Virus record (IMG/VR): IMGVR_UViG_3300028146_000023
Location: 1 to 37,378 of that record
DNA length: 37,378 nt
Reading direction: 5' to 3' (one strand)
From: a virus
The notes under the pieces were generated by a model. That model had not been told where the DNA came from and ran no database searches. It saw only the letters and a program-made list of their open reading frames with translations. Shown here piece by piece: positions 1-37,378 of the stretch. How positions within the stretch are numbered: position 1 is the first letter of the stretch; each line of letters begins with the position of its first letter. Both the position numbers and the translations under genes were made by a program.

Positions 1-493
1 TTATGGCGTACTTGCGCGAGCCAGTTTCGGCTTTGTAGACCCCTTTATCAGTGCCATCGTATCCAGCGCCGGGAATTGAATAGGTGCGGCTTTCTTTGGT
101 CTCCACGTCTTCGAGCGTCCAATCCATTACGACGCTGGAAATATAGCCCTTCGGCTGGTGCGGTTGATTATCAAAATAGTAGGTGCCATCGGGCCTTTTG
201 GCTAGCGTCGGCGTGAGAATAAGCCCTTCATCGGCCATCAGTTTGCCCACGGCCATGACAGCATCTTCGATTCGCAGATAGCTGGAACCGCCCATCTCTG
301 AGCCAAACTTGCCCTTTTTCTTTACTACCCCGGCAGCTTTTCCGATTTTCAGGATTTTCTGTGCAAGACTTAGTGGCAAAGTAGGCGGAGCTGGTTGTTT
401 AGCGACCATTTCCAGTACTTCCTTTCGCACTTCCTCGCGGTTTGAAAAGCGGTGTTTGGGCTGCTCTGGCGTTGCTGCTGGCTGGTCGCTCAT
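1..493 (-). CDS. ERF-family single-strand annealing recombinase (partial)
   Basis: This is an open frame of at least 164 codons that runs off the left edge of the window, so only the N-terminal part is present. Proteins of the ERF superfamily anneal complementary single strands during phage recombination and genome circularisation. What supports the call is the order of conserved stretches: a helical LAQKILKI segment, SYLRIEDAVMAVGKLMADEG, a beta-rich middle, and the hallmark GTDKGVYKAETGSRKYA at the window edge, which matches the D-K-x-x-Y-K-A-x-T-G-x-x-K-Y/F signature. Translation starts at the ATG at 493, nine bases after an AAGGAG ribosome site, and overlaps the upstream gene by four bases (ATGA). 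It is the last visible gene of the leftward early operon. The first 30 residues are a low-complexity, charged extension. Confidence 0.85.
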   Translation of the reverse strand, partial: MSDQPAATPEQPKHRFSNREEVRKEVLEMVAKQPAPPTLPLSLAQKILKIGKAAGVVKKKGKFGSEMGGSSYLRIEDAVMAVGKLMADEGLILTPTLAKRPDGTYYFDNQPHQPKGYISSVVMDWTLEDVETKESRTYSIPGAGYDGTDKGVYKAETGSRKYAI

Positions 494-768
494 GCTGCTG
501 ACTCCTTTTTCTTGTGCTTCAAATAAACCGGATTTACCGCACAGGACGGCAACTCTTTTAGGAAAGCAAAGCGGCCAGTTTCGTAATGGCAATCGAACGT
601 TTTGACCTGCACCAAAGCTCCCGGCGCGTCTGTTTGCGTCCACCACGCTTGCCGCCAGCGCAGAACTTTCTTCGCACTCTTGAGGCTCCAGCACTTGCTG
701 ATGCCGATATTATTGCGCCCGTTGTAAAAGTCATTTCGGCAGCCTCGGCAAAAAGAATCGTCTTTCAT
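490..768 (-). CDS. conserved phage hypothetical protein, Cys-rich N-terminus
   Basis: This 92-aa basic protein has C-x-x-C near its N-terminus (FCRGCRNDFYNG) and further cysteines at CWSLK, DCHYE and PSCAV. The pattern CRxDFYNGxNxxG...CWSLKxAKxVxR resembles an unnamed small protein common in phage early regions. The cysteine spacing could bind a metal, but no family function is known to me. A GGAGGAGAA ribosome site precedes the ATG at 768. It overlaps the upstream gene and the downstream ERF gene by four bases each, so it is translationally coupled to recombination. The very basic tail (KHKKKES) could touch nucleic acid, which is inference only. Confidence 0.8.
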   Translation of the reverse strand: MKDDSFCRGCRNDFYNGRNNIGISKCWSLKSAKKVLRWRQAWWTQTDAPGALVQVKTFDCHYETGRFAFLKELPSCAVNPVYLKHKKKESAA

Positions 769-1004
769 TTCTCCTCCAAGTTCTCAGCGGCCTGCTTTCT
801 GCGAATCTTATTGCGGCGCTTAATCTCATCCAATGCTTCTTGTGCGCCTTCCCTGCTAGCGAACTGCTGCGCAAAGAATCCCTTAGAAGTCCAAGAAGTT
901 TTAGTGGCATCCACGAACATAGTGAAAGCCAAATCGTTTTCGTACTTGCGCTCGCGGACGATGATGAATTTACCTGCCGCGTTAATCTCTATTTTCAAGG
1001 GCAT
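765..1004 (-). CDS. hypothetical early protein
   Basis: This 79-aa protein has a beta-rich N-terminal half and a very basic helical C-terminus (EIKRRNKIRRKQAAENLEEK). I do not recognise the family. I place the start at the ATG at 1004 because GAGGA lies eight bases upstream. A TTG at 1019 would add five residues but has no good ribosome site. It ends in an ATGA overlap with the next gene. The charged C-terminus suggests nucleic-acid or protein contact, but that is inference. Confidence 0.7.
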   Translation of the reverse strand: MPLKIEINAAGKFIIVRERKYENDLAFTMFVDATKTSWTSKGFFAQQFASREGAQEALDEIKRRNKIRRKQAAENLEEK

Positions 1005-1110
1005 CGGCTTCGTCCTCAAGCTGCGCTTCTGCTGCTAGCTGGTCGGCCAGAGATTCCTCTTCGTCCGGCACATCGCGGTCAAGCCCCCAAAAGCTGTGCA
1101 TGTCTTCCAT
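982..1110 (-). CDS. small acidic hypothetical protein (42 aa)
   Basis: A 42-codon frame starts with MEDMHSFWGLDRDVP and continues as an acidic, alanine-rich helix (EEESLADQLAAEAQLEDEAD). Its ATG at 1110 overlaps the stop codon of the upstream gene (TGATG), the arrangement used for coupling throughout this operon. Its end overlaps the beginning of the downstream gene by about 23 bases. The strongly acidic composition and coupling make it a credible micro-gene; strong negative charge is common in phage inhibitors and DNA mimics, but nothing specific supports such a role here. Confidence 0.55.
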   Translation of the reverse strand: MEDMHSFWGLDRDVPDEEESLADQLAAEAQLEDEADALENRD

Positions 1111-1307
1111 CAGTTGGCCTCTCCAAACATAGAGATGCCCTCACGCCTCAACCAATCGCAGGCTGTAATAGGCGATGCGTTGAACTCTTCGCGGTAGGCA
1201 GAGAAGGCCACGCTCCACTCGGCATTGAGCCGATCGGCCACTTTCTGCGCTTCCTGATAGCGGAGCCAAGCGTTCTGTTCGGCAATGGCAAGTTGTTCGA
1301 GCGTCAT
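1110..1307 (-). CDS. hypothetical early protein (65 aa)
   Basis: This is a short helical protein with a heptad-like N-terminal half (LEQLAIAEQNAWLRYQEAQK) and a C-terminal segment ITACDWLRREGI. A GGAG ribosome site sits about eight bases before the ATG at 1307. It overlaps the previous gene by four bases and the next by one. No family is recognised. It is probably a small alpha-helical phage early protein. Confidence 0.7.
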   Translation of the reverse strand: MTLEQLAIAEQNAWLRYQEAQKVADRLNAEWSVAFSAYREEFNASPITACDWLRREGISMFGEAN

Positions 1308-1495
1308 TGTAGTTGCTCCAGCAGGTTATCAATTGCTTCAGCTTCCGTACTGCCCCAACCAATCGCGCAACCTGGCTCGTAGGTCGCATCGTCCCACGCA
1401 GACCAATCCGAAGCGCGAAGCGGAATCGGCGGTGGGTCGTATTTGGTTTGGATGTTCATTGCCTTGTGGTCCTTTTCTTCAAGATTCATGCTCAC
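1304..1495 (-). CDS. conserved phage hypothetical protein (DPPPIPxRxxDW type)
   Basis: The 63-aa protein contains YDPPPIPLRASDWSAWDD and then CAIGWGSTEAEAIDNLLEQL. It resembles a small, widely distributed phage protein in which a proline-rich YDPPPIP stretch is followed by a DW motif and a GxGxTEAEAIxxLLE helix; its role is unknown to me. The start is a GTG at 1495, seven bases after AGGAG and overlapping the upstream stop (GTGA). An internal ATG at 1459, just before the conserved block, is a possible alternative start. Confidence 0.75.
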   Translation of the reverse strand: MSMNLEEKDHKAMNIQTKYDPPPIPLRASDWSAWDDATYEPGCAIGWGSTEAEAIDNLLEQLQ

Positions 1496-1686
1496 TTTGT
1501 GGCTCCTAGCGCCTTCCGAATTTGCTGTTTGGCATGCAAGTCGGTAAGAGACGCGCCCGCATCAAGCAATGCTTGTTCCAGCTCCGCCACGCGTGCTTTG
1601 AGGGCGGCGTTCTCGGAGGAAAGTTTCTCCAGCGTAAAAACTGTCTTTTCGTAACTATCCATTTGGCTAATCGGTTTTGTGCTCAT
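1492..1686 (-). CDS. small coiled-coil protein
   Basis: This 64-aa protein has residues 15-45 forming a leucine-heptad coiled coil (FTLEKLSSENAALKARVAEL), which implies oligomerisation. A GGAGAGAG ribosome site lies four bases before the ATG at 1686. It is coupled to the downstream gene by a GTGA overlap. No enzymatic motif is visible, and the function is unknown. Confidence 0.7.
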   Translation of the reverse strand: MSTKPISQMDSYEKTVFTLEKLSSENAALKARVAELEQALLDAGASLTDLHAKQQIRKALGATK

Positions 1687-1716
1687 TTTTCTCTCTCCGT
1701 ACCCCTTCTACTGGGG

Positions 1717-2001
1717 CTATGCTGCCTGCTTCTTGACGTTGTAGCCGAGAATTCCGACGTAGTGCGACATACCACTAAACTGGCCATTCTTCAGCTGCTT
1801 TTTGCCGTAGATGCTGCAAGAGTCATCTATGAAAGAAAACTTGCTAACCTTCCATACAATGCCCGTGCCATCCACTACGATTTCGCCCACAGAGATTCCT
1901 GCATTTTCAGCCTGTAGTCTCTGAAGCTCGTCGTAATCGGCGGAAAGTTTGGCCTCCCGTTCGGCAATTCTTGCTCTCACTGCTGCTATTTCGTTACTCA
2001 T
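1717..2001 (-). CDS. hypothetical early protein with coiled-coil N-terminus
   Basis: The 94-aa protein begins MSNEIAAVRARIAEREAKL, a coiled coil, followed from residue ~47 by a small beta domain (ISVGEIVVDGTGIVWKVSKF ... SIYGKKQLKNGQFS). I chose the ATG at 2001 because it follows the repeated GAGGAGAGGAAA leader. An upstream ATG at 2040 has no such site. It is one of three neighbouring genes that share this identical leader. The family is not recognised. Confidence 0.7.
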   Translation of the reverse strand: MSNEIAAVRARIAEREAKLSADYDELQRLQAENAGISVGEIVVDGTGIVWKVSKFSFIDDSCSIYGKKQLKNGQFSGMSHYVGILGYNVKKQAA

Positions 2002-2024
2002 TTTCCTCTCCTCGTCTGCTGGGG

Positions 2025-2192
2025 CTACCGCAAAGTCCAAGCTGAGGCAAAGTCAATATCAGCCCCGTAAGTGTCCCGATACCAATAGCCCCAATCGCCG
2101 AAATACTTCGAGAGCCGATAGCAGAAAACAATCGCACCCTTCCGCAACTTCGGTGAGTGATAGGCAATTTGGAATGGCGCTTTGATTTTCAT
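2025..2192 (-). CDS. hypothetical protein, MKIKAPF family (copy 1)
   Basis: This 55-aa protein begins MKIKAPF and is rich in aromatics (CYRLSKYFGDWGYWYRDTYG). It starts at the ATG at 2192, preceded by the repeated leader. Its neighbour at 2213-2350 begins MKIHAPF, so the two look like diverged paralogs made by duplication of a leader-plus-gene unit. The function is unknown. Confidence 0.65.
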   Translation of the reverse strand: MKIKAPFQIAYHSPKLRKGAIVFCYRLSKYFGDWGYWYRDTYGADIDFASAWTLR

Positions 2193-2212
2193 TTTTCCTC
2201 TCCTCGTCTGCC

Positions 2213-2350
2213 CTACCGTGCTACTTTGAACCACGCTGGATAGCCCCAGCACTGCCTGAATCCATCCGCGCACCAGCCGCAAATATGAAAGAAGCGAAAG
2301 CCTTTCGTTGTGCGGTAAAGCCTAGTTGCGAATGGCGCGTGAATTTTCAT
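2213..2350 (-). CDS. hypothetical protein, MKIHAPF family (copy 2)
   Basis: This 45-aa protein begins MKIHAPF and contains C-x-x-C-like cysteines (HICGWCADGFRQCWGYPAW). Its start at 2350 is preceded by the third copy of the GCAGACGAGGAGAG leader. Start-site similarity and position suggest it is a diverged paralog of the gene at 2025-2192. Only the N-terminal seven residues align convincingly, so homology is tentative. Confidence 0.6.
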   Translation of the reverse strand: MKIHAPFATRLYRTTKGFRFFHICGWCADGFRQCWGYPAWFKVAR

Positions 2351-2381
2351 GCTCTCCTCGTCTGCTGGCCCTGACTAGCTG

Positions 2382-2654
2382 CTACTGCAAAGCCTTTTTC
2401 GCATCCGCTAACATTGAGTGAAACTCGCAGTAATCGCCGTTATTCTCGCATCGGCAGTACTTGACTGCGAATCCCTCGGCCCACGCCACCAAGATACCTA
2501 GCTGCAAGACCAATTCGGCGTTATGCTCTGCGAGCTTCTGGATTGCAAATACTCCCGATGCTTCCGCTTCTGCGGCTTCTGCTTCGGCATCGGCTTGCGC
2601 ACGGGCACCCTCAACATGCAGCATCTCCGCTTCGTCGTGTTCATCCCACCGCAT
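2382..2654 (-). CDS. coiled-coil hypothetical protein
   Basis: About 90 aa from MRWDEHDEAEM. The first half is an Ala/Glu-rich helix (ARAQADAEAEAAEAEASG), then a helix that could form a coiled coil, and then a cysteine cluster near the C-terminus (KYCRCENNGDYCEFH), possibly metal binding. I prefer the ATG at 2654 because it lies immediately after the stop of the upstream gene (TGAAATG) and has GGAAAG upstream. A longer frame from 2765 would overlap that gene by more than 100 bases. The family is unknown. Confidence 0.6.
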   Translation of the reverse strand: MRWDEHDEAEMLHVEGARAQADAEAEAAEAEASGVFAIQKLAEHNAELVLQLGILVAWAEGFAVKYCRCENNGDYCEFHSMLADAKKALQ

Positions 2655-2655
2655 T

Positions 2656-2901
2656 TCAGCTCGCTTTCCGATTTGCGGCGCGATACGGCCCGTTAGCCAT
2701 TTCTTCTCCGCATTCAGCAACAAGGTCAACTGTAGTTCCGATTCCAGCAAGGCGCGTGCGAACATTAGCCAGTGCCAGTTGCGCCCCTTCCACTTGGGAG
2801 AGAATTGGCAGGACTGGCGAGTATTCGATGTTCCTGAGAAGCACGGCTAAATCCTGCATCTTATTCGCTGCGCTCTTAAGCTGGCGTTCAGTTTTTGTCA
2901 T
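2656..2901 (-). CDS. first gene of leftward early operon, helical hypothetical protein
   Basis: The 81-aa alpha-helical protein (MTKTERQLKSAANKMQDLAV...) is preceded by a strong AAGGAGATACGCC ribosome site. It is the first gene behind the leftward promoter at 2924-2952. No domain is recognised. Position suggests an immediate-early product; its role is unknown. Confidence 0.7.
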   Translation of the reverse strand: MTKTERQLKSAANKMQDLAVLLRNIEYSPVLPILSQVEGAQLALANVRTRLAGIGTTVDLVAECGEEMANGPYRAANRKAS

Positions 2902-2923
2902 GGCGTATCTCCTTTACAAGCCC

Positions 2924-2952
2924 AATGTAGCAAAAGCCGGAAACCTTGTCAA
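2924..2952 (-). promoter_or_regulatory. leftward early promoter
   Basis: On the minus strand there is a consensus -35 TTGACA (2947-2952), a 17-base spacer and a -10 TACATT (2924-2929, 4 of 6 consensus bases). It lies 23 bases before the start of the first leftward gene and would drive the early operon ending in the ERF recombinase. Confidence 0.75.
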
Positions 2953-2972
2953 GTAAAAAATTTAACTTGACA
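2947..2972. promoter_or_regulatory. palindromic operator overlapping both -35 boxes
   Basis: TGTCAAGT (2947-2954) and ACTTGACA (2965-2972) are a perfect 8-bp inverted repeat separated by ten A/T bases. The arms contain the -35 boxes of the two divergent promoters, so a dimeric regulator bound here would touch both. Short flanking arms GGAAAC (2939-2944) and GTTTCC (2980-2985) are also inverted, though not equally spaced. The adjacent HTH gene is the natural candidate ligand; that is inference. Confidence 0.6.
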
Positions 2973-2995
2973 TAAAATAGTTTCCTTGAGACAAT
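2967..2995 (+). promoter_or_regulatory. rightward promoter, predicts leaderless mRNA
   Basis: Consensus -35 TTGACA (2967-2972), a 17-base spacer, and a -10 GACAAT (2990-2995, 4 of 6). The expected start point, seven bases downstream, coincides with the A of the ATG at 3002. There is no Shine-Dalgarno sequence before that ATG, which fits leaderless translation as known for lambda cI. Confidence 0.7.
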
Positions 2996-3001
2996 CTGGG
3001 C

Positions 3002-3208
3002 ATGGCAGCTGTAGAGATTAGCGAAGTACTAGACGTGCTTGACAAGACCATTGCTGAAGCTGGTGGCGTATCGGCGCTGGCAAAGAAATGGAAGGTTGAG
3101 CCGCAGTACATCTACATGGTCAAGAACGAGGATGTTGCGCCAAGCCGTAAGATGTTGAAAAGACTGGGTTTCGACATTCAGAAGCAATACGTCCGGGTGG
3201 ATGTATGA
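3002..3208 (+). CDS. small HTH transcriptional regulator (Cro/YdaS-like)
   Basis: This is a 68-aa protein. After a short helix (residues 5-18), residues 20-45 form a helix-turn-helix: AGGVSALAKKWKV, then EPQYIYMVKNEDV as the probable recognition helix, followed by SRKMLKRLGF. Length and layout fit Cro/YdaS-like phage regulators. It has no Shine-Dalgarno site, and the promoter -10 ends only six bases before the ATG, so the mRNA is probably leaderless. It is the first rightward gene and is coupled to the next by an ATGA overlap. It is expected to bind the palindrome at 2947-2972 and to balance leftward and rightward transcription. That target is inferred from position only. Confidence 0.8.
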   Translation: MAAVEISEVLDVLDKTIAEAGGVSALAKKWKVEPQYIYMVKNEDVAPSRKMLKRLGFDIQKQYVRVDV

Positions 3209-3510
3209 GAGACAAAGGGAATCCCGGATACGTCTATTTCGGACAGCATCCGCGCGACAACACGATAAAAATAGGACAGTCCCAGTACCCATTCCATCGG
3301 TGCTATTCACAAAGAATTCAGTTAATCGGCATCCTGCGAGAGCATAATTGGCTCAAGCGCAGCCACGAACAGATGCTCCATGAGAGATTTGGGCATCACC
3401 GGGTTGAAGGCGAATGGTTCAGGGATTGCGCAGAGTTACGCTCGTTCATCTTCCACAGTGGTGCACATTCGAATCTGTGGTGCGGCATGGCTCAAAGGAA
3501 ATCGGCATGA
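3205..3510 (+). CDS. T5orf172 / GIY-YIG-like nuclease domain protein
   Basis: The 101-aa protein matches the T5orf172 (Mug113) layout, a branch of the GIY-YIG nuclease fold: GYVYFG near residues 8-13, KIGQS at 22-26, the conserved R32, then H54-E55 with LHERFGHHRVEGEWF at 58-72. The family is frequent in phages and in some defence genes; its biochemical role is poorly defined but nuclease activity is expected from the fold. The C-terminal 20 residues lie outside the domain. The ATG overlaps the regulator stop (ATGA), and its own stop overlaps the following nuclease gene, so all three are co-translated. Confidence 0.75.
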   Translation: MRDKGNPGYVYFGQHPRDNTIKIGQSQYPFHRCYSQRIQLIGILREHNWLKRSHEQMLHERFGHHRVEGEWFRDCAELRSFIFHSGAHSNLWCGMAQRKSA

Positions 3511-3836
3511 GCAAACGAGCGGCAGGCGGCAGGAAGGTAGAGAGCGAACATATTCTATTATTCCGCAAGCATCTCTCTGAACTCGGTTTAGAGTACGAAG
3601 AGGAAGTGAGGTTTCATCCGCAGAGACTTTGGCGTTTCGACTTTTACTTGCCGGAGAGCAAAATTGGGATTGAGATTGATGGCTATTTTCGCGGCAGACA
3701 CCAGGCGTTCGGCAAAGACAACGACAAGCAGAACGCGGCGATTATGATGGGATATCGTGTCTTGCGATTCTCTACACAGGCGGTTTTGCGCGGGCGGGCT
3801 AAATCTTTCATCTCGGAGCACATGAGGAGCTTATGA
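3507..3836 (+). CDS. VSR/DUF559-like endonuclease (PD-(D/E)XK type)
   Basis: This 109-aa protein is chosen to start at the ATGA overlap at 3507; an upstream ATG at 3414 would overlap the previous gene by about 100 bases. Motifs in order: EYEEEVRF, W42-RFDFYL with D45, GIEIDGY with E56 and D58, the pair R64-H65, DNDKQNAA at 71-78, and GYRVLRFS at 82-89. This is the Vsr/DUF559 restriction-endonuclease-like pattern, in which D45 and E56 would bind the metal. Such small nucleases may act on mismatches, junctions or foreign DNA. The target cannot be told from sequence. It is coupled to the T5orf172 gene before it and a coiled-coil gene after it. Confidence 0.75.
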   Translation: MSKRAAGGRKVESEHILLFRKHLSELGLEYEEEVRFHPQRLWRFDFYLPESKIGIEIDGYFRGRHQAFGKDNDKQNAAIMMGYRVLRFSTQAVLRGRAKSFISEHMRSL

Positions 3837-4414
3837 GCGGCGGAGAGCCAACATTTGAGAAAGAACGGCCAGCATATCCAGTTTACGAGCGGCCTGTTGT
3901 CCGGCAGCCAGACGGCCTACAAGCACAGATAGCGGCGATGAGAGACGCAATTACGGCCCGGAACGGGCTTTTAGAGGCCATCAGCGAACAGATTCGAATA
4001 GCCAGCGAGGCCCATTACGCCATTCTCAAGGCGAATCAACTGCTCATCCAGGAAGAGGCGGCAAAGAGCAGAGAATTGGCTGGTGAGCGGCACAGAATCG
4101 AATGCGAACAGATTCGACTAGGCTTTGAAGGGTTGGGCAAGGAGGTTCAATTCATTCGTGGTTACACAGAAGCAGCAAATGAGAACGTGGCCAAAATTGC
4201 GGAGCGCCTAAGCGCCTTGGAGAGCAAGCAGAGCGAACGATTTGAATTAGTCGGCAAGGGATTACACGCCATCGCAGACAGGCTTGAGGCAATCGAAGAA
4301 GGCCAGAAGCAAATGGAATTGCGACTTGGAGCGTATATTCGCGGACTAAAATCAGCGCAAAGCCAATCGAATCAATCAGTTACCGGCAAACAGCGGCGGA
4401 GGAAGAAGCGGTGA
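3833..4414 (+). CDS. long coiled-coil protein
   Basis: The 193-aa protein is almost entirely helical from residue ~28 to 170, with heptad patterns (LQAQIAAMRDAITARNGLLE; VAKIAERLSALESKQSERFE; IADRLEAIEEGQKQMELRLG). It ends in a basic tail (GKQRRRKKR). It has a proline-rich start (ERPAYPVYERPVVRQP) and no membrane segment. It overlaps the nuclease stop by four bases and the next gene by four (GTGA). It may be a structural or DNA-associated oligomer; the function is unknown. Confidence 0.7.
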   Translation: MSGGEPTFEKERPAYPVYERPVVRQPDGLQAQIAAMRDAITARNGLLEAISEQIRIASEAHYAILKANQLLIQEEAAKSRELAGERHRIECEQIRLGFEGLGKEVQFIRGYTEAANENVAKIAERLSALESKQSERFELVGKGLHAIADRLEAIEEGQKQMELRLGAYIRGLKSAQSQSNQSVTGKQRRRKKR

Positions 4415-4518
4415 GGCGCGAGGACCCGCTCGTACTGGCTCTATTTTTCGGACTGATGCTAATGATGGTGGGCTACATCGGCCTGGTGTGGTGGGCAGTG
4501 AGGAAAAAGAAGATATGA
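4411..4518 (+). CDS. small single-TM membrane peptide (35 aa)
   Basis: The GTG start at 4411 overlaps the previous stop (GTGA). The peptide has one hydrophobic segment (LVLALFFGLMLMMVGYIGLV) followed by positively charged RKKKI, giving an Nout/Cin-type prediction. The length and coupling resemble many phage micro-membrane proteins. No function can be assigned. Confidence 0.55.
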   Translation: MRREDPLVLALFFGLMLMMVGYIGLVWWAVRKKKI

Positions 4519-4571
4519 GAAACAGTCATCTAGCAATCGTTAGCCTGCTGGCACTTTGGATGATTATATGA
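4515..4571 (+). CDS. possible 18-aa hydrophobic peptide
   Basis: The ATG at 4515 overlaps the preceding stop (ATGA) and encodes MRNSHLAIVSLLALWMII. The coupling is the only support. It may be just a bridge that keeps ribosomes near the next start at 4596, which has its own GGAGG site. Low confidence. Confidence 0.25.
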   Translation: MRNSHLAIVSLLALWMII

Positions 4572-4595
4572 CGAAGGTATCGGAGGCGGTAAGCC

Positions 4596-4961
4596 ATGAG
4601 CGAACGTGCTGTAATCACCGAGCGATTTATGATTTTCCTTTTTGTGGTTCTAAGCTGCTTGGCTTGCTACCGGTACGGCAAGCGAGCCGCTGACCGCTGG
4701 TGGCAGGGAGCGATTAAAGCTGACCATGACGCGCGGTGTGGGCAGCCAGTGCCGCAGAAACGTCAAATGCTGTGCGCGGGAGAAACCTGCGTGGACGACG
4801 CTGACGATACATGGATTTGTGACGACAAGGGATGCAGGCCAGCGGTGGAGATTGTTAAGCAAGGCGACTGTGTAAAGATTCATTCTGACGGTACAAACTC
4901 AATCGTTAAGAAAGTTCCCTGCACCACGAATATAACAGACGGTTCTGTGGTGTGGCCATGA
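4596..4961 (+). CDS. membrane-anchored cysteine-rich protein
   Basis: This 121-aa protein has an N-terminal membrane segment at residues 11-26 (FMIFLFVVLSCLACYRYG) followed by basic residues, and then a soluble domain with seven cysteines (ARCGQP, MLCAG, ETCVDD, WICDD, KGCRP, GDCVK, VPCTT). Flanking charges (ITER before, RYGKRAADR after) do not settle the topology: positive charges after the segment favour a cytoplasmic domain, while paired cysteines would favour a periplasmic one. A GGAGG ribosome site precedes the ATG. It overlaps the next gene by four bases. No known family is recognised. Confidence 0.65.
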   Translation: MSERAVITERFMIFLFVVLSCLACYRYGKRAADRWWQGAIKADHDARCGQPVPQKRQMLCAGETCVDDADDTWICDDKGCRPAVEIVKQGDCVKIHSDGTNSIVKKVPCTTNITDGSVVWP

Positions 4962-5071
4962 GTTCCGCGCCAATCCACGATTATCCAATCCGAGATGAGA
5001 TTCTGTGGCAGTTCGGGCCGAAGATGGACAGGCGTAAAAGAATCAACCCGCTGTTCGGCGCTAGGTACTAG
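4958..5071 (+). CDS. small hypothetical protein (37 aa)
   Basis: The ATGA overlap with the preceding gene gives a 37-codon frame (MSSAPIHDYPIRDEILWQFG...RRKRINPLFG). It is basic at the C-terminus. It ends before a short gap that may hold a promoter for the packaging genes. The family is not recognised. Confidence 0.5.
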   Translation: MSSAPIHDYPIRDEILWQFGPKMDRRKRINPLFGARY

Positions 5072-5075
5072 AACG

Positions 5076-5104
5076 TTGACAAGCCACAAGTTAGAGAGTA
5101 AATA
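5076..5104 (+). promoter_or_regulatory. possible late promoter before the terminase genes
   Basis: A perfect TTGACA (5076-5081) lies in the only noncoding gap of this stretch. Seventeen bases later is TAAATA (5099-5104), a weak -10 match. The -35 box is convincing; the -10 is not. Confidence 0.35.
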
Positions 5105-5115
5105 GATTGAGTTAG

Positions 5116-5406
5116 ATGGCAAAAGGACGCAAAACGGGTGGTAGGGTCAAAGGGCAGAACAAAGTTGAGTCTGCGGAGTACTTTGTCAAGCAAGTTGAGC
5201 AGGCTTTGGGAAAAGGCCAATGGAATGACAGCTTCATCAATCTGACTTGCAGGCACCTTACTCGCAACGGAAAAGACGCAGCACTTTCACTCACGGCACT
5301 CCTCAGAATGCTCGAAATGAAGTACGGCAGGCCGAAACAAACCACTGAGCATACAGGCAAAGACGGCGGCGAAATATCCGTGAAAGTGACGCACGTTGGC
5401 AATTGA
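5116..5406 (+). CDS. small terminase-type DNA-binding protein (candidate)
   Basis: The 96-aa protein starts MAKGRKTGGRVKGQNKVESA, a basic glycine-rich motif typical of phage proteins encoded just upstream of large terminases. Helices follow (EYFVKQVEQALGKGQ; DAALSLTALLRMLEMKYG). Small terminase subunits recognise the packaging site and regulate the motor. The call rests on the N-terminal motif and its overlap with the large terminase gene. No ribosome site is obvious before the ATG. It is shorter than many small terminases, so a different DNA-binding role is possible. Confidence 0.5.
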   Translation: MAKGRKTGGRVKGQNKVESAEYFVKQVEQALGKGQWNDSFINLTCRHLTRNGKDAALSLTALLRMLEMKYGRPKQTTEHTGKDGGEISVKVTHVGN

Positions 5407-6952
5407 AATATCCGTTCGATTGCAGCCAAAACAATCCCACCTACTAGAACTCTGGAACGATTCACAGACAACACGCATAGGCTTTGGCGGAGCGCGAGGC
5501 GGAGCTAAGTCTGGTGGTGGCCGCAGATGTATGCTGCTCAGAAGGCTGGAATACGCAAATACAACCGGCCTGATTCTCCGCAGAACGTATCCAGAGCTTT
5601 ATAAGTCGCACATAATCAAGATGTTTGAGGAGTTTCCGATTACACGTGGCTGGTGGAATGAACAGCGCAAGGAAGTAGCCTTTCCGAATGGCTCAAAACT
5701 GTTCTTTGGCTCGGCAGAGCATGAAAAGGACATGGCAAACTTCTATTCGGCTGAGTTCGCTGACATCATGGTCGATGAATCGCAGGAGTTCAGCCAGGAT
5801 GAGCTGGAGAAGCTCACCGGTTCGAATCGTTGCACCAGCAACAGAGCAATCACGCCAAAGATGGTCTACACGTTCATGCCGGGGCTTTCTGAGGCAGGAA
5901 TCCCGCCGAAGGGCTTGAACTACCTGAAACGAGTGTTTCCTGATGGGCAACTGAGAGGCGAGGAAGTCCGCAACAAGTGGGCATTCATTCAGGCGTTTGC
6001 ATGGGATAACGTGGAGTGGGCAAGAACAGAGCTAGAGAAAGACGGCCTGGACGAAGAAGATTTCTATTCGTGGGACGAAGACCAGCGGAGAGAGTACTTT
6101 ATCAACCGGACGCAGTTTGGTGCAACGCTGGCTGGACTGACCAACGCTTATTTGAGAGAAGCTTGGCTGTACGGAAAATGGGGAGCCTTTGAAGGGCAGT
6201 ACTTTCAGAACTTCCGCTATGAGAAAGACACGGTTGAAGCCGAAAGCATCATCATCCAACCGTGGCACAAGCGCTGGATTAGCGGTGACTGGGGATTCGA
6301 GCATCCTGCTTGTTTTCATTGGCATGTACAGGATGAAGAGGGCTTTGTCACGACTTACAGGGAGTTCTGGAGTATCGGACTCGGTGAAGCGGCTTTAGGG
6401 CACAAGATTGGCGAACTATCGAAGGGCGAGCCAATCAAGAATTTCTATCTAAGCTGGGATGCATTCGGCAAGCTATCCAAGGAAACGCGAAGGCCGATTA
6501 CGGAGTTGATTGCAAACGCTTTACCCTCGAATGTGGCTTATCCAACGCCAGCCGATGCCAGTCCTGGTACCAGAATCTCAGGCTGGAGATTGATGCACCA
6601 GCTAATCGAAGCAGAACAGTGGAAGATCAGCAGAGAGTGCAAAAAGCTCATAGAATGCCTGCCGACGCTTGTGAGAGACATGCAGCGCAACTCTGAGGAC
6701 GTTTTGAAGGTGGACCACAGCGAGAACTATGTGGGCGATGACCCGGCAGACTGTGCGCGGTATGGGCTTGCCGAGGAGCGCATCACGGTGGTTGGCAAGC
6801 CTCATTCTCTCAGGCTAAAAGAGCGTGTGCAGGAAATCGTAAAACAAGCGGCTCCTGACATGATGGTGCAGTATGAGAAGGCGATTGCGGAGGGTGCAAA
6901 GCATCCCACGACGTTCCCCATAAAGCGGAAGCACTGGAGATTTGCTAGGTAA
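5396..6952 (+). CDS. terL: terminase large subunit
   Basis: This 518-aa packaging motor couples ATP hydrolysis to DNA translocation and cuts the concatemer. Motifs in order: a Walker A variant GGARGGAKS at 31-39; LILRRTYPEL at 59-68 (the adenine/arginine region); Walker B with DIMVDES at 123-129, where D127 and E128 bind Mg and activate water; then the nuclease domain with D298 (SGDWG), D355 (SWDAFG) and D448/D449 (GDDPADCARYG), the acidic set of the RuvC-like fold. Start: no ATG lies upstream of Walker A, and the only usable start is the TTG at 5396, overlapping the preceding gene by 11 bases. Its length is normal for the family. Confidence 0.95.
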   Translation: MAIEISVRLQPKQSHLLELWNDSQTTRIGFGGARGGAKSGGGRRCMLLRRLEYANTTGLILRRTYPELYKSHIIKMFEEFPITRGWWNEQRKEVAFPNGSKLFFGSAEHEKDMANFYSAEFADIMVDESQEFSQDELEKLTGSNRCTSNRAITPKMVYTFMPGLSEAGIPPKGLNYLKRVFPDGQLRGEEVRNKWAFIQAFAWDNVEWARTELEKDGLDEEDFYSWDEDQRREYFINRTQFGATLAGLTNAYLREAWLYGKWGAFEGQYFQNFRYEKDTVEAESIIIQPWHKRWISGDWGFEHPACFHWHVQDEEGFVTTYREFWSIGLGEAALGHKIGELSKGEPIKNFYLSWDAFGKLSKETRRPITELIANALPSNVAYPTPADASPGTRISGWRLMHQLIEAEQWKISRECKKLIECLPTLVRDMQRNSEDVLKVDHSENYVGDDPADCARYGLAEERITVVGKPHSLRLKERVQEIVKQAAPDMMVQYEKAIAEGAKHPTTFPIKRKHWRFAR

Positions 6953-6963
6953 AAAATACCCTC

Positions 6964-6982
6964 TTGACAAAGGTGCTAGACT
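6964..6982 (+). promoter_or_regulatory. possible promoter with leaderless start at 6990
   Basis: TTGACA (6964-6969) and an extended -10-like TGCTAGACT (6974-6982) lie just upstream of the ATG at 6990, which has no Shine-Dalgarno site. The two boxes are only seven bases apart, so they cannot form one standard promoter; the extended -10 alone would start RNA at about 6989-6990. Tentative. Confidence 0.3.
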
Positions 6983-6989
6983 GTTTTCC

Positions 6990-7250
6990 ATGCGTGAATC
7001 CTTGCGCGTGGCGTGGAACTGGATAACAAAAAGCCGCTACACCTGCTACCTTGAGCAGGAGCTAGAACGTACCCGCACTGAACTCCGCGAGTGGCAAAGC
7101 CTAATTATCGCAGAGAAGGGCCTTCCTGCACTATCTCCAGTTGAAGCGAGGCCGTTGCCCAGAACGCATGGCCGTATGCTGCCCAGCCAGTTCAAAGAGA
7201 AGCTATCGGCATTCACGATGCCAAAGGACAAACCAAATGGCAGCGCGTAA
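6990..7250 (+). CDS. phage hypothetical protein with coiled coil
   Basis: The 86-aa protein starts MRESLRVAWNWITKSRYTCY and continues with a coiled coil (LEQELERTRTELREWQSLII) and a proline-rich tail. Similar short proteins follow terminases in some podovirus-like genomes; the function is unknown. I prefer the ATG at 6990 over a TTG at 6942 that would overlap the terminase, because the latter has a ribosome site too close to it. It overlaps the next gene by 14 bases. Confidence 0.65.
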   Translation: MRESLRVAWNWITKSRYTCYLEQELERTRTELREWQSLIIAEKGLPALSPVEARPLPRTHGRMLPSQFKEKLSAFTMPKDKPNGSA

Positions 7251-7323
7251 ACCCGGAAGACCGCGCAAAGATTTGCCGCCAAAGAAAGTTCTGGCGGCAC
7301 TGGTGAAAGAATTAAAGGCATGA
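7237..7323 (+). CDS. AT-hook micropeptide (28 aa)
   Basis: Only 28 residues: MAARKPGRPRKDLPPKKVLA followed by ALVKELKA. The core KPGRPRKD is a textbook AT-hook, which binds the minor groove of A/T-rich DNA. It is wedged between two genes with 14- and 4-base overlaps. Either a real DNA-binding micropeptide or a translational bridge; composition favours the first. A second GRPKK hook occurs in the protein at 16891-17571. Confidence 0.5.
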   Translation: MAARKPGRPRKDLPPKKVLAALVKELKA

Positions 7324-7559
7324 GTATGCACATCGACAACGTGAGAATGAATCTAGATGGCACGATGACGCTGACCCTGTCGGCGGACATCAATCCCACG
7401 GTAGCAGCTTCGTTTGCCGGAGCAGTTGTGACCGGCGTAGCGACAAACCCAAACCCTTCGCAGGTCGATCTGGTGATTACAGTTACTCCCAGCTCGCCTG
7501 TGCCCAGACAAGTAGTGACGCAAGACCCTGGCGGTTCAGAGTCAATCGGTGGAGGCTAA
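7320..7559 (+). CDS. hypothetical beta-rich protein (79 aa)
   Basis: The ATGA overlap gives MSMHIDNVRMNLDGTMTLTL... The pattern of alternating hydrophobics (TMTLTLSAD; VDLVITVTPSS) suggests a single beta-sandwich domain. There is a glycine-rich C-terminus. Position between terminase and portal suggests a head-associated or accessory virion role, without direct support. The family is not recognised. Confidence 0.6.
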   Translation: MSMHIDNVRMNLDGTMTLTLSADINPTVAASFAGAVVTGVATNPNPSQVDLVITVTPSSPVPRQVVTQDPGGSESIGGG

Positions 7560-7570
7560 AGGAGAAGCGC

Positions 7571-7906
7571 ATGATTCTGACAAAGGAACTACTCGACAGG
7601 TTTTTTGGCGTGGTTAATCGGGGCAATCAGACCGATGCACGGGAATGGCTTTTGGAAGTTCTCGGCAAAACTCCAAAGGAAGCAAAGGTAAGTGCGGCTG
7701 ACCTCACGCTGTTTTCAAAGGAAATCAATGCATTTGCTCCGCCCGAACGCCGCAACGCAGCGAAGGATACGCGGCCAGAACCCAGAGAAGAACGGCGACA
7801 TGGAGCGCCTGACCTTCGGCCATTTGTGAGCGTGGTGCCAGTAGTGCCAGCACCGAAGCCGGTTGAACCGACCGTATTTACCCCGCCTGCAGCTCCGGTC
7901 AAATAG
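7571..7906 (+). CDS. hypothetical protein with proline-rich tail
   Basis: The 111-aa protein has a helical N-terminal half (MILTKELLDRFFGVVNRGNQ; AREWLLEVLGKTPKEAKVSA) and a proline/valine-rich C-terminus (VVPVVPAPKPVEPT). AGGAG lies shortly before the ATG. It abuts the next gene with no gap (TAG then ATG). The function is unknown. Confidence 0.6.
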   Translation: MILTKELLDRFFGVVNRGNQTDAREWLLEVLGKTPKEAKVSAADLTLFSKEINAFAPPERRNAAKDTRPEPREERRHGAPDLRPFVSVVPVVPAPKPVEPTVFTPPAAPVK

Positions 7907-8086
7907 ATGCCCTACGACCAGGTCATGAGCAAGTGGAAATCGGGCAGCCTGCACAGCGGTTCGAAGAAAGGGCCGCAGGTTAAGAGCCAAAAGCAGGCTG
8001 TTGCGATTATGCTCAGCGAGAAAGCAAAAGCCAAAGGCGGAAAAACAGAATATCAGCCTAAGAAGAAAGGCGGATTTAGAATCTAA
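7907..8086 (+). CDS. DUF6496-family small basic protein
   Basis: The 59-aa protein reads MPYDQVMSKWKSGSLHSGSK... with KKGPQVKSQKQAVAIMLSEK and a lysine-rich end. The combination M-x-K-[WF]-K-x-G-x-LHSGSKKGPxVKxxKQAxAI is the signature of the DUF6496 family, found in phages and bacteria with no proven function. It directly follows the previous stop and precedes the next ATG without a gap. Confidence 0.7.
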   Translation: MPYDQVMSKWKSGSLHSGSKKGPQVKSQKQAVAIMLSEKAKAKGGKTEYQPKKKGGFRI

Positions 8087-8425
8087 ATGGCAAACAAAGT
8101 CCTGCAAGTCGCCACAGCGGCGCTCATTGATTCAGCCGTCACTGGCCCGGTTATCGGAAATGTATTCTCCTTTGCTGAGCATAAAGGCAATGGAGACTTC
8201 AGCGCCATCTTTCAAGCAGTCGGTACCGTTACAACTATTACGGCTCAGCTAGAGATTAGCTTGGATGGCGGCACGACATGGGCGATTGCGGTTACCGGCG
8301 CAAACTTCTTCCCAACGAACGCGGTAACGAACAAAGCGGTAACTCCGGTTATTTGTGGCGCTTTGTATCGCGTGAACTACACGGCGGCTTCCGGTTCAAT
8401 CAATCTATGGGCATGTTCAAACTAA
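8087..8425 (+). CDS. small beta-rich virion-type protein
   Basis: This 112-aa protein contains a LEISLDGGTTWAIAVTG stretch, similar to the S-x-D-G-G-x-T-W motif of BNR/Asp-box blades and to small phage head or tail decoration proteins. A smooth alternating pattern suggests a beta sandwich. No export signal is present, unlike the following gene. It overlaps that gene by 19 bases. The role is inferred from context. Confidence 0.55.
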   Translation: MANKVLQVATAALIDSAVTGPVIGNVFSFAEHKGNGDFSAIFQAVGTVTTITAQLEISLDGGTTWAIAVTGANFFPTNAVTNKAVTPVICGALYRVNYTAASGSINLWACSN

Positions 8426-10770
8426 GATTTCTCGCATTGCTTCTCTTTGCTTCTGCCGCATCCGCGCAGACGCAAACGCTTGTCTCTGGAACGCTTACTG
8501 ACCCGAACGGTGTGGCCTATTATCCGGCAACGGTGAAGGCGTGCCTTTCTCCTTCGACGCTCAATCCCACGGTTGGCGGCAATCCCGTAAACACCAATGC
8601 TGGAACTCCTTATTGCGTTGGGCCTGTGAATACCAGCGGGTCAGGGTTCTTCTCAATGGCGCTTTGGCCTAACGCCAATATCGTTCCCGGCTCAACAACT
8701 TGGATATTCAGCGTACACGCACTAGGCACACCACCACCGTCCGGCAATGGGACACTAGACTTTGCAAGTGCTGGCGTGACGATTTCTGGCGCAACACAGG
8801 ACGTAAGCACAAACATTAACAGCGTGGGAACGGCGCAGCTTAGAGCTAGTGGCAGTGCTGCACAAAATTCCACTCCGGGTACGCCGGGCATCAACTCAGT
8901 CCCTATCACTTCCGGCCTAATGGCGGAATATCGTCTTTTACCGACTGAGACGCCTAGCGCATGTGTGGATTATTCAGGGAATGGGCGGAATTGTACAGGA
9001 ACGGTTGGTACGGCTCCGACCATCATCGCTGGCAGCGGCGGTATTCTGGTCAATGGAAACGGCGCGCTCTCTCTTCCCGCTTCGCTCAATTCCGCGCTGT
9101 CTTATTCGTTTTACGCATGCTTTCAAAATCCAGCTAGCTCGACAGCGGCCAACTGGATTATCGCCAGCAGTAGCGGGCAGACCGGACTAGAGGTGGTGAC
9201 GAACAACCCTGCCATCAATACACTCTTCGGCGGTAGCCGTCTTGCAACCATCGCCAACAACGCAATTAAGACGCAAACGAACTGGCCATTCAACGGCTGC
9301 GGCACCATCACCGAAACGATGGACACGACTGACCACATCTATTGGAACGGTCAGGAAACCACTCTGTATGCATCCACTGGAACCTCTGCTGGCGTAGCAG
9401 CTGGAAATTATCAGCTCGGCGGGATTGCCGGAACCTACTGGCAGGGACAAATCTACTATGCCGTTTTTTATAACCGGGTCATCACGCAGACGGAAGCTCT
9501 TTCCATCGCCAACTGGCTGAATATCTATATTCCAAACCGTGGAGGCATTGCGCCGTTTGTTGGCCTAGTAAGCGCCAACGACATGATTCTTTCCGCGGGA
9601 GATTCAGAAACGGAAGGCTTTGGATTAACCACGCGCTGGCAATCGCAAGTTGTATTGAATTCCGCTTTAGGTTGGTCGACCGTGACCGAGCCGGTAGCTA
9701 ACAACGGACAGCCAAGCAAGTTATTGAACGCGATGGCAGCCGACGCCAATTACGAAATCTGGCCAATGTATCGCATCAAGAATCCCGCACCGGGTATCAG
9801 TGGACAGGGCGGAAGAAACGTTGTCATTGCATGGGGCGGAACGAATGATTGCAATGCGGCCAACAGTGCCGCGCAAATCGAACAGCATCTTTTTGCATTC
9901 TCTGGCAGTGTGAAGCAAGCTCCTTGGAGCAATCCCACTCTCGTATTTACTTCGATGATGGACAGGTCGGGCCTTTCTACTTGCAAAAATAACTGGAACA
10001 CGTTGTTGCGATTGAACGCGCCCGGTGCCGGGGTGGATTACCTCGTTGACATGGCCAGCAATCCCCTTCTAGGAGCGGATGGGGCAAACGCTTCGGCCAC
10101 GTGGTTTCAGGCAGACCATACCCACTGGGCGCAGGTTTCGGCTACCAACTTTGGCGCTTATTATTTCGGCAGGGCAGTAAACGCTTTGTTTGGGCCGAGC
10201 AATTTCAGTGGCGCGAACACTTACACCACGACTTCAACGGCGGCAACAGCGACCACAAGCGGAACATCTTCCGGCCAAACGGCAAGCGTAGTTATGGGTT
10301 CAAATCCGTGGGTTGCTGGACAGTGCGCCGTCGTAACGGGCGTGACTCCTGCTGGCTATAATTCCCCTGCCGGACAGTGTTGGTTCATTCTAACCGCGAA
10401 CGCCACAACGATTACCTACACGACTACTGGCTCGAATATCGGCCCGATAACCGTACAAGGAACCGTTCAAGCTGCACAAGAGCTTGACCAAGACACTCTC
10501 TTTGAAGTTCTTGGCGGTTCGGCGGCTGGCCCTTCGCACATCATCCAGACTTGTCAAGGCAGAGACCCGAACCTGACGAAGCTGGTCATGATTACGAATA
10601 CGAATGCAACGCCGTGGACAATCACTTCACTGGTTAGCGAGACCATCAACGGTGGAGCAACGTTCACGACGCCGGTAGCTTCCGCGACGAATCATCCGGT
10701 TATTGCATTGAAACCAATTCTGACAAGTCCAAGCGCTGCAGGATGCACTTGGCAGGCGAGTCTCCAATGA
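8407..10770 (+). CDS. secreted SGNH hydrolase with LamG-like domain (fibre-like)
   Basis: About 787 aa. Residues 1-20 are a Sec signal peptide (MFKLRFLALLLFASAASA|Q). A carboxypeptidase-regulatory-like beta domain follows (VSGTLTDPNGVAYYPATVKA). Next comes a concanavalin/LamG-like domain (SGLMAEYRLLPTETPSACVD ... YYAVFYNRVITQTEALSIAN). From ~390 there is an SGNH/GDSL hydrolase: block I AGDSETEG with nucleophile S400, block III WGGTNDC at 476-482 (G and N of the oxyanion hole), block V D570-H571-T572-H573. The C-terminal ~190 residues are a beta region. SGNH enzymes deacetylate or de-esterify sugars. The start is ATG 8407 or 8413. Its place between terminase and portal and its signal peptide are unusual for a phage fibre. 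The product is either exported or a receptor/depolymerase spike. Confidence 0.85.
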   Translation: MGMFKLRFLALLLFASAASAQTQTLVSGTLTDPNGVAYYPATVKACLSPSTLNPTVGGNPVNTNAGTPYCVGPVNTSGSGFFSMALWPNANIVPGSTTWIFSVHALGTPPPSGNGTLDFASAGVTISGATQDVSTNINSVGTAQLRASGSAAQNSTPGTPGINSVPITSGLMAEYRLLPTETPSACVDYSGNGRNCTGTVGTAPTIIAGSGGILVNGNGALSLPASLNSALSYSFYACFQNPASSTAANWIIASSSGQTGLEVVTNNPAINTLFGGSRLATIANNAIKTQTNWPFNGCGTITETMDTTDHIYWNGQETTLYASTGTSAGVAAGNYQLGGIAGTYWQGQIYYAVFYNRVITQTEALSIANWLNIYIPNRGGIAPFVGLVSANDMILSAGDSETEGFGLTTRWQSQVVLNSALGWSTVTEPVANNGQPSKLLNAMAADANYEIWPMYRIKNPAPGISGQGGRNVVIAWGGTNDCNAANSAAQIEQHLFAFSGSVKQAPWSNPTLVFTSMMDRSGLSTCKNNWNTLLRLNAPGAGVDYLVDMASNPLLGADGANASATWFQADHTHWAQVSATNFGAYYFGRAVNALFGPSNFSGANTYTTTSTAATATTSGTSSGQTASVVMGSNPWVAGQCAVVTGVTPAGYNSPAGQCWFILTANATTITYTTTGSNIGPITVQGTVQAAQELDQDTLFEVLGGSAAGPSHIIQTCQGRDPNLTKLVMITNTNATPWTITSLVSETINGGATFTTPVASATNHPVIALKPILTSPSAAGCTWQASLQ

Positions 10771-11147
10771 GACGGAATAGATTCACTATCGCTGAACTTA
10801 TTGGGGTTGTTATATTTCTTGCTATTTTCTGCTTTTGGTGGATTCGGCAAGAGGCTCGCGCGCAGAGTTACCAATCCACTTCTCCGCCTATGGTGTTTAC
10901 GAGCACCGCGATTGGAGGCGGACTTCTAGCTATCGGCGCAACAGTCTCAACGACCGTAAACGTCACTGGCGCTCAAGTCGGAATGCCGTGCGTGGCTGCG
11001 GCAACTGATGGTACGGACATGGTTGCACTTGGATTTTTGCCCACTTGCACGGTAACTTCTGCTGGCGTGGTTACGGTGCGCGGCATTGCAGTTATCTCCC
11101 TGACTCCGGCGAGTAAAACCTATTCGGGAAGGGTGTTTCCAAACTAG
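10767..11147 (+). CDS. small exported beta-domain protein with pilin-like N-terminus
   Basis: 126 aa from the ATGA overlap at 10767. Residues 1-33 are basic, then hydrophobic (RRNRFTIAELIGVVIFLAIF, then CFWWIRQEARA), followed by a possible AxA|Q cleavage site (ARA|QS). The FTIAE stretch has Phe at +1 and Glu at +5 exactly as in type IV pilins, but the -1 residue is Arg and not Gly. The remainder (~90 aa) is a compact beta domain (TTVNVTGAQVGMPC ... GVVTVRGIAVISLT) similar to small phage tail-associated domains. It precedes the portal with a one-base overlap. It is either a type II membrane protein or secreted. Confidence 0.65.
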   Translation: MRRNRFTIAELIGVVIFLAIFCFWWIRQEARAQSYQSTSPPMVFTSTAIGGGLLAIGATVSTTVNVTGAQVGMPCVAAATDGTDMVALGFLPTCTVTSAGVVTVRGIAVISLTPASKTYSGRVFPN

Positions 11148-13549
11148 TGGCGACTAACCCCACAACGCTGACGGCACAAAATCCAGGTCAACCAGACCCC
11201 AACAATCTTACGCGCGAATTTTGGTATCCACTTTGGCAATTGCTCGTAGACCTTGAACGCATAGACGACATTCCGCGCAGGGAAGAAGTAAAACTGATTC
11301 TACAGCGCAGGCTTTACATGCGCGGCGAACAGTATTGGTGGTACAACAACGATTCAGGCGCATGGTATCCGCCAAACGTTCTGCCTGCTGGCTTCGATGC
11401 CAACGATGTCGTAAGCCAGAACTTCCGCAACGTGACAAACATATTTCAGGCTACCGGGCTTTCGCTTTCGAGTGTCATCACGCAAAACAATACGCGCAGT
11501 CAGTTTTACCCGGAAAAGGCTTCTGACCCGCAAGACGTGGCTACGGCCAAGAACGGCTCGAAGTTTGTTGACCAGCTGCACCGGAAGAACGACTGGGCCA
11601 AGCGCATGGATGAGTGCGGCTATTTCATGTGCACAGACGGCTATTTTGGGGCAAATATCCGCTATGTCAGCGATGGCGACAAGTTTGGGTACGATGAACG
11701 CGACATCCTCGCTCCGGTAGAGGTCCCTATCGGGCAGTCTACCGTCTCGTGCCCATCCTGTGGCTATGAAGCGGAAGGCTCGGCAGAAACGCAGCCAACG
11801 TGCCCGGATTGTGGGCAGCCGCTCATAGAGAACCCTCCCCCAACGGCAACAGCACTGCAAACAGTCGGAACAGCGCAGATTCCCAAAGGGCAAGAGATAG
11901 TGACGATGGTTCCGGCGCTGCAACTCCGTAGAACGGCCTATGCGGATGACCAAGCAGACGAACTTTACAAAGACTGGTTGACGGATATAGACAAAGCTGT
12001 GGTTATAGCGACCTATGGCGATTTGCCGGACGCCGACCAGCCCGGAAAGACGAAAGAAGACCAGTTAAACGGAGCAACGGGAGGAGATGATTCAGGGACA
12101 GCGGCTTCGTATGAGCGTATCGCTCGCAGGCTTTTGTATCTTGGCACAGGCAGACATTCAGGAGTGACACTTGAGGGCCTCGGAACGTTTCAACGGGCGT
12201 GGATTCGCCCAAAGGCGTTTTATCGAATCATCGACAAGAATCTTCGTGCGCAGTATCTCCAGATGTATCCAAAGGGCGTCAAGATTGTTTTCTACAATGG
12301 CCAGTATTGCGAATCGAAGGCGGAGGGCATGGATGAGGCGTGGGAGAGTATGCACACGATGCCCGGAGAAGGGTCGATCCGAGAGACGCTGATTAGTTCG
12401 ATTCTGCCGATTCAAGACCAGCTGAATGATTGCACCAACCTACTGTTTGAAATCTGCATGAATGGCGTACCGGAAGGCTTTGCTTCTTCTGACTTACTGG
12501 ACTTTGAGGCGCGGAACGAACAAACAGCCTCGGCGGGAAATGTGACGCCTGTAACTTTGGCACCGAATCAGGTGATTGGCCAGAAACTCATGTTTACACA
12601 GGCCGTAGAGCCTTCGATGGCCATGATGAAGTACATCGACATGCTGATGAATGCCATTCCTCAGTTCCTATCAGGCAACTATCCGGCTCTTTTTGGCGGA
12701 GATACAGGCTCAAACGACACAGCGGCAGGCATTGCGATTCAGAGAAATCAGGCAATGGGCCGAATCGGACGGGTTTGGCGGAATTTTCAGCAATTTCTGG
12801 CGAATGTCGATGCAAAAGCAGTGAAATGCTTTGCCAATAACCGCACTGAGGATATGGAAGTCGCCCAGCAGTCCCAAACAGGGGAATTTGACACGGATTT
12901 CGTGCGGCTTGAGGACATGCAGGGCAATATCGTGGCTTTCCCTGAAGTAGATGCTCAGTTTCCGGTTCTGCAGGCCGATGTACGGGCACTTTTACTCAAT
13001 ATGTTCAACGGAGCGAACCCAGTTTTCCTGCAGACGATTGCCACGCCTGAAAATCTTGAGTATTTGTTCCGAATGATGGGGATTTCGGACGTGGAAGTGC
13101 CCGGAGAGCAGCAAAGAAAGAAAACCAATCTCGATATTCAGCAGCTTTCGCAGGAACAGCCACAACCCGGTGCTCCAGGCGTTGGACCTGATGGTAAACC
13201 GACTCCTCCGCAGCCTGTTCCTAGTATTGCGCCTGACCCAAACATTGACGATTTGAAAGTAGCGGCAGCGACAGCAAAAGCATGGCTCATCAGCGACAAA
13301 GGATTGCAGGTGAAGCAGACAAATCCTGATGGCTACATCAACGTGTATTTGTTCTCGAAGGCCTGCGCAATGATGGAGAAACAACAGGAGATGCAACAAG
13401 CGGTTGCGGCAATGGCGATGCAAGACCAGGGACCAATGGCCGATGCCGGAGGCGCTGGAGCCATGTTGCCGCCCCCTCATTTGAAGCCAGCGGAGAAGAA
13501 TCCGCCTAAACCGAGTTCTGCTTCTGGAAGTCCAGGAGCGGGAGCATAG
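11147..13549 (+). CDS. portal protein with zinc-ribbon insertion
   Basis: 800 aa, starting at the GTG that overlaps the previous stop by one base. The portal dodecamer forms the DNA gate at one capsid vertex. Evidence: position between terminase and scaffold/capsid; a long helical N-terminal stem (FWYPLWQLLVDLERI; VKLILQRRLYMRGEQYW); a wing with RNVTNIFQATGLSLSSVI; and a C-terminal helical part (TAAGIAIQRNQAMGRIGRVW). Unusual: residues ~202-225 carry CPSCGYEAE ... CPDCGQ, a four-cysteine zinc ribbon. The C-terminus is Pro/Gly-rich and disordered. The length is at the upper end for P22-like portals. Confidence 0.85.
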   Translation: MATNPTTLTAQNPGQPDPNNLTREFWYPLWQLLVDLERIDDIPRREEVKLILQRRLYMRGEQYWWYNNDSGAWYPPNVLPAGFDANDVVSQNFRNVTNIFQATGLSLSSVITQNNTRSQFYPEKASDPQDVATAKNGSKFVDQLHRKNDWAKRMDECGYFMCTDGYFGANIRYVSDGDKFGYDERDILAPVEVPIGQSTVSCPSCGYEAEGSAETQPTCPDCGQPLIENPPPTATALQTVGTAQIPKGQEIVTMVPALQLRRTAYADDQADELYKDWLTDIDKAVVIATYGDLPDADQPGKTKEDQLNGATGGDDSGTAASYERIARRLLYLGTGRHSGVTLEGLGTFQRAWIRPKAFYRIIDKNLRAQYLQMYPKGVKIVFYNGQYCESKAEGMDEAWESMHTMPGEGSIRETLISSILPIQDQLNDCTNLLFEICMNGVPEGFASSDLLDFEARNEQTASAGNVTPVTLAPNQVIGQKLMFTQAVEPSMAMMKYIDMLMNAIPQFLSGNYPALFGGDTGSNDTAAGIAIQRNQAMGRIGRVWRNFQQFLANVDAKAVKCFANNRTEDMEVAQQSQTGEFDTDFVRLEDMQGNIVAFPEVDAQFPVLQADVRALLLNMFNGANPVFLQTIATPENLEYLFRMMGISDVEVPGEQQRKKTNLDIQQLSQEQPQPGAPGVGPDGKPTPPQPVPSIAPDPNIDDLKVAAATAKAWLISDKGLQVKQTNPDGYINVYLFSKACAMMEKQQEMQQAVAAMAMQDQGPMADAGGAGAMLPPPHLKPAEKNPPKPSSASGSPGAGA

Positions 13550-13596
13550 AGCAAATCGCCTAGTCAGCGTTAAATGACGCAGCTCTAAGGAGAAAA

Positions 13597-14874
13597 ATGG
13601 CAACAACCGTTGTAACACCACCTGCAGACACTCTTGAGCAGAAGTTTGCCAAGATTGAAAGCGGCACAGCGAGTGCGGCTGTGGAACCGGGTACGCCGAC
13701 GCCAAGCGTAGAAGCGCCTGTAACACCTCCGGCAGCGGTGCCGGGGCAGGAAACTGCCGAACAACCGATAGAAGGCGCGGAACCGGAAGAAACTGAAGTT
13801 GACCTAGAAACAGCACCGGAAACGAGTGGAGACTTTGCGAAGTATAAACCCTTGTTCAAGGAAAACCCGGAACTCCGGCAGATACTTGGACAGCACAAAG
13901 CCTACACCGAGATGCGCGGAGAACAGGCGTGGGAAGAGTTCAAGCAAATCCACGAGCGCGTTCCTACGCTGACCGATGCGGAACGACTGGTTGAGGAATC
14001 GGAGCAGGCACGGGAATTTGGCAAGACTTTCCGCGAAAGCCCTGTGCAGTTTGTCGAAAGCCTTAAACAGTCCGACCCACACGCGTTTACGAAGCTGGTT
14101 TCTGACTTGCCGCAGATTCTTGCCAAAACGGACCTGAACGCATGGCGCGACCAGGCAGCCAGTTACATTGACCCTGTGCTGAACAATCTCTACGGGATTG
14201 CAGCGCGGGATAAAAACGAGGCGCTCACTCAGGCAGTGCAGCTCGTGGCTCAGTCACTTGGCATTGCACCGGGACGAACCGCGTCTCCGGCGAGCAATCC
14301 TGAAGTGGAAGAGTTGCGAAAGAAACTGCAGGAGAAAGAGCAAGCGGAAGGAAGTCAGGCTTTCGAATCGTTCTGGAGCCAGACCGACAGTACTGTGATT
14401 GAGCGAACGGTTACGGAGATTGAGAGCACCCTTAAAAAGGCCGCTCCCAATGCTTCTGAAGCCCAGCTCAAGCGCATGGTCAAAGAGGTCTACTCAGGGA
14501 CGCTCGAAGCTCTCAGTTCCCAGCCGCAGTTTGTCGCTCAGATGGACAACTACCGTCAGAGCGCACAAAAGGGCAAGCAGGGGATTTACGACCACAACGC
14601 CATCGTTGATTTCGCCACGAAGCGGGCAAAAATCGTCATTCCGCGAGTGGCGCGAGACGTAGCAAGCGAGTGGAACAAATCCATCTTGCAGACGAGCAAG
14701 CAGACGACAGAGAGAAAACAGGCAGTCGCCGCAACGACTAAAGACGTGGGAGCCGGTCCGCAAGCGACATCCTCCGCTGCAGCCGCCGTTCCGAAGAACG
14801 GAAAGCTGACGAGCGAGGATATTTACAAGCAATTGGAAGCGGGTACCTACGTTCCGCCTAAAGCGCGGGTTTAG
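13597..14874 (+). CDS. capsid scaffolding protein
   Basis: 425 aa, AAGGAG ribosome site. The first ~75 residues are a Pro/Glu/Thr-rich disordered region (ETAEQPIEGAEPEETEVDLE). The rest is helical with coiled-coil segments (PEVEELRKKLQEKEQAEGSQ) and a basic C-terminal part. Scaffolds co-assemble with capsid protein to set shell size, and their genes normally sit between portal and major capsid, as here. The size is large but within the range of podovirus scaffolds. No protease domain is seen. Confidence 0.75.
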   Translation: MATTVVTPPADTLEQKFAKIESGTASAAVEPGTPTPSVEAPVTPPAAVPGQETAEQPIEGAEPEETEVDLETAPETSGDFAKYKPLFKENPELRQILGQHKAYTEMRGEQAWEEFKQIHERVPTLTDAERLVEESEQAREFGKTFRESPVQFVESLKQSDPHAFTKLVSDLPQILAKTDLNAWRDQAASYIDPVLNNLYGIAARDKNEALTQAVQLVAQSLGIAPGRTASPASNPEVEELRKKLQEKEQAEGSQAFESFWSQTDSTVIERTVTEIESTLKKAAPNASEAQLKRMVKEVYSGTLEALSSQPQFVAQMDNYRQSAQKGKQGIYDHNAIVDFATKRAKIVIPRVARDVASEWNKSILQTSKQTTERKQAVAATTKDVGAGPQATSSAAAAVPKNGKLTSEDIYKQLEAGTYVPPKARV

Positions 14875-14881
14875 TTTTTAG

Positions 14882-14975
14882 CGGGGATGCCAAAAAGGAG
14901 ATTTAATGGCTTCAGTTGAGGCAAACGTTCAAGGTTTAGAACGCGAGCTGATTGTTTACAAGGATGGCATCCCCG
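14882..14975 (+). repeat. 11-bp inverted repeat enclosing the capsid start
   Basis: CGGGGATGCCA (14882-14892) and its exact complement TGGCATCCCCG (14965-14975) flank the AAGGAG site and ATG (14906) of the major capsid gene, with 72 bases between. In mRNA the arms could pair and hold the initiation region as a loop, presenting or tuning the start site. The right arm codes for DGIPE. Confidence 0.45.
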
Positions 14976-16198
14976 AACTTTTGGAATTGGATGCCCCGCT
15001 GTACAACCTCATGGAAAAGCAGGAAGCCGACCCGGCTTCGAACCGCGCAACCCGTATTCCGTTGCTCGTTTCGGTCGGCGGCACTCTCCAGCAGGTGAGT
15101 ATGGACGGTGGCTCCGTTGGCGATACGGGCGGGCCGGTGTGGCAGACCGCTACACTGACTCCGTTCTATTACACGTCAGGCTTCAGCTACACCCTGCTTG
15201 CGAAGTATGCAACCACAGGAGCGGAACGCGGCGTGAAGTCGGCAACGGGCGAAGTGATGCGTCTGGCGGTCAAGTACTTCAAGACCGGGCTAGACATGGT
15301 GATGAACACGGCGGGCAACGGCGTAATCGGCACGATTACTTCGGTGTCCACCAATACCTTCACGATGACCACAGACGGATTCAAGGAAGAACTCGTCCTG
15401 ATTGGCCAGAACGTGCAGGTATACAACGCGGCGCTCACCACCAACCGAGGCACTTCCACAGTCACGGCAATCGACCGCATTGGCCACACGATTACGGTAG
15501 CGGCGGCACCGGGCGGCACTATCGCCACGGACTTGCTGGTAATCGGCGGACTCTCCGGCACACTTACAGCGCAGTCTTCCTTGTTTGGCATCCAGTACCA
15601 CCAGTCGGACGCGACTTCTGGCACTTGGCTTGGCCTGAACCGGGCAACTGTTCCGCAGGTTGTGACGCCTTCCGTCAACGCGAACTCTTCCGTGCTCACC
15701 ACGGGAATGATTCGCGGGGCGCTCAACCGCATCCGCATCAACTTGGGCGACACTTTCTTCAACACGGAGATGACCAAGCTGACGGCGTACATGCACTTCG
15801 CACAGGCTGACTCTTACGAGTCGATTGCACTGCTCATCAGCAACATCTGGAAAGACCCGACAGGGAACCAGAACGTCGATCTGATGTTCAACAACCAGTC
15901 GGGACTCAAGATGTCGAACGTTCCTGTGGTGCAGTCCATCCATCAGGACCGTACGCGCATTGATTTCCTCTGCCTCGGCTATTGGGGGCGCATCGTGGCC
16001 ACCGATACCGGCTTCCTGACGATTGGCGACAAAATCGTTTGGCCGAAGATTGATACCTCGACGGTTCCGGGCGGCTTGCTCGCTACGGAGCAGTTTTGGT
16101 TGAAGGCTGGTCTCCAGATGTACAACAGAAACCCCGCAGGCTCTAGCTACATCAAGTCGCTCGGTCTGCCGCTGATTGGTTCCAGCAGCATCTATTAA
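14906..16198 (+). CDS. major capsid protein (HK97-type fold)
   Basis: 430 aa, preceded by AAAAAGGAG. It follows the scaffold and precedes adaptor genes, the usual position of the shell protein. An N-terminal helix (ERELIVYKDGIPELLELDAP), a G-loop/E-loop region with glycine runs, and a helical spine (GMIRGALNRIRINLGDTFFN) fit an HK97-fold capsid. Residues ~137-225 look like an inserted beta domain (GTITSVSTNTFTMTTDGF ... TVTAIDRIGHTITVAAAPGG), comparable to capsid insertion domains. There is no N-terminal delta or protease signal. Confidence is high from context and size. Confidence 0.85.
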   Translation: MASVEANVQGLERELIVYKDGIPELLELDAPLYNLMEKQEADPASNRATRIPLLVSVGGTLQQVSMDGGSVGDTGGPVWQTATLTPFYYTSGFSYTLLAKYATTGAERGVKSATGEVMRLAVKYFKTGLDMVMNTAGNGVIGTITSVSTNTFTMTTDGFKEELVLIGQNVQVYNAALTTNRGTSTVTAIDRIGHTITVAAAPGGTIATDLLVIGGLSGTLTAQSSLFGIQYHQSDATSGTWLGLNRATVPQVVTPSVNANSSVLTTGMIRGALNRIRINLGDTFFNTEMTKLTAYMHFAQADSYESIALLISNIWKDPTGNQNVDLMFNNQSGLKMSNVPVVQSIHQDRTRIDFLCLGYWGRIVATDTGFLTIGDKIVWPKIDTSTVPGGLLATEQFWLKAGLQMYNRNPAGSSYIKSLGLPLIGSSSIY

Positions 16199-16212
16199 TC
16201 TTTAGCGGCCTA

Positions 16213-16235
16213 GGGGATGAGCCGGAATCATCCCC
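16213..16235 (+). other. hairpin after capsid gene, covering next start codon
   Basis: GGGGATGA (16213-16220) and TCATCCCC (16228-16235) form a perfect 8-bp stem with a seven-base loop, 15 bases after the capsid stop. No T-run follows, so a terminator is less likely. The ATG at 16217 for the next gene lies inside the stem. Probable roles are 3' mRNA stabilisation of the capsid message or damping of the downstream gene. Confidence 0.6.
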
Positions 16236-16882
16236 ACAAAAATATGATTCCACCAGTCTCAAAAGTACTTGAACGGCGAGTGACCGAGCGCGGCGGGAGA
16301 GCCGAAAATGGCTTGCCTGTATTCCGCATCATCCGAGGGTGTGACCGTTTCACGCACATCGGCGGTAAGTGGAAGACGTTCGACAATAGCGGCAACGTTA
16401 CGGGTGAATGGATTGGGACGAAAGAATGTCTCAAATACCCGGAAGCCAAGGACCGTTACATCCTAGAAGTTCTTTGCCCGCCAGAGAACTACGGCTCTGA
16501 GGCGGTCTGGGAAACCATGTTCACGGAATGGATTGACGGCGTGCGCGTCGAAACACTAGGTCCATTCCCGCGTGAAGGCGAATACGAAATAGTAAAAGTC
16601 ATTGAGCGTGAGTACCGCGATTCAAAAGGCGTGACGTGGAAAAAAGAGTTTGTTCCTCTGACGGCTACCATTTGCGATGCCATCGTGGATACGGCAGTCA
16701 GAAACAGAGACTTGCCGGAACGCATCAGGAAAGAAGCAAAACGAGCCATTTTCGAGCAGCAGGAAAAAGAAAAAGACCAAAGGCTTGAGGAAAAGTTCGA
16801 AAAGATTGAGAACAAGGCCGAATGGGAAAAGAATCTGCACGTTGCCGTGCCGACAGAGTTTGAAGTCTCAAAATATAGCTAG
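16217..16882 (+). CDS. hypothetical protein downstream of capsid
   Basis: 221 aa from ATG 16217, or 212 aa from ATG 16244. A beta-rich middle (GGKWKTFDNSGNVTGEWIGT) precedes a strongly helical, charged C-terminal region (IRKEAKRAIFEQQEKEKDQR). Neither start has a good ribosome site, and 16217 lies in a hairpin stem. Positioned among head genes, it may be a minor head or adaptor component. The family is not recognised. Confidence 0.6.
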   Translation: MSRNHPHKNMIPPVSKVLERRVTERGGRAENGLPVFRIIRGCDRFTHIGGKWKTFDNSGNVTGEWIGTKECLKYPEAKDRYILEVLCPPENYGSEAVWETMFTEWIDGVRVETLGPFPREGEYEIVKVIEREYRDSKGVTWKKEFVPLTATICDAIVDTAVRNRDLPERIRKEAKRAIFEQQEKEKDQRLEEKFEKIENKAEWEKNLHVAVPTEFEVSKYS

Positions 16883-16890
16883 GAGGAAAG

Positions 16891-17571
16891 ATGGGTTCGA
16901 TTCAGATTTGCAATACTTCGCCGGAAGCGATTGTTCTTCCCCGGAGGACGTACAACGTACTGGGCTGGAAAATTCCCGCTTGCCCGCCAGACAAGCCGTT
17001 CACTTCCATCGTGATTGAAGACCAGATGGACGTGAAAAAGGTCTATGTCACCTATGCGGAGAACGAAGCAGAGAAGATTCCCGTTCCTGTTCCGTACCAG
17101 CAGGTAGTGGCGGACTACTTCGGCAACGAGAAGCTCGCGCAGAAGGGCTGTTTCACCTGTGCGCCCGACCACATTCCGACAGAAGCAGAAGTCACGAATG
17201 CGCGGAACATGCGCTTGAAGTGGCTGCAGGGACTTGTGGAAGCGGGCGACAAGGAATTCATGCGGACGCACAAGGTCGATGAGATTCCCGATTTCTGCAA
17301 ACTGGCGGTTACGGAACTTGGCCTAAAGCGCGAATGGGCGATTGTAGCTCCTCCGCCGATGACTTCCTGTCCCGCCTGCGGAGAGACCATCAATGTTGGC
17401 GTGGCAATCTGCAAGTCTTGTCACGCTATTTTGGACTTTGAAAAAGCGAAGGCATTCGGGCTTGTTCAGGAATCGAATGAACCTGAAACCGTCGCAAAGC
17501 GCGGGCCGGGTCGTCCGAAGAAAGAAAAGCCAGAAGAGCAGGACATTGACGGGCCGGTAGGAGGCATCTAA
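16891..17571 (+). CDS. Zn-ribbon and AT-hook protein in head module
   Basis: 226 aa, AGGAGG ribosome site. The N-terminal ~100 residues are a beta-rich domain, followed by a helical part. Residues ~154-177 carry SCPACGETINVGVAICKSCH, a four-cysteine zinc ribbon. The C-terminus has an AT-hook-like GPGRPKKEK and an acidic end. It is unusual in a capsid module and may link DNA to the capsid or portal; the portal also has a zinc ribbon. No family name is known to me. Confidence 0.65.
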   Translation: MGSIQICNTSPEAIVLPRRTYNVLGWKIPACPPDKPFTSIVIEDQMDVKKVYVTYAENEAEKIPVPVPYQQVVADYFGNEKLAQKGCFTCAPDHIPTEAEVTNARNMRLKWLQGLVEAGDKEFMRTHKVDEIPDFCKLAVTELGLKREWAIVAPPPMTSCPACGETINVGVAICKSCHAILDFEKAKAFGLVQESNEPETVAKRGPGRPKKEKPEEQDIDGPVGGI

Positions 17572-17600
17572 TTCCCGCTCTAGCCTCAACGGCGTTTCCG

Positions 17601-18530
17601 ATGGCGAGTGAGTGTTTGCAGCTCACTCGCTCCATGCTGAACGATGCGGACATTCCGTTCACGGTGACGATACCGCCGACCGGGGCTGTTCGCACGCTAG
17701 GCAGTCTTGTCACGATGACCACCAATTCTCCGCACAATCTACAGCAGGGAAACATCGTGCAGGTGCAGAGCGTTTCGGACTTGAGCTTCAACGGAACGCA
17801 AACTGTTCTGGCGGTGATTGATGCCACGCACTTCACTTACACAAGTGCGGGAGCAAACGTCACTAGCGGAAATGGAATCATTGCGCCGGTAGTGCAAGGC
17901 GACTGGGCGACGGACACCGTTCTCTTACCTTTTGCCAACAAAGCCTACCGTAAAGTGCAGGCAAGGCTCTCTGAGAACGGCAGCAAGACCATGACGAGCG
18001 AGGCTTATCTGACGCTTGCGGCTAATGCCACTCAGCTACTCGATACGACAAATCCGCCGCTTCCGGTTGATTTTCTGGCTCCGCGAGACTTGTCAGAGAG
18101 AATCAATGGCTCCGGTTTGGCTTACGTTCCCATGACGCAGGTGAACATCATTCCAAGTTTTCCTGATTCTTCTGTGCGAACGACTAACGGAATCTACGCA
18201 TGGTTTGAAGACGGTATTTACTTTCCCGGTTGCACTAACGCAATGGATTGCCGAATCCGGTACTTTGTCGCCTTCCCTGATATATCGGATGGTGGAGGAC
18301 AGTTCACTATCCGTGGCTGTCAGGATGCGATTGCGACCTATACAGCGTTTCTGGCTGCGAACTCACGAGGCTCGCAGAACGCCAGCATCTTCCTCGGCAT
18401 GTTCAATGAGGACATAAAGGAATTGCTCAATCTGCAGGCGCACGCAAGGAACTATCTTGTGGGCCGACGCAGGGCGAACAACACAGGGCGCGGGTCATCG
18501 CGCTTCTGGGGAACAAGCAGGGTTTGGTGA
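17601..18530 (+). CDS. head-tail adaptor (connector) protein
   Basis: 309 aa. The N-terminal ECLQLTRSMLNDADI and the internal TDTVLLPFANKAYRKVQARL form the helical core seen in podovirus adaptor proteins that sit under the portal. Inserted at residues ~30-95 is a beta domain (VTMTTNSPHNLQQGNIVQVQ, and then a NGTQTVLAVIDATHFTY end) of the type that recurs in the nozzle, the capsid and the fibres of this phage. The C-terminus is basic (RRRANNTGRGSSRFWG). The first in-frame ATG after an upstream stop was chosen; no strong ribosome site. Confidence 0.65.
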   Translation: MASECLQLTRSMLNDADIPFTVTIPPTGAVRTLGSLVTMTTNSPHNLQQGNIVQVQSVSDLSFNGTQTVLAVIDATHFTYTSAGANVTSGNGIIAPVVQGDWATDTVLLPFANKAYRKVQARLSENGSKTMTSEAYLTLAANATQLLDTTNPPLPVDFLAPRDLSERINGSGLAYVPMTQVNIIPSFPDSSVRTTNGIYAWFEDGIYFPGCTNAMDCRIRYFVAFPDISDGGGQFTIRGCQDAIATYTAFLAANSRGSQNASIFLGMFNEDIKELLNLQAHARNYLVGRRRANNTGRGSSRFWGTSRVW

Positions 18531-18573
18531 GCCAAAGCAGTCGAGGTATCTCGCCTCAGAAAAGGAGCAGCAA

Positions 18574-18918
18574 ATGGCGGCAGCGGCAACAATCACGAAA
18601 AAGAAATACGATGGGAAACAACTCTGGGTCTACGGAACGATTGCACTATCCGGCAGCTATGTGCAGGGCGGCGACACGCTGACCTTTGCAGGATTGGGTA
18701 TCCCGTCTTCGCTTGTACCCTTTGCTGTTCAGTTTGAGAGCCAGATTGGCACGGCGGCACAGGCGCTCAACAATTACACATGGGTACCCGGAACGACGCA
18801 AGCCAACGGGAAAATCAGGTGTTTCATTGGCGCGGTGGCGGAGCTTGCTGCTGGTGCTTATCCTGCTGCGGCTACAGGCGATCTGATTAGCTTCACGGCA
18901 CAATTCGAACTGAGGTAA
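18574..18918 (+). CDS. small virion protein (decoration-like)
   Basis: 114 aa. The start ATG 18574 follows AAAAGGAGCAGCAA; longer in-frame starts lie inside the adaptor gene. The sequence is a beta-sandwich pattern (QLWVYGTIALSGSYVQGGDT; AYPAAATGDLISFTAQFE). Close analogues with this Y-G-T-I-A-L-S-G-S-Y-x-x-G-G-D-T motif are common small structural proteins in podovirus-like genomes. It may decorate the head or seal the tail. The role is inferred. Confidence 0.6.
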   Translation: MAAAATITKKKYDGKQLWVYGTIALSGSYVQGGDTLTFAGLGIPSSLVPFAVQFESQIGTAAQALNNYTWVPGTTQANGKIRCFIGAVAELAAGAYPAAATGDLISFTAQFELR

Positions 18919-18920
18919 GA

Positions 18921-21824
18921 GTGGGATTTGACGGCCACACACCGCAACGCATCCAGAACTTCGGCGGACTAAACACGCTCACAGATGCCACGAATCTTCC
19001 GGCGTGGTGGTCGCCAAATTGCCAGGATGTGGAATTTCTGCCGGGGCTTGTGAAAACACGTCCCGGCCTCACTTCCGTATATCCTGCAGTAGGGTCTTCC
19101 TTGTGTTCCTATTCTAGAACCTACATCAACACGCAGCAAGCAATTCGCACGTTGAATTACTTCATTGATGGAAATCAGATAGGCACTCTCTACAAAGAAG
19201 ATGTTTCGAATACGCCGGGCGTACAAACTTCTTTCGCAACGAATCTTCTTGGTGCTCTCTGTAATTCAACTTCTCTTTTTGGCCGGGAATACATGGCCTT
19301 CAGTGATGGAAAATTCGGCGTTGACGCTCCTCGCCAGTTTGACGACAACAATTTTGACCGAGTAAGCAAAAATGGGCCGGGATTGGCTCCTTCCGCCGTA
19401 GAAGAGAACTTGTCCGCAACAATTCAGGCACCAGCTACCGGGGCGAGTCAAATTCCCAATGCAACCATCGCGGCGGGTCCCACGGGAGCCGTACAAAATG
19501 GGGCTGTAATTACTTTCACCACGACTGCACTGCATGGATATTTAATAGGCGATACGGTGGACGTTACCGGAGTCGGAGTAGCGGGTTACAACGGAACATT
19601 CACAATCACCAGTGCGACCTCCACGACTTTTCAGGTAGTTGGAACTGTTTATGGGCTTGCGGCATCTGGCGGTGGAACCGTAAAAAACAGGAGAACGGTG
19701 TTTTTTCTCAACTCTCCTCTGCCTGTTAAAGTAGGCGCTTCTGTAACCATCGCAGGTGTCACGGTGGGAGGCTACAACGGAACATGGAAAGTCAGGTTCC
19801 TTACCAGCACCAACTTCACCAATTTTCAGGCAGATTTAGCGACTTCCGGGCTTGCAGCTTCTGGAAATGGAACGGCAACTGTTTCAGGAAGCATCACAGC
19901 CGGAGTGCATCAGGTCACTGTCATGTTTGTGGACAGGGAAGGCTACATCACGCAACCTGCTCCGCCTAAATCCTTTACGGCCACAGGAAATAAGCGCGTC
20001 GTTTTGTCGAATATCCCCACAGGGCCAGTAGGAACCGTGGCTCGCATCGTAGCGTTTACGCCAATCAGTTCCGGGAGTTTTTTTTACCTGACCGGAACGA
20101 ATCAAACCATCGCCTTCAGCGATATGGTCATAAACGACAACTCGACCACTACTGCCATTTTCGATTTTTCCGATGCTTTGCTCCTGAGTGGAACGAACAT
20201 AGACAGTGTCTTTGACCTGCAAGTTCTGGGGCCATGCGCTGGCGTGACAGCTTACTCTTCGCGGCTTTTCTGGTGGGGAGAACTCAATCAGGTTCCCAAC
20301 TTTATAAACATGAGTTTCGACGGAGGGTGGCATTTTTCTTCGGGCGGTTCACCTGATTATCCGTTGGGCTGGACACAAGACCCGACATTCGGAAATGGAG
20401 GAACGAGTTTTGGAACTGGCGTAGCCGGAGAAGCCTATTCGATTCAGCCCCTTGCTACCGGCACAGCCTTTGGCAGAATCAATCAGTCCGCGTACAAAGA
20501 CGGCTTCGGCGCAACGATATTGCAGCCAGCCACGAGCTATTCCGTCAGAGCGCGGATAGGCTCGCTCGGAGCATTGACAGATGGAACCGTGCAAATCAAC
20601 GTCATCAGTGTAAGTACGGGATACACAAGCACAGGGCTTTTGGTTCCATATACTTCCTTGCAGGACATTCTGGCTGGTGGGGCTTACAAATCGTTTTCCG
20701 GCCTGCTGACCAATCCGCTTTCCTCTATCCCGGCTGATTTGGTTTTGAGCGTGCAAGTCGTGGTAGGAATCAACCAAATAAGTTCGGTAGTGATTGACGA
20801 AATTGAAGTTTATCCAACGAATCAGCCAACGCTGGCCACGATAATTCGCGCTTCAGGCGTGGAAGACCCGGAAAGCTATAACGGACTGACTGGCTTATTG
20901 GAGCCTGCCCCTGAAAATGGACAGCGAGTTACGTCTTGCTTTGTAATCAGAAATCTTCTCTACATGGCCAAAGAGCGGAGTCTCTACGTCACGCAAGACG
21001 ATGGCGTTTCCGAGCCTTCTCAGTGGACCATCCAGGAAGTATCTTCGAAGATAGGGACACCTTCCATTCGGGGAGTCGGAAAAGGTGATGAATGGGCCGT
21101 GATTGCGGGAGAATCCGGCCTTTACTACTTCACGGGCGGATTGATGGGAGAACAGAATAAGCTCTCAAAAGAAATTCAGGGGACATGGAATAACATCAAC
21201 TGGCAATACGGACACTTGGTCAGTGTTGCGGTAGACCCTGAGAGAAAGCGCATCTATGTTTCCGTGCCCTACGGCGCTTCAACCGTCTGCAATCGCGTTC
21301 TGACGCTTGATTATACGGAAGGATTTCAGGAACTGCAGGAAGGCGTAGGAAGAAAGTGGTGCCCGTGGTCGATTTCGGCAAGCTCCGTTGTTCTCATCGA
21401 GCGGCAAGATACGACACTTCAGCTTTTCATGGGCAATTCGAATGGCACCGGGAAAATCTATCAACTTGACCTGACGGGTCTGATTTACAACGACGATTCA
21501 GCCGCCATTGATTCCTTCTGGCAATCGGGGTTTTTCTCCGGGGCTGCACGGCAAAACGTGGGATATATAAGCGGGAATATAGTAGGCTCAGGAAGTATGC
21601 TGCTTACCTTATACCGTGGCGACATGACGAACGTGACACAGGTTCGCGGATGGACGCTTAACCAACGCGGTTATACGAACGTGGAACGCACCGTGCAAAA
21701 ACAAGGCTACCGCTTTAGCGGGAAGTTTGAGACCAACGCGGCCAATCAGTTTTTCAGTATGCAGGGAGTGGAGTTCTGGACAGCTCCGGCAGTTTGGGCA
21801 CCAGTGCGAGGCATCAATGCCTGA
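18921..21824 (+). CDS. tail nozzle / DNA-stabilisation protein-like
   Basis: 967 aa from the GTG at 18921, two bases after the previous stop. The N-terminal motif NFGGLNTLTDATNLPAWWSP with CQDVEFLPGLVKTRPGL is characteristic of podovirus tail nozzle proteins (T7 gp12, P22 gp10 type), which plug and later open the tail. Two beta insertions (~190-260 and ~275-340) carry HGYLIGDTVDVTGVGVAGYN and VTIAGVTVGGYNGTWKV. The C-terminal part is beta-propeller-like (RSLYVTQDDGVSEPSQWTIQ; RKRIYVSVPYGASTV). It is larger than gp10 or gp12 because of the insertions. Function is by homology of layout; moderate confidence. Confidence 0.65.
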   Translation: MGFDGHTPQRIQNFGGLNTLTDATNLPAWWSPNCQDVEFLPGLVKTRPGLTSVYPAVGSSLCSYSRTYINTQQAIRTLNYFIDGNQIGTLYKEDVSNTPGVQTSFATNLLGALCNSTSLFGREYMAFSDGKFGVDAPRQFDDNNFDRVSKNGPGLAPSAVEENLSATIQAPATGASQIPNATIAAGPTGAVQNGAVITFTTTALHGYLIGDTVDVTGVGVAGYNGTFTITSATSTTFQVVGTVYGLAASGGGTVKNRRTVFFLNSPLPVKVGASVTIAGVTVGGYNGTWKVRFLTSTNFTNFQADLATSGLAASGNGTATVSGSITAGVHQVTVMFVDREGYITQPAPPKSFTATGNKRVVLSNIPTGPVGTVARIVAFTPISSGSFFYLTGTNQTIAFSDMVINDNSTTTAIFDFSDALLLSGTNIDSVFDLQVLGPCAGVTAYSSRLFWWGELNQVPNFINMSFDGGWHFSSGGSPDYPLGWTQDPTFGNGGTSFGTGVAGEAYSIQPLATGTAFGRINQSAYKDGFGATILQPATSYSVRARIGSLGALTDGTVQINVISVSTGYTSTGLLVPYTSLQDILAGGAYKSFSGLLTNPLSSIPADLVLSVQVVVGINQISSVVIDEIEVYPTNQPTLATIIRASGVEDPESYNGLTGLLEPAPENGQRVTSCFVIRNLLYMAKERSLYVTQDDGVSEPSQWTIQEVSSKIGTPSIRGVGKGDEWAVIAGESGLYYFTGGLMGEQNKLSKEIQGTWNNINWQYGHLVSVAVDPERKRIYVSVPYGASTVCNRVLTLDYTEGFQELQEGVGRKWCPWSISASSVVLIERQDTTLQLFMGNSNGTGKIYQLDLTGLIYNDDSAAIDSFWQSGFFSGAARQNVGYISGNIVGSGSMLLTLYRGDMTNVTQVRGWTLNQRGYTNVERTVQKQGYRFSGKFETNAANQFFSMQGVEFWTAPAVWAPVRGINA

Positions 21825-21999
21825 AGTAGTGATTAAGCGCCTGACGATGAACAATCTGGCTCCTGTAAAAGAGCAATGGCCGGGAGTGCATGACGACTTG
21901 CAAAAGACTCAGAAGCGCATCAACGACTTAACGACAGTGATTGAAGCACTGGCAGCGGCAACAGGCACCGACATCAAGAAATTACTGGGAGGTGCCTAG
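21817..21999 (+). CDS. short coiled-coil protein (60 aa)
   Basis: ATG 21817 overlaps the preceding stop by eight bases. MPEVVIKRLTMNN is followed by a helix DDLQKTQKRINDLTTVIEAL. Its stop overlaps the GTG of the next gene by one base. Possibly a chaperone or trimerisation partner for the neighbouring tail or ejection proteins. The family is unknown. Confidence 0.55.
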   Translation: MPEVVIKRLTMNNLAPVKEQWPGVHDDLQKTQKRINDLTTVIEALAAATGTDIKKLLGGA

Positions 22000-22601
22000 T
22001 GAGCTTTCTTGGGCCCACATTCGGGAATCTCGGTTCGCGCAAGGGCGTGCAGCAGGGTATCTCCTCTCAATCGAATAATCTTGGCACACAAGCCGGAGCG
22101 ACAGCAGGGCAGAGAGGTTCTGAGTTTGGCTCGCTCATGCCGGGATTTCAGAGCTTGCTCAATTCCGGCTATTCGGATGCGGAAAAATCCTCCATCAATC
22201 AGAACACACTGGGGTCTATCAATGCCTCCTACGGTTCAGCCAACGATGCAGCGTCTCGGCGCATGGCACGCACAAATAATTCTGCGGGGTTTAGTTCTTT
22301 TCTTGATTCTTCTGCTCGCGGACGTTCTAAAGACCTTGCTTCGCAGAATCTTGAGAATCAGAAGTCTTTTGCGGACGAAACGCTACGCAGAAAGATGCTT
22401 GGCCTGCAAGGAATTGCCGGACTCTACGGTATCGACACAAGCTTCTTGAACAGCCTGAATCAAGGCCAGAATCAGCTAGTCGGACAAGCAAACCAGTTGT
22501 ACGGAACAACGAAAGCGCATCCGGGCTTTGGCGATTCGTTTATGAGTAACTTTGGCGGTTCTCTTGGCGGAAATCTCGGTTCGCTGCTGACGGGGCACTA
22601 G
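21999..22601 (+). CDS. candidate internal virion (ejection) protein
   Basis: 200 aa from a GTG overlapping the previous stop. The sequence is rich in Gly, Ser, Asn and Gln with helical stretches (AAS RRMARTNNSAGF; DETLRRKMLGLQGIAGLYGI) and a glycine-zipper end (GGSLGGNLGSLL). Composition and location between the tail nozzle and the fibres fit the ejection proteins of short-tailed phages, which leave the capsid and form a trans-envelope channel. The N-terminus MSFLG is repeated in the next gene. No sequence homology could be checked. Confidence 0.5.
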   Translation: MSFLGPTFGNLGSRKGVQQGISSQSNNLGTQAGATAGQRGSEFGSLMPGFQSLLNSGYSDAEKSSINQNTLGSINASYGSANDAASRRMARTNNSAGFSSFLDSSARGRSKDLASQNLENQKSFADETLRRKMLGLQGIAGLYGIDTSFLNSLNQGQNQLVGQANQLYGTTKAHPGFGDSFMSNFGGSLGGNLGSLLTGH

Positions 22602-22609
22602 GAGGAAGC

Positions 22610-22882
22610 ATGTCTTTTCTTGGAATGTCGATGCGCAAGCCGGGGCAAGGCTATCAGGATGAAAACGGAATCGACATGGGGCAATCGCAGTATGGCGATA
22701 TGCCTAGTTTTTTGGATGCTGGCCAGCAACAGCCGAACGCTCCCGGAGCGAGACAGATGTTTCTAGGAGGCATAAAGAACGGCAAACCCGGTGGGAACAG
22801 GTTGATGCAAGGACTATCTGGATTTTCAGGCTCAGGCGGTTTCATGGGAGGATTGGGCGACGTGGCGAAGTTTCTCATCTGA
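22610..22882 (+). CDS. small Gly/Gln-rich internal virion protein candidate
   Basis: 90 aa, strong AGGAGGAAGC site before the ATG. The protein starts MSFLGMSMRKPG, is Gln/Gly/Pro-rich and disordered in the middle, and ends in a glycine zipper (GFSGSGGFMGGLGDVAKFLI) that could be a membrane-active helix. Together with its neighbours it is part of the probable ejection set. The function is inferred only. Confidence 0.5.
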   Translation: MSFLGMSMRKPGQGYQDENGIDMGQSQYGDMPSFLDAGQQQPNAPGARQMFLGGIKNGKPGGNRLMQGLSGFSGSGGFMGGLGDVAKFLI

Positions 22883-22888
22883 GGGCTT

Positions 22889-24235
22889 ATGGCGACCATT
22901 AGGAAAATTCTGAATCCGCAGACCTTCGCAGGAGCATTCAGCCCGTGGACAAGCGGCACGTCCAGCTATTCAGGCGATGAAAACAACGCTCCTGATGATG
23001 CCATGCGTCCTGCTCCGGCTCCAGCCAATGCGCGGAGCGGAGTTTCTTTGTCTCCAGCTTTCAACCCGAATACCAGTGCGCAGCCTAACGTGACGCGAGA
23101 CATCTACCAACCGCAACTCAGAGACATCAGTTCGCGTTTACAAGAAGCTTACACCCCACCGGAAGTAGGCGTTGGCGGAACGATTCGGCATGTTCTGGGC
23201 GCACTAATGTCACAGAGAAATCCCCAGCTTGGCAGCATCATCAGCGGGGATTATCAAAGACAACGACAGATTGCCGGACTCACAAAGCAATATGGTCTAA
23301 CGGAAGACGCCATTAATCAGGACAGAGCACAGAAGGCGGCTGAACTTAATCAGCAGAACATCGGTTCAGAGATTAGAGAGCGCGGACGAGCAAACGACAT
23401 TCGCCAACAGGTAGCCGATACAAAGGAAACTCCCCCGCCTAAGACACCTGAAGAACAGGCTTATGCTACAGAGATTGCCAAAGGCACTGACCCGCTGGCG
23501 GCTCTTGAGAAAGTTAAGAACGTAATCAACAAACAGCCCAAGCCTCCTTCGGAAGAGGATAAGGCTCTTTCAGACTACTTGCAGGCGCACAATCTTCCCG
23601 ATAGCCCTGCGAATAGGGACAAGGCTCGCAGCGTTCTAAAGACACGTGACCGCAAAGCGACTGACCCCGATATTGCGGATTTGAACAAGCAATTGAAACA
23701 GGCGCAACTTGTAAAGGCGCAGGAACCAACGGCTGATGAGCAGCGCCGTGCCGACCTTGCGCGAAACATGAATGAGAACCTCGACCAACTAGAGGAAATC
23801 GCCAATCGCAGGCCGGATTTGTTCGGCCCTATTGCCGGACGAATGACGCAAGCCGCTAACGTGATTGGGACAAGCGACCCGGACAAGGCCAAATTAAAAG
23901 CCATCAAGGAATATCTGGGCATGGCTTCTGTGGGCGCTCACGCCATGCGAAACGCGCAGCACGTTGCCACGGCAGCCGATGCAGTGATGAATGGATTTAC
24001 AAACTCACCCGAAGCGATGAAAGCAGCTATCGGAGAAGCGCGAAAGAGTACGGGCACGTTCTTTGCAGATGAGAAACGCAGAGGAAATAAGGCTACTGGT
24101 GGCACTGCACCTGTAGGCGGGGAAACGGCTAAAGATTTTGGCGATGCAGGCGGAAAACCGGAAGGTGCGACTGGAAAACTTTCGGATGGAACGCCCGTGG
24201 TAGTTAAGGGCGGAAGGATTGTGGCCCAACAATGA
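22889..24235 (+). CDS. internal virion protein candidate (448 aa)
   Basis: Low-complexity N-terminus (~1-70), then long helices (REL-type: QPQLRDISSRLQEAYTPPEV; NLDQLEEIANRRPDLFGPIA) and a Gly/Lys/Ala-rich C-terminus. Many Gln and Asn, no cysteine. Fits an ejection or internal core protein. The next gene starts within its stop (ATGA). Homology is not verified. Confidence 0.5.
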   Translation: MATIRKILNPQTFAGAFSPWTSGTSSYSGDENNAPDDAMRPAPAPANARSGVSLSPAFNPNTSAQPNVTRDIYQPQLRDISSRLQEAYTPPEVGVGGTIRHVLGALMSQRNPQLGSIISGDYQRQRQIAGLTKQYGLTEDAINQDRAQKAAELNQQNIGSEIRERGRANDIRQQVADTKETPPPKTPEEQAYATEIAKGTDPLAALEKVKNVINKQPKPPSEEDKALSDYLQAHNLPDSPANRDKARSVLKTRDRKATDPDIADLNKQLKQAQLVKAQEPTADEQRRADLARNMNENLDQLEEIANRRPDLFGPIAGRMTQAANVIGTSDPDKAKLKAIKEYLGMASVGAHAMRNAQHVATAADAVMNGFTNSPEAMKAAIGEARKSTGTFFADEKRRGNKATGGTAPVGGETAKDFGDAGGKPEGATGKLSDGTPVVVKGGRIVAQQ

Positions 24236-25299
24236 GCACAACGCCACAAGTCCTATGGGACCAAGTACAGTGGGACGATGAACCTAAGAAAAAGCCTAGT
24301 TTGCTTAATCGTTTGAATGATTGGTACACAAAAGAAAGCGATGTGCCGAACGACCCCTATGCGATTGGAAAAGGAGTGCTTCCTGCCGGAGGTTCGCAAA
24401 AAGAAAGTCCTCGCAGTGCCACCATGAATACGGCATTGATGAGCGCCGTCCCTCTTACAGGACCAGCTCTTGCGGCACCCATTGCAACCGGATTGGGACT
24501 TGCTGGAGCGGCAGTAGGCAGCAAGTTCGGCAGATATGCAGGCGAAGCGATGGGAGCACCAGACATCGGAGAAGATGTTGGTGGCCTTATGGGTGGCCTT
24601 ATCAGCGGAATGGGCGGAACTAAACTCAGGGAAGCCAATAATTCCGTTGCGGGTGCGTTAAGAAAGCCCGCAACTCCGATGCAAGCGGAACAAGGGATAC
24701 CGGGAAGCGTCAAACCGATTCTTCCTGAAATGCTGCAAAAGTACACGATTCCAGACTGGGCCATTCCTAAAGGAGAAGTCGGCACGCCGACAAATCCGGG
24801 GCCGTTTAATCGCGTTCCGAATCGCGTTTCTCCGCAGTTTCGTGGCGACCCATTCGCTCCGCCAGCACAGGCTGCACCGATTGCCACGAATCCTTTCACG
24901 CCAAAAGGCGAAATTCCTTACGGCAGCGTGATTCAATTGCCGGAACCGAACGAAGCCGTTTCTCCAATCAATCCGAAGTACATGGGTTCCGTTCCTCGCA
25001 ACGAACTTGTAGGCATGGGGAAAAGCAGGACACCGGGCGCTGGCACACAGCTCCAGCAAATCGGCAATAAGGTGATTTACACGCCGCCAGAAGGATTCAA
25101 TCCCCCGAAAGAAGTCACCAGCTTTTCTTCAGAGGGAAAGCCCTACACAATTTCTAACGCAATGGGCATCCGCTGGGCAAAAACTCCGGGGATTCCTGAC
25201 ATTTCAATTCCCAACGGCATGGCTGACGCGGACATCCCCGCTTATATAGCAGAGAAGCAAAAGCTGCAGATAAACGGCAGCAAGGGGCTATTTCAATGA
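24232..25299 (+). CDS. glycine-zipper membrane protein, ejection candidate
   Basis: 355 aa. Residues ~68-115 form a long Gly/Ala-rich hydrophobic stretch (ALAAPIATGLGLAGAAVGSK; GGLMGGLISGMGG) of the glycine-zipper kind, able to insert into membranes; the remainder is proline-rich and probably extended (FNRVPNRVSPQFRGDPFAPP). This is what is expected of a DNA-ejection channel component. No lytic transglycosylase motif is visible. It overlaps the next gene by four bases. Confidence 0.5.
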   Translation: MSTTPQVLWDQVQWDDEPKKKPSLLNRLNDWYTKESDVPNDPYAIGKGVLPAGGSQKESPRSATMNTALMSAVPLTGPALAAPIATGLGLAGAAVGSKFGRYAGEAMGAPDIGEDVGGLMGGLISGMGGTKLREANNSVAGALRKPATPMQAEQGIPGSVKPILPEMLQKYTIPDWAIPKGEVGTPTNPGPFNRVPNRVSPQFRGDPFAPPAQAAPIATNPFTPKGEIPYGSVIQLPEPNEAVSPINPKYMGSVPRNELVGMGKSRTPGAGTQLQQIGNKVIYTPPEGFNPPKEVTSFSSEGKPYTISNAMGIRWAKTPGIPDISIPNGMADADIPAYIAEKQKLQINGSKGLFQ

Positions 25300-28200
25300 A
25301 ACGATGGTTTCTAGCACTGGCGCTTCTTTTCCCTGCTCTGGCTTATGGGCAGGGAAGTAACTATCAGGCCATCATTCTTGGCTCGACAGGAAGGCCAGTT
25401 GGCGGAGCGCAAGTTACTGTCTGTATTGCTAGTTCTCCCGGCGTTCCTTGCTCGCCTACGGTGAATATCTTTCAGGACCAAGCCCTTACAATTGCCCAAT
25501 CCAATCCCATCATCACGGATGCTTTCGGGAACTTCTCCTTTTGGGCTGCTCCGGGAACTTATGAATACACCGTCACGGGGTTAAACGTCGTTGCGCATGG
25601 GCCATTTACAGTCGTTCTGCCTTGCATCGTAGGAGCTTCGTGCGCTTCCGCTGGAGGACTGCCGAATAGTTCCGTTGCTTTCTCTTCTACGCCTTCCTTC
25701 GCGGCCACGACCAACGCCAGCTACTCCACAACCCTCACAGGCAACATCACGGCCATCACCATCACAGGGACGCCAATAAATGGAAACCTGTTGCGCTTCG
25801 CCTTCGATCAGGATGCCACCGGTGGCCGCACAGTAATTTGGCCGGGCAATTTCGTCTTCACTGACGACTTTGCGTTTCGCACGATGCCGCTTGCGAAGAA
25901 TAAGATTACCTTCGTCTACAGCGGCACGAACTGGCACCAACTCGAAAACATACCGGACGGGGCTTTCGATTATTATCCGGTCACGTTTTCAGCGACTCCA
26001 ACGTTCTCCAATTCCCGCGCCGCTGTTTTCGATATGACGCTGAGTGGGAATGTCACTTCATCGGTGTTTACGACGACAGGGCGTGCAGGCACGCAATTCA
26101 TTCTGAATGCTTGCCAGAATGGGGCTGGTGGCTGGACGTTTGCCTTCCCCGGCAACGTGAGCAACCCGCAAGGTTTTACATTTGACACACTCGCTACGCA
26201 CTGTAACCGCATTCTCTATTCATGGACAGGTTCTTTGTGGATTGGCATCGGCGGAGGCTCTGGAGGCGGCGGCGGAACTCCCGGCAACCCAGTAAACACG
26301 TTGCAGAAAAATTCGGCTGGTTCTTTCGCCTCAACAGGAGTCTCAGAAGTTGGCACAACGCTTTCGATTGACGATGACACGAACTCAAAAGGCCCGAACC
26401 CCTATTTCGACATCATGCGCTATGGGGGATATTTCGAACCTTCAAACGCTCCATTGACTGCTTCCTGTAGCATCAACTCCGCCTCCACGACGCTTACTTG
26501 CGCGACGAACACAAGTTTTCAGAATGGGCATGGCATCGTCATTCCGAAGGCTGGACTGCTTCCCCTCACTAGAAACGCTTCGTTCCCCGCGGCTCCGGCA
26601 GTGGGAACCGTCACGCCGCTTTTCGTTTCGGCTGGTTCGACCACTTACACGTACTGCTTCGTGCTTGAAGACTATTTTGGCGGTCTGACAGCTTGCGGCT
26701 CGAATGGTTCAACGACTCTCGGCGCGGCCACGCTTGGTGTCAACACGGTTCCTATAACTGGCGTAGTTCGCGCCAGCGGCCTAGATACATTCACCTGCTC
26801 GACCAACTGCAATGTACAGGTCAACTCGCAGGTACAAATCTCCGGCTTCACTGGCGGCGGAAACTCGCTCGTCAATGGCACTGTCGTGGTCAACTCGCTG
26901 CCCGATGCCACGCACTTCACGATTCTGGCGAACGGGCTGCCCGATTACACGGAATCGGCATCAGGGACTCTTTCCGTCAAAGCCTGCAACGAACTGTTTC
27001 CTTCCGGCCTGCTCACGCAAGAGAGCGTGATTTTGCGGACATGGATTTATCGGAATGGAACACTGGTAGGTGTCTCTCCCGGCCAAGACCCGTACTTTCA
27101 AGATTGCGCACAAGGTGTCTCCGGCCAGCCTTCTTACGTTCCAACCTCCGCGCCGGGTGCGGCGCAAGCGGGCTATCTCGCCACGACGATATCCTCTGGT
27201 GGTGGCACAACGACAATGACGCTGGCGGCTGCTGCGGGCACGACCGTTTCGAGCGTGACGGCGACACACTCGAATGACCAAGCCCTTCTCGCGGCTTATA
27301 CCGCCGCTGTTGCAGCGCATGGCGGCGTTATTCGGATGCCGGTGATTCCAGCAGGCGGGTTTAATTCGTTCCCCTTCAACGCGACGACGAACTTCCAAGC
27401 GGTTACGAACTCAACTGGCTCGACCGTGCGGCTCGAAGTCGCAACCGCAACGCTCAATCAACCGTGGGTAAACCCAGGAGCTTTTGCAATCGAAGGTATC
27501 CCGCAATCCTCGACCTCGTTTGAATACAGCCCGTTGGGTGTACTGAGCGGCCCTGCCCACCCGCTGATTCTGGCTAACGGCACGGCTGGCAACGGCGGCG
27601 TAACGATTAGCAAGGTCAAACTCGTCACCACGCAGACAGGGCAAAGCAGTTTCGTTTCCGACCATAATTTGCGCGCAGGCGGCAACGTCGGTTTCATATT
27701 CAACGACGTAGCTTTTAGCGGAAATTTCGCTTCGGCCATCGTCCTCAAGGGCGGCTTCGACTTTTGGTTCAATCGCGGCACTTGCGCGATGACGGACGTT
27801 GCAGGCTGGGCGGCTCATCCTTGTGCTGAATTTACAAATGCTTCGACGTATCTGAGTGCCAGCGGAACGCAGATGCCGGGGCGCATTTACGAAGACCAAA
27901 TGAACTTTGCCGGTGGCACGGCGAACCAAGTAGACAACTATCCGCTATCGAATCAACCCGGCCCCTCAAGCTCGGGCGGCGGCGATATTTACATCACGCG
28001 GAATCTGCACGAATCAAATGCCGGTCCACATTTGCGCGTGGCTGTGGGCGTTGGCACATCTCTAGGATTCGGAGCGGTCTATAAGTTAAATGGCGTCAAT
28101 TTTGCTGACCAGACAAACGGGTTGCATCAGCCGCTTCTTGAACTCACCGGAAGCCCCGGTACGGGTGGCGTCATCCTCGAAGGCAATCAGGGTGCAGGTC

Positions 28201-30920
28201 AGAATCCCACTATTCTCGGTGGTGGCCCTGCTGCGACGGCTCCAGTCTGCATCAACAACATTTTTACGGTTGGCTGTGGCGCGACACCGAATCAGAGCAT
28301 CAACGGGCAGAACTCGATAAACGATGGCGGAACATACGGAGCAACAAACGGCGGAAGTATGGGCTACCTCATGGGTACGCCAGCGGCTCCGGCTTCGTGC
28401 GTTGTCTCGGCTGGCGGCTCGGTGCCAATAGCGGTTGGAATACAATATTTCATCGTTGCGACAGATCGGCTGAATTTTTCTGTCAATCCATTTGGCGGGC
28501 TTACTCTTCTCGGGCCCTCTTGCTCCGTAACAACAACGAGCGGACAGCAGACCGTGACGATTACGCGGCCGACACTTCCCGCTGGCGCGGTTGGCTGGAC
28601 ATTGTGGCGCGGCGGAGCGGAAGCGAATATCCCAAGCTGCACTACGGCGCTCCCTGCTTCTCAGCTTACTTTCGTAGATACATTTTCATTCACTTGCACA
28701 TTCTCCGCACCGTCATCGAATACGGCTTTCACTTCAGGCATAAACTCAAGTGGCACGACTTCTGCGAATGCGTTCATGTCCGGCTGGTCAATGGGCCAGC
28801 GAACGCTTACCAGCGGCGTGACGCTTGGAAGAAACGATGCGACAGTCTTCGCCAACACGAATGCCGGTTCATTCGCCATCACGCTTAACACGGCGCTAAC
28901 GAGCCAAATTCACATCATCTACAACCTCTCAACCGGCGGAAACACGCTGACGATCCAAACGACTTCCGGAAATATCGACACCGCATCCACGACAACGATT
29001 GCAAACGGCTGCGCAAAGATGTTCACGGTAGACGGGACGAACGCTGAGACGCTGGGTACGAGCTGTGGGAGTGGTGGAAGCGGGAACGTTGCGAACGCGA
29101 ACCAGTATGCTACGCCGTACTATTCGGCTCCCGGCTCTGCAAACAGCATTGCTGGCGTTGCGCCGGCGACAGCAAACAGCCTCTATGTAACTTGCCACAA
29201 CGTTGTGGCAAGCGTTGGCGTTCCCCCATCTGATTGCTTGCCGGGAATCCCGGTAAATTCGCAGACCACAAGCTACACGCTTACGACCAGTGACCGTGCG
29301 GGATACATTATATTTTCTTCCTGCACGACACCAACTCTCACGCTTCCCGCAATCAGCGGAACCACCGCTTCAAATCTTCCATTCCGCGTTTTCAACGGTT
29401 GCTCCGGCAATCTAACTATCGCGCCGACGACGCAGACGATCTCAGCAGATGGCGGCGGACAGGTAAGCTCCATTATCGTCTTCCCTAACTGGTGGGCGAC
29501 AGTCACCGAAGACAGTACGCCGAACTGGTTCGCCATTCGCACCGCGAGTCTCGCTGGATACGCCACCGGTTGCACGGCGACGAACTTCAACGCTTCGACC
29601 GGAATCGTTTGCGCGACGTTGCCGGTGGTTTCGGGCGTCAACTCCCAAACTGCGACCTACACGGCAGTGGCGGGAGACAGCGGCAAAATTATCGTAATGG
29701 ATTGTTCTAGCTGCACCTTGAACCTTCCGGCTTCTCCTCCCGCTTCGCCCTGGGGCATCTTCATCGAAAATGTAAATGCGACTTCACTGACCGTAAACCG
29801 CAATGGCCTCAACATCGACAAAGCAGCGTCGAATCTTACACTCACGCAGAATCAGGGTGTGTGGGTCACGCATGACGGTTCGAACTACTTCACTTCTCGC
29901 GGAGTAGGAGGCGGTGGAGGCGGCGGGGCCGTGCGGTGGGATCAAATTACCGATCCTTCCGGTAATTTCCTTCGTTTGATGGGCGCGAATTTGACGGAAT
30001 TTGATTACACCTCTGCGCTGGCAAACGCTTGGAAGATCACGAATACGACGGCAGCAACCGTCACGACACCACAGAGTTCTCCACAGTTCAACGTCGTATG
30101 CGGGCAAGAGTGGACGGGAGCGGGCGCGAGCACCGAAAGCTGCCTCCGGTTACAAATTATTCCAGCGACTGGATTAAACGTACAGCCGACGGTTCACTAC
30201 GATCTAACCACATCATCCACCAATGGAAATCCGGCGCATATTTTTAGCGGGAAGGTTTATACCTCTTCAACTGGTGCATTCGATGTCGGCCTGCAAGGAA
30301 GCAGGTTGGCCGCTATGGACACGAGCGGTTTTGATTCGTCTTGCGGTGCGCGCGGCCACTACTTCTCGACAACGGCAAACATCGACGGCGGCGCGAACGC
30401 TGCCGGTATGGGCTGCCTGAAGGCGAATCTCATCACCTTCAACGGCCCTGGCATCAATGACGAACTAGCGATTTTCGTTGGCGCGAATAGCCAGCGGCAA
30501 GTTGCTTCGAGCTACACAAATGCAACGACAACGCCATCCACGTTCCAGACGTGGTCGCTCGCAGCCTCGGCGCACAACTACGCTTATCACTGCGATCTGG
30601 TTTATCAGTCGTCGGCTTCGACAGCGACCCTTGCACTTTCGTTCAATGCGTCAGTAGCGCCTACGTCCCTCATGGGACACGCGCGAATCTTCTCGACGCT
30701 CACCGGCACAAGCACCGACGCGACGGTGACGACAACCTCTTCCGGCAACGTCGCGGTTCTGACCGGAGCAACTCCGAACGCAACCTCGACCAATTACGAA
30801 GCCACTTTTAGCGGAACGATTGAATGGGGCTCGTCAGCTGGAACGTTTGCGATTCAGGCAGCAGCAGGCGGAACTGGAACCGTGACAATTCTGAGGGGCA
30901 GTGCATGCTATCTCTACTAA
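25296..30920 (+). CDS. giant multidomain tailspike/fibre with signal peptide
   Basis: 1874 aa. Residues 1-19 are a Sec signal peptide (MKRWFLALALLFPALAYG|Q). Domain order: carboxypeptidase-regulatory-like (20-105); two related beta repeats (~126-215 and ~226-320) ending in FVYSGTNWHQLEN and LYSWTGSLWIGIG; a Gly linker (~318-332); a beta domain with HTL-like core (~480-560); a right-handed beta-helix of tailspike/pectate-lyase type (~660-1010, beginning DQALLAAYTAAVAAHGGVIR); a Cys-bearing FN3-like region (~1030-1150); three fibre repeats (~1165, ~1325 and ~1453 onward; last two with IxxxxCxxxTLxLPA); and a C-terminal beta sandwich ending VTILRGSACYLY. No catalytic site is assigned. Paired cysteines fit an oxidising compartment. 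Confidence 0.8.
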   Translation: MKRWFLALALLFPALAYGQGSNYQAIILGSTGRPVGGAQVTVCIASSPGVPCSPTVNIFQDQALTIAQSNPIITDAFGNFSFWAAPGTYEYTVTGLNVVAHGPFTVVLPCIVGASCASAGGLPNSSVAFSSTPSFAATTNASYSTTLTGNITAITITGTPINGNLLRFAFDQDATGGRTVIWPGNFVFTDDFAFRTMPLAKNKITFVYSGTNWHQLENIPDGAFDYYPVTFSATPTFSNSRAAVFDMTLSGNVTSSVFTTTGRAGTQFILNACQNGAGGWTFAFPGNVSNPQGFTFDTLATHCNRILYSWTGSLWIGIGGGSGGGGGTPGNPVNTLQKNSAGSFASTGVSEVGTTLSIDDDTNSKGPNPYFDIMRYGGYFEPSNAPLTASCSINSASTTLTCATNTSFQNGHGIVIPKAGLLPLTRNASFPAAPAVGTVTPLFVSAGSTTYTYCFVLEDYFGGLTACGSNGSTTLGAATLGVNTVPITGVVRASGLDTFTCSTNCNVQVNSQVQISGFTGGGNSLVNGTVVVNSLPDATHFTILANGLPDYTESASGTLSVKACNELFPSGLLTQESVILRTWIYRNGTLVGVSPGQDPYFQDCAQGVSGQPSYVPTSAPGAAQAGYLATTISSGGGTTTMTLAAAAGTTVSSVTATHSNDQALLAAYTAAVAAHGGVIRMPVIPAGGFNSFPFNATTNFQAVTNSTGSTVRLEVATATLNQPWVNPGAFAIEGIPQSSTSFEYSPLGVLSGPAHPLILANGTAGNGGVTISKVKLVTTQTGQSSFVSDHNLRAGGNVGFIFNDVAFSGNFASAIVLKGGFDFWFNRGTCAMTDVAGWAAHPCAEFTNASTYLSASGTQMPGRIYEDQMNFAGGTANQVDNYPLSNQPGPSSSGGGDIYITRNLHESNAGPHLRVAVGVGTSLGFGAVYKLNGVNFADQTNGLHQPLLELTGSPGTGGVILEGNQGAGQNPTILGGGPAATAPVCINNIFTVGCGATPNQSINGQNSINDGGTYGATNGGSMGYLMGTPAAPASCVVSAGGSVPIAVGIQYFIVATDRLNFSVNPFGGLTLLGPSCSVTTTSGQQTVTITRPTLPAGAVGWTLWRGGAEANIPSCTTALPASQLTFVDTFSFTCTFSAPSSNTAFTSGINSSGTTSANAFMSGWSMGQRTLTSGVTLGRNDATVFANTNAGSFAITLNTALTSQIHIIYNLSTGGNTLTIQTTSGNIDTASTTTIANGCAKMFTVDGTNAETLGTSCGSGGSGNVANANQYATPYYSAPGSANSIAGVAPATANSLYVTCHNVVASVGVPPSDCLPGIPVNSQTTSYTLTTSDRAGYIIFSSCTTPTLTLPAISGTTASNLPFRVFNGCSGNLTIAPTTQTISADGGGQVSSIIVFPNWWATVTEDSTPNWFAIRTASLAGYATGCTATNFNASTGIVCATLPVVSGVNSQTATYTAVAGDSGKIIVMDCSSCTLNLPASPPASPWGIFIENVNATSLTVNRNGLNIDKAASNLTLTQNQGVWVTHDGSNYFTSRGVGGGGGGGAVRWDQITDPSGNFLRLMGANLTEFDYTSALANAWKITNTTAATVTTPQSSPQFNVVCGQEWTGAGASTESCLRLQIIPATGLNVQPTVHYDLTTSSTNGNPAHIFSGKVYTSSTGAFDVGLQGSRLAAMDTSGFDSSCGARGHYFSTTANIDGGANAAGMGCLKANLITFNGPGINDELAIFVGANSQRQVASSYTNATTTPSTFQTWSLAASAHNYAYHCDLVYQSSASTATLALSFNASVAPTSLMGHARIFSTLTGTSTDATVTTTSSGNVAVLTGATPNATSTNYEATFSGTIEWGSSAGTFAIQAAAGGTGTVTILRGSACYLY

Positions 30921-33883
30921 AAAAACTGCCCTTACTGCTTCTCTTCGCTCCTGTAGTGGCAGCGCAATACACTACGCCGAGCGGAGGCTTCGACACCTAT
31001 CACGGACTCGCGGGAACGACTTGCACGCACGGTACGGCGACAGCGATGTCGCTGGATACGATCACGGTGAGTGGCAATCAGAATCGTGTGTTCTGCGACT
31101 TTTCGAATCACGTTTACTACCTGAAAGGCTTCTTCACTTTCGACAACACGCAACCTGGCGGCACAGATGAGTTCGGCCATACCTACAATTTCTACACGAC
31201 GGCGAAGTACGGAACACAACAAGCATGGGCCGACGCTGCGCTCGCAAAAATAATCAGTTGGGGCTACACCGGGCTGCTCCCCGGCCGCGCCACGACCGTG
31301 ACGAATCCGTGGACGACGGCGAACCCAGTTCCTTTTATCGCGGGAGCGGATGTCTCGCACTACAGCGTCTCGAATCCGCAAGGCTATGCGCACGTTGGCT
31401 GTGACCTGCCAAAAGACCTTTCCACGTCGCTCAAGACGACGACATTCAGCGGAGCGACAGGCTTCAACCTCGTGGACTACGACAGCCCATGCTGGGGCAT
31501 CTACGTTCGTGCATACATGGACAACGACAATGCCTTCGCTGTGAGAAGCCAATCGGCGGCGATGAAGCACTTCCTTGCTGGTGTGGCGCTGACCGATGCA
31601 GACAATTCTCACTGCACCGGCGCCGGCCCGGATTTCGTTCCCGCGAACGGGAATTATGACTTTCGCTGCGGCACGATGGGGCTCTTTGCTCCGCCTGTTC
31701 AATTTGCAGATGGTGGGAATGGACAAGCCTACTCGGACGGAACTGTTTTCATCAAGAAAACGTTGCACGACAATGCGATGACCGCGCATACGAACATCGC
31801 AGGCATCAACGCGGCATGGGGAAGTTCTTATACGACTGATCTGACGAGCGGAAATTGTTTTGGGTCTTTGCAACCTGCTTCTGTTTGCCCTTCCCCTGGC
31901 GCTGCATTCGCTCTTGGAACAGGCGATGGTGTGACAACGACTTTCACAGGCACGATTCCGAACACTGTCATTTCGAAGTGGTCTCTCTATGTGGCAAAAA
32001 ATGGAGTCAAAGTCGGCGGAGACATCAGCGGCGGCGGCGTAGGGACACTGTTCGGGCCGGGCGCGGCGAATGGTTTCGGCGGAACGATAAATTATTCAAG
32101 CGGTGCAATTTCCGTGACGTTCACGACGGCCCCGGCAAATGGAGCGGTTCTCACGGTCGGCTATATCCAAAACGGCTGGGGCATCGGCACGGGACTGATG
32201 GACGAAGACTGCCGCGCAGGACATACCTACTGCGGAAGCTCTCTGGTTTTTCTAACGGGCATGTCTTCTGGCCTGCAGGCGGATGTGAATGCAACAACGA
32301 AATCATATGCGGGAGATTATGCCGGGCAAGCGACAACAGCGATCTCAGGATGGGCCGGAGCGAATGGTTTTACGGGGAAAGTTCTGTTTGCTGGTATCTA
32401 CGCTCTCGGCGCATGGGGCGCGCCGCCAGACAAATTTTTCATGCAAGGGCTTGCCCCCTATCAGGATGTGATTATCGCCTCTGGCGCTGGAAACGGATTC
32501 TCGCACTGGACGCAGCCGATGCTCGACTACACGCGCACAGCGTTTGGCAGCGACGTGGCGATCATCGAATCGAGTTACAGAGTTTCAAACCGCGATTCTA
32601 ACTTCGCGTGGTATTCGCAGCCTGTAACGGGAAGCGGGACGACAGCCACAGCGACGATGACACTCCCGATCAACTTCTCGACCGGTTCGCTGATTGACAC
32701 GTTCTGTACGAACTCCGCTTTCAATCGCTTGCAAGTGCATCCCGGATCAGTGAACACCGGAACAGGCGTTCTGACGTGGACGACTTCTGGCGGCGTCTCT
32801 GGTTCCACGACTTGCACAATCATGTATTCCGACAACAACAACGGCGGATTTACTTCGCAGGTTGCGCGTGGAACGGATTACAAGAATGACATCGGTGTGG
32901 CTCCGACCGTGGCTTATACGGCGAGCGGCGTCCGCATGTACGTTGGCATGTCCCAGTGGGCATACCAGGACTATCACAACGAAAAAGAAAATTGGGGAGT
33001 GACGAACGTTCGGGATAACCCCTACAATGGCATCGACAACAATGGAACGGGCACGTTCGCCTGCCAAGCTCCCGACGCGGCTCACACTTGCGGCGGAGAA
33101 GCGGCAGACCATTTGAACGGCGGGCCGCAAGGCGACTTCCTCGACCTCGCGGGACAGGCGCACGTCCTGATCGACAATTACTTTCTCGCAGCGGCTTCTC
33201 CTCCCGCCGTGACGCTCAGTCCATCATCGGCAGCGTTTGGAAATGCAGCGCAGAATACGCCCGATACCGGCTGCAATGTATCGCTCATCCCTTGCGATAT
33301 TCGGCTGACGAACACGGGCGGCTCGACGCTCAATATCACCTCCGCTGTGATTGTCACGGGCACGCACTTTTCCATCGCCAGCACGACTTGCGGGCCAACG
33401 CTTACAGCGGGAAGTTTCTGCGATGTAGTCGTGACCTTCACACCGCATGTATTGGGCGCTCTTTCTGATACGCTTCGCTTCACCACGAACGCGAGCACCA
33501 GCCCCGATAACGTTCCCCTCACAGGAACAGGCGTCATTCCAACCGCTCCAGCCGTGCAGATGGTGATGAATGTTTTGCCTCTGCCTGCGCAGCCTCCTAT
33601 CCCCGTTTTGACGAAACTAGCTCCCGCTAATACTTACCTCACGGCAAAAGGTTTCTCGCAGGACGGCATTTTGTTTGTGCCCAATCTCACCGTTACGGCG
33701 ACGGGTAGTGGATTCACTTCCACTACACAATGCTGGTTTGATGGCATAAATGTTCCTTGCGGTTGCAGTGCCACATCATGCACTATAACGCTCAGTCAAG
33801 CATCCGTGGCCATGCCTCTCGTAAAGACGGCGCATAACGTGGGGATTTCGAATCCGGCAGTCGTGGTACCGATAGTTCAATAG
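30905..33883 (+). CDS. secreted glycoside-hydrolase-like protein with ASH and TIG-like domains
   Basis: About 992 aa from ATG 30905, preceded by GAGGGG and overlapping the previous stop by 16 bases. Residues 1-21 are a signal peptide (MLSLLKKLPLLLLFAPVVAA|Q). Residues ~30-640 resemble a TIM-barrel glycoside hydrolase (VYYLKGFFTFDNTQ; YVRAYMDNDNAFAV; AIIESSYRVSN with an acidic residue that could be catalytic), interrupted at ~335-425 by a phage-type beta domain (GTGDGVTTTFTGTIP ... NYSSGAISVTFTTAP). A choice-of-anchor-D/ASH domain occupies ~768-880 (SPSSAAFGNAAQ; TCGPTLTAGSFCDVVVTFTP), then an IPT/TIG-like domain (~901-992). ASH-type domains abound in Acidobacteriota secreted proteins, pointing to host-derived parts. 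The hydrolase assignment is tentative. Confidence 0.65.
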   Translation: MLSLLKKLPLLLLFAPVVAAQYTTPSGGFDTYHGLAGTTCTHGTATAMSLDTITVSGNQNRVFCDFSNHVYYLKGFFTFDNTQPGGTDEFGHTYNFYTTAKYGTQQAWADAALAKIISWGYTGLLPGRATTVTNPWTTANPVPFIAGADVSHYSVSNPQGYAHVGCDLPKDLSTSLKTTTFSGATGFNLVDYDSPCWGIYVRAYMDNDNAFAVRSQSAAMKHFLAGVALTDADNSHCTGAGPDFVPANGNYDFRCGTMGLFAPPVQFADGGNGQAYSDGTVFIKKTLHDNAMTAHTNIAGINAAWGSSYTTDLTSGNCFGSLQPASVCPSPGAAFALGTGDGVTTTFTGTIPNTVISKWSLYVAKNGVKVGGDISGGGVGTLFGPGAANGFGGTINYSSGAISVTFTTAPANGAVLTVGYIQNGWGIGTGLMDEDCRAGHTYCGSSLVFLTGMSSGLQADVNATTKSYAGDYAGQATTAISGWAGANGFTGKVLFAGIYALGAWGAPPDKFFMQGLAPYQDVIIASGAGNGFSHWTQPMLDYTRTAFGSDVAIIESSYRVSNRDSNFAWYSQPVTGSGTTATATMTLPINFSTGSLIDTFCTNSAFNRLQVHPGSVNTGTGVLTWTTSGGVSGSTTCTIMYSDNNNGGFTSQVARGTDYKNDIGVAPTVAYTASGVRMYVGMSQWAYQDYHNEKENWGVTNVRDNPYNGIDNNGTGTFACQAPDAAHTCGGEAADHLNGGPQGDFLDLAGQAHVLIDNYFLAAASPPAVTLSPSSAAFGNAAQNTPDTGCNVSLIPCDIRLTNTGGSTLNITSAVIVTGTHFSIASTTCGPTLTAGSFCDVVVTFTPHVLGALSDTLRFTTNASTSPDNVPLTGTGVIPTAPAVQMVMNVLPLPAQPPIPVLTKLAPANTYLTAKGFSQDGILFVPNLTVTATGSGFTSTTQCWFDGINVPCGCSATSCTITLSQASVAMPLVKTAHNVGISNPAVVVPIVQ

Positions 33884-33891
33884 GAGGGTAG

Positions 33892-34164
33892 ATGAACGGA
33901 ATCATCGCTTTCTTGCAGGCACATCCCACGTCCTCAACGCTGGTGGCCTACTACATCGCCAGCGCGTTCATCGGGGCGCTTCCTGCTCCGCAAGCCAACT
34001 CAGGCATGCCCTACCAGTTCATGTACAAGTTTTTCAACACGCTGGGAGGGAACCTGACAAGAGCTTTTGCGAGCAAGGTGGAAAGTTCGCCTAACTTCAC
34101 GCCGCAAATGCAACAGGCTAAGGATGCAACTCCAGTACCAGCGGTGACTCCGCCAAAGTCGTGA
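33892..34164 (+). CDS. small membrane protein, holin-region
   Basis: 90 aa, AGGAGGGTAG site. One moderately hydrophobic segment (STLVAYYIASAFIGALPAPQ) and the motif GALPAP..NSGMPYQFMYKFFNTLGGN, found in small phage membrane proteins close to lysis genes. A proline-rich tail follows. Possible holin or anti-holin, but a single weak TM does not prove it. Confidence 0.55.
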   Translation: MNGIIAFLQAHPTSSTLVAYYIASAFIGALPAPQANSGMPYQFMYKFFNTLGGNLTRAFASKVESSPNFTPQMQQAKDATPVPAVTPPKS

Positions 34165-34466
34165 ACACCGCACTCCAGTCCGTCTGGCCAGTTCTCGCGC
34201 CGGTAATCGTTTTCCTGATTATCTACGCCATCCAGAAGTTCCTCGCCAAACCGGATACGCTCGCTGCGAAACTCGAATACCTTACAGACGCGATGGAGAA
34301 AAAAATGGAGGAGATGCGGCGAGAGAAAGACAAGCAGATAGCGGAACTCGAAGAGAAATTGTACAAGCAGGAGAAAGAAAGCTGGGATAAAATGAACGGG
34401 CTGCGCGGCGATATTATCCGAATCCAGACCAAGCTCAATGGAGATGGCTGGCGTCGTCAGCACTAG
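34161..34466 (+). CDS. TM plus coiled-coil protein (spanin/holin-region)
   Basis: 101 aa from a GTG overlapping the previous stop. Residues 8-25 are a membrane anchor (VWPVLAPVIVFLIIYAIQKF), followed by a long charged coiled coil (KLEYLTDAMEKKMEEMRREK; KQIAELEEKLYKQEKESWDK). The N-terminal anchor plus extended helix resembles i-spanin organisation. No partner lipoprotein was found nearby, so spanin is only a hypothesis. Confidence 0.55.
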   Translation: MNTALQSVWPVLAPVIVFLIIYAIQKFLAKPDTLAAKLEYLTDAMEKKMEEMRREKDKQIAELEEKLYKQEKESWDKMNGLRGDIIRIQTKLNGDGWRRQH

Positions 34467-34474
34467 GAGGAAAA

Positions 34475-34954
34475 GTGGGAGCCTGCCACAGGATAGGATT
34501 CATCCATAGGATTTCCTTGGATGAGCCGACTGGATGCTGGAATTGGCGTGGACCTATAGACAAAGGCGGCTACGGTAAAACCAAGTACAACGGCAAATTC
34601 ATTTCTGCCCACCGACTCTCCGCAATTCTCTGGCTGCGAATTGACAGAAACGACCCTCGGCAAGTCATGCACAAATGCGACAATCCTTCCTGCTTCAATC
34701 CTAAACATCTGGCAATGGGAACACGCTCTGAGAATGCATTGGATTCTGTGCATAAAGGCAGACAGAACCAAATCAGAAAAACTCATTGCAAAAATGGCCA
34801 TCCATACAACGTAGAAAATACTAGAATTATCCGAAGGCCGGACAGGTTTCCACAAAGACATTGTAAAATTTGTGAAGCTGCATCAATGAAAAAATACTTT
34901 CAAAAGAAGAAGGGAGAACGGCCATCAGCGGAAATCCTCCACCTCGTGAAGTAG
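34475..34954 (+). CDS. HNH homing-type endonuclease
   Basis: 159 aa from a GTG behind AGGAGGAAAA. Typical phage HNH_3 layout: GCWNWRGPIDKGGYG near residue 21, AHRLSAILW at 45-53, then VMHKCDNPSCFNPKHLAMG at ~64-82 (CDNPxCxNPxHL, metal and catalytic His) and TRSENALD. The C-terminal part has a second zinc site (CKNGHPYN ... HCKICEA), often a DNA-binding module. It is a free-standing endonuclease, frequently mobile in phage genomes. It overlaps a downstream small gene in another frame, see 34924-35115. Confidence 0.85.
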   Translation: MGACHRIGFIHRISLDEPTGCWNWRGPIDKGGYGKTKYNGKFISAHRLSAILWLRIDRNDPRQVMHKCDNPSCFNPKHLAMGTRSENALDSVHKGRQNQIRKTHCKNGHPYNVENTRIIRRPDRFPQRHCKICEAASMKKYFQKKKGERPSAEILHLVK

Positions 34955-35115
34955 TAGGTACGTTTACTGTAAAGGAAATGTCAGAAAGCAGCGTGATGCT
35001 CGTAGGCGACAAGGGTATCTGCAAATTCACCGACCTTTCCGCCGAAGATGTAGCGTACTTCGTCGCCAAAGGCACCAAGTTCATCATTTCCGCTACACAG
35101 AAAAAGGGCGATTGA
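34924..35115 (+). CDS. small conserved-looking protein, start unclear (ATC 34924 or ATG 34978)
   Basis: The ATG at 34978 gives 45 aa (MSESSVMLVGDKGICKFTDL...). It has a ribosome site too close to be ideal. The same frame is open for 18 more codons, whose translation (SGNPPPREVVGTFTVKE) continues the protein smoothly. Upstream of the ATC at 34924 lies AAGGGAG with seven bases spacing, exactly where an ATG would be expected. Either a non-standard AUC initiation, a mutated start (ATG to ATC) or a sequencing error. The function is unknown; the sequence has a beta/alpha pattern. It overlaps the HNH gene by 31 bases if the ATC is used. Confidence 0.55.
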   Translation: MSGNPPPREVVGTFTVKEMSESSVMLVGDKGICKFTDLSAEDVAYFVAKGTKFIISATQKKGD

Positions 35116-35711
35116 TTGAACTACTCAGAGTGGGATGCTTGCTCGGCGCTTGCTCGTTCGCGGCATGGCGCTCGTGGCGGCATCCCCTCATTTTCTTCTA
35201 TTTCGGTACCGAACTCCTCGCCACAATAGCCGGTAGTTGGGTTGTAAACGCCGCTGGCGACTCTTCGCACGTCTACACGATAGTTTACCTGTCTTCGACC
35301 ATTCCCATCGTCCTAGCGGCTCTGGGCGTCGTTTGGGAAGCCACTATTGGCTATACCTACCGGCTCAGAAGGATGTCCCTCGCCGTCCTTGTCACGCTGT
35401 TTATCTCGCGCTCTCTCTATTTTGGCATCCACAGGGTAATGGATTTTAACGACTGGGTGATGTTTCTCAGAGCGGCGATATTTTATGGCCTTGGTTTCAT
35501 ATTGGCGAGCGTATCGTTTTTCTCCGGCAGGCGCATTGACGTTTATTTCATTCTTGGAATCCTGTGGATGAGCCTGTCGGCTTTCTTTTGGGCATGGCTC
35601 ATTGAGAAGCCAGATGCAGGATGGCTGGAATCAGGGTGGGTTGTGCCGACAGCGTTTTGCGTGGTTGCTTTCACTGCGGTAGGCGTTAAGATGCGAGACA
35701 GACATGGCTGA
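35112..35711 (+). CDS. polytopic membrane protein (about six TM)
   Basis: 199 aa from the TTG at 35112, overlapping the previous stop by four bases (TTGA). About six hydrophobic segments, among them ELLRVGCLLGACSFAAW, HVYTIVYLSSTIPIVLAALG, LAVLVTLFISRSLYFGIH, MFLRAAIFYGLGFILASV, VYFILGILWMSLSAFFWAWL, and VVPTAFCVVAFTAVGV. No transporter motif is recognised. Large polytopic proteins are rare in lysis cassettes; exclusion or holin-related roles are possible but unproven. A GTG at 35130 is an alternative start. Confidence 0.65.
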   Translation: MIELLRVGCLLGACSFAAWRSWRHPLIFFYFGTELLATIAGSWVVNAAGDSSHVYTIVYLSSTIPIVLAALGVVWEATIGYTYRLRRMSLAVLVTLFISRSLYFGIHRVMDFNDWVMFLRAAIFYGLGFILASVSFFSGRRIDVYFILGILWMSLSAFFWAWLIEKPDAGWLESGWVVPTAFCVVAFTAVGVKMRDRHG

Positions 35712-36039
35712 TGAAGTCCCTATAAAGGAATATATCGACTCCCTCTGGCTAGGTCATCACAGGGAGCATGAAGCCCTGCAACGCTCTCTTGATTTGGCGC
35801 GGGACCAGATGAGAGACAAGCTCATGGAAATGAATCAATTCAGGGCGCAGATTGACCAGGAACGCGGCAGGTATATCACGCGGGAGAATTACGATTTGCG
35901 CCATGATGAACTGTCGAAGCGCGTAAACGCCTTCGAGCAATATAGAGCGAACCTCGAAGGCAGACTTTGGATGCTAGGAGCGGGGCTTACGACGGCAGGC
36001 GTTCTTATCAACGTTGCGTTCCACTACTGGGGCAAGTGA
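35704..36039 (+). CDS. tail-anchored coiled-coil protein (lysis region)
   Basis: 111 aa, overlapping the previous gene by eight bases. Charged coiled-coil (LARDQMRDKLMEMNQFRAQI) with the family-like ITRENYDLRHDELSKRVNAF, then a single C-terminal TM (MLGAGLTTAGVLINVAFHYW). Such tail-anchored proteins with the xTRxxYxxRHxEL motif are common near phage lysis genes; the function is unsettled and often labelled holin-like. Confidence 0.6.
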   Translation: MADEVPIKEYIDSLWLGHHREHEALQRSLDLARDQMRDKLMEMNQFRAQIDQERGRYITRENYDLRHDELSKRVNAFEQYRANLEGRLWMLGAGLTTAGVLINVAFHYWGK

Positions 36040-36188
36040 TGATTTGCTCAGGCTGCAAGAAGAACGTGCCAAAGAGCGAAATCAAGACGGTGCGGCTAGA
36101 CGGCGAACATCCACTCGATTATTGCGAGACGTGCCTAGCAGCAATCAAAGAGAAAATCAAAAACTATCCGAAGAAGAAGGGCCAATGA
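36039..36188 (+). CDS. small zinc-binding protein (49 aa)
   Basis: The ATG overlaps the preceding stop (TGATG). Two CxxC pairs (ICSGCKKNV and YCETCLAA) 23-25 residues apart make a compact zinc knuckle, with a lysine-rich tail (KEKIKNYPKKKG). Possibly nucleic-acid binding. Coupled (ATGA) to the DUF5675 gene. Confidence 0.6.
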   Translation: MICSGCKKNVPKSEIKTVRLDGEHPLDYCETCLAAIKEKIKNYPKKKGQ

Positions 36189-36586
36189 AGCTGACACTTG
36201 AGCGCAAGCTGATGAATGAAACCTGTACTATCGGGGAGCTTTACGTTGAGAACGTCATCGAATGCCACACTCTTGAACTGCCCGTTAAAGACGGCCTTCC
36301 AGGGAGTGCGATTCCACAGGGCATCTTCCTTGTCGCTAACAGGTTCAGCCCTCACTTCGGGCGCAACGTGCCGCACATAGACAATATCCCCAACCGCTCA
36401 GAGATAGAAATTCACTGGGGGAATACGCAAGAGAATACCCGTGGCTGTATCCTTGTGGGTCGCACGTGGTCGCCGGCAGACCCTTGCTTCATCAGCGAGA
36501 GCCGACTGGCCTTCGATGCGCTGTACGAAAAGATTGCCGCTGCGTTCTCGGCGGGAGATTCCGTGACCATCGAAATTTTATCTTGA
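36185..36586 (+). CDS. DUF5675-family protein
   Basis: 133 aa from the ATGA overlap at 36185. Matches the DUF5675 pattern: L-x-x-C-TIGELYV, CHTLELPVKDGLPGSAIP, IPQGIFLV, FSPHFGRNVPHIDNIPNRSE, then EIHWGNTQENTRGCILVG. The H-x-x-N-x(5)-GCxLVG stretch is reminiscent of L,D-transpeptidase catalytic Cys/His spacing, so a peptidoglycan role is conceivable. The family occurs in many phages, with no proven activity. No other lysin is evident in this window. Confidence 0.7.
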   Translation: MKLTLERKLMNETCTIGELYVENVIECHTLELPVKDGLPGSAIPQGIFLVANRFSPHFGRNVPHIDNIPNRSEIEIHWGNTQENTRGCILVGRTWSPADPCFISESRLAFDALYEKIAAAFSAGDSVTIEILS

Positions 36587-36640
36587 TTGTGCTGTTGAGG
36601 ACAGATATTCTCGCTTTGAACACGGCAGAATGGGGGCATC

Positions 36641-36805
36641 ATGCACAGCGAAACTTACGCTCCAATTAGGCTTGTACTTATAATCTTGGCCATTCTTTTG
36701 TTTGCACTGGCTACTTTCTTACCTCAGCCGGAACCGTGGTACTGGCGTCAGCGGTTCATTGCAGGCGAATTGTTCTGCTGGGCGTTGAGCACGGTACACT
36801 TTTAG
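36641..36805 (+). CDS. small membrane protein (54 aa)
   Basis: 54 aa, GGGGGC site before the ATG. N-terminal hydrophobic segment (RLVLIILAILLFALATFL) then PQPEPWYWRQRFI and an amphipathic C-terminal part. Matches many small lysis-region membrane proteins. No function is assigned. Confidence 0.5.
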   Translation: MHSETYAPIRLVLIILAILLFALATFLPQPEPWYWRQRFIAGELFCWALSTVHF

Positions 36806-36818
36806 TGAGGGTAGGGCA

Positions 36819-37250
36819 TTGACCGATTGGGAGAAGCTGGAAGTTTACGACCTCGGCATGATTAGAAATGCCGCTGGGCGCATTGCCGACGCCTTCGAAG
36901 AGCTCGTAGAGCTTCTAAAGAAACTTTCTCAGCCACAGCAGTCAGTCAGGCTTGGGATTCGTACCGAAAAAGGAGAAACATTCATGCCAGTTCAATTACC
37001 AGTTGGTAAGACCGCAACAGCCGTAGCGCATCGCTTCTCAGGCACTACGGAAATTCCGCTCAAGGGTGCCGCTGTATATACGTCCAGCGATGCCTCGATT
37101 GCTACGGTGGACCCCGCGAGTGGTCTCATCACGGCTGTAGCAGCGGGAGTAGCGACAATCACAGGGACGGACATTGATGGCGTGTCGGGCAGCGATACCG
37201 TCACCGACCAGCCCGTTGATACGATTCAGCTTGTCATCACGCCCAACTAA
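36819..37250 (+). CDS. Big_2-type Ig-like protein with possible internal start
   Basis: Two candidate products. From the TTG at 36819 (143 aa): a helical N-terminus (IRNAAGRIADAFEELVELLK) then the Ig domain. From the ATG at 36984 (88 aa), preceded by a stronger AAGGAG at nine bases spacing: only the Ig domain, MPVQLPVGKTATAV... The core AAVYTSSDASIATVDPASG with ITAVAAGVATITGT is the bacterial Ig-like (Big_2) signature. Such domains help surface adhesion on phage particles. It is the last complete gene before a terminator. Confidence 0.65.
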   Translation: MTDWEKLEVYDLGMIRNAAGRIADAFEELVELLKKLSQPQQSVRLGIRTEKGETFMPVQLPVGKTATAVAHRFSGTTEIPLKGAAVYTSSDASIATVDPASGLITAVAAGVATITGTDIDGVSGSDTVTDQPVDTIQLVITPN

Positions 37251-37270
37251 GAGTTCCCCTCAGTGCAGTA

Positions 37271-37315
37271 AGGGGCGCTGGTCAACTTCCCGACTAACGC
37301 CCCTCTCTCCTTTTC
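37271..37315 (+). terminator. terminator-like hairpin at end of rightward operon
   Basis: AGGGGCG (37271-37277) pairs with CGCCCCT (37298-37304), with an inner GTC/GAC extension, followed by a C/T-rich tract with TTTT (37311-37314). The stem is GC-rich but the U-run is short and interrupted. An upstream CCCCT (37256-37260) can pair with AGGGG instead, so an alternative, mutually exclusive hairpin exists. Confidence 0.5.
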
Positions 37316-37320
37316 CGGCC

Positions 37321-37378
37321 ATGAAGCGCCTCCATGACCTAAAGCGCGAGAAGAGCCTTGATTGCGTCTTTATTGGCG
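37321..37378 (+). CDS. start of an open frame cut by the window edge
   Basis: ATG 37321 opens a frame (MKRLHDLKREKSLDCVFIG) that runs to the edge. There is no clear ribosome site, and it sits directly behind a terminator-like hairpin. Too short to judge. Confidence 0.2.
   Translation, partial: MKRLHDLKREKSLDCVFIG

Follow-up and report, generated by a model that had tools for sequence, protein, structure and literature searches.

We have analysed the sequence of an uncultured soil phage, 37,378 bases in length, the whole of one IMG/VR virus record (the window), which contains a tailed-phage structural module, and have found that its fibre-like proteins begin with predicted Sec signals. The earlier note had proposed that fibre-like proteins are exported here as a coordinated set; this idea is supported, and the set reaches far outside the window, into related viruses and into cultured Tunturi phages, although the accompanying interpretation stands only in part, one of its explanations, capture of host genes, being rejected below. 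The reading that we prefer, held at little better than even confidence, is that these proteins are virion fibres or spikes that would be exported by Sec and attached to virions at or after lysis. Their export is well supported by the predicted signals, and the full course of cleavage, export and virion attachment is what we infer. The relevant features, from ORF-based gene calls, are as follows.

5396..6952, + strand: terminase large subunit (phrog_979, Terminase_3); context
8407..10770, + strand: g8407, predicted exported fibre-like protein of 787 aa, with a signal, a conserved N-terminal domain and an SGNH-hydrolase-like domain
8407..8466, + strand: predicted signal peptide of g8407, cut after A-S-A and before Q
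Residues 398-538 of g8407, about 9598-10020: SGNH-hydrolase-like domain (sub-threshold match to Pfam Lipase_GDSL_2)
10743..11147, + strand: small protein with a long anchor-like signal and a small conserved C-terminal domain (start at 10767, site A-R-A before Q)
11147..13549, + strand: portal-like protein, named by position, matching none of PHROGs/Pfam; context, used to find relatives
13597-14874: scaffold-like protein, named by position, without a family match
14906..16198, + strand: major capsid protein (phrog_14242); context
17601-18530: tail adaptor-like protein, named by position, without a family match
18921..21824, + strand: large virion protein without a signal (phrog_3287); context
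21999..25299, + strand: putative internal or ejection proteins without signals, preceding the fibre slot (assigned by position and synteny); context
25296..30920, + strand: g25296, predicted exported giant fibre- or spike-like protein (1874 aa) occupying the fibre slot, immediately downstream of the putative ejection proteins
25296..25349, + strand: predicted signal peptide of g25296, cut after A-Y-G and before a Gln that is invariant among eight aligned relatives
25350..25625, + strand: conserved N-terminal domain of g25296, with an invariant Cys43-Cys52 pair
30905..33883, + strand: g30905, second predicted exported protein, fibre- or enzyme-like, 992 aa, with homologues in G004 and L267
30905..30964, + strand: predicted signal peptide of g30905, cut after V-A-A and before Q
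Near residues 798-870 of g30905, about 33296-33514, + strand: HYDIN/choice-of-anchor-D-type domain

Neither a DNA search with the window nor a search with its portal and capsid proteins matched any known phage. Gene 24232, in the region of the putative ejection proteins, gave a weak tape-measure match in PHROGs, and the adaptor-like protein (17601-18530) and the large virion protein (18921-21824) have a short repeated domain in common, as seen from cross-matches in relatives. The terminase (5396-6952) is 97-98% identical in some relatives and only 27% identical in G005, the portal and capsid of which are 84-92% identical to those of the window, indicating that the terminase has been exchanged. 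Downstream of the fibre cluster, at 34475-34954, lies an HNH-endonuclease-like gene, a homologue of which (37-38%) adjoins the terminase in L003, L004, L005, L010 and L013.

The four signal-type N-termini claimed in the earlier note were all borne out, and they read MGMFKLRFLALLLFASAASA before QTQT at 8407, MRRNRFTIAELIGVVIFLAIFCFWWIRQEARA before QSYQ at 10767, MKRWFLALALLFPALAYG before QGSN at 25296 and MLSLLKKLPLLLLFAPVVAA before QYTT at 30905. The check by signal-peptide predictor suggested there was carried out with a rule-based scan of n-, h- and c-regions, requiring a positive n-region, a hydrophobic stretch of 8-16 residues and small residues at -3 and -1; all four were flagged, the only other flags on the + strand of the window being spurious ORFs and one internal start. 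The layout is that of Sec and signal peptidase I, clean, classical and predicted cleavable at 8407, 25296 and 30905, and anchor-like at 10767, where the signal is long, with WW and charges ahead of A-R-A and Q; the latter may possibly be a signal anchor or be cleaved slowly, and a homologue of this protein on contig L007 retains V-K-A before Q ahead of the conserved domain. The same N-terminus (10767-10832, MRRNRFTIAELIG) resembles a prepilin leader (FTIAE, with Glu at +5), a reading that was set aside as Gly at -1 is absent and the motif is absent from the L007 homologue. Purine-rich, Shine-Dalgarno-like stretches stand at the starts at 25296 (AAGGGG) and 30905 (GAGGGG); no such stretch accompanies the start at 8407, which overlaps the preceding gene at its 3' end.

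Relatives in IMG/VR were located via portal and capsid, and synteny across the module is common to them; capsid identity to the window is 74-93% in G004, G005, G007, G010 and G011 and 70-77% in G014, G015 and G017. When we asked whether homologues keep the signals, the fibre-slot gene proved to be signal-bearing in all eight, with at least one downstream gene also signal-bearing, even where it is non-homologous to g30905, and this holds across relatives whose fibres are only 39-55% identical. In an alignment of eight fibre-slot N-termini (A3), the Gln right after the cleavage site and a pair of Cys residues are invariant and the hydrophobic core varies. A comparable drift is seen between g30905 and its homologue on L267, a different virus contig of 71 kb (signals 47% identical, first 80 mature residues 86%), and between g8407 and its homologue in G004 (45% against 86%); in other pairs the comparison of signal and mature identity was mixed. 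The g8407 cassette, which lies between g8087 and the portal gene, is present or absent according to the relative and in G004 closes the fibre cluster, so that it travels as one piece. The N-terminal 164 residues of g8407 are retained in G005 (79%) above a different C-terminus, as in fibres that dock on the virion by the N-terminus. A conserved N-terminal domain and an exchangeable C-terminus are thus found together, docking on the virion itself being putative. The position directly after the putative ejection proteins is kept in the window and in the relatives, but the genes at 8407 and 10767 precede the portal gene.

When the scan was extended to fibres and core virion genes of the window and relatives, 27 of 27 fibres were positive (one from contig L007, two from contig L267 and all others from nine records, one of them the window), as against two of 125 core virion genes, both of them weakly scoring homologues of g18574; the fibre list was compiled while the relatives were being read, so that 27/27 is not a blind figure. 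Internal windows of the same fibres were positive in 1% of cases and shuffled N-termini in 17%. Cluster genes without a listed signal were checked separately, and two of them (in G015 and G017) hold a signal-like start within the called frame. Signal-bearing fibres are also richer in Cys, at 1.03-3.67% in 35 proteins against 0-0.85% in eight signal-less fibres (Mann-Whitney p = 7e-6, optimistic since homologues are not independent), and the Cys count is even in 29 of the 35 (p = 6e-5, optimistic for the same reason), so that the paired cysteines described in the earlier note hold as a trend. A high and mostly even Cys content is the look of proteins folded in an oxidising compartment, and the contrast between fibres with and without a signal favours another proposal made there, periplasmic maturation of disulfide-bonded fibres.

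Domain and structure searches gave little: almost nothing in PHROGs or Pfam matched the fibres, and a sequence search of solved structures returned sub-significant matches only, among them an agarase for g30905 (E 0.55). Pfam Lipase_GDSL_2 scored 19.6 bits on g8407 against a cut-off of 32.9, and 33.7 bits on its G004 homologue. The predicted structure of residues 1-1000 of g25296 is of low confidence, with weak similarity to phage endosialidase tailspikes, and the prediction for g30905, made from an input alignment of two sequences, was poor.

Among known phages, g8407 matched a single record at the protein level, at 28% identity: a gene for a tail fibre in Tunturiibacter phage Tunturi_5. The six Tunturi_5 proteins from gp337 to gp342, two of them small, all have signal-like N-termini, and the podoviruses Tunturi_1 and Tunturi_2, in which gp12 is nearly identical, have five signals within gp12-gp17, the proteins in question being labelled hypothetical, tail fibre, tail spike, pectin lyase or virion structural protein. 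These clusters resemble the window in that fibre or structural genes with Sec signals, mostly with Gln at +1, follow one another, in their richness in Cys and in their Acidobacteriota hosts, but they are unrelated to the window's clade by portal and capsid search, only g8407 being detectably similar. Relatives of Tunturi_1 gp12 were not found in IMG/VR, and Tunturi_1 gp12 and Tunturi_5 gp341 matched, among known phages, only the Tunturi phages themselves. The annotated tail fibres in the first 50 kb of Tunturi_3 and of Tunturi_4 have no signals; as Tunturi_3 is a podovirus of the same host strain as Tunturi_1 and Tunturi_2, export is not required by the host. The main text of the report on these phages makes no mention of signal peptides, tail fibres or mass spectrometry (PMC11924767).

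A capsid pattern scan of bacterial genomes gave no confirmed match, but a capsid profile search matched two of 396 Acidobacteriota genomes. In Granulicella mallensis X5P3 (E = 1e-54) the match lies in a prophage with the gene order of the window, the fibre of which has an N-terminal domain matching A3 (2e-8) and occupies the same slot, yet is itself signal-less, has neither of the conserved Cys residues and contains a single Cys in 693 residues; a signal-less fibre with the g25296-type N-terminal domain in the same slot indicates that this domain belongs to a fibre. In the second genome (G295) the N-terminal region of the fibre is signal-like and ends in A-L-A before Q, although it escaped the rule, and another gene begins MRFLSALLLLCCGWFG before Q; a third genome (G263) has three signal-bearing fibre-like genes in a row. 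Because capsid and fibre homologues occur in genomes of Acidobacteriota, the window's clade probably infects this phylum. In Terriglobus albidus (G021; L238-L239 joined, 19583-20425) there is also a lone fibre-like gene of 280 residues with a signal ending in A before Q and no phage module seen around it, possibly a prophage remnant.

In the Acidobacteriota samples (L246-L265, from G263, and L083-L162) predicted signals are followed by Gln more often than by any other residue, at 21-29% for the best site and up to 43% for any candidate site; the E. coli control amounted to two signals in 50 kb. In the window Gln stands at +1 in all four cases, and among proteins of the clade in 20 of 30 at some candidate site and in 15 of 30 at the first choice of the rule. 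A plant-type glutaminyl cyclase is present in Granulicella and in 15 of 60 sampled Acidobacteriota genomes, and together with the host frequency of Gln at +1 this makes the phage signals look tailored to the secretion pattern of the host. In Bacteroidetes, Gln at +1 after signal peptidase I cleavage is known as the Q-rule and exceeds 48% in nearly all species (PMC5837995, in which Acidobacteria are not mentioned). Gln ranks top in Acidobacteriota too but stays below 48%, short of the majority of substrates, and a weaker form of the rule may operate there. Host Oar-type proteins (L210, L211 and similar loci; G282, G128) have a signal, A or G before Q and a domain starting G-x-P-x-x-G-A, and are a possible source of the phage signal.

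The premise of the earlier note that export is unnecessary for virion fibres holds as a rule, which is what makes this case of interest. Our controls outside Acidobacteriota were few: T7 gp17 and crAss001 gp22-gp26 were checked for signals and have none. The P22 tailspike is not known to carry a Sec signal. These fibres and tailspikes are, like those of the window, large and modular, with a conserved N-terminus, a variable C-terminus and beta-helix or esterase-like domains, and in T7 the fibre also follows internal virion proteins; Sec signals and high Cys are what sets the window apart. Virion proteins with Sec signals exist in the coat proteins pIII and pVIII of filamentous phages, but there the coat is assembled in the membrane during extrusion, with no tail and no lysis. 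In a paper on Klebsiella phages SignalP was run on the fibres, and no signals were found outside lysis genes. WceF of Pantoea stewartii is exported, has a tailspike-like fold and acts on exopolysaccharide (PMC7949094), but it is encoded by a bacterial gene of an exopolysaccharide cluster, is exported by Tat and is not part of a phage. The open-access literature yielded no report of signal-bearing tail fibres in tailed phages.

The main rival, raised in the earlier note as secreted surface-modifying enzymes, is that the proteins, once exported, stay free of the virion, acting as released glycan hydrolases, esterases or adhesins that loosen exopolysaccharide, stop progeny sticking to debris or block superinfection. 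We regard this as less likely than virion attachment, but the evidence does not separate released enzymes from virion fibres: the SGNH-hydrolase match (sub-threshold in g8407, above cut-off in G004), the sub-significant agarase match and choice-of-anchor-D-type domain of g30905, the beta-helix and chitobiase-type domains of Tunturi_1 gp17 and the dispensability of the g8407 cassette in several relatives would all suit them. Tailspikes, too, are commonly glycan-active, and the proteins sit in the fibre slot, where no other large fibre candidate was seen, with an N-terminal domain that is kept over swapped C-termini and is common to the signal-less fibre in that slot; it is on these grounds that we favour virion attachment. 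That the hydrophobic N-terminus is an uncleaved helix for membrane or virion docking, on fibres that remain cytoplasmic, appears improbable, since this would fit the anchor-like 10767 protein, with charges after its hydrophobic stretch, but not the short n-h-c layout with a drifting core, the A-x-A/G site with an invariant Gln directly after it, the Gln preference that matches host secreted proteins or the high, mostly even Cys content of the same proteins.

Host gene capture, by which the fibre genes became joined to genes for secreted host proteins, leaving signals that persist as relics without a role, draws on the match between the host Oar-like signal with its G-x-P-x-x-G-A start and the first ~50 positions of the phage N-terminal profile. 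It is nevertheless rejected as very improbable, because the signals are kept across the clade in relatives with divergent fibres, are carried by several fibre families unrelated to one another as well as by unrelated phages, and drift while staying signal-like. The positives among shuffled N-termini and the start of g8407, with no Shine-Dalgarno stretch, might point to chance hydrophobic N-termini or mis-called starts, but for the set as a whole this is scarcely credible, being refuted by the split between fibres and core genes and by the conserved Gln; the 1% rate in internal windows and the good ribosome-binding stretches at 25296 and 30905 also stand against it.

The signals and their conservation, Gln at +1, the Cys contrast, the fibre-slot position and the modular layout are what is read directly from these genomes as predicted features. 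Our working model for virion fibres exported by Sec is that the proteins are receptor-binding tail fibres or spikes, probably glycan-active, which the infected host, most likely acidobacterial, would export via its general Sec route. Signal peptidase I would cut after A-x-A or A-x-G to leave an N-terminal Gln, which host glutaminyl cyclase may cyclise; the fibres would then acquire their fold and their disulfides outside the cytoplasm and join virions via the conserved N-terminal domain when the cell lyses. There is precedent for the last step in P22, finished particles of which take up spikes late, in vitro. In its broadest form, to which we give slightly under an even chance, the model envisages a split route in at least three tailed-phage lineages of Acidobacteriota, in which heads and tails are made in the cytoplasm, while the fibres leave by Sec, gain their disulfide bonds at the cell surface or in the periplasm and join the particles when the envelope breaks. 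If true, this would add a secretory assembly route to the tailed phages, a group in which fibre maturation is regarded as cytoplasmic, and would account for how these phages can carry disulfide-rich, glycan-active fibres. The signals may also serve as a sequence mark for the receptor-binding proteins of phages of Acidobacteriota, which are among the most abundant soil phyla.
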